A program made the position numbers and the translations under genes. Below are positions 1 through 64,000 of a stretch of 64,000 nt of DNA, in pieces. Below the pieces are notes generated by a model. It saw nothing but the letters and a program-made list of their open reading frames with translations. It ran no database searches and was not told the origin of the DNA. The DNA is from Mesostigma viride (lineage: Eukaryota; Streptophyta; Mesostigmatophyceae; Mesostigmatales; Mesostigmataceae), in assembly GCA_009746045.1 (NCBI GenBank), contig RPFO01000579.1, positions 1,214,076-1,278,075 of the forward strand, read 5' to 3'. Position 1 is the first letter of the stretch. Every line of letters begins with the position of its first letter.

Positions 1-1029
1 AGGCCTAAGCTGCTATAGCTTGCCAGGTGATGGCCAGCACACCTGGTGGCACATGCTGACAATGGGAAGCTTCTACTCACCGGTTACATGCTTGATGATG
101 CCACAGAGACCAGCCAACTGCCTCACACTCATGCAATATGTGTGTGGGAAATGTATAACAAACATATATGGAGGTATTCAAACCCATACAGCCTCTAAAA
201 CTTATCACCATCACCCTGTGGCAGGTCAACTGACTGAGGGAAGCATCTAAGAAGGGTGTTTTAGAAAGGGGCCAGGCCAGGGTCAAGAAAGAGCATGAAT
301 ATTGCAAAAAGAATGTGCTACACAAACTAGAACGTATATATAAACGTCAAATATCGATTGGAAAACGATAACTCAGCTTTACCAGGCATGGATGGCGTTA
401 CCTTGGCCCAGGCGGTGGCCGCAAAATGGCGCATTTCGGCACACCAAAGTTGTGCAGCATGGTCGCTGGATTCGGCGATTTCTGGCCACCCTTGCACGTT
501 TACGACTACCATGTATCATAAAAAGTACAAAGAAACCAATATATCCTTTAAAATACGCCGGAAAGGTATTGCTGTCAACGTTTCTATCGTCCGGCCTGAT
601 CGCAGTTTTTTCCAGCAAGAACGCTGCCGACACCTATCAAATGGCATTCCCGCGAACCAAAAATTGGCCTGTATCATCTTTAGGACGTATAAAATCAATT
701 TCCTGAGTTTGGTCAGAAAATTCGAACGAAAACGTAAATGCCATGCGTGGGCGCAAGCCGCCATGGCCAGGTCGTCGTTTTCCGGAATGCACGTTGTACG
801 TGAAAAAGTACCCTGACCCCTAGTACTTTGACCGGCCAGAACACCTCTATAACTTTGTCAGAAGTATGCAAACCCTAGTACCATGCTGTGAGGAAAATTA
901 TAAACTTTCGATCTTCTCAGCTAAACGTTTCCTAATTCTCAATAGTTTTCGCGGCATTTGGTCCCCCGAGAAGGGGCCGACGTGTCGGCTGTAACTCAGT
1001 TTTAGGCGGAAAATCGGCAGCCAGACCAT
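1..1029. other. No gene recognised; 3' flank of gag-integrase relic
   Basis: I see no recognisable coding region here. Open frames up to about 150 codons exist but lack recognisable motifs. Because the minus-strand retroelement ends at 1030, this stretch should contain its 3' sequence (reverse transcriptase or LTR if present). No YxDD-type reverse transcriptase motif and no obvious copy of the sequence upstream of 5000 was found by eye. Confidence 0.4.
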
Positions 1030-1557
1030 TTAGGGGTTAAACTGTAGGATGGTGGCTGGCCCATGCCAAGTACCCACCTTGCCTAGTCCCGACTCCTTGT
1101 AGAATAGGACCTGGTCCCCTTCTCTGAAGGTGGGACGTGGATGCTTTGCATCCTTGACAGCTAACCTGCTAGCTGTATGTGCTCGCTGTGCATTGTATAG
1201 GGCGAGTACCTCAGGTGGATAAATGCCTGCATGCAATCCATCTGGTGTAATGATCACCCCTTGTGGGGTTTTCATGAGTGGCCTCCTGTTGAGGACTTGG
1301 CACAGCCTGGTGGACCACAGAGCTCTGTCAGCATAGGACCCACTGTCAGCCAGCAGATTGCCATCTTCCTTGGCTACAAGGGTTTTAATGGACCTGATGG
1401 CCCTTTCAATAATGCCTTGCCTCTCATGATCTTCTAGCCCAGCCAGATCAATAGCCTCACACCCTGGTTCATTGGCAAGACACGTGAACTGCTGATCCAG
1501 TAACAATGCCTCCACAGGGTAGTACCTGGCCTGAGCAATCAAGAGAGCCCTGAGCAA
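1030..1557 (-). pseudogene. Integrase C-terminal half
   Basis: Continuation of the integrase in a shifted frame; the first residue is not ATG-encoded. LLLDQQFTCLANEP supplies the second core Asp position, and HERQGIIERAIRSIKTLV supplies the catalytic Glu region of the DDE triad. The tail FREGDQVLFY and KVGTWHGPATIL is like the C-terminal GPY/F-type module of Metaviridae-like integrases. In copia-type elements reverse transcriptase would follow, but the frame stops at 1030. The residues needed for strand transfer appear present, but the protein is split across two frames. Confidence 0.6.
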
Positions 1558-2235
1558 CTGTGTTTGTCCATTCCAGGTAATGGTTCAATGGTTGTGTACC
1601 TTGACCATGCATCTTTAAGTGCCAAGTAAGATTGTCCTTTGATATGAAAGACATCTCCTACCACCCTGCCCTTGCACTTAGGTGGGGTAGCTACATGCCA
1701 CTTAGGGGGTTTGGGTGCATTGAACTGACAATGCTGGCAGTGGGATCTGACCACCTGGCATGCACGTCTGAGTGCTGCCCCCCCTATTGCTGCTGCCACC
1801 ACCTCTGCACTCACTTCATGCCCATAAAGGAAATGCAACTGCAAAGCAAGCTCCTGAAAACTGATATGAGCATCCTCTGAGGGGGACACTCTGCACACCT
1901 TGGGAACCATAGATGTGAAGGTTGGTTTAGAGACATAATCTTCTGAAACCAGCTGTAGCACCTTTCCAGAACTGCTCACTGCTCTGACAGTGGGGCATGC
2001 AGATGAAAGAGGTGAAGCAGGCACACTCAAGCCAGCATGAGAGGGAGACTCACACTTCTTGCCGTAAGGAGGCCGCTTGCAGTCCTTGGGGTCACCGTGG
2101 GGCGGCCCGTGGCACTTGTGGCACAGGACGTCCAAATGCCCCAGCTCGTCCACGTTCTTGCGGCAGGTGGGCCGCAGGTGGTACTTCATGCCACAGCGGG
2201 TGCACCGCTGAGAAGACTTGTCCTCCTTGTCCTGC

Positions 2236-2315
<80 letters not shown>

Positions 2316-2636
2316 GCTGTTGCTGTTGTTGTTGTTGTTGCTGGAGCTGCCCCCCTTGGAGGGAGACTGCCCCTTACCCTTGCCCTTGCCCCAGCCCCTG
2401 CCCTTGCCCTTGCCCTTGCCCTTGCCCTTTCCCTTAAACATTTGTCCCAGCAGGGACTTCACTTCTGCCATGGTGACAGGTCTCTTGCTCCTGTCTTCCC
2501 TCTCCCTATCCTCCTCCTCCCTCTCTTCCCCCCTGACCCTCTTTACAGAGGTGCCCATGGCCCCCTGGCTAAGGGGAGCCAAGGCCAGCTTGATATAATC
2601 CAATGCCTCCTTCATGTCCTCCCAGTACTTTGCCAT
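1539..2636 (-). pseudogene. Retroelement nucleocapsid and integrase N-terminal part
   Basis: A Lys/Gly-rich basic block (GKGKGKGKGKGRGWGKG) is followed by a poly-Asn tract encoded by the (GTT)n run on the plus strand. Next comes a CCHC-like knuckle, CTRCGMKYHLRPTC, and a second Cys/His cluster (CHKCHG, then a Cys). The C-terminal third resembles a retroviral integrase: HFLYGH and CQHCQ form an HHCC-type zinc site, and GDVFHI supplies the first Asp of a DDE core, followed by YLALKDAWSRYTTIEPL. The frame is lost at about 1560, and the rest of the integrase continues in the next frame. Confidence 0.6.
2236..2340. repeat. (GTT)n trinucleotide run, poly-Asn coding
   Basis: About 30 copies of GTT with two GCT interruptions. 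On the minus strand it reads AAC and encodes the poly-Asn tract of the retroelement nucleocapsid frame. The unit keeps the reading frame, so expansion would lengthen the Asn run without breaking it. Confidence 0.9.
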
Positions 2637-3375
2637 TCCTGTGCAAGCATAGCGTAGGTGTTTTTGTCAAGTTTGAGTTTCTCAAGGAAGAACGCAGCAA
2701 GAACTTGTGATCTAGCTGCTGGACATCAGGACGTGCTTTGATGGCTAGCTCATATTTCTTTGTCTCAGCCACATAGTCCACTGATGTGACCCTGTATTCC
2801 TCTACCCACCTGAATGCCCCATATATGTCCACAGATGAGGGGGTGGAGAGGAGGTCAGTTAGCTCCTTCATGAAAGCCTCCCAAACTGCCCTAGCCTGCG
2901 TGTCCTGCCACTTGGGATACCTACGCTGGAAGACAAGGATGAGATTCTGAATCTGAGAGGAGGACTGATGGTAAAAATCCCCCTGCATGAGAGATCCAAA
3001 CCAATTCTTGACATTCAGTTCCTCCCTAGCCAGCTGAAGAGAGAGAAGTGCATGATTCCCCTGCTCCCTAGTATACCCCTCAGGCAGCCCCCTGACATTA
3101 ATCCTATCCACAGGACGGTTTTCATTGTAAGTGGGCAACCTAGAGGGGGATGCAGGGGGAGAGGGAGAAGATGGTGTTGCTGCTGCAGCATTCACAGGAG
3201 AGACATGCTGAGAGGGAAGTGCTACTTGAGTGAGCTGAGCAGGAGGGGCAAGCATGGGCTGTGTAGGAGGGTTAGGCAACATAGGGGTGGGCTGGGTGGG
3301 GGTGTGAGTGTGTGTGACTTCCCGCCTCCTGCTGCGGGCCTCCTCCCAATCATGGAAGGTGGGAGAGAGGGACAC
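2569..3375 (-). pseudogene. Retroelement gag-like ORF
   Basis: Third frame of the relic, without a convincing ATG. After a Pro/Thr-rich stretch it carries a compact helical region (VDRINVRGLPEGYTREQG, LIFQRRYPKWQDTQARAV-type text, then FRWVEEYRVTSVDYVAETKK) that resembles gag capsid composition. Near 2700 another frame reads LAAFFLEKLKLDKNTYAML, better gag-like sequence than the continuation of this one. A frame-disrupting indel at about 2700-2715 is therefore likely. The nucleocapsid-like portion follows in the next frame at 2636. Confidence 0.4.
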
Positions 3376-4415
3376 TTCATCGTCAGTAGGGTTAGTAAAT
3401 CATGATGCAGCCAGGTAGGCAACCACCTACCCGCCCCTTTCAGGATGGCATTGTGCAGGAGCTCCAGGAGTCGCACCAGGCGAACCCTGCTGCCCTGCAC
3501 CCTCCTTCCTGAGAGGGGCCTGCAGGCAGGCAGCAAGTCGTCACACACCCTGCGTGTGTCCGCATGGAGGTTGGGCAAGCCCAGGATGTGCGTGATAATC
3601 GCACACACCAGGCTGCCCGCCTCCGCGACGTGCATCTGCTGGCTCCGGTCGGCCAGCCCACGGAAGGAGGCTGTGGCCTGTATGGCACGCCACACAGGCT
3701 CATCACCCAGGGTGATGAAGTCCCGACCTTCCAGGTCGCCGTCCAGCCGTGTCGGCTGCTGCCCTGCCAAGGTGGGACCCTGAGGCCCCTCCGGCCCTGC
3801 CAGGGCCTTGTCCTTGTTGCGGCTAGAGGGGGCCTGCCCCCCAGAGCCGCTGGAGGTGCCCGTGACACCCTCCATGGGGGCTGCATCCCCCGCCAGCGCC
3901 GGAGGCGCCGGCGTCGCTGCCGGGGTCCCTGCGACCCCGGGCGCTTGTGTCGCCGCCGGGGTCCCTGCGACCCCGGTGGCCTCCTCAGCCACCTGGCCCC
4001 CCACGCTGGGCGGGGGAGCCCGCTGCTGAGGTTGGACCCTCTGACCTGCCAGAGGGTCCTGGGTGGCTTCACCACCCATGGGCGTGTTAGGGGCGTCTGC
4101 CGCCCCGCGCTCCGTCGCAGGCGGCATCGCAGCCGCCTCACGCCTCTCCGGGCCCCAGCCAACTGGCGTGACTTGGGGCCACGGCCCCAACGGAGTCAGC
4201 GTGATCTCCTGTGTGGCGACCACGCGCAGCGCCTCTCTCTGACGCTGCCTGGACGCCCACTGATCCACAGTGCCGGGGTTTCGCCGCGGCCTATTGGTGT
4301 AACACCACAGCCAAACTGCCACCTGGATCAGGGGAAACTGCATCCGCAAACGATTCTCGATCATCGTTTGCGTCCGATGAACCTCAATCGCATGTATCGG
4401 CTCATCTGCCGTCAA
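3222..4415 (-). pseudogene. Retroelement middle ORF, gag-like
   Basis: This frame opens across the stop of the previous ORF without an ATG of its own (the first codon is TTG), so it is probably a continuation after a frameshift. A Pro/Ala/Gly-rich linker contains tandem GVAGTPAAT-type repeats (about 3900-3980). It is followed by a helical-looking segment with FITLGDEPVWRAIQ and LHADTRRVCDDLLPACRPLS, which may be a capsid-like part. No catalytic motif is present. At 3430 a GTAGGT donor-like site leads through TTTACTAAC to AAG at 3375. Removing those 56 nt would join this frame exactly to the next one. Confidence 0.4.
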
Positions 4416-4978
4416 CTGAAACGTTGCCGAATGATCCAGCCGTTCACCGAAATGAACGCTGGGATGTCGTCCTCCCCAATGGGGAGAAGATGGGGTACGC
4501 GCCCGAACGCGACAGGTGGCGGAACATGTTCCCCATACCGGTCAATGTCCATGATGGCCATCTGTCGGCCCACGGAAAGATTACCAGACGTCGCAGGCGT
4601 CTGTGTCGAAATCTCGAGCGAAGGCCGTGACCTCGCAGGCTGCACCTCCCCATCCTCCTCCGAGGAGTCACTCCGTTCACGACCCCCGTCACCTGCGACG
4701 GGGGAATTACGTGCCCGGGGGACCTGCCCCCCAGGTGCCATGGCGGACGAACCGCCAGTGGCAAACGGACGACCGCTCGCCATCCCCCGGGCGCCGGGCC
4801 CCACCTGCGGGGTCCGACGCCTGGGGTGGTCGGCGACCACCGTGCGGAAGGTGACGTTGGGCGTCACCCTCGCTGCATCGTTGGTGGAGGGCGTGCCCTC
4901 CGGCGTAAGTCGGGGTGAGGTGCGCCTGGCAGGCGCCTTCCCCTTGTTGTTGTTGTCGTTGCCGTTGTTGGAAGCCAT
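4412..4978 (-). CDS. Retroelement N-terminal ORF, low complexity
   Basis: 188 codons from an ATG at 4978, directly downstream of an AT-rich stretch (4979-5010) that could be the element's leader. The N-terminus MASNNGNDNNNKGK is Asn/Lys-rich, followed by a Pro/Arg/Ser-rich disordered region with an acidic patch (SDSSEEDGE). No conserved domain is recognised. The frame ends at TGA 4414-4412 while the next frame is already open across it, so a 1-nt shift would continue the protein. Position at the 5' end of the element suggests the start of a gag-like polyprotein; that is inference. Confidence 0.45.
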   Translation of the reverse strand: MASNNGNDNNNKGKAPARRTSPRLTPEGTPSTNDAARVTPNVTFRTVVADHPRRRTPQVGPGARGMASGRPFATGGSSAMAPGGQVPRARNSPVAGDGGRERSDSSEEDGEVQPARSRPSLEISTQTPATSGNLSVGRQMAIMDIDRYGEHVPPPVAFGRVPHLLPIGEDDIPAFISVNGWIIRQRFS

Positions 4979-4979
4979 A

Positions 4980-5580
4980 TTTTTTGCTTTTCGAAAAAAT
5001 AAAGAACTTTTCAGTCCAAGTTGGATGGAGTCTAACGACGATGAACAACTGCTGAGAGCTGAGAGGAAACGATTGTTGTATTAGCAATAATACAATGAGA
5101 GTGACGGAAGCTGAGGGCTCAGAATGGAACGTCTGGGCAAACTCGGGTGCTGCGGCACTCCCCAGTGCTACGCCTATATGCCTATGGCGGTGCTACCTGC
5201 AGCACCTCACCAGTGGACAACTGTACACTGCAATGCCATGCGACCACGTCACTAGCATCAACTACACTCGGCCCGTCCAGAACCGGATAACCCGGGTCTG
5301 GCGGGTCGAGCTGGAGTCTAGGCACAGTCTGGCACTAACCGCACATCGGTCCACATGACACCTCAGGACCGTACGACCTACCGTACAGTACTGAGGGGTC
5401 CCGCTCAGCCGCGGTAGGCAATACGCGGCGCGCAGGCCGGAAATCCGTGTGTCAGCCTAAGCATCTCATCTAACTTATATCTTTTACAGTTTGCTGAAAA
5501 TGCAGATTGGCGCTATTGTACTGATCTGCTTGTTTGCAATTGAGGATTAATTAATATTAATTAATTAATTAATTAATTTA
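4980..5580. other. No gene; upstream flank of retroelement
   Basis: No coding region is recognised. An AT-rich leader lies at 4980-5010, and a perfect (TTAA)-type run lies at about 5548-5580, next to LINE-A 3' end fragments. The stretch 5095-5460 is GC-rich single-copy sequence and would be the place to search for a 5' LTR of the element on its right. Confidence 0.4.
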
Positions 5581-6310
5581 TACGTGACTGCGTCACGTGA
5601 GCATAATTCCTCTGACAGCGGGATCGAGGGGAACATCGGATGGAATGGATTATGCTAGCTATCTAGCTCCTATAGTTACAGGGTTGTGGGCACCACGGCC
5701 TGAATCGCTATGAATACCGAACTGGGTCACACGTGGAGCCCCCACAGACTTGGGGGTGGTCTCCTTCATCACTACTTGCCATCTATCCTTGCGAATTATC
5801 TGCCTCCATCAATTAATTTATTAATAGACACGTGACTGCGTCACGTGAGCATAAGTCCTCAGTGGGAGGGGAACATGGGATGGAATGGATTAATTAGTTA
5901 ATTAATAGACACGTGACGCAAGACACGTGACTGCGTCACGTGAGCATAAGTCCTCCGCGGGAGGGGAGCATGGGATGGAATGGATGGTGTAAGCTATCTA
6001 GGTCCTAGTTACAGGGTTGTGAGCCCGTCACGTCTAGGGACGTAGCACATGCCCATGCCGAGTCTATCACGAAAAGTCCACGGGTGGCGGCCCTGCCGCA
6101 CGCGGCCTGGGGCACGCCAGGTGAGGACAAAACGTCCGAGCTGGGCGGGCTAGGTGCCAGCTAGTCTATCTGATGTGTCTACCTGCTCTGTGCGGGCCAG
6201 ATGCCCGGCTAGGCCCAGGCGCCTGTGCCTAAGAATATGGGAAACATAGGGCAAATCAGCGTACAAATCCTCATTACTAATGTGCAAACCAAAGGGGCTG
6301 TTAAAGGCCT
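5580..6310 (-). mobile_element. LINE-A 3' end relics (three stacked 3' termini)
   Basis: Minus-strand relic of the same LINE family as the 56-63 kb copies. At 6310-6150 it encodes SNEDLYADLPYVSHIL and HRRLGLAGHLARTEQVDTSD, matching the C-terminus of the 57.2-59.8 kb ORF. The family's terminal hairpin (CACGTGACTGCGTCACGTG or a truncated form) occurs near 5586, 5830 and 5927, each next to TTAA-rich tails. At least three 3' ends have therefore piled up here. The segment 6311-6521 is open in the same frame but is not clearly LINE-A. Confidence 0.8.
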
Positions 6311-7195
6311 TGCGCAGCATCTCGTAGTAGAGGATGGATCGGAGGATGTGACAAGCATGGAAGCATAAATCCTCAAATGGACACGGGACCATTGTGGGGC
6401 TTGGACCAACGGTGTAGCCAGGTTGCTGCTTGCAGAATTTCTCACCTGTCTCATAAGTGAGTTCTCCCGATGAGGTCAAGTTTAAAAACGATTTATTCAT
6501 GGCCTCGTACCAGGGCCACATAATTTAGAATTTAGTGAATGTTTCTCATGACACCATCAGTGGGCATGACACGTTTTATCCCTGGGGCTTGGAATTCTAG
6601 GGAACTAACCCTGGCGTACATCACGCCCCCTGATGCCCAAATCCATCCCGAACCCAGTACCGGCGTCACCAGCCCGTGGTGGCCGATCCCGTCCAACTAT
6701 CCCACCCTGTGATGCCCGTGCATGAGATGCTGACTGGCGCTGGTTGAATGATGGCATCTTGAGGCTTCCTGTGGCTGGCACTTGATGTGACTGCATCGCC
6801 GCGCCACTTCCCACAATGCCGGGTGACCCGCCGAGCGCTGCCTTTTGCCCGCTGACGAGACTTGATGCCCTGTGTGCACAATTATCGATTGTCGTGGGTA
6901 CAATTGAGCACGTACAAAGATGAAATTTGTCACTACAAGTATTGTAATACTGTAATCATTCAATGTCCAATCAGGCACCTTCAGGACATTAAACACATTG
7001 AGCCCAGCCGGTTATATCCAAAAGCATTAAGTAATAACTTGATTAATTACTTATCCACAAGGACGCCAGCCAAAGGGTTCACGCATGCATTACTAGCACA
7101 AGTGCGCGCCAGTGAGAACTTGCTACTATCAATCCTGTACCTCCTGCTGTATTTCAGCACCTGGCACGCTACACTTGACCAGAAATCACCTGGGG
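6311..7195. other. No gene recognised
   Basis: Mixed-composition DNA between LINE-A relics and the minisatellites downstream of the PPP1R42-like gene. There are no convincing splice-flanked exons and no repeat structure visible by eye. Confidence 0.35.
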
Positions 7196-7204
7196 AGTTG
7201 TTAG

Positions 7205-7345
7205 TCCACGCTATTCCTGTGACTGTTCCTGTGTCTATTCCTGCGTCTATCCCTGCGTCTGTCCCTGCGTCTATCCCTGCCTCTATTCCTTTGGCTATTC
7301 CTTCAGCTGTTCCTTCGGCTGTTCCTGCGTCTATTCTTGCATCTA
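7205..7345. repeat. 12-bp tandem repeat (TATTCCTGCGTC type)
   Basis: Degenerate 12-bp units such as TATTCCTGTGTC, TATCCCTGCGTC and TGTTCCTTCGGC. As a multiple of 3 it stays open in frame and gives a pseudo-protein of GIDAGTDA-type repeats on the minus strand. I regard that as a by-product. Confidence 0.8.
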
Positions 7346-7379
7346 CCTCATGTGGGTTCCCAGCCATGGAACGAGTGCG

Positions 7380-8137
7380 CACACACACGCAACCCATGCA
7401 CATAGAAGCACACACAAACCATGCACATAGAAGCACACACAACCCATGCACAAAGAAGCACACACACAAACCATGCACAAAGAAGCACACACACAACCCA
7501 TGCACATAGAAGCACACACAAACCATGCACAAAGAAGCACACACACAACCCATGCACAAAGAAGCACACACACAAACCATGCACAAAGAAGCACACACGC
7601 AAACCATGCACATAGAAGCACACACGCAAACCATGCACAAAGAAGCACACGCAAACCATGCACATAGAAGCACACACGCAAACCATGCACATAGAAGCAC
7701 ACACGCAAACCATGCACATAGAAGCACACACGCAAACCATGCACAAAGAAGCACACACAAACCATGCACAAAGAAGCACACACGCAACCCATGCACAAAG
7801 AAGCACACACACAAACCATGCACAAAGAAGCACACACAAACCATGCACAAAGAAGCACACACACAAACCATGCACAAAGAAGCACACACAACCCATGCAC
7901 ATAGAAGCACACACACAACCCATGCACAAAGAAGCACACACACAACCCATGCACAAAGAAGCACACACGCAAACCATGCACATAGAAGCACACACACAAA
8001 CCATGCACAAAGAAGCACACACAAACCATGCACAAAGAAGCACACCCAAACCATGCACAAAGAAGCACACACACAACCCATGCACAAAGAAGCACACGCA
8101 AACCATGCACATAGAAGCACACACACAAACCATGTGG
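7380..8137. repeat. 26-bp minisatellite (CATGCACAAAGAAGCACACA)
   Basis: About 29 copies of a 24-26 bp unit containing CATGCACAAAGAAGCACACA or CATGCACATAGAAGCACACA, lying 3' of the PPP1R42-like gene. Length variation (24 versus 26 bp) comes from the CA-rich end of the unit. An isolated copy of the same unit occurs inside that gene at about 13694-13720. Confidence 0.95.
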
Positions 8138-8472
8138 GAACCGAGTGAATGAGTCAAGAGCGCTGGGCGTCACCATACAAGGTCAGCTATGGTGGTAGCT
8201 AGCATAAACAACGACTTGAGCCTGTATCTCACAGAACAAACTGCAGTAGGTGCACATGGCTGACATTCAACGCTATTCACACTCGATGGTCTGGTATTAC
8301 CGTGATGTATCTGAGCTTCGCCCTAGCCATTACTGCATTTTCAAAGGTCTATTTATTCACAGACTTGACCATTGGCCACCTCATATCCATGCCCAACCAC
8401 TGTAGGCCGCTGCGTGCAAGGCTTGCCGCCCGACTGACGAACTGTTTCACCAATGGACAAATGGCCCCTCCC
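8138..8472. other. 3' flank of PPP1R42-like gene
   Basis: Contains the presumed 3' untranslated region and polyadenylation region of the minus-strand gene that stops at 8473. No additional gene was seen. Confidence 0.4.
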
Positions 8473-11400
8473 TCACCGCTTGGGTTTGGCGACCGATTTG
8501 TGCTCCTGCAGCCGCCGCAAGAAGTCCCTCTCCTTGGCCGTGATAGGTTTCTCGTCCAGGGTGCCTGCGCGCATGGTTACCAGGGGGGCGGGGGGGGGGG
8601 GGGGGGGGGGGGCACATACGCCGCCGGGGAAGGCGGGGGGCCCACGTGCGCGGCCGGAAGGGCTTGAGTTGAAATGTTTAACAGACACCACCGTGCCATG
8701 GGAACCCACACCACCGTTACATAACTGTGTTGCAGGGACAGCGACATTTGCTATAAGCTGCAGGGTAATGGATGCTATCACGCATCGTGCGCGGCCGTTT
8801 GGGCTGATCCGCTAAGCGGTAAGTTACCCCCAAATTGCTTGATCACGTACTACCGTGATGAGTGCTAACAAGGGTGATGAATGACCACAGTGAATGAAAC
8901 GAGGTCCTGTGCTGGTGGCGCACATGCACTCTACACGTCTCGCGACGCAGAGGACACATGGTCCCTCGTATCGCCGTCCTGCATTTGTCACTACTGGCAT
9001 CCTTATTGTCATGCTTTGTCACTACTGGCATCCTTATTGTCATGCTTTGTCACTACTGGCATCCTTATTGTCCTGCTTTGTCACTACTGGCATCCTTAAT
9101 GTCATGCTTGTCACTACTGGCATCCTTATTGTCATGCTTTGTCACCACTGGCATCCTTATTGTCATGCTTTGCTGTGTGATCTCATGCACCCCAGCACGT
9201 CACGCGACCGGATGATCACGAGATGCCTACGCTGCTGCTATCTACCATGCCCACAAGCGGCACTATCCCTATCAACTGCGGCTATCTACCATGCCCACAA
9301 GCGGCACTATCCCTATCAACTGCCGCTATCTACCATGCCCACAAGCGGCACTATCCCTATCAACTGCCGCTATCTACCATGCCCACAAGCGGCACTATCC
9401 CTATCAACTGCGGCTATCTACCATGCCCACAAGCGGCACTATCCCTATCAACTGCCGCTATCTACCATGCCCACAAGCGGCACTATCCCTATCACAAGTA
9501 CATCCTGATCATTATAATAGTAGCATACAACATAATTTTGGTAGTACACACGCACCGAGCACGTCGCGCGAGGCGATGATGACGTGGTCCCTGTACTTGG
9601 CCGCTTTCGTGACTGGGTTGCCGCGCAGGTCGAGCACGTTCAGGCGGGAGCAGCAGGAAAGGATGCTCTCCACGCCCTGCGGTTGTGTAGTTAGTAAGAC
9701 ACACATACAGAGGGATTGTAGTATATGTTTGGGTACAAAACATAAGCAAGAACGTTCTCCACGCCCTGTGGTTGTATTGTTAATCAGACACATTGTAGTA
9801 TACAAATAAGGACAAAAGGCTAACCCCAACATTAGCAGCAGCAGGACAAGTGTGCATATAGTTAACAGGACATTTGCATATTAATTTAGAAATAGGGATC
9901 GAAATCAAACCCAAATATTGGAATGATCTCCGTGCCCAGTGACTTGTGCATAGAGAATCGCTAAGAAAAAATAATTGTCTGTATCATTTATTGCATCATT
10001 GTGAAAGGCAGCAGCAGGAGAGCCTCCTCTCAGACACACTTTAGAGCAAACGAACCTCTCATACCCATTTCTCTCCATGGTCAGTATAACCTTGTGTGAT
10101 CCATGACCCATCTAACGTTTGGATCCAATACTCGTGCGGCGCTGCAAACTCTCCGGTGACGTGCGCGACCATAGTGCAGATTGTTACAGTGAGGTCACTG
10201 TAGCCATTTACCTCCATGTCCTCGATGAGGTTATGCGACACGTCCAGCGATTGAAGGCTCTGCAGGGACCCCAGGGGCCGGATGTCGGCGATCCGGTTGT
10301 TGCTGGCGTTGAGCACACAGAGGGACGTCTGCGAGCACACAGGCGATATTGAGATATCGGCGCCAGGTGTCAAAAGGCTAGCAAAGTGAAGACAGCGACA
10401 GGTGTCATAGAGATAGCAGACGGGAGATGTTAGGTGTCAAAATGATGGCGGAAAGGACAGCGTAGCGGAAAGAAAAGGATGACGCGAGGTGCAAACAGGG
10501 AAGGGGTGGGATGGTGCCAGGTCATCCAAAGAAAAGGTTAGTAGAAAGCACACAGCAATGCGGGCAAGTCACAGAAGCAGCACAGCAGCAAGAGCGAAAT
10601 GGCGCCAGGTATCCGCTGAACAGGATACAGGCAGCGACAAAGCAACAAAGGCAACTGGCGTGTGGGTCAGGAACTCTTTGCCTTCAATGCAGAAGAGGAA
10701 TTAACTGTAGAGGCAATCACAAAACTATCCTTTCCAGCAACTAAGCCTTTCTTTTCGTCCCGCTGACAAAATTCAGCAAGGAGAGGACGGTATTTGGGGT
10801 TTAGCTGCACATATGCAGCTCGTGGTTTTGTGCACCCCGAGTAGGTGGCAGCTGACACCTGCAGGCTGTCGCCTAGAATGCATTAAAAACCATAAGCCCC
10901 TTCTCAGGGATATGCGTAACATATGCTCCCCACGGAGGTATGTTCTTAATTAATGCGGCCCGCGAAGACAATTGCGTGCGCAATCCCCAGGGTGAGTTTG
11001 ATGTCTATGTTCTACTGTAGTAAGTACGTAGTATACCTATGGTTCACATACTGATTGGTTGATATTTGGTTGATACTCGATCATCATGAACGTTTCGATT
11101 ACTACTCCATCGTCACTCGTATACTGCTCGGCGACCAGGTTGCTACTTAAGTGCCTTTTATAGCGAAACTCTAACTGCGTGTAAAGGATCAAGGAAGCCT
11201 CACAAGGAGACCTACCCCGATCGCAGCCATGCAGTTGTCGTCGAATGCCAGCTGCTCATTTGGCTTCAACTTTTGCCCCGATATGTGCAGCTCCTGCTCA
11301 TGTGTACAATGGTGGGGAGAATGGAGGGTAGATGTGGTAATGGTAAAGAGTCGATTCAATGGCGATGGCAAGGAAACAGCCCTATGTGCAGCTCCTACGC

Positions 11401-14400
11401 TTACAGCTCCTATGTGTATGTATGCAAAGAGAGGATACAGGAGGGTGAAGAGGGTATGACTAGGGTGGTGAGATAGCGAGGGCAGGGAGACAGTCATGAC
11501 TGCAAAGCCCCTGCACATGCGGGGGATGACGGTGGTGGGCAGGCGTATATATATTAATCAATGCATACGTTTACGGCGCTGGCGAATAAATATATGAGGG
11601 TATAGGGATCAGTGTATATCCACCCAATATATAAGGGTATAGCGATCAGTGTGCATCCACCCAATATATAAGGGTATAGGGGTCAGCGTGCATCCACCCA
11701 ATATATAAGGGTATAGCGATCAGCGTGCATCCACCCAGCACGAGGCACACGCGGTCGATGGATAGCGATCAGCGTGTGTATCCACCCAGCACGAGGCACA
11801 CGCGGTCGATGGATAGCGATCAGCGTGCATCCACCCAGCACGAGGCACACGCGGTCGATGGATAGCGATCAGCGTGCATCCACCCAGCACGAGGCACACG
11901 CGGTCGATGGATAGCGATCAGCGTGCATCCACCCAGCACGAGGCACACGCGGTAGATGGATAGCGATCAGCGTGTGTATCCACCCAGCACGAGGCACACG
12001 CGGTCGATGGATAGCGATCAGCGTGCATCCACCCAGCACGAGGCACACGCGGTCGATGGATAGCGATCAGCGTGCATCCACCCAGCACGAGGCACACGCG
12101 GTAGATGGATAGCGATCAGCGTGTGTATCCACCCAGCACGAGGCACACGCGGTAGATGGATAGCGATCAGTGTGTGTATCCACCCAGCACGAGGCACACG
12201 CGGTCGATGGATAGCGATCAGTGTGTGTATCCACCCAGCACGAGGCACACGCGGTCGATGGATAGCGATCAGCGTGCATCCACCCAGCACGAGGCACACG
12301 CGGTCGATGGATAGCGATCAGCGTGCATCCACCCAGCACGAGGCACACGCGGTAGATGGATAGCGATCAGCGTGTGCATCCACCCAGCACGAGGCACACG
12401 CGGTCGATGGATAGCGATCAGCGTGCATCCACCCAGCACGAGGCACACGCGGTCGATGGATAGCGATCAGCGTGTGCATCCACCCAGCACGAGGCACACG
12501 CGGTCGATGGATAGCGATCAGCGTGCATCCACCCAGCACGAGGCACACGCGGTCGATGGATAGCGATCAGCGTGCATCCACCCAGCACGAGGCACACGCG
12601 GTCGATGGATAGCGATCAGCGTGCATCCACCCAGCACGAGGCACACGCGGTAGATGGATAGCGATCAGCGTGTGTATCCACCCAGCACGAGGCACACGCG
12701 GTAGATGGATAGCGATCAGTGTGTGTATCCACCCAGCACGAGGCACACGCGGTCGATGGATAGCGATCAGCGTGCATCCACCCAGCACGAGGCACACGCG
12801 GTCGATGGATAGCGATCAGCGTGTGTCCACCCAGCACGAGGCACACGCGGTCGATGGATAGCGATCAGCGTGCATCCACCCAGCACGAGGCACACGCGGT
12901 AGATGGATAGCGATCAGCGTGTGCATCCACCCAGCACGAGGCACACGCGGTCGATGGATAGCGATCAGCGTGCATCCACCCAGCACGAGGCACACGCGGT
13001 CGATGGATAGCGATCAGCGTGTGCATCCACCCAGCACGAGGCACACGCGGTCGATGGATAGCGATCAGCGTGCATCCACCCAGCACGAGGCACACGCGGT
13101 AGATGGATAGCGATCAGTGTGTGTATCCACCCAGCACGAGGCACACGCGGTCGATGGATAGCGATCAGCGTGCATCCACCCAGCACGAGGCACACGCGGT
13201 CGATGGATAGCGATCAGTGTGTGCATCCACCCAGCACGAGGCACACGCGGTAGATGGTGCAACCCGTACAGACACATGCAACCCGTACAGACACCCAATA
13301 CAGTGCACACCCAGCATACCAGGTGGTACTACTCGCGATGAGGGTTATATTTAGTAGTACTACTCGCGATGAGGGTTACATTTAGTAGTACTACTCGTGA
13401 TGAGGGTAAATGCCCGGTAGTGCAGCCCGTGTAGTAGAGTGTGCATGCACCTGCCCACCTTGATGCGTCAGTAACTGAAGAGAGCTGGCGACGTTTCTCC
13501 AGCATAGAATAGACAAACTCCTAGTATGCAAAGCAACCAGTAGAGCGTGCCCCCCATGCAGTGTCCCCCCGCCCAATCCACCCACCCACCTCGAGGCGTC
13601 GGCAGTGCTCAAGTCCCCCGACGAGGGTGATCCGGTTGCCGTCCAGGTACCTGCTCGCGCACGCAACGGATAGGCACACACACACATACAAACCATGCGT
13701 ATAGAAGCACACACACATGAGGTAACTACTTTGTGCGCACGCAGTGGATGGGCAGTTAAACATACCCACGTACGCACCATAATAATAAATCATGTGACGG
13801 TGATCTGCCAGATGATGCGGCGTGAAAAAAAGACCATGCGCCATGCATGTATTGGAAACGCCCGTGCGGGAGACGCACGCGCCTGCGCAAACGAAACTAC
13901 ATGCCAGGCCAAATACCTTACTCCAGTCTCTGTGATGCGAATAATATGACCCATTCACCCATACACCGGCCAAGTCATCACCAAACCACGCCAAGTATCA
14001 CCCACCACGAGAGCCAAGTTGCTTCTGCCAAACGCCACCAAAACAATCTTCTCCGGCGCCTAACGCTCTCGACAGGATCTACTTTGTGGTTTCCTTCGGG
14101 TTTTATGGCAAGTGCAGGGGAACTGGGGTGCATGGCTGGTGCACCTAACTCTCCAACGGCTCCCCAACGGAACCGCATGACTATTAATCAATTACCTACT
14201 TAATCAGTTAATGGCTGGTGCCAAACCCTGCACAGCCAATCAGAGAGCGCGTGGGCGGTGCAAACCGCTTGTCCCAAAACACCACAACCAAGCAAGGCCG
14301 GACTCACAGTTTTTCCAAGTGGACCATCCGCTGTAGGCCCGTGATGCTGCGGATGCGGTTGTTCTGAGGTCGCGGGAGCCGGAGTGGAATGCCCGGGTGG

Positions 14401-17400
14401 ATTGTGCGGGATGCCCGAATAAACCAACATCAGAAGAACGCCAGAATAACAAGCATCACAATGACGCCAGGGGGCCATACCAGAGTTATACGCGTCGACC
14501 ATGTGCGTGCAGAGTAACACCCAGCGACGTAGACGCCATGGTGTTTATCACAGGGGGGGCGCGCAAGTGCAAAGCAAAGCAAAGCGAAGCAAAGAGGAAA
14601 CTTGCCAGCCAGCCAGGTCAGCGCATACACTCAAAATTGCAACGCCGCTTCTCCAGGGGACTGGACACCTCCGCGCAGCCAGCCATTGATATTTTAGCGC
14701 GGGTGACCGCTAACTGTATTTTATTTAGAAAAGGCTGGTACAGCGATACGCTACTATGCTATATATAGGCTGTAAACTAGTACCTTAATACTACTATTAT
14801 TAGTAGTATTATTTAAGGCTAGTCCTATGCCGGGCCTCCATGTACACTAATGCACTGCTACCGCCTTGGACACACATGCCTTGCCTGACCTGCCTGCAGG
14901 TACAGGTTGGTCGCGGCTACTGCCTTTGACTCACAACCGTCCGTCCTACTTCCAGGTACAGGTGGCTTGCGGCAACTTACTTCTATAACCAGAAAGGCCG
15001 GACCTACCTGTAGGTACAATCAGGCAACAGGTGCCCGTCACTACGCATCCCATTGCCCGACCTACCTGCAGGCACAGGTTGCACGAGTTGGACACCGCTA
15101 GTGTCTTTGAGACACGACCATCCTACCTACCTGCAGGTACAGGTGGGTGATGCGCAGGGTGCCCTCGAATCCCTGTATTTTGCGGATCGCGTTGTCGTAC
15201 AGGTAGATCACCTGGACGCCCGCGCAGCCGGACAGGTTGCTCTGGCGCACGCAAACGCCAAGGAGCAGGCAGCGTGGAGCAAAAGGAACGACCACGGAAA
15301 GGAAATATTCAGGGACACGGCCAGGGCACCTTAAGGACATTATAAGGACACTATAAAGAGCAGGCAGCTTGGGGACACAGTAAGGGTACAGTAAGGAGAG
15401 AAAAGACCACGGAAAGGAAACAGCGAGGAGGGGCGCCGTGGGTTGCTCTGGCGCACGCAAACGCGGTCCAAGCAAAGGAGCATGGGGTCGCCCGTAGGAC
15501 CACCGCGGGCAGCACCGGACTTTTCACGCACGCAACACCGTTCGAGCAGCGAACGACGTAAGGACACAGCAAGGACACAGTAAGGACATGGTAAGGACAC
15601 AGCAAGGACATGGTAAGGACACAGCAAGGACACAGTAAGAACACAGCAAGGACACAGTAAGGACACAGCAAGGACACAGCAAGGACACAGTAAGGACACA
15701 GTAAGGACTAAGAACACGCTAAGAACACAGCAAGGATGCACACACACACACACTCACAAATAAGAGCTCACAATCGTATGAGCGCCCTTGCCATTGAACC
15801 GCAGGTACTGGACCTCACTCTCGCGCACCCGACTTTCCATACTTACTAGAAGATGCAGGCAGTGCTAGAATATATACTACATAGTAGTAGAACTAGTATT
15901 ATACTTTTAGTAGCATAATTGTTATAGGACTAATTAGATAATTAGAGTCTAATCATAAACATAAAATAGACTAGATAGCATTTACTAGAATAATAGAATG
16001 ATAGGGTGCAGTAGACAGCACACATAGTTGTGGATGCTCTTGCCATCGAGCCTCGAATGCGTTGGCTTCGCACATGCACAAAAACTACCATACAAAATCT
16101 TATGCTGGCCATCGAGCCATGCCAAGGCCACGCACGGCCTTGTGGCCGCTCAGCCTCAAGCTTGCCGTTCAGACTCAAGTGCGTGAGCTTCCAATTCCCA
16201 ATCCCCTGACAATCCCTTCAACCACCGGTGGCTATTTGTCCATGCCAAGGCCACGCACAATCTTTTGGATGCCCTTGCCGTTGAGCCGCAAGTGCGTGAG
16301 CTTCTCCAGGAACGCGTCCGCGGGAGGGAGCCGGCCGATGGTCGGGTAGTTGCCGCCCGCCAACAGCATCTCCTGGGATATCCCTGGCAGGTGGGAGTCA
16401 TCCTCCTCGGTGTCCTGCAAGGTAGAGGGGGCGGCGCCGCGGCGGAGGGGGTGGGGGTGGGGGCGGGGGAGGGCGCCGGGCCAAGGGGGTGGGCGAGGCT
16501 CCGGCACGTCACCAGCATTATCAACAACATGCCACGTCAAAGACCACCATGTCAAATCATTCGCAAGAGGAAGCAACCGAACGAGTTGCCAAATCACCAG
16601 CGGCACACAACAACACAACATCGTCATGCCACATGGACCCCGCGTGCGCCTCCCCACGCACAACGACAAGTACGCACAACACTACGTACAACAGGCACCG
16701 CTCGACTGGCCCGCGCCTGGCAACAGGTACACCGCTCGCTAGCGTGCCACAACAGAGGCACATCGCTGGGTTGCAACGCGTGCGCAGCTGCCACAACAGA
16801 GCCACATCGCTGGGTTGCAACGCGTGCGTAGCTGCCACAACAGAGGCACATCGCTGGGTTGCAACGCGTGCGCAGCTGCCACAACAGAGGCACATCGCTG
16901 GGTTGCAACGCGTGCGCAGCTGCCACAACAGAGGCACATCGCTGGGTTGCAACGCGTGCGCAGCTGCCACAACAGAGGCACATCGCTGGGTTGCAACGCG
17001 TGCGCAGCTGCCACAACAGAGGCACATCGCTGGGTTGCAACGCGTGCGCAGCGGCCACAACAGAGGCACATCGCTGGGTTGCAACGCGTGCGCAGCGGCC
17101 ACAACAGAGGCACATCGCTGGGTTGCAACGCGTGCGTAGTGGCCACAACAGAGACACATCGCTGGGTTGCAACGCGTGCGCAGCTGCCACAACAGAGGCA
17201 CATCGCTGGGTTGCAACGCGTGCGCAGCTGCCACAACAGAGGCACATCGCTGGGTTGCAACGCGTGCGTAGCTGCCACAACAGAGGCACATCGCTGGGTT
17301 GCAACGCGTGCGTAGTCGCATCACGCCAGGTCCCCCACGTACCTGCGCCGCCCTCCATCCAGGGACCGAGCCATCACGATAAATATGACGATAAATATGA

Positions 17401-18206
17401 GCACACATTCACGCACATTCAGATATGACCGCCACGGCAATGCACACCCTGGTATTCCAAGGGGGACAGAAACACGCTCCGATGTGGGCGGGATGGTGGG
17501 GGCTAGTCGTATACATGAGCACGACATTACTAGTATAGCGCCACTCTACTATAGTACTACCACCTGGCATGGTGGACTGTTACCTGTGCCACTTGCCCAA
17601 GCCCCGCTGGGCCATCATCTGAACAAGCTCATCATCTGAACAAATTGATCATGTCAACAAAACCATCATCTGAACAAATTGATCATGTCAACAAAACCAT
17701 CATCTGAACCAATTGATCATGTCAACAAAACCATCATCTGAACGAATTGATCATATCAACAAGCTCATCATCTGAACCAATTGATCATGTCAACAAAACC
17801 ATCATCTGAACGAATTGAACATATCAACAAGCTCATCATCTGAACAAATTGATAATGTCAACAAAACCATCATCTGAACCAATTGATCATATCAACAAAA
17901 CCATCATCTGAACCAATTGATCATATCAGCAAAACCATCATCTGAATAAATTGATCATATCAACAAAGTCATCATCTGGACAATTGCATACATGGGCAAA
18001 TGATGGAATGGATGCCAGTGTACACGCACCGATGCGGGCGATGTGGGTGAGGTAGGCTCCCCCGTGGGCCCCGCCACCGCCGCTGCCGCCGGGGTATCCT
18101 CAAGTGCCGCGTCGCTCCGCTGGAGGCTGAGCTCCTCATACGACGCCCGCAGGTCCTCCGTCGGCGCCGCCTCGTGGCCCTGGGGTGACCCGCCCGCGTC
18201 GTTCAC
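8473..18206 (-). CDS. PPP1R42: PPP1R42/LRRC67-like leucine-rich-repeat protein, nine exons
   Basis: Protein of the SDS22-like LRR class, most like PPP1R42 (LRRC67/TLLR), a PP1-binding protein reported at centrosomes and cilia. Exons on the minus strand: 18206-18030, 16414-16259, 15241-15131, 14363-14308, 13650-13590, 11293-11216, 10328-10212, 9676-9556, 8564-8473. All eight introns are GT-AG and every junction phase matches, giving 322 aa, near the family size of roughly 300. Visible LRRs in order: LEKLTHLRLNGKGIQKI, VQVIYLYDNAIRKIQGF, RITHLYLQNNRIRSITGL, then LEKLYLDGNRITLVGGL. The family insert ELHISGQKLKPNEQLAF follows, then TSLCVLNASNNRIADI, LDVSHNLIEDME, LNVLDLRGNPVTKAAKYRD and the cap LDEKPITAKERDF. 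The first exon is open back to a stop near 18402 but has no ATG, so the true start lies in an unseen upstream exon; 18206 is only a convenient edge. The exon 1 to 2 join is the least certain. Confidence 0.85.
8581..8612. repeat. Poly-G (poly-C in sense) tract at acceptor
   Basis: An almost uninterrupted G run. In the sense direction of the PPP1R42-like gene it is a C run ending about 15 bp before the acceptor of the last exon (8564), where it would serve as part of the polypyrimidine tract. Confidence 0.85.
8925..8985 (-). repeat. Degenerate copy of exon 8 donor edge in last intron
   Basis: On the plus strand, TACACGTCTCGCGACGCAGAG and ACATGGTCCCTCGTATC mirror the real exon edge at 9556-9606 (GAGCACGTCGCGCGAGGCG, ACGTGGTCCCTGTACTTGG). 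The copy runs straight into the 31-bp minisatellite that starts at about 8988, whose GTCACTACTGGCATCC resembles the exon's GTGACTGGGTTGCC. Confidence 0.65.
8988..9172. repeat. 31-bp minisatellite in last intron of PPP1R42-like gene
   Basis: Six units of TTGTCACTACTGGCATCC followed by TTATTGTCATGCT. The first unit is continuous with the exon-edge copy on its left, suggesting the array expanded from that copy. Confidence 0.9.
9186..9218 (-). repeat. Second copy of exon 8 donor edge
   Basis: CCCAGCACGTCACGCGACC and GGATGATCACG resemble the true edge CGAGCACGTCGCGCGAGG and CGATGATGACG at 9555-9583. The copy lies in the intron 3' of exon 8. Confidence 0.6.
9235..9498. repeat. 44-bp minisatellite in last intron
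   Basis: Six near-identical 44-bp units containing CTATCTACCATGCCCACAAG and CGGCACTATCCCTATCAACT, with G/C variation at one site (CTGCGG or CTGCCG). Confidence 0.95.
9744..9776 (-). repeat. Copy of exon 8 acceptor edge in upstream intron
   Basis: GTTCTCCACGCCCTGTGGTT repeats the true junction GCTCTCCACGCCCTGCGGTT (9665-9684) about 90 bp away. Downstream text is shared too (AGACACA, TTGTAGTATA). The copy retains the AG of the acceptor (minus strand CCACAG). Confidence 0.8.
10790..10950 (+). mobile_element. Retroposon 3' end inserted in intron 6
   Basis: Carries CCTTCTCAGGGATATGC and the hairpin region CATATGCTCCCCACGGAGG followed by TTAATTAA. This is the 3' terminus also present at 40.9-41.0 kb (plus) and 38.64-38.88 kb (minus). 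The TGCACCCCGAGTAGGTGGCA part matches the CACCCAGAGCAGGTG text of those copies. It is a short 5'-truncated insertion. Confidence 0.7.
11380..11412 (-). repeat. Copy of exon 6 acceptor edge
   Basis: CCCTATGTGCAGCTCCTACGC copies the edge CGATATGTGCAGCTCCTGCTC at 11279-11299, about 105 bp upstream in the sense direction. The AG at the copied junction is retained. Confidence 0.7.
11600..13257. repeat. 49-bp minisatellite with higher-order structure
   Basis: More than 30 copies of a 47-51 bp unit made of GATGGATAGCGATCAGCGTG, CATCCACCCAGCACGAGGC and ACACGCGGT. It lies in the intron between exons 5 and 6 of the PPP1R42-like gene. Variants (TCGATGG or TAGATGG; GCATCC or GTGTATCC) recur with a period of about 547-549 bp, for example 12121 with 12670 and 12372 with 12919. 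Blocks of about 11 units were therefore duplicated together. The left end (11580-11740) is a shorter, older ancestral form with ATATATAAGGGTATAG. Confidence 0.95.
13322..13410. repeat. 36-bp tandem repeat
   Basis: Three units containing GTACTACTCGCGATGAGGGT and TATATTTA or ACATTTA, next to the donor-edge copy of exon 5. Confidence 0.8.
13449..13490 (-). repeat. Copy of exon 5 donor edge
   Basis: CACCTGCCCACCTTGATGCG and TCAGTAACTGAAG resemble CACCCACCCACCTCGAGGCG and TCGGCAGTGCTCAAG at 13580-13614. The GT of the copied donor remains. Confidence 0.55.
14886..15080 (-). repeat. Four copies of exon 3 donor edge in intron 3
   Basis: The true edge reads CCTACCTACCTGCAGGTACA on the plus strand at 15123-15142. 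Similar blocks lie at 14886-14910 (GACCTGCCTGCAGGTACAGG), 14944-14966 (TCCTACTTCCAGGTACAGG), 15001-15020 (GACCTACCTGTAGGTACAA) and 15058-15080 (CGACCTACCTGCAGGCACAG). Spacing is about 57-65 bp. Several copies retain a possible donor. Confidence 0.75.
15439..15481 (-). repeat. Copy of exon 3 acceptor edge in intron 2
   Basis: GGTTGCTCTGGCGCACGCAA is identical at the true junction (15235-15254) and here. Similar flanking text (AAGGAGCA) lies on both sides. Distance is about 205 bp, and the CAG acceptor is intact in the copy. Confidence 0.8.
15541..15735. repeat. 11-bp repeat (AAGGACACAGT/C)
   Basis: About 16 short units of AAGGACACAGC, AAGGACACAGT or AAGGACATGGT in intron 2 of the PPP1R42-like gene. 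Outlying units reach back to 15330. Confidence 0.9.
15765..16195 (-). repeat. Three copies of the exon 2 donor edge in intron 2
   Basis: The real exon end encodes KLTHLRLNGKGIQKI then GTGCGTGG. Downstream in the intron are KLTHLSLNGKLEAE (about 16195-16135), THSRLDGKSIHNY (about 16062-16022) and VQYLRFNGKGAHTI (about 15830-15770). Each preserves the xLNGK-like LRR core. The first copy is followed by GTGCGTGGCCTTGGCATGG, the same intron start as the real donor. Confidence 0.8.
16742..17314. repeat. 44-bp minisatellite in intron 1
   Basis: Thirteen 44-bp units of GCCACAACAGAGGCACATCG, CTGGGTTGCAACGCGTGCG and CAGCT, highly homogeneous with rare GTAGCT, GCAGCG and GTAGTG variants. The homogeneity suggests recent turnover. 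Confidence 0.95.
17615..17985. repeat. 36-bp repeat (CATCATCTGAACAAATTGAT)
   Basis: About ten units of 36-37 bp with core CATCATCTGAACAAATTGAT followed by CATGTCAACAAAAC or CATATCAACAAGCT, in intron 1 of the PPP1R42-like gene. Confidence 0.9.
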
Positions 18207-18469
18207 GGTGGAGCGCGATGAGGCCGGGATGGGGCCATCCGCCGCGTCAGGAGCCGAAGAGGAGGCCTTGGGACCCTGGGCGGTGCCGAGTACGACAGAG
18301 ACGCGCCGGAGGGGGGGGCGGTTGCCTGCGCGGCATGGATTTGGAGGGGGACATTGTGCGTGAGGGGAAAGGTGGCATCGATATCCCGGTGGCTGCTATC
18401 GAGCATGATACTAGGCACTTGGCTGCCTGCGCCCTATCGGGCGGGACCGCAGGCATTATGTACACCCGT

Positions 18470-18775
18470 ATTCTGAGTATGAACTGTTATGAACACTGAT
18501 GAGGAACTGTTATGAACACTGATTAGGAGCTGTTATGAACACTGATGAGGAACTGTTATGAACACTGATTAGGAGCTGTTATGAACACTGATGAGGAACT
18601 GTTATGAACACTGAGTAGGAACAATCATGAACACTGATGAGGAACTGCTATGAACACTGATTAGGAGCTGTTATGAACACTGATGAGGAATTGTTATGAA
18701 CACTGAGTAGGAACAATCATGAACACTGATGAGGAACACCGTTTGTGAACTGTAGTGAACACCGATCATGAACTA
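18470..18775. repeat. 24-bp repeat (GAACTGTTATGAACACTGAT)
   Basis: About eleven units with core CTGTTATGAACACTGATGAG, some reading CAATCATGAACACTG. The array lies just upstream of the first detected exon of the PPP1R42-like gene, so it could sit in an upstream intron or the promoter. Confidence 0.9.
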
Positions 18776-19266
18776 TCATGAACAAAATTATCCCACGCAC
18801 TTGGCAGAAAGAGTTGCTGAAGGTGGTGGTCTCCCATAGTTTTCGTTGGACATGAGAGCCGGTGTTGGAATGTAGGCATGCTGGAAGGGCGAGAATGATA
18901 GTGGGCGCAGCCTTGTGGCAAAAAATGGCATACCAGGCTCCAACGAGCGTGCGGGTGTACGCTCACTCTAAGATCATGCGACTTCACAACCATTGGTCGC
19001 CTCACCATGTCAAGTGAGAAGAATTTTGAGCACAAAAGTTGGTGAGGTGAGCTGTCGGCTGGGAGCCTACTGCGTAAGCACGGCGCGTGCGACTGTTTTG
19101 AGCTGGAAACCGCCAACCAGCATCAGAGGCTCATGCGTTTTTCTCTGCAGGTGTGTGAGTATGTGTTTATGGCCATCAGAACGAAGAAGCAACTAAACAA
19201 CTAAATAGTAATTATTAGTAAATGATTTCTGACAACGTAGGGGACAACTGGCTACTGGACATTCCT
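18776..19266. other. Intergenic; no gene recognised
   Basis: Between the 3' end of the TOG-like gene and the 5' region of the PPP1R42-like gene. A minus-strand open frame at 18766-19116 has no recognisable features. A 5' exon with the start codon of the PPP1R42-like gene may be hidden here. Confidence 0.35.
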
Positions 19267-31934
<12,668 letters not shown>

Positions 31935-32855
31935 GGTGTCTCAGGTAAAACAATACCAGGCTTTACCTACACGACCGCGATATGTTGCTACTATATTTTC
32001 AGAAGGATATGGATTCAAAGAACGTATATCCTTGAACGTACGACCTGACACAATGCCCTGGGCCATTATGCCAAACTGGGTTTGCTACAAGCGGTATGCA
32101 TGGCCTCGACAGCAATTGCCACCAAAAACTGCATGAAATTCCTCAAGACACGCCCAACATGACGCTATCTTGGCTCGATCGCGCTTTTAAATCACTTAAA
32201 GTTTCGTCAGGGTTAGTAATCATGCCGGCCTCGACGAGTCAAACCAGCAGGAGCGGTCAGCCATAGCCAAACAGAACGCGCAATTCCCGAATTCCGTAAT
32301 TAGGTATGTTTGGCAGTATAATTGCGGAAAGGATTCCAGCAGGGCAATCGGAGCTCGTGCACACCGTACAGGAAACCGTACACATGCCGAGTTGGTCGTC
32401 TGGGCAGTGAGGGGTGCCCAAGCCCTTTTCCCGCGATAAACTTCTGTTACGAAGAAGCCAGGAAGGCCTACAGCACAAAACTCTACAAAACTCCTGCTCG
32501 AACGGTCAACGGGCTGCGACCCCACGCCCCGCGGGGTTACGTGTAACGTGCACAAGCATGACAGGGTGTCACACGTGGCAAGCAATTGCCCCCGAGAATG
32601 GCAGAGATCGACCTGCGTTAATTCCCGAGCGCGTGCAAAAAACGAGGTCAGTTCCTTTAGTGCCCTCGGAGGTCGCAACACATTGTAGTGCGTGGAGGTT
32701 ACCACAGACCTTTACCAAAACGTGGCATACTCAGCGTCAGTTTCGGATAAGCAGCCAAGCAGGATTTCGCCCTGATCGTTTGAGATCAGACAAGGCAAAG
32801 AATTTCCCCTGTTTATATCGCTATCACCCGGACGAGCAAGGGATAGAGGGCCAAC
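31935..32855. promoter_or_regulatory. Divergent promoter region
   Basis: 921 bp separate the start codons of the minus-strand TOG-like gene and the plus-strand sulfotransferase-like gene, so both promoters must lie here. No clear TATA box or conserved element was identified. Open frames inside show no recognisable domains. Confidence 0.5.
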
Positions 32856-34569
32856 ATGCCGCTGGTTGTGATAGGAGCGGGGTTTGGTAGGACGGCTACG
32901 CTGTCGGTCAAAGATGCGCTGGAAAAGCTGGGCTTAGGGCCGTGCTACCATATGAAGGAGGTCACCAAATACGGGGACGAAGACAAGTGGATCGAGGCTG
33001 CGGATACCATCGATAACAAGGGCGGTCACTACGACTTCGAAAAGATTTTCAGGTACGTTTGGCGCGATGAGAAGGGCACGGCGACTATTTTGCAGTCATG
33101 TGAAGACATCAATGCGTTACGGACGTAATTGGATGTTGGCACTGTATCCGTCGTTACACATTCGAGTTAAGCACATAATACGCGTATGCACACGCTAGCG
33201 CCAACAACGGTTTATTGACAATTACACGTGCCATGGTAGAGTCCCTCAGTGTGTTCTTGGGCGAATAAGCCTAAATCGCTATCAGGTTTGAGACGTTGCC
33301 TTCTGCAGGTTCGTCTGCATTCCTCAATCCAGCGTTCAGTGCAGTTCTGTGCGCCACGGCCTGTGCCAGGTCATTGGTCCACGTTCTGCCAGCATGGAGT
33401 TGGGCTCCCTAAGCACAGGCAGCGCTTGTGAGTCGTGAGTTTTCTTCCAACGCGAGAGACGTTGGCAGTTGTAGACGCATACAATTCTCTGCGCCAGGGG
33501 CAGCATTACTTCCGTTACCCTAATGTGATAAGCAGCAAGGGCCGAGCTGGATTGTGGTGGGACTTTGGCTACGGAGACTTGAGGCCTTAACTCGAGCTCT
33601 GCCAGTAAGCTGCAAATAGTGCTGATGCTTTGGCTCTCCAGACATGTGAAATGTACACTGGAAAGGTTGAAAAGATATCCGTTTCTTTCAAAGACTACTG
33701 TTTGCATCACAATAGCCATTATCGCCAGAGCATGCATATCTGGCTTTGTGTGACGCATGCCAGATGCGTCCGTTAGTTCAAACCTGTTGTTCCCAGGGAC
33801 ACAGGATAGATTCATCTGGGTTCATGTGCTTTGTTTTGCTGGTTAAATTGGCAAGGACAAATGACCTAGAGAACAGAGTCTAGGCAGGGCTCTGCCGATA
33901 CGACGTCTCTCCCATTTCGTGTCCACATGATGAGTCCCTGTGTCACTGCGATAGTCACCCAGTACTGGAAATATTTGGATCGGCACAGGGCTCATAATCC
34001 CTTTTCTTCGATATTATCGTATCGCAATGCATGAGGGTTTGCCTAGGCAGGGGGTCGGATGGGCCGAATCTAGGCCTTGCAAAGACGTAGTTCCCCTGTC
34101 TTCCACGAGCCCCCTTCAGGAGGACGATGGCAGTCTGCCTTGACATACCCACCTGTCGTTGCTAATGGTGCAAGTCCGCCACCTCAGACGGTGCCTCGCA
34201 CAGCGGCAGGTGCCATTATCCGTGTGTCTTTCACTGCAAGATGGATCCCTCGCCCACACTTCTGTCGTGGTTACATCTCCCTGCCGCGCATTCATGCAGA
34301 TTCAGTAAAATAATTTACTTGCAAACCATTTTAAAGCGATAACCCGCCCGATAAACTATTTTTAGCCCGTTGGATGCCTCGTCCTTTACCCCAACCCTCC
34401 CTTGCATGCACCCCACCATGCACATTTGCAACACCCTGGATGCCTGTGAGCCCTTCCCCTCGAGGCTATACCCTGATGATGGATGCATCCCCTTCCTATG
34501 ACTGATCTCCTATACCTTCATCCCCTTCCTATAACTGATCTCCCTGGTATTAGAACAATTTCGTAGTCC

Positions 34570-34600
<31 letters not shown>

Positions 34601-34968
34601 ACCACCACCAAGCTACCCACCCAACCCACCCACTCCCATACGCACGCACCTGCAGCGCCCCTGAAGAATGCGAGCGGCTCTGAAGTGATTAGCTCCTGCA
34701 ACAATTTCTTATTTGCGCAGTATGCCACCCCGCCTGCTGTATTATATCCTGCCGTATTATGTCCTGCCATATTATGTCCTGCCGTATTAGGTCCTGCTGT
34801 ATTATGTCCTGCCATATTATGTCCTGCCGTATTAGGTCCTGCTGTATTATGTCCTGCCGTATTCTGTTCTCCCATGCACTATTCGCAGCGCCCCCGACCG
34901 CCGTGAGCTGTTCCCTGTTCATTCTCATGGACCAGAACATAATCCTACCGGGTGTCACCCACCCACCC

Positions 34969-34999
<31 letters not shown>

Positions 35000-37900
35000 T
35001 TACCCCCACTTGCAGCGCCCCCGACGGCCGCGAGCCGTTCCGCAGCACGATTGACTTCCCCTCAGCGAGCTACTACAAGGAGCTGATGGCGCAGTACCCG
35101 GATGCCAAGGTGGTGCTGACAGTGCGCGAGTCAGCCGACAAGTGGTACCAGTCGTTCGCGGAGACGGTCGGGCAGAGCCAGGGGTACTCTTTATTCCCGC
35201 TCTCGCTTCTCAACTCCAAGTACCTGAAGATGATGCACGTGCGTTACGACGTAATCTAATTTTATATCTGCCGTTTATACCCGCTCTCGCTTCTCAACTC
35301 CAAGTACCTGAAGATGATGCACATGCGTTACTATAGCAGCGTATGCTATTGTAGTAGCAATGCTGGTATCATTACGGTAGATTTATTGGTGCCTCAGGCC
35401 CTAGCCAATCCCACTCTCGCTTTACCATGCGAATCGCCTCTAGAGGATGCAAGTACGAGAGGCCGATAAATATCTAACATAAGAAAAAATATATATAAAT
35501 ATCAATAATCTCAATCATCTATCAATAATCTACTACTATATAAATATCAATAATCTAATACCTGCGTGCGCTTACTCTCAGGTGGCTACTCGTGTCCTCA
35601 CACAAAATTGGACCGCCATGCGTCCAGGAGTATTTGTCTCACTTCATGTAGTATCTAATAATCCTAGATCTATCGGTACCTCGGTTACTATGTGGTCCCC
35701 CTCTCGCTGCACTATGCATAATATCTCAACACACGATGCGTGTGCGTGGCTATCTATCAATGAGACAACCAGCGCTATGTATGTTCACTATGTGTGTGGT
35801 TATCTATCAATGAGATAACCAGCGCTATGTATGTTCACTATGTGCGTGGCTATCTATCAATGAGACAACCAGCGCTATGGATGTTCACTATGTGTGTGAC
35901 TATCTATCAAGGAGACAACCAGCGCTATGTATTACTTCACACAGAGGATGTGCTGCAAAGCGGCAGCCTTGCACGCGCATGTGTGTGTGTGGCAGTCATG
36001 CATGCGTTTGCACCTGGTCACTTGCGCACGGATGTAACCATGACACGGACATGTGTGGATGTTGTTGCTGCCGCTGTGCAAGGCATTCCATATTGATCTT
36101 TTTGCATGTTGGTCTTACCTACTGCAAGTATTGTACATCGCTTCATTCAACAGTTGCTACCGCTTTGTGAGGCAACGCCTTGCTGTCTAAGAGGAGTTGA
36201 GTAGGTGGCAGAATGGCACGAAGTGGATGGATGACCTGTGCCCTGCGTGCGTGAAACTGTGTTGGTGGTTGTTGTTGCATGCCTGCCAGTGTGTGGTGGG
36301 TGGTGGGTTGAAAAGATTTGATTGGCACACATGTGCGCATGAACCGCGCTGACACCTGTGGCCGTGTCTATCACTCACCTGAGCATGTTTCTACTGCCCC
36401 TCTGTACATGTGTGCTCTTACCCTGCAGGCCACCATCTGGGACAAGAAGGACGTTTTTGACGGCAAGTTCCACCAAAAGGGCGGCGACGTGTTTGCCAAG
36501 CAGGTGTATGACCGCTGGGTGCAGGAGGTCAAGTCCACCATGCCTAAGGACAAGCTGTTGGTGAGTGTGGTAGCCTTCATGCTTCAGTCTCTTTTCTCTT
36601 TTTCCCTCCCTCCCTCCCTCCCTCCCTCCCTCCCTCCCTCCTCCCTCCCTCCCTCCCTCCCTCCCTCCCTCCCTCCTCCCTCCCTCCCTCCCTCCCTCCC
36701 TCCCTCCTCCCTCCCTCCTCCCTCCCTCCTCCTCCCTCCCTCCCTCCCTCCCTCCCTCCCTCCCTCCCTCCCTCCCTCCTCCCTCCCTCCCTCCCTCCCT
36801 CCCTCCCTCCCTCCTCCTCCCTCCCTCCCTCCCTCCCTCCCTCCCTCCCTCCCTCCCTCCCTCCCTCCCTCCTCCTCCCTCCCTCCCTCCCTCCTCCCTC
36901 CCTCCCTCCCTCCCTCCCTCCCTCCCTCCCTCCCTCCTCCCTCCCTCCCTCAGTATGGATCCTGGTTGTAGTTTAAGGCCAGGCCATTGTAGTCCGCAGC
37001 TGTGTCTTTGTGATGCAGAGCAGTGATACTGCCTTGCAAACTAAGGGGGGCAGGTACCCAAAGTTGGCGTAGGCAGATTGCTTGTGGCACTGACTTGTAC
37101 CAGCATTAATTCGCAGCAAGGCAAAGAACAGGCTCCCGCAAGGCTTTATGAATGTCAAAGCTGCTTGTCTGACGTTACCAAGTGTGAAGTACCATGCATC
37201 TAGCTTGTCTCGAATCCGGTTCAGACCAGCCCCCAACCATTTCGGGGAGGAAATAGGGAGGCAAGAAAGCTCCTGAGAGGTTGTTGGGCTAATCGGTGCA
37301 GTGGACAGTACAGAAAAGTGGTGCAAATTGATTTTCCTGCACCGCATGGTCATGTATTATTGTATTCAACCATCCTAAGTATGTCCACATTCTAGACAGA
37401 TCGCTTATGCTCCCTCATCTCTCTGCATTTACACTCTAGGAATTGCTGGAACTGCTCTCTTAAACTCGAATCAAACCAACGTCTGAAAGCAGGCAACCTA
37501 GTGACACCACATCTAAATCGCAGGTGCCTAGTTTCTTCCCTCTATGACTGGCATCAATTTATTCTATGACACAGTTACGTGAAATTTACTTAATTAATTA
37601 ATTACTGGCATCAAGGGGCGCCTTACCAGTATGGTTCACCTGAGCGGATGTGGGACACCAGAGTGGTGGCCAGTGCCAGCAGCAGGTGTAGTTAATTCAT
37701 TACTAAGCACGTGACTGTGTCACGTGGGTGCCAATACAGAGTAAAGTAACCTTCAACCCCTATACACAACAAGAAGGAGGGGAGGCGCCCGAGCTTCTGT
37801 GACTGCCACAATTAGGGCCACAGAGCGCTCAGGTGTAAAACTTGCCACTGCATTTAATCTCACACTGTGGATTTGACGTTTCATGCGCGACTGACTGATG

Positions 37901-38143
37901 TCTGGTGGATGTCTTGTGCAGGTGTTCAACGTCAAACAGGGCTGGAAGCCGCTGTGCGAGTTCCTCAACGTTCCAGTCCCCAGCATTCCCTTCCCTAGCA
38001 GTAATGAGCGTGCAGAGGTTCAGACCGCCAGCCGATCACTGTTCAAGTTGAGGCCGCTTGGTTATGCAGGCGCGGCCCTTGGTGCTGCTGTTGTGGCCGC
38101 AGCGGCCTACCGTGTCGTCTCAACCCATCGCAACTCCAGCTAA
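32856..38143 (+). CDS. Sulfotransferase-like P-loop protein, copy 1, four exons
   Basis: Member of the family often listed as sulfotransferase family protein (Sulfotransfer_4-like), predicted to use a PAPS-type sulfate donor; the substrate is unknown. Exons 32856-33052, 35016-35238, 36429-36560, 37922-38143 give 257 aa. All introns are GT-AG, with phases 2, 0 and 0. N-terminal VVIGAGFGRTATLSVKDAL is the P-loop/5'-phosphosulfate-binding type motif, followed by LGLGPCYHMKEV, STIDFPSASYYKEL, then AKVVLTVRESADKWYQS, the strand-helix region that holds the 3'-phosphate Arg/Ser. ATIWDKKDVFDGKFHQ and VFNVKQGWKPLCEFLNVPVP complete the fold. The C-terminus has a hydrophobic segment (GYAGAALGAAVVAAAAY), a likely tail anchor. 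The P-loop has Ala where the paralogue has Gly (GRTAT versus GRTGT). The ATG is the first in frame at the P-loop strand. Confidence 0.88.
33130..34480. other. Intron 1 of sulfotransferase-like copy 1
   Basis: Mixed-composition intron DNA with no exon or repeat that I can support. Confidence 0.4.
34568..34603. repeat. Poly-C tract in sense strand of intron 1
   Basis: About 30 uninterrupted C bases followed by ACCACCACC, just upstream of the acceptor-edge copies of exon 2. Confidence 0.9.
34646..34920 (+). repeat. Two copies of exon 2 acceptor edge (copy 1 gene)
   Basis: The real edge is ACTTGCAGCGCCCCCGACGG followed by CCGCGAGCCGTTCC (35008-35041). Copies: ACCTGCAGCGCCCCTGAAGA with ATGCGAGCGGC (34648-34678) and ATTCGCAGCGCCCCCGACCG with CCGTGAGCTGTTCC (34881-34914). 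A 19-bp ATTATGTCCTGCCATATTA-type repeat fills 34735-34865 between them. Confidence 0.85.
34735..34868. repeat. 18-bp repeat (ATTATGTCCTGCCGT)
   Basis: About seven units of TATTATGTCCTGCCGTATTA with GGTCCTGCTG variants, flanked by exon-edge copies in intron 1. Confidence 0.9.
35272..35331 (+). repeat. Near-perfect copy of exon 2 donor edge (copy 1 gene)
   Basis: About 57 bp spanning CCGCTCTCGCTTCTCAACTC and CTGAAGATGATGCAC repeat the end of exon 2 about 86 bp downstream, with only two mismatches. One changes the donor from CACGTGCG to CACATGCG, so the copied GT is destroyed while the real one is kept. Confidence 0.95.
35340..36380. other. Intron 2 of copy 1 gene, with 60-bp repeats
   Basis: Four units of CTATCTATCAATGAGACAAC plus CAGCGCTATGTATGTTCACT lie at about 35745-35935. 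The rest is unremarkable. Confidence 0.7.
36603..36952. repeat. (CCCT)n array after exon 3 donor
   Basis: About 350 bp of CCCT with occasional CCT interruptions, starting about 40 bp after the donor of exon 3 of sulfotransferase-like copy 1. The sense strand is pure pyrimidine. Confidence 0.95.
36960..37900. other. Intron 3 of copy 1 gene
   Basis: No gene seen. A solitary hairpin of the LINE-A type (AGCACGTGACTGTGTCACGTG) at about 37706-37726 beside TTAATTAATTA suggests a small retroposon 3' end. Confidence 0.5.
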
Positions 38144-38154
38144 TTGATTACATA

Positions 38155-38640
38155 GGCTCCAGCCGATTAAATATTAAATTAAATTGAATGATAACATGAC
38201 TCCGTGGGGAGATCATGTAGCACATATTCCTTGCTGGATGGATGGAGGTGGGCGAAGCGGCGAAACCTAACTAAGCTACCTCTAAGCTAATCTATAAAAT
38301 CCTATTCTACTCAGCAAAGCGCCCCTTCCTCCTGGGGGGGGGGGCTTGCCCACAGGGGCTGGCGTGTGAGCCTGGACAATCGTCTGCCACCTCTTCTTGT
38401 TCTGCATAGCAGTCCAAGCAAGAGAGAGGGAGGAAATGCGGTGTTCAAACTGAGCTGGGACCACTAGGTCAGCCAGCAACTGCTGTGTATAGTTCATGGC
38501 AGGTTTACCCATCTTTCTAGGAATGTCCTTGGGGCCAGGCCAGGTCAGGATGTGCCGCCCTGGCTGGCCAAGCCGCTGGGGGCCGGCCAGACCGAGGTCG
38601 GTGTCGACCTGACTGGTGCGAGCAAGATCCTCCAGCTGAT
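38155..38640 (-). mobile_element. LINE-B 3' fragment
   Basis: Tail ATTAAATTAAATTGAA and hairpin ACATGACTCCGTGGGGAGAT with CATGTAGCACATATTCC, then text shared with the 44.4-44.85 kb LINE-B end (GGGGGCTTGCCCACAGGGG, GGCCAGGCCAGGTCAG, CTGGCTGGCCAAGCCGCTGG). Minus orientation; 5'-truncated at about 38640, immediately downstream of the copy 1 gene. Confidence 0.75.
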
Positions 38641-38880
38641 TAATTATTTAGTTAATTGGAACATATCTCCGCTGGGAGTACATGTAGCACATATCCCTGA
38701 GAAGGGGCATATGGCTTCCTGCAATTCTGGGCTACTTCCTGCAAGGGTAGGGTGTAAACTACACCTGCTCTGGGTGCACAAGGTGCACCTGCACCACTAT
38801 GTATTCCAGCACCTAAGGCGCGGACAGAGGGTGGAAGATCATCATGGCTAAACAATGGCTAGGGCATGACTCCACGAGCC
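38641..38880 (-). mobile_element. 3' end of ORF1-only-type element
   Basis: Inverted match to 40840-41010: TATCTCCGCTGGGAGTACAT, GCACATATCCCTGAGAAGGG and CTGCTCTGGGTGCACAA. It abuts the 5' end of a plus-strand relative at about 38885. Confidence 0.65.
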
Positions 38881-38884
38881 ACGA

Positions 38885-41010
38885 GGTAGCCATGGCTGAC
38901 GGCGGAGCTCATAACTTTCACGTTTGGGCACCAAATTCGGCTGTGAATATCACAATCGCTTCGTCTTTCTAAGACGCACACGCTGATATAACTTTCCGAA
39001 GCTATTACGCAATATTATGACAAGCAAACGCTCCTCTACGCAACGCAGCCTGGCGGCTGCGCGAAGCCCTGAAAATACGTCTGCAGCTCCGGCTGCAGCT
39101 TCGCCTTCAGGCCCGGCAGGCAACGGTACCGTCACGTGACACTCAGTAGTCGCGCACGTTGGTGGTCGCCCATATCCCTCCCGGCCGGGCTTAATGCCTC
39201 GCCCTAGAGCTGCATCGCCTGAGCCCAAGCGCAGTCGTCCAGCCGAACCTAGCTGCGGTCTGAGCGCGACTTTGACGGCGACAGGTTATTTTCCACCTTC
39301 GACGTCAACAGACCCAGCTATTTCGACATGCCACCCATCAAGATACTGGAGCTCGTGTTTTATGGGCGTACGCCTCCCTCCTTGACCTGTGCCAGCGCCT
39401 CTACTCCCATAATCGCCTCCGCAATGGACCTGATGGCCGGTTTTTTCACCGCGGACCTGACCACCTCCCCGGCTGGTCCCGACCGCGGCTTCAGCTCGCC
39501 GCCCCGGCTTTACCATCCTTCAGCGCTCTGCCGAAGACCTCTGGGTCCCCTCCCCCTTGACCGAATCCACCATCCTCCTCCACCTCCAAGAAGCCATCTC
39601 ACAGCACGTGCGTGACTCCCCTCGCTGCATATGTGGCAGCTGTGGGCCGCACGCTGGCTGCTGAGCTAGCTCCCCGCCATCTCCACCTCCACCTCCACCC
39701 TCCTCGCCTCCATCCCCCCCACCCATGCACCGACTCCACCGACTCCATCACCGCCAAGCTCGGCGACATCGACTTGAAGCGCCTCCAGGACAACGCCATC
39801 GCGATTGGGTGCTTGCAAAACACCACAGGCCTCACCGCCCAGGCGGTAAAGGACATTGCCGCCAAGCCAGCCCCGCCGGCTGGCCTGGCTGGCGATGGGC
39901 CTCCCACCCAGACCTGGGCGGACACTGGTGCTTATAGCAACACACCACCTCAATCCACCACCTCCGCCGTCGCAGCACAGCTCCAGCAGCAGAAGCTCGA
40001 CCTCCACGAGGAGGCCGAGCTCGCCAAGCGCAGCTAGCCTTAACGTCATCGTCAAGAACTTCGACATGGTGGAAGGTGAGAATTCCGAGAAGCTTGCCCA
40101 GGCGGTTTGAGAGCAAAATCCTTGGTCGAATTAATGGGCCTCCTTGGTGACATTGAAGCTGGTCGCCCACCGCCTAGCTTCCCCGCGCGCGCGGGGTAAG
40201 GCAGGGGCGCCCCCGCTTCTTTTCATTATTCTTTGAGATTAACCCGGCGGACAAGATTTCGTTTCTCAGACGCCGCAAGCGGCTCGAGAAGACCGTCACT
40301 TCACCTTGGACGACCACTTGACCCTGGCGCAGCAACAACGGCGACGGGAGCTATGGCCGACCTACCTCCAGCTCTGGCAGACCGCGGCGGGGAAGCCGGT
40401 GTACTGGAAGGGGGCGACCATCTACGTCGGCCGCCACAAGCCCTGGCAAGCGACCCCCGCGGCCCCAGCACCTCCAGACGCCCCAGCTTAGGGGAATACA
40501 GCAGTAGTAGTGTAGAATAGTCAGGCCTAGCCTGACTATTCAAGGCTGTGGCCTGACTATTCAAGGCTGCGGCCTTGTACATGTACGCCTACTACTGTTA
40601 CGTACTACAGGCCCTATACCAGCTGATGCCTTCTTAGCATTATTTAGTCATGTACATATGTGTGCCTATGATGTGCCACACACCGGGATGATGTCTGGCT
40701 TTATTTAGTTATGATGTGCCCATGCAGAGAGTCACTCTCTGCTGAGAAGCCATGCCCTAGCCTTTGTATAATAGCCATGATCGATGATCTTCCCCCCTAT
40801 GTCTGCGCCTTTCGGTAGGAGTGCTGAAATACATAGTGGTGTGCAGGTGCACTTTGTGCACCCAGAGCAGGTGTAGCTTACACCCTACCCTTGCAGGATC
40901 GAAGTAGCCCAGAGTGTATTAAAAGCCATATACCCCTTCTCAGGGATATGTGCTATACATGTACTCCCAACGGACTTATGTTCCAATTCAATTCAATTCA
41001 ACTCAATGGC
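38885..41010 (+). mobile_element. ORF1-only (half-LINE) retroposon
   Basis: Begins with a 5' leader shared with the inverted copy ending at about 43680 (AGCCATGGCTGACGGCGG, CGTTTGGGCACCAAA, AGACGCACACGCTGATAT). Next comes a degenerate ORF1 (39017-40491), then a 3' region with CTTCTCAGGGATATGTGC, the hairpin part CATGTACTCCCAACGG, and an (AATTC)n tail at about 40983-41008. No reverse transcriptase lies between, so it looks like a short ORF1-plus-tails element comparable in layout to mammalian HAL1 half-L1 elements. Confidence 0.6.
39017..40491 (+). pseudogene. LINE ORF1-like protein, degenerate
   Basis: Starts MTSKRSSTQRSLAAARSPEN, parallel to MAGKSSTTQRGLAAALSQEN of the 43.5 kb copy, but hits a stop after about 40 codons. 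Later frames give AKPAPPAGLAGDGPPTQTW and LQQQKLDLHEEAELAK (about 39865-40035). The C-terminal domain DDHLTLAQQQRRRELWPTYL then GKPVYWKGATIYV (40306-40440) resembles the RRM/CTD-like nucleic-acid-binding end of L1-type ORF1 proteins. Multiple frame changes make it non-functional. Confidence 0.6.
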
Positions 41011-42400
41011 TTCTTAGCAGAGAGGAGCTCTCTGCATAGTAGGCAAAGCTTGGCTGAAATTCTTAATATCCATGGGGAGTCCCATTATAGGCGCACATGC
41101 GCGTAGGCGTGAGCCACGTGCACTAGGCTAAGCATGACTAATCTAAACTACTGGTATATATTCCCTGTACTGGGTTTGCTGGGGTGGCATGGGGCGCCTG
41201 CCAGGGCTTGTGGTCGACGTGGATGACCTCCCCCCTCCAGTATACCGGTTTCCCCCCTGCGCTCTGCCGGAGCTGGAGGTAGGTCGGCCATAGCTCCCGT
41301 TCTGGCTGTTGCTGTGCCAGGGTCAAGTCAAGTCGTCGTCCAGCGTGTAGGAAGTCCCTGAGAGCTTCTTGCGGCATTTCTAAGGAAAGGACAGCTTATC
41401 CGCCATGTACTCAAAGGTGAGGAGCAGGGGAGCGCGGCCAGCCTTACCCCGCGCGCGGGGAAGGCGGACAGCCGACATTCGCAGCTCACCAGTGAGTTGC
41501 ATGGGGGTAAGAATGTCGCAAAGCGCCCCTTCCTCTTGGGGGGGGGTGGTGGCTTGCCCACAGGGGCTGGCGTGTGAGCCTGGACAATCGTCTGCCACCT
41601 CTTCTTGTTCTGCGTGGCAGTTCAAGCAAGAGAGAGGGAGCGAATGCGGTGTGGAAGGGGCACTAAATTGCTGTGTAGAGTAGTTAGGGTTTTTCTAGAT
41701 TATAGATTAGTTAGCTTATTAGAGTTAGCTTAGTTCGGTTTCGCGGCTTCGCCCACCTCCATCCATCCAACAAGGAATATGTGCTACATGATCTCCCAAC
41801 GGAGTCATGTTATAATTTAATTTAATTTAATTTAAGAATGTCGCGCGTTAAACGCTATGGCAAGAGACTCCGAGTTCTCAGACACCTGCCGGCTGGTCGA
41901 AGTGCTTGACGATGACATTGTGGCTGCGCTTGGTGAGGTCGGCCTCCTCGTGGAGGTCGAGTGTGTTTTGCTTGAGCTGTGCCGGCCGCGATGACCAGTG
42001 AAGGTGGTGGATCGGTGGTGTGGTGCTTCAGCATGTCCGCCCAGGTCTGGGGGGGAGCATCGCCTGCCGAGCCGGCAGCGGGGGCTGGCCTGCATGGCGG
42101 CAATTTTCTGATTTGGTACGCCGCAAAGGTGAAAACCATTTGCGTTCAGTGCCGGTCCGCGGAAAACGCGATCTGCAATTAATGAATCCAGGCCGGAATT
42201 GAACTGGGGACCTCTCGCACCAACTTTTGCTGACTATAGGACAGACGTCTCCTGATCCTAAGGCATCGCTAACTGACACCTACAGTCATTCGCAAAAGTT
42301 CTCCTTTCCGGGGAGTGATGCAAGCCTTCCGGATTTGGTACTAGATAAATCATTCGAGATCTGTGTGTGTGTCACTGTAGGAGTACTACACACGTGTCCT
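41011..42400 (-). mobile_element. Mosaic of LINE-B and ORF1 fragments
   Basis: 41377-41165: ORF1 C-terminal domain (LDLTLAQQQPERELWPTYLQ, GKPVYWRGEVIHV). 41410-41700: LINE-B 3' text (GGGGGCTTGCCCACAGGGG type). 41775-41835: plus-oriented hairpin ATGATCTCCCAACGGAGTCA followed by (TTTAA)n. 41840-42110: ORF1 middle part (VAAGTAQAKHT-like and RPPRGGRPHQAQPQ frames). No intact gene. Confidence 0.6.
42184..42290 (-). other. tRNA-like sequence, possible SINE head
   Basis: On the minus strand TTAGCGATGCCTTAGGATC resembles an A box. About 60 nt later, GGTCCCCAGTTCAATTCCGG resembles a T arm/B box (AGTTCAATTCC), with AGGAGACGTCTGTCCT as an anticodon-like stem-loop between. The acceptor stem does not pair convincingly, so it is a tRNA-derived SINE fragment or degenerate tRNA rather than an intact gene. 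Confidence 0.35.
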
Positions 42401-43680
42401 CACAAGTGTCCACACAATGTCCTTCACCGCCTGGGCGGTGAGGCCTGCAGTGTTTTGCAGGCACTCGATGGCGATGGCGTGGCTGTGGAGGCTCTTTGTC
42501 GATGTCGTACGTGGAGCTGGGCCTTGATGTCAGCGGTGGAGATGGAGGCGGCAGTGGAGGTGGAGGTGGAGGTGACGGTGGTGGAAAGGTGAGGGATCTC
42601 AGCAGCCAGCGAGCTGCCCATTGCTGCCACATCTGCAGCAAGGGGTTTCACGTGCTTCTCGAGGGCTTCCTGAAGGATGGAGCGGTACAGGTCGGCTGCG
42701 GAAATGGTAGGAGCCCAGATCTCGCCATCCGAGCGCATGAGAAGTGAGCAGAGGATGAGGTGCTGAAGGCGGGCCGGGGCGGGGTACGTTGGGGATGGTC
42801 TGTCACATAATTAATTAATTAATTAATTAGCTAATTAATTAATTAAACTCGTGCCCCCGTTGGGGAGTCACGGAGCACCGAAGTGCTTTTAATCCCTGCA
42901 TGTGCACAACAGGAAGAAAGGGCAGAGACCCCCTTTCCCCTTCATGCCAGAGGCATGCCACAGCGGCAATCAGACACGCCATAGACGATCTGGCAAGTGC
43001 TGTGGGTGCAATAAGACCCATGTGAGCATATCATCAATAACAAGTAGCGTGGGCAAGTAAGCTGATCATAGCCAGAACGTTACTATAGCATGGCTGTACC
43101 AGGGCTAAGCTGGTCCGTCACATAGGTGAGGGGACACCATGCATGTGCCGTCTTGTTGGTAGATGAGGCGGTTGATGCTGTGGAGATGGAGGCACAGGTC
43201 GATCGTAAAGCGAGGCGTAGTCCCCGTAAAAGATGCAGTGCAGGGCACTGGCCCGGGCCATGTTGGTCCAGTTGTGGTCGGCGACGTTGAAGGATATCAG
43301 CCGAACCGGCGGTTAGAAGTGTTGGGCGCGATTCCGCTGGGCGGTTGCGCTTGGGATCAGGTGAGGCCGAGGGCGAGGCCGCAGGAGCCGAGTGCACTAC
43401 TATTCTACTAACTTGAGTAGTGTCACCGCTGCCTGGTAGGCCGGGCGGAGCTACAGCCGGAGCTGCAGGCGAATTTTCTTGGCTCAGCGCAGCCGCCAGG
43501 CCGCGTTGCGTAGTCGAGCTTTTGCCCGCCATAATATTGCGTTTTTAGTTTCGGGAAAATATATCAGCGTGTGCGTCTTAAAAAGACCAAGCGATTGTGA
43601 AATTCACAGCCGACTTTGGTGCCCAAACGTGAAATTAAGTTATGAGCGCGCCCGCCGTCAGCCATGGCTACCCCATTGGC
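42372..43680 (-). mobile_element. Second LINE 5' region with ORF1, interrupted by element C
   Basis: Inverted relative of the 38.9 kb element. The leader (43680-43535) matches, and ORF1 starts at ATG 43532 (MAGKSSTTQRGLAAALSQEN) and stays open to 43083. After the element C insertion it resumes at 42790 with SAADLYRSILQEALEKHVKP and coiled-coil-like text to 42372. The ORF1 start is intact here, unlike the 38.9 kb copy. Confidence 0.65.
42810..43111 (-). mobile_element. Element C copy 1, flanked by 13-bp duplication
   Basis: Short retroposon in minus orientation: TTAA-type tail, then ACTCGTGCCCCCGTTGGGGA, GAAGTGCTTTTAATCCCTGC and GGCAGAGACCCCCTTT. GGTCTGTCACATA (42797-42809) and GGTCCGTCACATA (43112-43124) flank it, a target-site duplication with one mismatch. 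It interrupts the ORF1 relic. Confidence 0.85.
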
Positions 43681-43729
43681 GCGTGGACCAATCCCAGCAG
43701 TTTGGCATCCAGCTGATGGGTATGTGTTA

Positions 43730-43985
43730 ATAGTCTCTATTCATGCATAAATGGGTGCTGATAAATGCGAGAACATAAATGGGTGCTGATAAATGCGAGA
43801 ACATAATTAATGGGTGCTGATAAATGGGAGAACATAAATGGGTGCTGATAAATAAATGGGAGAACAATAAGAACATAAATGGGTTGTCTCCTTGATAAAT
43901 GGGTGCTGATGTAAAACGTAAATTGATGCTGATGGAAAACTCAGTGACATTGTCCATATGACATCTTGTGTGATAGACTTGGCCT
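43730..43985. repeat. TAAATGGGTGCTGATAAATG repeat
   Basis: About seven units of AACATAAATGGGTGCTGATA with length variation, between retroelement relics. No coding role seen. Confidence 0.85.
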
Positions 43986-44029
43986 CAACATGTGTTATCC
44001 TAGCAAGCACGGCTCACACCTAGTCAGCC

Positions 44030-44200
44030 TCCGGGCTTAATTGTCTGTCATTTGGCGGCAGATGCCCCGCAAACAGCGGTGGCATGAGGTTATGCAGGCT
44101 GCCCTCCTCCAGGCTGTGGGGCCAGTGCTGCGTGTGACCCAACATGGTAAACATAGTAATTCGGGCCGTGGAGGCGCGCAGCCCCGCCACTCGCGGTTTG
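44030..44200 (+). mobile_element. Diverged LINE-A C-terminal fragment
   Basis: TCATTTGGCGGCAGATGCCC, GGTGGCATGAGGTTATGCAG and GTGTGACCCAACATGG parallel the LINE-A C-terminus (SVIWRQMVRKDRWQVVMKE, VGAPRVTKYGIHSDSGRG). It would encode LSVIWRQMPRKQRWHEVMQA, clearly older than the 56-63 kb copies. Confidence 0.6.
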
Positions 44201-44399
44201 GTAGCCCCGCCACAGTGGGGGTTAGGTAGCCCCGCACTCGCGGCTAGATAGAAACCTTCTCCCCCCATCTGCACCCCCACCTCAGGATTTACGCGCATTT
44301 GATGCAGTCTACGTGTTTATTGATATAGTGTGACTAATCTTGAAGTAAGTAACTACTATTTGATTCATCAAATGCTTAAAGCTGACCGAAGGCCCGGGT

Positions 44400-45870
44400 G
44401 CATTAAATTAAATTAAATTAAATTATAACATGCCTCCGTTGGGAGACCATGTAGCACATATTCTAACTACCCTAGACTCATCAAAACGCCTCCTCCTCTT
44501 GGGGGGAGGGGGCTTGCCCACAGGGTCGGGCGTGTGAGCCTTGACAATCTTCTGCCACCGCGTCTTGTTCTGCACATGTGGCAGTCCAAAGAAGGGAGAG
44601 AGAGTGGATGCGGTATTCAAACTGGGCTGGGACCAGCAGGTCATCCAGCAACATCTGGACGTAGTTCGTGACATGTTTCCCTACCCTTTAATTGGGGAAT
44701 CAATGCCTTTGGGGCCAGGCCAGGTCAGAATGTGCCGCCCTGGCTGGCCAAGCCGCTGGGGGCCTGCCAGACCAAGGGCGGTGTCGACCTGGCTCAGGTG
44801 CGAGCAAGGTGTCCTACAAATGCTATCCTACGCTGTCTAATCTCGTCCGAAATACGAGGCATGCCCTGATACAAAGACTCTGATGACGGGCGCTTGGAAA
44901 ACCCTACGTTCAGGACCTGTCGGAGCATCCTGTAAACTGTGCCGTCAAGCCTAGCTGCCAGTGTGGGTGTGAGTGTCCTGGCCTCGGCGCCATACGTGAG
45001 CTACGTGAGGACGAGGACCTTGAAGAGCATGCGCTTGCGGTGCGCGCCCAGGCCCTTGGAGCGCCAGTAGGTGTTGAGCGAACGAAGCCTAGCCCAGGCC
45101 AGGCCGATGCGGGTGTCCACATCGTCGGCGGTGTCAGGGAGCCAACTCCCCAACAGTTTGAAGCGATCGCGGAACGGGACCGTCGTCCCGTCGAGCAGGC
45201 GCTGCAGCGGCGGTGTACTGGAGGCCCCAATCACCATCGCCTCAGTTTTGACACTAATCTCCAACCCCACCGCCCTCGCCTCCAGGCGCAGACAGTCCAG
45301 CCATGTCTGAATGTGCTCGGGGCGCGCGATGAGGGTGGTGTCATCCGCATAAATCAGGTCAGCCAGGCGGTAGCCAGGTTGAACCCCGCCGTGCTCTTTC
45401 TCGTTAAGGATGTCCAAGCCTGGCTCGAACCCCCGCAGTAAAGCGCACACGTGCTCGGCGCATGACGTGATCCACGACAATAATGAACAGGTATGGGGAC
45501 AGGACACAACCTTGCCACACCCCGTGGTGAAGGGGGAATGGTGGGGTGGTGCCTTCCGCAGTCCGCACTACTGCCTGTGAGCCCTCATACAGGTGCCGAA
45601 TGGCAGCAATAAACGCTGGTGGCACTCGATCCAGAGCTGGGATGGCCCAAAGAGCCTCCCAGAGGACCGTGTCAAAGGCCTTGATATAGTAAACAAAAAA
45701 GAAGACCAGCGGCAAACTGTCAGGGGGAAGGCGACGCACCTCCTCCATCAACCGGCGCGCGACAAACACAGCCATGACAGTGTTACGACCACGACGGAAA
45801 CCCATCTGAGACTCACCCAGGTGTGGGTCCAGCGCGGCGCGTCCGGAGCCTGTGCAGCATCATGGGTGCA
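44400..45870 (-). mobile_element. LINE-B, 5'-truncated, reverse transcriptase part
   Basis: Tail (TTAAA)n at 44404-44425, then hairpin ACATGCCTCCGTTGGGAGAC with CATGTAGCACATATTC. Upstream in the sense direction is a reverse transcriptase: GFRRGRNTVMAVFVARRLME, IKAFDTVLWEAL, GVWQGCVLSPYLFIIVVDHV, LADLIYADDTTLIARPE (YADD about 45340) and LLGSWLPDTADDVDTRIGLA. The frame breaks near 45500 and again downstream of 45001. Its sequence is related to but distinct from LINE-A. The 5' end at about 45870 lacks the endonuclease. Confidence 0.85.
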
Positions 45871-45874
45871 TTAG

Positions 45875-46215
45875 GAAACCTTTATAGTAGGGCTCTAGCG
45901 GGTTGTGGGTGAACCCTGGGTATGCCCCTAAAAACCCTCAGGCTCCGGGAGAGGCCTTTATATTCTCCTGGGCTATGGTGGGTTAGCATATGCAACCTAC
46001 CCTCACACCCGTCATCATGGCTTAGCGCACAGTCATCTTGAATAGTCCGGATGACGCGGAGTTGCTATCTGCGACTCTAGACCTGAGCGAGTGAGTCGCA
46101 CGCCACTTGCCTTCGCGGGTGATGTAGCCGGCGGCGTACAAAAGAACCTCATCGCGTACTCCGTGGCATGCCTTTGAGTGCATGTTCACGCACTTACTCA
46201 CTTACTTACTTTAGT
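45875..46215. other. No gene recognised
   Basis: Single-copy-looking DNA between the LINE-B 5' end and a tetranucleotide array. Confidence 0.4.
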
Positions 46216-46218
46216 TAG

Positions 46219-46580
46219 TTAGTTAGTTAGTTACTCACTCACTCACCCACCCACCCACCCACCCACCCACCCACCCACCCACCACCCACCCACCCACCCA
46301 CCCACCCACCCACCCACCACCCACCCACCCACCCACCCACCCACCCACCCACCACCCACCCACCCACCCACCCACCCACCCACCCACCCACCCACCCACC
46401 CACCCACCCACCCACCCACCCACCCACCCACCCACCCACCCACCCACCCACCCACCCACCCACCCACCCACTCACTCACTCACTCACTCACTCACTCACT
46501 CACTCACTCACTCACTCACTCACTCACTCACTCACTCACTCACTCACTCACTCACTCACTCACTCACTTACTTACTTAGG
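46219..46580. repeat. (TTAG)n-(CCCA)n-(CTCA)n tetranucleotide array
   Basis: Blocks of related 4-bp units follow each other: ACTT/TAGT, CCCA (about 230 bp, three ACC slips) and CTCA (about 100 bp), ending in CTTA. All are one substitution apart, as expected from replication slippage and spread of variants. Confidence 0.95.
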
Positions 46581-46739
46581 GCTCTAGCTCGTTTTGAAAA
46601 ACACGTGAGAAGGGACACATGTGGTCCGAGCTGTTTGCCATTCGTAGGACTTGCTGCATCCCTGCTAGACACAGCTTCATGGCAAAAAACGTGATTGTCA
46701 GCTCATTTCAAGATCCACATTCATCCATTTAATTTCATT

Positions 46740-47315
46740 TTATTTAATTTACACGTAACTGCGTCACGTGAGCGTAAGTCGAGGCTCAGGGAAATGAATA
46801 TGGGATGGGGTGGATGGATGGAGCTATCTAGATCCGAGATACAGCGGCTGTGTGCACCACGGCCTGAATCGCTATGCATGCCAAACTTGGTCACACACGG
46901 AGCCCCCACTGACTTGGGGGTGGAATCCTGCATTACTACATGCCACCGATCATTGCGAGTCAACTGCCTCCATATTACAGACAGACGAGGGGGTTCCTCG
47001 GGCATGAGCCCCCCCCGTCAAGGGTAGCACATGTCCATGCCTAGCCTATCACAGAAAGTCCACGGAGGGCGACCCGGCCTTCGTGCGGAGCCTGGAGCAT
47101 GCCAGGTGAGGACAAAACGCCCGGGCTGCGCGGGCTTGGTGCCAGCTACCTTGTCTGATGTGTCTACCTGATCTGTGCGGACCAGGTGCCCGGCTAGGCC
47201 CAGGCGCCTATGCCTAAGAATGTGGGAAACATATGGTAAATCAGCAAATCAGCGCGCAAATCCTAATTGCTTATGTGCAAACTGAATGGAATATGAAGTG
47301 CCTTGCGCAGCATCT
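46740..47315 (-). mobile_element. Old LINE-A 3' fragment
   Basis: ACACGTAACTGCGTCACGTG (hairpin with a mismatch), then GGATGGGGTGGATGG, GTGTGCACCACGGCCTGAAT, GCCTAGCCTATCACAGAAAG and GGCCCAGGCGCCTATGCCTA up to about 47315. It is roughly collinear with the LINE-A C-terminus but with many substitutions and an inactivated reading frame. Confidence 0.8.
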
Positions 47316-47379
47316 CTGCATTCATCCATGTAGTATAGACGACTTAACCTGTGAAACCACCAGCATGCGGGACTCACGT

Positions 47380-47382
<3 letters not shown>

Positions 47383-47474
<92 letters not shown>

Positions 47475-47497
47475 CGGGGGGGGGGGGGGGGGGGGCG
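47383..47497. repeat. (GA)n microsatellite followed by G tract
   Basis: About 85 bp of GA, then CCC and about 22 G bases. Intergenic. Confidence 0.95.
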
Positions 47498-47499
47498 GG

Positions 47500-49207
47500 C
47501 GGGAAAGCTAGAGACGGAACGAGGCAGAAAGAAATGTTTAAAACGCTTTTCACCCCACCCCACCACCCCCAAAGATAAATAGTTCAACTTGCGATGATGA
47601 GAAAGATTGAACCGAATAGTGAACAAGTGCAAGTACAGCAATTATGCTGGAACGGACTCGTACAGCCTGATTCAAGGAAAGTGTCTAGGAAAACGCAAAG
47701 CATGCGGTCCGCACTGACAGAGTTTCCAGCCGTCATGGCCTCCATCCACACCCTGTGCTTGCGCCGTATCGAAGTCCTTGTGCATCTAACCATATATCCC
47801 TGATCAAGCATGCTGTTTCCGGCCCCACAGTCTAGGTCATCTAGTCGCTCTACACGTAAGCCAGCCATAATTTCAATGCACAAGGATACACATTTCCATC
47901 ACCATTCATCTTCATCATCCTGAACGACTCGAACACGCGGACAAGATAACGGCAGGCTCGAGCTACCATGGTCCGGATTCTCCCGATTTCTGGCCTGCGC
48001 TGGTTGTCTCCTTGATATATAAGCGACATGTCGATGGCCAGCTGCCAAGATGACATTCCCGAGGTCATTCGCTTTCTTATGGTAGATAGTGCCATCGTGC
48101 GGTAGCGCTCAATACCCCCCCCCTCAACTTCAAGCCTCACCGCACAACCTATCTCATATCTGTGCTCTCGGAATGATAGGCCGCGGTGTGCAACGACATT
48201 GTCTCGCGGACGCCAGACGGCAAACAGAAACGATGCCGTTGTCCACGCATTTGCTTGGACGCCGTCATTCTCGGGCATCGTACAATTAGGACATAAGTGT
48301 AGATAAACGGAACATCTTTTGCAAGCCTCCCCAAGGCTCAAATATCATCAAATCCGTTTATCTAATAATTAGGGATAATGCAGTGGACAGCGAGAAGCTC
48401 AGCGGGAAGATCTGGGCGTGAAAAGAGACAATAAAAGGCGCGCGCGCACATGGATACGAGATCTTATCAAGTGCGTGCAACACGCGATGTAACTCATCCT
48501 CGTCCCCGTGGCACTGCATGCACCGCGAGGCATAGACACGTGGCACGCGGGGCGAACCGCTCTTTTTGGCCTTCCACATCTGCTCTCAACTCTCAAGCTC
48601 AAACACGAAGGTTTACTTTGCAGTAGAGGGTGATTACTGATTCCCCGTTTGCTGGGCACGTGTGCGGTGTGACAAGTGGCACCCGCATTTGCACACTTGA
48701 TCAATTAAGGGTTCATATAGTTCTAGTTTCGTAAAACTTTCGTAAACTAGAGTACTAAACTAACACAAAAACCCAACACGTCGGCGTGTGCTACCCGCGC
48801 AAGACACTACATAATTATTTCATCATTACACACAGCTATTTTCCAGGACTTAATTCGAGCTCTCACCCGGCGCTGAGCCTGGGTTGATCGTCATCTGCAC
48901 GGCCTTCATCTACATTGACTTCCGCCATACATTGACTTCTTGCACGACGTTTGGGTCCGGCCGGGGCTGTTTGGCATAACGCGGTGGAGGCCTACGTGCA
49001 TAGTTTGCCCCGTTATCCCTGGCACTGGTTGTGGGCATGTTCGGTTCTTCAAGAGTCACTTCTTAGACTGCCGGAACGTAGAATAATATCAGCTGGGCGA
49101 CGCCATTTTCGCAACTAGCTGTTTTCTTTCTAACACCCTCCCCCCCCCTTCACGTGTGCTAGTCTGCATCTTGTAAGCCTCAGTAGTAATTACTCAAAGA
49201 GGTAAAA
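47500..49207. other. Intergenic, upstream of sulfotransferase-like copy 2
   Basis: No gene supported. A minus-strand open frame (47850-48341, 163 codons) shows no recognisable motif and no codon bias like the confirmed exons; it could be an unrecognised exon. The promoter of copy 2 must lie at the right end. A C-run and CACGTG occur at about 49140-49156, 50 bp before the start codon. Confidence 0.4.
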
Positions 49208-52200
49208 ATGCCTTTGGAAGTCATAGGAGCCGGGTTCGGGAGAACAGGTACGCTTTCCCTAAAGGGTGCGCTTAACCTACTGGGCTTTGGGCCTTGTTAC
49301 CATATGATGGAGGTGATAAAAAATGGCGACATCCAGAAGTGGATCGACGTCGCTGATACAATCGACCGCAAGGGCCGCGACTACGATTTCGAGCAGATTT
49401 TCAGGTAAGGAAGGCATGCTTAGGTAATGGATCTCTATTTTGGGGAACGCTTCCCAGAGCAAAAATGTTTGCCTCTGCAGCTACGTTCCACGAGGGTGAC
49501 CCCATTTGGGGTGGTCAGCTGGCTGGGGCATGGAGTACTGCCAGCACCCGCCTCTCGAATGAACGGGGGGTTCTCCCCATGGCGTTCTGCCGCATGGGCA
49601 ACGGTCAAACCCTACTAGCCAGTTAATGCATCCTAAGCCGTTTGTGGTGGTTGTCGTTGTAGCTGCCGCTCTTGTCCGTTGGAGCTTATCAAATGCAGGG
49701 CAAGGTAGCCGCGACAACTGAGCCCTTTGTTGGGCACTAGACCGATAAGATTCCAAAGTGGACACGAGAATCACGTCGTTGGATACCAGGATGCAGCCTG
49801 CCCATATACCAGAGAATGATACCAGAGTAGTTGGGTAGCAGAAACTACGACACTAATTACTAATACGATACCAGCATTGTAAAATAGTCTATGTGCGAAG
49901 GTGTTCTATTCATGAAATGGTGTTGTTGTTTGAGACAAGTCTCGTTTGTGAGATGACATGTTGTTGTTTTACATTAGTTTTTTCTTCCTGCGGTTTAGGG
50001 AAATTGCGTGGGGACCGTGGCCACTGGCAGGCGGGCAGAAAGCCACTGCATGGTCATGACACAGCTTCCTGCCAACTCAATGTTCTGCTTTATTCTGAGT
50101 CTCAGACTCCTCAGTAGCGGTTTACCAACATTTTCGCAATCTAACCCCCTTTCAAAAAGGGGCTGCCTTGAGAAGCCGCAGACTCACCTCAGTGCCAACG
50201 CCTGCCAGATGGGAAGCGGACCCCATGCAAGGGCAATTGGGACCACCCATGGGAACGTAGCATGGGACGAACCCTAAGATGATGTATTAGGACACAGTCT
50301 GCTATACAATGATGGGACCACCCACGTGGAACAATACCATGGGCCGATACTTCGTTGAACGACACAATAGGACACTTGGTAATCCTAGTCCAATAGTACG
50401 ATCCTCGCCCAGCATGTGCCACAGGAGGTGCACCCCAGGGCTCCGCCTTTTGGCGTCGCCCCAGCTGGGGCCGGGTAGCGTGTAGTAGGCGGGGAGGGGA
50501 GCGTATAACACTAGGCCTGCTTGCTCGCCTCTCCGCCTCTTAGTATCTGGTCCCCTGGTGCACCTGGCCTCACCATGCCACCTGTCAACAGCTCAGTGCT
50601 ATAACTAGCAGTTATTTTCCACCGCTCACGCCAGTGGATCCACATGCCCACATGTACGGGTCTCATATGGACTTGAGCTGGCGGTTGTACTGACGTAGTT
50701 TTTTTTTTTTTTTTGTAAGTTGATTGTCTCCTGAGAAAGTGCTTTATCCTACCGGATATGCCCCCCCCACCTGATGCCATTTATGCAGCGCCCCTGATGG
50801 ACGTGAACCAATCCTATTCGATCACTCCTGATAACAACTTAATTCTACCGGATGTCACACACATATTACCCCCACGTGCAGCGCCCCTGACGGCCGCGAG
50901 CCGTTCCGCAGCACCGTCGACTTCCCCTCCACCAGCTTCTACAAGGAGCTCCTCAAGCAGTACCCAGGTGCAAAAGTGATCCTGACGGTGCGCGACTCGG
51001 CGGAAAAGTGGTACCAGTCAGTGGTGGAGACGATCGCTGGCTCGCACGGCCGCTACTACTGGCCGCTCAACATGCTCAACTCCAAGTTCCAGCAGATGGT
51101 CCACGTGAGCGAAGTTTTTCAAACTGTTTGTTTTGTTTTGAGGCAAATTGTTTGGTATGTATGGGTCAGTTTTGAGTGGTTTGCAACAGCTGATGGTCCA
51201 CGTGAAGGTTTTCAAACTATATGTGGTATTCTAAGTAGATATATGGCTCGTGCTTGGTTTAGAGAAAATTTTCTCAGCATGCTTAACGCCAAATTGCAGC
51301 AGATAGTCCGTGTGAGTGTACCTTTAAGCCACCACTAGTACTTGTGGGTGCTGAAATTGCTCGTGCTTTCTGCCTGCTCCTCTTTCAAGTTCCAAAAGAT
51401 GGTCGGCATGATATATTTTAAAATGTTGCTATTTTATTTGTCAAAATACTCTGTTTTTTCTTGAAACTATTCAACATTATGCTTCGGAACTGATTGTGCA
51501 GGTGAGTTGGCTGGCTCACATTATTTGTTATGTTTAAAAGACTCTTGTCTTTGCTCCTTGGCGAAGTTCCCAGTTCCACAAACACAGCTATTTGTTTAGA
51601 ATGCTGATGCATCCATCAGGCATCTCCAAAGCCACACATACACACAAAATAATAATAATAATAATGATGATGATAGTGCTCGCAAGGGCCATCGTCCATC
51701 ATTTTCAGGCCGTCGCTTTGCATGCACAATGGCCAGATTTTTCTGCATGCCCCCCCCCCACCCCCACCACCCATACACATTACACCCCCTTATTCGCCCC
51801 TTTGTGCATGCCTCTTCATCTGTCCACCCACGCAAGCAGGCCACTGTGTGGGACAAGAAGATTGTTTTTGACCGCAAGTTCCACACCAAAGACGGCGCCG
51901 CGCACGCGCAGGAGATCTACCTGCGCTGGATCGAGGAGGTTAAGAGGGTGGTGCCCGCAGAGCAGCTGCTGGTGGGTGCTGCTGGGATCATTGTTTGTCC
52001 TGTTTAGTCATTACTAAAGGGCTACACGCGTGGTGCCCGCAGAGCAGCTGGAGGGTGGCATTATAGAAACTCTTAAGTGGCTTTGGTAATATAATGACTA
52101 GTCTATAGTAAAACCTCTTACAAATGATTGCTTGGAGCAAAAGGAATGGTGTCCCCAATGCAGCTGCTGATGGGTGCTTCTGGGATAAGAACCCATCTTG

Positions 52201-52785
52201 TTTAGTCAGTAGTAATACAACATTTGTGTGTGTGTGTGTGTGGTGCCCACAACTAGCAGCTGCTGAAAGTACGGTACTCTGTACGAATGCTTGAAGCTGG
52301 TAGCGTTTCTGCCTTAGTTTACTAGCTTAGTTTTTGCAATATGACTGCGCCCGAGAAGCAGCCGCTGGTTTATGCATTGTTGAACAAATACTGTAGCAAG
52401 TCATCATTGAACAATTCATTGCGAAGTCCTAGCAATGATCCTAGCGCCCAAGAGGCAGCGGCTCAGGTGCGTGTCATTCATAATTTTTCTTTGGTGTGTG
52501 GTATTAACTTGATTCATGGGCCCACGCCTCTTTCTCTGAATCGTCTTTGGTTTGCAGGTGTTTAACGTGAAAGAAGGATGGGAGCCGCTATGCAAGTTCC
52601 TCCAAGTTCCCGTCCCAGATGTACCCTTTCCATGCTTGAACGACCGTGCGGAGTTCAAGGCACGGTTCATGTCAAAGCCCAAGCCAGGCGACACGAAGCC
52701 CACGCTGGTCTATGTGGGCATAGGGCTTGCTGCCGTAATGATGGCCGCTGGGCTTGCCCGCCTGGCAGTTACACGGAGCTCCTGA
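49208..52785 (+). CDS. Sulfotransferase-like P-loop protein, copy 2, four exons
   Basis: Paralogue of the 32.9 kb gene with the same exon plan: 49208-49404 (197 nt), 50882-51104 (223), 51840-51971 (132), 52558-52785 (228), giving 259 aa with phases 2, 0 and 0. EVIGAGFGRTGTLSLKGAL is a textbook P-loop of the family, followed by LGFGPCYHMMEV, STVDFPSTSFYKEL, AKVILTVRDSAEKWYQS (3'-phosphate region), ATVWDKKIVFDRKFH and VFNVKEGWEPLCKFLQVPVP. The C-terminal hydrophobic run (VYVGIGLAAVMMAAGLARL) suggests a tail anchor. The first three exons have exactly the same lengths as copy 1, so the pair arose by gene duplication. The 11-kb gap is now filled by retroelements. Substrate is unknown. Confidence 0.88.
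50783..50820 (+). repeat. Copy of exon 2 acceptor edge (copy 2 gene)
   Basis: TTATGCAGCGCCCCTGATGG with ACGTGAACCAATCC copies ACGTGCAGCGCCCCTGACGG with CCGCGAGCCGTTCC (50874-50907). The CAG is intact. The same spacer words (CTACCGGATGT, CACAC) recur. Confidence 0.8.
51183..51412 (+). repeat. Three copies of exon 2 donor edge (copy 2 gene)
   Basis: Exon end: TTCCAGCAGATGGTCCACGT (51087-51106). Copies: GCAACAGCTGATGGTCCACG (51183-51203, GTGAAGG donor kept), AACGCCAAATTGCAGCAGAT with AGTCCGTGTGAG (51283-51315, GT kept) and AAGTTCCAAAAGATGGTCGG (51387-51406, donor lost). The first copy also repeats the intron text GTTTTTCAAACT. Confidence 0.85.
52028..52270 (+). repeat. Three copies of exon 3 donor edge (copy 2 gene)
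   Basis: Exon end: GTGGTGCCCGCAGAGCAGCT (51948-51967) followed by GCTGGTGGGTGCTGCTGGGA. Copies: GTGGTGCCCGCAGAGCAGCT (52031-52050), ATGGTGTCCCCAATGCAGCT with GCTGATGGGTGCTTCTGGGA (52146-52185) and GTGGTGCCCACAACTAGCAG (52240-52260). Downstream intron words (TTGTTTAGTCA, TACTAA) are shared. Confidence 0.85.
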
Positions 52786-52924
52786 ATAAGGGGAGGTGCT
52801 CCTGAGTAAGGGGAGGAGCTCCTGAGTAGGGGAGGTGGCTGACCCCTAAACCCTTAAAATTTGACCTACGCTAGTATCACTTCAGTAACTCATTTGCGCA
52901 ATGCTGAAATATGATTAATTAATA

Positions 52925-55013
52925 ATTAATAGACACGTGACTGCGTCACGTGAGCGTAAGTCCTCAGTGGGAGGGGAACATGGGATGGAATGGATGATGT
53001 AAGCTATCTAGGTCTTCTAGCTCCTTACCCTCATGGGCCTGGTAGGTGAGGTAGAACTGCGTGGGTGCCACCGCCTTCCCCACTCACAGGACAAGGCGGC
53101 TCCCCCACCAGTCCTGCTCACCTTCCCCTCCCGTGAGGACAAGCAGCGGTTCCTTTCTCGTCGCAAGAGGTTGCACGACCTCACCTGGACGCTGGACGAC
53201 GACCTGACCCCCGCTCAGCAGCAGCTGCGACGCGACCTGTGGCCAGAATACCTAAGCCACAAGCAGGACCCCCAGAAGCCCAAGGTGTACTGGAGCCGGG
53301 GGCGGGGACCTGATGATCAACCACAAGATGTGGACTGCGGGCTAGAATAGCTAATAGCCCTAGCTTGTATATCCATTGGTAGTCACTGCCGCCATGGCAG
53401 CCATGCTTAGAATGTTTGCCTAGCTGTGCCACCATACCTCTAGAGTCACGTGCACCGCTAACACACGGTACACATCCAGCCATAGCCTTAGCTTTGTCCC
53501 TGTACAGCCATGCTACGTCCTGGCTATCATGCTCAGATTACTTGCCCACGCTCCTTGTTATGATATGCTCACATGGGTCTTATTGCACCCGCAGATCTTG
53601 CCGGATCGTTTACCGAGTCCGATTGCAGCTGTGGCATGCCTTTGGCATGAAGGAGAAAGGGGGTCTCTGCCCTTTCTTCCTGTTGTGCACACACAGGGAT
53701 TAAAAGCACTTCCGTGCTCCGTAGCGTGACTCCCCAACGGGAGCACGAGTTTAATTAATCTAGGTCTTAGTTACAGGGTTGTGGGCACCACGGCCCGAAT
53801 CGCTATGAATGCCATCCGCGGTCACACGCGGAGCCCCCACAGACTTGGGGGTGGTCTCCTTCATCACTACTTGCCATCTATCTTTGCCTACCATCTGCCT
53901 CCATATTACAGACAAACCAGGAGGCTGCCCGGGTGTGAGCCCGTCACGTCTAGGGTAGCACATGTCCATGCCGAGTCTATCACGAAAAGTCCACGGGTGG
54001 CGGCCATGCCGCGCGCGGCCTGGGGCACGCCAGCTAGTGAGGACATAACCAGATAATCAGAAAATCAGAATAACGCCCAGGCTGGCCGGGCGGGCTTGGT
54101 GCCAGCTAGTCTATCTGATGTGTCTACCTGATCTGTGCGGGCCAGGTGCCCGGCTAGGCCCAGGCGCCTCAGTGTGCCTAAGAATGTGGGATCGAAACAT
54201 AGGGCAGATCAGCGTACAAATCCTCATTACTAATGTGCAAACCAAGGGGATGTTAAGGGCCTGGCGCAGCATCTCAAGGGTGACGGCGCCGTCAAGTCGT
54301 TGCTCCAGCTCCTGCGTCAGTGTCCACGTCTCGGCGCCGTAGGTCAGGATCGTCAGAATGACGACCTTGAAGAGGTCACGCTTGACGATCCAGGGTAGGG
54401 CGGGGTTGCTCCACCAGCGGCGGTGGTCATGGAGGTGCGCCCACGCCATGCGGATCCGTGTCGTCATGTCGTCCTCGCAGTCGGGAAGCCAACTGCCGAG
54501 CAGCTTGAAGCGGCCTGAAGGAGGGTAGTTGACCTCGGTGTCGTCTAAGAGGCGGAGTGTGGGTGGGGGCCCTGCTATGCCGAGGGCCAGGGCCTCCGTT
54601 TTGGGGCTGATTTCTAGACCAACCGCCCGAGCCTCGAGCGCCAGGCAGTCCAGCCAAAGTTGGGCAGACTCCGGCTTCTCGATGAGCGTGATGTCTTCGG
54701 CATTTAAATGAGGTCAGCTAGTAAATTCTGCTTGTTAGTCGGCCCCCCTTCCCCAAGCTCGTTCGTGATCACTAGGCCAGGGGCACGGCCTGCGATGCTA
54801 GCAAAGCGGACACGTGCCTGGCGCATAACATAGACCACTACAATAATAAACAGGTACGGCGACAGGACGCAACCCTGCCAGACGCCGGTCGGCAGTGGAC
54901 ATGGCGGGGTAAAGCTGTGTTGAGTGCTCACCGAAGTGGTCGACCCCTCATACAGCGTGCGGATGACGGTAATCAGCCGGAGTGGGGACGCGAGCGCGAG
55001 CAAGGACAGCCCA
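52925..55013 (-). mobile_element. LINE-A copy A4, interrupted by element C
   Basis: Minus orientation: 5'-truncated at about 55013, RT segment (VRTLYEGSTTSVSTQHS-like, GVWQGCVLSPYLFIIVV), C-terminus to 53769. The 3' hairpin end then lies at 52925-53016 on the far side of an inserted element C. The frame is disrupted (for example the YADD region near 54700). It carries 4-nt insertions at about 54170 and 54190 relative to A1. Confidence 0.85.
53017..53759 (+). mobile_element. Element C copy 2 (longest), 9-bp target duplication
   Basis: CTAGGTCTT occurs at 53008-53016 and 53760-53768, exactly flanking this insertion into LINE-A. It ends GACTCCCCAACGGGAGCACG plus AGTTTAATTAAT. Its 5' part (53033-53350) encodes an ORF1-like C-terminal domain: VLLTFPSREDKQRFLSRRKR, LTPAQQQLRRDLWPEYLSHK and KPKVYWSRG. 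No reverse transcriptase. So element C is a short or ORF1-only retroposon. Confidence 0.85.
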
Positions 55014-56127
55014 TTAATTAATTAATTAATTAATTAATTAATAATTAATAGACACGTGACTGCGTCACGTGAGCATAAGTCCTCAGTGGGAGGGGAACAT
55101 GGGATGGAATGGATGGTATAAGCTATCTAGGTCCTGGTTACAGGGGTGTGGGCACCACGGCCCGAATCGCTATGAATGCCATCCGCGGTCACACGCGGAG
55201 CCCCCAAAGGCTTGGGGGTGGTCTCCTTCATCACTACTTGCCATCTATCCTTGCGCACCATCTGCCTCCATATTACAGACAAACCAGGAGGCTGCCCGGG
55301 TGTGAGCCCGTCACGTCTAGTGTAGCACATGTCCATGCCAAGTCTATCACGAAATGTCCACGGGTGGCGGCCCTGCCGCGCGCAGCCGGGGGCACGCCAG
55401 GATAGGACATATCGCCCACCAGGCTGGGCAGGCTTGGTGCCAGCTAGTCTATCTGAGGTATCTACCTGATCTGTGCGGGCCAGGTGCCCGGCTAGGCCCA
55501 GGCGCCTGTGCCTAATAATGTGGGAAACATAGGGCAAATCAGCGTACACATCCTCATTACTAATGTGCAAACCAAAGGGGATGTTAAGGGCCTTGCGCAG
55601 CATCTTGGTGACGGCGCCGTCGAGTCGTTGCTCCAGCTCCTGCGTCAGTGCCCACGTCTCGGCGCCGTGGGTCAGGATCGTCAGAATGACGACCTTGAAG
55701 AGGTCACGCTTGACGATCCGGGGTAGGGCGGGGTTGCTCCACCAGCGGCGGTGGTCATGGAGGTGCGCCCACACCATGCCGATCCACGGCGTCGTCATGT
55801 CGTCCGCGCAGCCCATAGAGCGGCCCAGAGGACAGAATCAAAAGCCTTGATGAAGTCGACAAAGATCAGGATGGCGGGAAACTCACCAGGTTGCAGGAGA
55901 GCGATTTCCTCAAAGAGACGGCGCGCAACGAAGATGGCCATGACGGGGTTGCGCCCAGGACGAAAGCCCATTTGACTCTCCCCAAGGTGACAGTCGAGAG
56001 CAGAACGAAGGTGGTTGAGGATCATGCGCATGAACAACTTGAGTGCGGCACTCTGGATGCAGACTCCTCGGTAGTTGGCGGGGTCGTCAGGGGAACCTTT
56101 GTTTTTGTACAGCATAATATGGTAGCT
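55014..56127 (-). mobile_element. LINE-A copy A3, internally deleted
   Basis: Minus orientation. From 56116 it reads MLYKNKGSPDDPANYRGVCI, GESQMGFRPGRNPVMAIFVA and FVDFIKAFDSVLWAALWA. It then jumps at about 55810 to DDMTTPWIGMVWAHLHD, skipping the equivalent of A1 58570-59100 (most of the catalytic palm, including YADD). It then continues to the hairpin terminus at about 55050 and a long (TTAA)n tail at 55014-55045. Its 5' end is cut by the A1 insertion. Confidence 0.85.
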
Positions 56128-57246
56128 TCTCTCCTATCAATGACGACGCTCGCGGCCCGGCGGCTCCGCGGCTGTAGCAGTGGGATCTGCCTAACTCCCC
56201 TTCCCGCCCCTTTGCCTTCGCAGCCCTCGGGCTGTCGGAGAGAGAGCACCGGGTCGGCAGTGAGCCAGGTTCGCCCCGCCTCGCGCGGCCGCCTCCGAAA
56301 CCTCCTCAGACTGCACGCATTTCTTATGCGTGCAGACGCAGACTCATTCTACCTGGCCACCCGAGCCAACCGTCGGCGTCGCCTCGACGCGTTGGCAGGA
56401 AGAATCGAAACGGTGATTGAAAGCATAAGTCCCCAACCCGCCCCCCCTACCCCACCACCTCCACCCCCACCCCCATCACCACCCCGCTCCATCTCCGCCC
56501 CCACCCCCGCCTGCACCCCCCTTTTCGGTCAACGCGCGCCCTTGGTCATCGCCACCTTCAACGCCCGCACGCTCCAGCCCGACGCTGACCGCTGTCACTG
56601 CCTGCGCAGTGACGACTGTCAGTGCCATCGAGTCTCCAATCTTATTGGTTTCTGCATCGACAATAATATCGCCATCCTGGGAATCCAAGAACACAGGCGC
56701 ACTGCATCGGCCCGCGGATCAACTGCCCTTGTTGCTGACGACATCGACGGCTGGCGGTTCTACTACGGAGGCGGCGACGGCACCGGGAACGGGGGCGTCG
56801 GTCTCCTCTGCTCCCCGCTCGCCGTACGCCACATGGGCGAACCCCAGCTGGTCAACGCTCGGCTCCTCGTGGCCACTTTTCATTCGATGGAGGGCCACTC
56901 GACCTACGCCCTGACGGTGGGCGTTGGTTACGCACCCCACTCCGGCCACCCAGAACAAGACCGCAAGGACTTCTTTGCAGCGCTGGAGAACCTGGCGAAC
57001 GGCATCCCTGGTCGCAACTACCTCGCTCTGCTGCTGGACGCCAACGCCACGCTACCACCGGGTACTGGCGGATGTCAGCACGCCCCCAACGGTACGGTCT
57101 CCAATGCCAACACTGAACTTTTTGCTGATTTGCTTACGACATGCGATTTGGTCACTGCCAACACTCGCTTTCCACATAGTCCAGATGCTTTGGTCACACA
57201 CACACCTCGCCAACTGGCACTGAACGCTGCATTGACTATGTTGTAA
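56119..57246 (+). CDS. LINE-A endonuclease ORF part, frameshifted
   Basis: Frame from ATG 56119 (or 56149). The first ATG overlaps the target duplication, so the true start may be internal. An Arg-rich N-terminus and Pro-rich linker precede an APE-type endonuclease: VIATFNARTL, NNIAILGIQEHRR (catalytic Glu), GGVGLLCSPLAVR, LTVGVGYAPHSGHPEQDR and YLALLLDANATLPPG (DAN-type motif). The frame ends at TAA 57244-57246. The expected closing text TERCIDYVVMRKR and IPLVRSDHRIV (SDH catalytic His) is in the next frame. The change occurs in the (CA)n run at about 57195-57206, so one small slippage indel splits a single EN-RT polypeptide. Confidence 0.8.
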   Translation: MVASLLSMTTLAARRLRGCSSGICLTPLPAPLPSQPSGCRRESTGSAVSQVRPASRGRLRNLLRLHAFLMRADADSFYLATRANRRRRLDALAGRIETVIESISPQPAPPTPPPPPPPPSPPRSISAPTPACTPLFGQRAPLVIATFNARTLQPDADRCHCLRSDDCQCHRVSNLIGFCIDNNIAILGIQEHRRTASARGSTALVADDIDGWRFYYGGGDGTGNGGVGLLCSPLAVRHMGEPQLVNARLLVATFHSMEGHSTYALTVGVGYAPHSGHPEQDRKDFFAALENLANGIPGRNYLALLLDANATLPPGTGGCQHAPNGTVSNANTELFADLLTTCDLVTANTRFPHSPDALVTHTPRQLALNAALTML

Positions 57247-60119
57247 TGCGCAAGCGTCATCAAGGATCTGTACTAGCTGCTCGCTCGCATGTGATCCCCC
57301 TGGTGCGCTCCGATCATCGCATCGTCACCGCCCGCATCCGCCTGCGATTCCCCTCGCCCTTTCGTAAGCACGTGGCACCACCTGATTTGCGCACACTTCA
57401 GTTGCTCGAGAAATCTGACGACGCTCTGGAGGACTTCCCTGAAAAACGCGCCCACAAGCGCGCCGCAGAGGCGTTCGTCGACGCGCTGGACATCCCGGCC
57501 AGCCACGCCCAGCTGTTCGCTGCCGGCCCGGCATCGGCCCTTCGGCACCTCGCTGACAAGCTGCCCGCGGCCGGGGCCCTACTGCCCCCCCGCCGCCCGC
57601 CCCGCTTCACCAGCCTGCACCGGCTCCCCGCCGTCATCCAGGCCCGGCAAGCCCTGCGCGACAACAGCGACCCCGCCCGCTACGCCCGCCTCAAAGCCGA
57701 TTACCACTCGGCCATCCGGCAGGCGACCAAGGAGCAGGAGGACCTTCATGTCCGCGAGTACTTCGCCCACCTCAAGGACCAGCACGGCAAGTACGCCTGG
57801 ACCCGCCTGCGTCACGCCCAACGGCCCGCCGGCGGCGCGCAGCCGGCGCCGCGGACGCTCTCTGGCTCACCGCAGCAGCAGCTCGACCAGTGGTATTCCT
57901 CCCAGTCCCGGCTGCTCGGCGCCCCCCCGCCGCCTCCGCCGCTTGGCCCTCTGGCGGCCGCACGCCTGGCAGTAGCACCGGCGGACGTCCCTGCGCCGCC
58001 CACGCCGCCCGCCGCTGAGCAGGACTACACGTACCCAGCCCTGACGGAACCCCTGGCCGACCCCAACGAGCTCCCGCCGTTCACCGAGCTCGAGCTGAGC
58101 ACCGCCGCCAAGCAACTCCGCTTCTATGCCGCCGTTGGACCTGACCAGCTCCCAGCCCCGGTGATTAAGCTGACGGCGCTCACGGGGTTCCTGCTTGACG
58201 TCTGCAACCGGATCCTGCTTGCCGACGCGCCGCCGATTCCTGAGTGGCAGCACAGCTACCGTATTATGCTGTACAAAAACAAAGGTTCCCCTGACGACCC
58301 CGCCAACTACAGAGGAGTCTGCATCCAGAGCGCCGCACTTAAGTTGTTCATGCGCATGATCCTCAACCGCCTTCGTTCTGCTCTCGACTGTCACCTTGGG
58401 GAAAGTCAAATGGGCTTCCGTCCTGGGCGCAACACCGTCATGGCCATCTTCGTCGCGCGTCGCCTCTTCGAGGAAATCGCTCTCCTGCAACCTGGTGAGT
58501 TTCCCGCCATCCTGATCTTCGTCGACTTCATCAAGGCTTTTGATTCTGTCCTCTGGGACGCTCTATGGGCTGTACTTGCTCGCGCTCGCGTCCCCACTCC
58601 CCTGATTACCGTCATCCGCACGCTGTATGAGGGGTCGACCACTTCGGTGCGCACTCAACACGGCATTACCCCGCCCTGCCCACTGCAGACCGGCGTCTGG
58701 CAGGGTTGCGTCCTGTCGCCGTACCTGTTTATTATTGTAGTGGATTATGTTATGCGCCAGGCACGTGCTCGCTTTGCTAGCATTGCAGGCCGTGCCCCTG
58801 GCCTAGCGATCACGAACGAGCTTGGGGAAGGGGGGCCGACTAACAAGCAGAATTTACTAGCTGACCTCATTTATGCCGACGACATCACGCTCATCGAGAA
58901 GCCGGAGTCTGCCCAACTTTGGCTGGACTGCCTGGCGCTCGAGGCTCGGGCGGTTGGTCTAGAAATCAGCCCCAAAACGGAGGCCCTGGCCCTCGGCATG
59001 GCAGGGCCCCCACCCACACTCCGCCTCTTAGACGATGCCGAGGTCAACTACCCTCCTTCAGGCCGCTTCAAGCTGCTCGGCAGTTGGCTTCCCGACTGCG
59101 AGGACGACATGACGACACGGATCGGCATGGCGTGGGCGCACCTCCATGACCACCGCCGCTGGTGGAGCAACCCCGCCCTACCCCGGATCGTCAAGCGTGA
59201 CCTCTTCAAGGTCGTCATTCTGACGATCCTGACCTACGGCGCCGAGACGTGGACACTGATGCAGGAGCTGGAGCAACGACTCGACGGCGCCGTCACCAAG
59301 ATGCTGCGCAAGGCCCTTAACATCCCCTTTGGTTTGCACATTAGTAATGAGGATTTGTACGCTGATTTGCCCTATGTTTCCCACATTATTAGGCACAGGC
59401 GCCTGGGCCTAGCCGGGCACCTGGCCCGCACAGATCAGGTAGATACATCAGATAGACTAGCTGGCACCAAGCCCGCCCAGCCTGGGCGATATGTCCTCAC
59501 CTGGCGTGCCCCCGGCCGCGCGCGGCAGGGCCGCCACCCGTGGACTTTTCGTGATAGACTCGGCATGGACATGTGCTACACTAGACGTGACGGGCTCACC
59601 CCCGGGCAGCCTCCTGGTTTGTCTGTAATATGGAGGCAGATGGTGCGCAAGGATAGATGGCAAGTAGTGATGAAGGAGACCACCCCCAAGCCTGTGGGGG
59701 CTCCGCGTGTGACCAAGTATGGCATTCATAGCGATTCGGGCCGCGGTGCCCACACCCCTGTAACTAGGACCTAGATAGCTTATACCATCCATTCCATCCC
59801 ATGTTCCCCTCCCACTGAGGACTTATGCTCACGTGACGCAGTCACGTGTCTATTAATTATTTATTAATTAATTAATGGAGGCAGATGGTGCGCAAGGATA
59901 GATGGCAAGTAGTGATGAAGGAGACCACCCCCAACTGAGCCTGTGGGGGCTCCGCGTGTGACCAAGTATGGCATTCATAGCGATTTGGGCCGCGGTGCCC
60001 ACACCCCTGTAACTAGGACCTAGATAGCTTATACCATCCATTCCATCCCATGTTCCCCTCCCACTGATCGAGGACTTATGCTCACGTGACGCAGTCACGT
60101 GTCTATAAATTAATTAATT
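56128..60119 (+). mobile_element. LINE-A copy A1, longest copy, with target duplication
   Basis: Non-LTR retrotransposon with an APE-type endonuclease and reverse transcriptase. AATATGGTAGCT occurs at 56116-56127 and again at 60120-60131, flanking the whole unit. The site is inside A3, so A1 inserted into an older relative. The 3' end is present twice in tandem: the first terminus is at about 59765-59865, then the last 235 bp is repeated (59875-60110). Both copies end in the hairpin CACGTGACGCAGTCACGTG and TTAA-type tails. Confidence 0.88.
57246..59774 (+). CDS. LINE-A reverse transcriptase ORF
   Basis: 842 codons from the ATG at 57246. Begins with the end of the endonuclease (VIPLVRSDHRIVTARIRLRF), then a linker, then reverse transcriptase: YRIMLYKNKGSPDDPANYRG, GFRPGRNTVMAIFVARRLFE, FVDFIKAFDSVLWDALW (first Asp, about residue 427), GVWQGCVLSPYLFIIVVDYV and LIYADDITLIEKPES (YADD at 58872-58883, about residue 543), then the thumb LLGSWLPDCEDDMTTRIGMA. 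The C-terminus ILTYGAETWTL, TKMLRKALNIPFGL and RRLGLAGHLARTDQ is typical of many LINE clades. There is no RNase H domain. It is intact apart from the upstream frameshift, so it is the best candidate for a recently active source copy. Confidence 0.92.
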   Translation: MRKRHQGSVLAARSHVIPLVRSDHRIVTARIRLRFPSPFRKHVAPPDLRTLQLLEKSDDALEDFPEKRAHKRAAEAFVDALDIPASHAQLFAAGPASALRHLADKLPAAGALLPPRRPPRFTSLHRLPAVIQARQALRDNSDPARYARLKADYHSAIRQATKEQEDLHVREYFAHLKDQHGKYAWTRLRHAQRPAGGAQPAPRTLSGSPQQQLDQWYSSQSRLLGAPPPPPPLGPLAAARLAVAPADVPAPPTPPAAEQDYTYPALTEPLADPNELPPFTELELSTAAKQLRFYAAVGPDQLPAPVIKLTALTGFLLDVCNRILLADAPPIPEWQHSYRIMLYKNKGSPDDPANYRGVCIQSAALKLFMRMILNRLRSALDCHLGESQMGFRPGRNTVMAIFVARRLFEEIALLQPGEFPAILIFVDFIKAFDSVLWDALWAVLARARVPTPLITVIRTLYEGSTTSVRTQHGITPPCPLQTGVWQGCVLSPYLFIIVVDYVMRQARARFASIAGRAPGLAITNELGEGGPTNKQNLLADLIYADDITLIEKPESAQLWLDCLALEARAVGLEISPKTEALALGMAGPPPTLRLLDDAEVNYPPSGRFKLLGSWLPDCEDDMTTRIGMAWAHLHDHRRWWSNPALPRIVKRDLFKVVILTILTYGAETWTLMQELEQRLDGAVTKMLRKALNIPFGLHISNEDLYADLPYVSHIIRHRRLGLAGHLARTDQVDTSDRLAGTKPAQPGRYVLTWRAPGRARQGRHPWTFRDRLGMDMCYTRRDGLTPGQPPGLSVIWRQMVRKDRWQVVMKETTPKPVGAPRVTKYGIHSDSGRGAHTPVTRT

Positions 60120-60158
60120 AATATGGTAGCTGTCTATCTGATGTGCTGTCTATCTGAT
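60120..60158. other. LINE-A junction with short target duplications
   Basis: Contains the right-hand AATATGGTAGCT duplication of A1 and GTCTATCTGAT at 60148-60158, the left duplication of A2, repeated also at 60132-60142. It is the only separator between two tail-to-tail LINE-A copies. Confidence 0.8.
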
Positions 60159-62457
60159 TAATTAATTAATTAATTTATAGACACGTGACTGCGTCACGTG
60201 AGCATAAGTCCTCAGTGGGAGGGGAACATGGGATGGAATGGATGGTATAAGCTATCTAGGTCCTAGTTACAGGGGTGTGGGCACCGCGGCCCGAATCGCT
60301 ATGAATGCCATACTTGGTCACACGCGGAGCCCCCACAGGCTTGGGGGTGGTCTCCTTCATCACTACTTGCCATCTATCCTTGCGCACCATCTGCCTCCAT
60401 ATTACAGACAAACCAGGAGGCTGCCCGGGGGTGAGCCCGTCACGTCTAGTGTAGCACATGTCCATGCCGAGTCTATCACGAAAAGTCCACGGGTGGCGGC
60501 CCTGCCGCGCGCGGCCGGGGGCACGCCAGGTGAGGACATATCGCCCAGGCTGGGCGGGCTTGGTGCCAGCTAGTCTATCTGATGTATCTACCTGATCTGT
60601 GCGGGCCAGGTGCCCGGCTAGGCCCAGGCGCCTGTGCCTAATAATGTGGGAAACATAGGGCAAATCAGCGTACAAATCCTCATTACTAATGTGCAAACCA
60701 AGGGGGATGTTAAGGGCCTGGCGCAGCATCTTGGTGACGGCGCCGTCGAGTCGTTGCTCCAGCTCCTGCGTCAGTGTCCACGTCTCGGCGCCATAGGTCA
60801 GGATCGTCAGAATGACGACCTTGAAGAGGTCACGCTTGACGATCCGGGGTAGGGCGGGGTTGCTCCACCAGCGGCGGTGGTCATGGATATGCGCCCACAC
60901 CATGCCGATCCGTGTCGTCATGTCGTCCTCGCAGTCGGGAAGCCAACTGCCGAGCAGCTTGAAGCGGCCTGAAGGAGGGTAGTTGACCTCGGCATCGCCT
61001 AAGAGGCGGAGTGTGGGTGTGGGCCCTGCCATGCCGAGGGCCAGGGCCTCCGTTTTGGGGCTGATTTCTAGACCAACCGCCCGAGCCTCGAGCGCCAGGC
61101 AGTCTAGCCAAAGTTGGGCAGACTCCGGCTTCTCGATGAGCGTGATGTCGTCGGCATAAATGAGGTCAGCTAGTAAATTCTGCTTGTTAGTCGGCCCCCC
61201 TTCCCCAAGCTCGTTCGTGATCGCTAGGCCAGGGGCACGGCCTGCAATGCTAGCAAAGCGAGCACGTGCCCATGGCGCATAACATAATCCACGACAATAA
61301 TAAACAGGTACGGCGACAGGACGCAACCCTGCCAGACGCCGGTCTGCAGTGGGCAGGGCGGGGTAATGCCGTGTTGAGTGCGCACCGAAGTGGTCGAACC
61401 CTCATACAGCGTGCGGATGACGGTAATCAGGGGAGTGGGGACGCGAGCGCGAGCAAGTACAGCCCATAGAGCGTCCCAGAGGACAGAATCAAAAGCCTTG
61501 ATGAAGTCGACAAAGATCAGGATGGCGGGAAACTCGCCAGGTTGCAGGAGAGCGATTTCCTCGAAGAGGCGACGCGCGACGAAGATGGCCATGACGGTGT
61601 TGCGCCCAGGACGGAAGCCCATTTGACTTTCCCCAAGGTGACAGTCGAGAGCAGAACGAAGGCGGTTGAGGATCATGCGCATGAACAACTTGAGTGCGGC
61701 GCTCTGGATGCAGACTCCTCTGTAGTTGGCGGGGTCGTCAGGGGAACCTTTGTTTTTGTACAGCATAATCCGGTAGCTGTGCTGCCACTCAGGAATCGGC
61801 GGCGCGTCGGCAAGCAGGATCCGGTTGCAGACGTCAAGCAGGAACCCCGTGAGCGCCGTCAGCTTAATCACCGGGGCTGGGAGCTGGTCAGGTCCAACGG
61901 CGGCGTATCTAGAAGCGGAGTTGCTTGGCGGCGGTGCTCAGCTCGAGCTCGGTGAACGGCGGGAGCTCGTTGGGGTCGGCCAGGGGTTCCGTCAGGGCGG
62001 GGTACGTGTAGTCCTGCTCAGCGGCGGGCGGCGTGGGCGGCGCAGGGATGTCCGCAGGCGCTACTGCCAGGCGTGCGGCCGCCAGAGGGCCAAGCGGCGG
62101 AGGCGGCGGGGGGGCGCCGAGCAGCCGGGACTGGGAGGAATACCACTGGTCGAGCTGCTGCTGCGGTGAGCCAGAGAGCGTCCGCGGCGCCGGCTGCGCG
62201 CCGCCGGCGGGCCGTTGGGCGTGACGCAGGCGGGTCCAGGCGTACTTGCCGTGCTGGTCCTTGAGGTGGGCGAAGTACTCGCGGACATGAAGGTCCTCCT
62301 GCTCCTTGGTCGCCTGCCGGATGGCCGAGTGGTAATCGGCTTTGAGGCGGGCGTAGCGGGCGGGGTCGTTGTTGTCGCGCAGGGCTTGCCGGGCCTGGAT
62401 GACGGCGGGGAGCCGGTGCAGGCTGGTGAAGCGGGGCGGGCGGCGGGGGGGCAGCAG
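60159..62457 (-). mobile_element. LINE-A copy A2, 5'-truncated, 11-bp target duplication
   Basis: Minus orientation with 3' TTAA-type tail at 60159-60178, hairpin at 60179-60200 and 5' truncation corresponding to A1 about 57585. GTCTATCTGAT at 60148-60158 and 62458-62468 flanks it exactly. Nearly identical to A1, so it is young. The reverse transcriptase ORF is broken by a 2-nt insertion at about 61272 (CCATGG for CCAGG-like sequence) and by an indel with stop near 61908. Confidence 0.92.
60256..61871 (-). pseudogene. LINE-A A2 reverse transcriptase, frameshifted
   Basis: Two overlapping frames (61871-61224 and 61326-60256) together equal A1 residues from the fingers domain to the C-terminus. 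FVDFIKAFDSVLWDALWAVL and GVWQGCVLSPYLFIIVV are in the first; LIYADDITLIEKPES and the C-terminal region are in the second. The 2-nt insertion lies between the VMRH and ARARFAS points. All catalytic residues remain, so a single repair would restore the frame. I infer very recent inactivation. Confidence 0.85.
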
Positions 62458-63492
62458 GTCTATCTGATGAGCTAGTCTATCTGATGTGTCTAAATGATCT
62501 GTGCGGGCCAGGTGCCCGGCTAGGCCCAGGCGCCTCAGTGTGCCTAAGAATGTGGGATCGAAACATAGGGCAAATCAGCGTACAAAGCCTCATTAATTAA
62601 TTAATTAAACTCGTGCTCCCGTTGGGGAGTCACGGAGCACCGAAGTGCTTTTAATCCCTGTGTGTGCACAACAGGAGAAAGGGCAGAGACCCCCAGTCTC
62701 CTTCATGCCAAAGGCATGCCACAGCTGCATTCGGGCGCCTCATTACTAATGTGCAAACCAAAGGGGATGTTAAGGGCCTTGCGCAGCATCTTTGTGATGT
62801 TGCCGTCGAGTCGTTGCTCCAGCTCCTGCGTCAGTGTCCAGGTCTGAGTCGGCGCCGTAGGTCAGGATCGTCAGAATGACGACCTTGAAGAGGTCACGCT
62901 TGACGATCCGGGGTAGGGCGGGGTTGCTCCACCTCATCCGCGCGGCCGTGGTCATGGAGTTGCACCAATGCCATGCCTAGCCATGTCGTCAGGTCGTCCT
63001 CGCAGTCAGAAAGCCAACTGCCGATCGAGCAGCTTGAAGCGGCCTGAAGGAGGGTAGTTGACCTCGGTGTCATCTACTAAGAGGCGGAGTGGGGGCGGGG
63101 GCCGGCGGCCATGCCGAGGGCCAGGGCCTCCGTTTTGGGGCTGATTTCTAGACCAACAGCCCAAGCCTCCAGCGCCAGGCAGTCGACCAGCCAAAGTTGG
63201 GCAGACTCCGGCTTCTCGATGAGCGTGATGTCGTCGGCATAAATGAGGTCAGCTAGTAAATTCTGCTTGTTAGTCGGCCCCCCTTCCCCAAGCTCGTTCG
63301 TGATCACTAGGCCAGGGGCACGGCCTGCGATGCTAGCAAAGCGAGCACGTGCCTGGCGCATAACATAATCCACGACAATAATAAACAGGTACGGCGACAG
63401 GACGCAAACCTGCCAGACGCCGGTCTGCAGTGGACATGGCGGGGTAAAGCTGTGTTGAGTGCGCACCGAAGTGGTCGACCCCTCACACATGT
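62458..63492 (-). mobile_element. LINE-A copy A5, older, interrupted by element C
   Basis: Minus orientation; 5' end at about 63492 in the RT region (CEGSTTSVRTQHSFTPPCPL). Contains LIYADDITLIEKPES (63077-63532 frame) and the C-terminal part to about 62470, where A2 begins. It shares the extra 4-nt insertions of A4 (CCTCAGTGTGCC; GGGATCGAAAC) and has others of its own. The frame is broken in several places. Confidence 0.85.
62596..62736 (-). mobile_element. Element C copy 3, 9-bp target duplication
   Basis: GCCTCATTA at 62587-62595 and 62737-62745 flanks a 141-bp, strongly 5'-truncated copy: TTAA-type tail, ACTCGTGCTCCCGTTGGGGA, GAAGTGCTTTTAATCCCTGT and GGCAGAGACCCCC. Inserted in A5. Confidence 0.92.
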
Positions 63493-63494
63493 TG

Positions 63495-64000
63495 AGCACA
63501 TGCACGCCAGCAAATGCCACCACCGACTGCATTTAGTCTGACCACCGGCGTCCCGCTTAAAAGTCGATACAGAGACAAGAGCAGCAATGACTGCCCTCTT
63601 TGTCTCGTAGAGACGTCAGCCTAGTAGTGCCTGATGCCAGCTGACAACGCCCTGTACCAAGCTCACCCAAGGCTCTTCGCTAAGTAAGGCAGCATTCTTG
63701 AAAACGTCCCAACGAACAGAAGCGAGCTGCAAGTAGTGGCAGTCCTTGCCACGCATGGTCTTATTCTAATCAGACACCTGTGCTTTAGGCACGCTGAATC
63801 GAACGCGCATTACAGAGGCACATGAAAGAAAGAAAGAAATCATGAATGAATGAACGCATGAATGAATGTGTGGGCACTGCTGCAGCAATGAGTGTCTCTT
63901 AAGGCCCCTCCATTGCGCGCATACTCTGCCGATACACCCATTCCAGGATGGCTGTGGCAAGCCCAGTACCAATCCTGCACCCACTATCCAATATACTATC
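63495..64000. other. No gene recognised
   Basis: Right-hand flank of the LINE cluster. Short AAAG and GAATGAAT runs lie at 63825-63870. No coding signal. Confidence 0.4.

What the first reader, a model, noticed from the sequence alone, without database searches (positions are those of the whole stretch)
8473..52785. Splice-junction copies seeded through introns of four unrelated genes
Beside most exons of the PPP1R42-like, TOG-like and both sulfotransferase-like genes, the intron holds 1-4 degenerate copies of the exon edge. Each is tens of bp of exon plus the splice site plus some intron. Clear cases: 35272-35331 (57 bp, two mismatches), 30262-30500 (three tandem copies with GTAAGT), 14886-15080, 15765-16195, 20867-21535, 51183-51412, 52028-52270. 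Donor edges are copied downstream and acceptor edges upstream, so copies always extend the intron. The pattern suggests introns grow by repeated local duplication across the splice junction, leaving decoy splice sites. I know of no named system with this behaviour.
Basis: partly seen in the sequence, partly recalled or inferred. Interest (0 to 1): 0.9.

Follow-up and report, generated by a model that had tools for sequence, protein, structure and literature searches.

The report
Exon-edge copies that lengthen introns
In the green alga Mesostigma viride many introns have grown by short local duplications that copied the edge of the neighbouring exon, splice site included, in steps of roughly 95 bases, leaving decaying fake splice junctions inside the introns.

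Summary
The window is from Mesostigma viride. With exon borders set by homologous proteins, 11 of 26 junctions of PPP1R42-like, SULT1 and SULT2 have a copy in their own intron, each above all its null introns. It recurs in ABCB and in two families chosen blind: HSP70, 4 of 52 junctions after dropping two low-complexity hits, and CCT, 4 of 16, one marginal. A third sulfotransferase has none, 0 of 6. Nearest copies mostly lie 60-135 bp away, often in regular steps; nearer ones are less decayed (Spearman -0.50, n=40). Exon windows centred 60 bp or more inside lack copies at score 15 (0 of 106).

Best reading: serial break-repair-type short duplications; purifying selection keeps the outermost splice site, so survivors lengthen the intron. 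Precedents are single boundary-crossing duplications, not a repeated genome-wide route.

No sign of use or selection.

The parts
8474..16420 (-). PPP1R42-like LRR gene: exons 16420?-16259, 15241-15131, 14363-14308, 13650-13590, 11293-11216, 10328-10212, 9676-9556, 8564-8474
15769..16191 (-). three copies of the exon-1 donor edge (16191-16106, 16079-16018, 15815-15769), shifts 113, 234, 487
15441..15464 (-). 24-bp identical copy of the exon-2 acceptor edge, shift 206
14853..15079 (-). four copies of the exon-2 donor edge, shifts 65, 123, 181, 237
13445..13469 (-). copy of the exon-4 donor edge, shift 131 (weak and G-rich, score 15)
9748..9792 (-). copy of the exon-7 acceptor edge, 82%, shift 89
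8913..9228 (-). two copies of the exon-7 donor edge (9228-9184, 8992-8913)
20747..21535 (-). TOG-like gene: acceptor with exon starting near 20747; copies near 21411 and 21526 and, by eye, near 20881; 20907-21312 between them is an unrelated 21-bp minisatellite
   Evidence: exon border read from the sequence, not from a homologue
30262..30558 (-). TOG-like gene: donor near 30558 and three copies in a 96-bp tandem array
   Evidence: border read from the sequence
32856..38140 (+). SULT1 (PF17784 sulfotransferase): exons 32856-33052, 35016-35238, 36429-36560, 37922-38140
   Evidence: spliced alignment to P0001, 62% identity
34423..34914 (+). three copies of the SULT1 exon-2 acceptor edge (34423-34457, 34618-34685, 34885-34914)
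35274..35747 (+). copies of the SULT1 exon-2 donor edge: 35274-35331 (97%), 35409-35469, 35683-35747
49208..52785 (+). SULT2: exons 49208-49404, 50882-51104, 51840-51971, 52558-52785
   Evidence: 258 of 258 aligned residues identical to the public Mesostigma model P0001
50746..50814 (+). copy of the SULT2 exon-2 acceptor edge
51187..51535 (+). copies of the SULT2 exon-2 donor edge at shifts 97, 207, 302 and a doubtful one at 395
52030..52369 (+). copies of the SULT2 exon-3 donor edge at shifts 82, 199, 292 and a doubtful one at 396

Best explanation
These are fossils of serial short duplications that each copied a block of about 20-60 bp spanning an exon-intron border (exon edge, splice site, some intron) and set it down again roughly 60-135 bp further into the intron, either as a true tandem unit or with unrelated filler between. 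The likeliest chemistry is break repair: two offset nicks, fill-in of the overhangs and end joining, sometimes with filler (inferred; not shown). A duplication inside an exon breaks the protein and is purged; one that spans a border is harmless as long as the outermost site is used, so every survivor lengthens the intron. Repeats at the same border push older copies inward, where they decay. Shown here: the copies, their spacing, the decay with distance, the lack of deep-exon copies, recurrence in other gene families. Inferred: the repair route, neutrality of the copies. Probable but not proven: borders are duplicated more often than intron interiors.
For: 11 of 26 window junctions with copies, null exceeded each time; 20 of 42 including ABCB (9 of its 16). 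Families chosen blind: HSP70 4 of 52 after dropping two low-complexity hits, null 0 of 288; CCT 4 of 16, one of them G-rich and at the threshold, null 0 of 112. Of 53 copies scoring >=15, 40 span the border, 3 are exon-only, 10 intron-only. Exon windows centred >=60 bp inside: 0 of 106 at score 15. Nearest-copy shifts: 20 of 24 in 60-135 bp, median 96.5 (figures typed in). Runs such as 72-144-216, 65-123-181-237, 97-207-302 and, in a CCT gene, 87-171-256-338, the last one scoring 14. Identity falls with distance, Spearman -0.50, p=0.0009, n=40. Two young spaced cases are 58-bp blocks parted by 26 and 45 bp of AT-rich sequence; the last ABCB intron and the TOG donor have plain tandem units of 72 and 96 bp. 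SULT1 and SULT2 copies match their own paralogue (read by eye; at the acceptor this rests on one base), and SULT3 has none and mostly shorter introns, which suggests that the copies arose after the paralogues split.
Against: No mutation was seen happening and no second strain was compared. Block ends were read by local alignment, so their lengths are uncertain. Affected genes are patchy: in HSP70, 3 of 6 junctions of the mitochondrial-type gene L035 and 1 of 2 of L047, 0 of the other 44 once low-complexity hits are dropped; SULT3 0 of 6. The border preference weakens or vanishes when minisatellite arrays are kept. The copies before two ABCB exons (A4 and A9 in the numbering) share sequence and are not independent.
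Confidence: 0.62

Rival explanations
1. Uniform local duplication: noncoding DNA of this genome duplicates short stretches everywhere at one rate, and border copies are merely the ones that happen to include an exon edge, which stays readable because the exon does not decay.
For: TRF arrays cover 23% of the 264 kb examined. With arrays kept, intron-interior windows have copies about as often as borders: 232 of 750 against 11 of 26, p=0.28; 135 of 927 against 6 of 52 in HSP70, low-complexity hits included; 34 of 278 against 4 of 16 in CCT.
Against: The exon's constancy buys only 1.46-1.59-fold detection in simulation, while per kb borders lead 4.0-fold in the blind sample and 5.5-fold in the window genes plus ABCB (all sets p=0.0005, but that includes selected genes). 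Without arrays: 11 of 26 against 30 of 520, p=4e-7, and in HSP70 at score 17, low-complexity border hit dropped, 4 of 52 against 8 of 762, p=0.005.
Confidence: 0.27
2. The copies are kept by selection, as decoy or spare splice sites or as U1-binding sites.
For: 34 of 40 spanning copies keep GT or AG within 2 bp.
Against: The dinucleotide is kept about as well as its neighbours: donor +0 21 of 25, +1 24 of 25, exon positions -1 to -10 19-24 of 26; acceptor -2 11 of 11, -1 10 of 11, exon +0 to +4 10-12 of 11-12. Identity decays with distance. Paralogues differ in having copies at all.
Confidence: 0.06
3. The copies are real alternative exon edges used in some transcripts.
For: Many keep plausible donor or acceptor motifs.
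Against: Extending the exon to the copy meets a stop in 33 of 40 cases; only 3 of 40 are in frame and open. The public Mesostigma models P0001 and P0134 use the outermost sites. RNA data were not available.
Confidence: 0.03
4. A mobile element such as an introner, or a retroelement with long target-site duplications, inserted near borders and left the duplicated flanks.
For: Two young cases look like block, short insert, block.
Against: The copied text is private to each border: no null intron reached the score of any of the 11 hits; nulls 0 of 288 and 0 of 112. By eye the two inserts share no sequence. True tandem cases have no insert. No search for an element was made genome-wide.
Confidence: 0.04

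Closest known systems
Tandem duplication crossing an intron-exon boundary in the potato RdRp gene (PMC4974935, passages read)
   Same: a local duplication that includes the intron-exon border and its splicing signals
   Different: a single event that made a new intron; here repeated events enlarge existing introns and the outermost sites stay in use
Rogers model of intron gain by duplication of an AGGT exon segment (as described in PMC4974935 and, for Drosophila, PMC2891723; passages read)
   Same: short tandem duplication near splice motifs, protein kept intact by splicing
   Different: that model duplicates exon DNA to create the GT and AG ends of a new intron; here the duplicated block carries an existing border and I see no new intron
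Small tandem duplications at breaks with overhangs made by offset nicks, via CST and Pol alpha-primase (PMC8355091, passages read)
   Same: short duplications from nearby nicks; the passages speak of overhangs of 43 and 50 bp, close to the block sizes here
   Different: mouse and human cells with induced nicks; no link to splice borders, and the enzymes were not looked for here
Minisatellite arrays in introns
   Same: tandem units, also abundant in this genome
   Different: the arrays looked at do not carry exon edges, apart from the TOG donor array; most periods listed are below 60 bp
Introner elements (recalled)
   Same: enlarge or create intron sequence with splice sites
   Different: introners are shared sequence at many places; these copies match only their own border

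Membership tests
Border-crossing tandem duplication (potato RdRp type) | duplicated block spans an intron-exon border | tested here: met
   40 of 53 copies span the border
Border-crossing tandem duplication (potato RdRp type) | the duplication yields a new spliced intron | tested here: not met
   public models P0001 and P0134 splice at the outermost sites; the copies lie inside the introns. Other genes have no public model here
Rogers AGGT intron gain | duplicated exon segment supplies both ends of the new intron | tested here: not met
   donor-edge copies were sought and found from the donor inward and acceptor-edge copies from the acceptor inward; deep-exon copies 0 of 106
Introner elements | one sequence family in many introns | tested here: not met
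   junction 50-mers do not match other introns tried: null 0 of 288 and 0 of 112 at score 15; no null intron reached the score of any of the 11 hits
Small tandem duplication by break repair | short direct duplication with defined block ends | tested here: met
   58-bp blocks in two young cases, 72- and 96-bp tandem units
Small tandem duplication by break repair | dependence on CST, Pol alpha-primase and end-joining factors | not testable with these tools
   needs mutants
Alternative splice sites | compatible with the reading frame | tested here: not met
   3 of 40 in frame and open
Alternative splice sites | used in transcripts | not testable with these tools

The most novel reading that the evidence does not exclude
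Splice borders are mutational hot spots in this alga: staggered DNA breaks are placed around the border as a by-product of transcription or splicing (for instance at a paused spliceosome or an RNA-DNA hybrid), and each repair adds a step of about 95 bp, so introns grow from their two ends like tree rings.
Probability: 0.25. Interest if true: 0.85.

Novelty: new variant of a known kind. Interest (0 to 1): 0.62.

Why it matters
How introns lengthen is usually put down to transposons and ordinary repeats; the Mesostigma genome paper does so too (30.1% of intron space repetitive; PMC6947507, passages). A route that works from the exon edges leaves copies that can be put in order, because the exon keeps the original text, and so lets the growth of single introns be read. 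It also creates many near-copies of real splice sites that the spliceosome must ignore. If borders prove to be hot, it would tie intron growth to transcription or splicing.

Tried and rejected
Exon constancy as the whole cause of the border excess: simulated, only about 1.5-fold. Introner-like element: copies are private to each border among the introns tried. Alternative exon edges: frame and stop test. Selection for splice motifs: per-position table shows no clear excess. Inverted copies were looked for at the 26 window junctions: three weak ones, scores 14-16. A list of 'outside' events was spoiled by self-matches in my script and was redone. A run of pyruvate kinase against the left flank gave only two trustworthy exons. 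One search also lists self-matches at shift 0, which I ignored. Literature: nine searches, seen as listings, plus passages of four papers; none describes this pattern, which does not prove it is unpublished.

Full report
What the window is. A composite protein from the second sulfotransferase-like gene returns the Mesostigma viride model Mesvir1 22437 at 96% identity (that 'Mesvir1' stands for Mesostigma viride is recalled), and the spliced alignment of that model to the window is identical at 258 of 258 aligned residues. The window is C1813:1214076-1278075 of a 439.9-Mb assembly. The published genome is 442 Mb with a mean intron of 1,142 bp (PMC6947507, passages).

Gene models. SULT2 comes from the public model; SULT1 is its paralogue at 62%. 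The internal PPP1R42-like exons agree across three references (P0121-P0123); the first exon's start is open. The next gene in the right flank, an ABCB transporter, matches its public model P0134 from residue 16 on. The TOG-like exon borders were read from the sequence only.

The observation. For each of 26 borders I took 30 bp of exon (or less where the exon is short) and 20 bp of intron and searched up to 1 kb of its own intron. Eleven score 15 or more, and in those cases none of the 12-24 null introns reached the score. With ABCB, 20 of 42 borders have spanning copies; of 53 copies at score 15 or more, 40 span the border, 3 lie in the exon only, 10 in the intron only (the 5-nt first ABCB exon and its intron were dropped). 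Forty-bp windows centred on the border have an intronic copy at score 15 in 18 of 42 cases, windows centred 60 bp or more inside the exon in 0 of 106, or 1 of 106 at score 13. The nearest copy is usually 60-135 bp away, 20 of 24, median 96.5, and further copies often follow at similar steps. Copies nearer the exon are better preserved (Spearman -0.50, p=0.0009, n=40).

Elsewhere in the genome. Two families were chosen before I had seen their introns. L046 was left out as broken, a spurious mini-intron in L033 was merged, and doubtful small exons of L035, L043 and L045 were dropped, which left 52 borders of 26 introns in 15 loci, several of them paralogues. Six score 15 or more, null 0 of 288; two of the six are runs of C or CCCAC (L035 A2953, L037 A2509). 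The four others are in the mitochondrial-type gene L035 (shifts 107, 105, 95) and in L047 (103, 93% identical). L035 D3422 reaches 15 only with a longer query (12 in the 50-mer test). CCT: of 22 candidate introns between neighbouring exon matches I could fetch nine, and one gave no border, so 16 borders of 8 introns in two genes were tested; the last C777 border is weakly placed. Four score 15 or more (three 17 or more; the fourth is G-rich), null 0 of 112, with a run of 87-171-256-338 in one intron, the last step scoring 14. In the left flank, an exon that looks ITPK-like has three acceptor copies and one donor copy, and a pyruvate-kinase-like exon has one at each edge; these were met in the scan, so they are not a blind sample, and the ITPK name is recalled. 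SULT3 on C1738 has 0 of 6, even at score 13, and introns of 1197, 354 and 511 bp against 1477, 735, 586 in SULT2 and 1963, 1190, 1361 in SULT1. Whether C1738 is Mesostigma and not a contaminant I did not test.

Anatomy of young cases. SULT1 exon 2: a 58-bp block, 26 bp of other sequence, the block again at 97%, then unrelated sequence. L047: a 58-bp block, 45 bp at 27% GC, the block again at 93%. These are not plain tandem repeats. The last ABCB intron has plain 72-bp units and the TOG donor plain 96-bp units. So both filler and plain forms occur, as in end-joining repair (PMC8355091, passages, for duplications at offset nicks; the comparison for filler is from general knowledge).

Is the border special? 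For: outside TRF arrays, window borders 11 of 26 against 30 of 520 interior windows (p=4e-7); HSP70 at score 17, low-complexity border hit dropped, 4 of 52 against 8 of 762 (p=0.005). Simulation says that the unchanging exon explains about 1.5-fold. Against: with arrays kept, the interior fractions are 232 of 750, 135 of 927 and 34 of 278 against borders 11 of 26, 6 of 52 and 4 of 16, no significant excess in the first (p=0.28; the other two were not tested). I assumed 80 bp of opportunity per border. I therefore call the hot spot probable, not shown.

What the copies do. Probably nothing. Most keep a GT or AG (34 of 40), but 33 of 40 extensions meet a stop and 3 of 40 are in frame and open; the splice dinucleotide is not clearly better kept than its neighbours.

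Compared with what is known. The nearest precedent is a single tandem duplication crossing an intron-exon border in a potato gene that made a new intron (PMC4974935, passages), and tandem duplications with proto-splice sites in Drosophila (PMC2891723, passages). What differs here is repetition at the same border, a characteristic step, recurrence in eight gene families by my count (three of them, TOG-, ITPK- and pyruvate-kinase-like, without a full gene model), and growth of existing introns. I file it as a new variant of a known kind.

Noticed in passing
G000:C2011:86408-88192 and C2011:1347332-1348840: The best HSP70 and Cpn60 matches of the assembly lie in single open frames of 649 and 554 codons on C2011, which looks like a bacterial contig in the assembly.
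   Followed up: no
G000:C1641:60944-67934 and C887:345845-349664: C1641 and C887 carry CCT exon matches with identical scores at three exons, as if one locus was assembled twice.
   Followed up: no
window 28844-29616 and 24573-25469: Long simple arrays, (GGGTT)n of about 155 units and (GA)n of about 450 units, in the stretch of the TOG-like gene.
   Followed up: no
window 11713-13257: A 49-bp minisatellite of 31 units makes up most of one PPP1R42-like intron.
   Followed up: no
window 1033-5080 and 54000-63600: Retroelement-like reading frames (gag/integrase-like at the left, LINE-type reverse transcriptase pieces at the right), seen in the ORF list only; the labels are recalled.
   Followed up: no
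right flank, C1813, introns upstream of the two ABCB exons that begin at positions 187318 and 164703 of the joined 264-kb stretch: The two halves of one gene share not only exon but intron array text, so the arrays were probably copied between the halves.
   Followed up: partly
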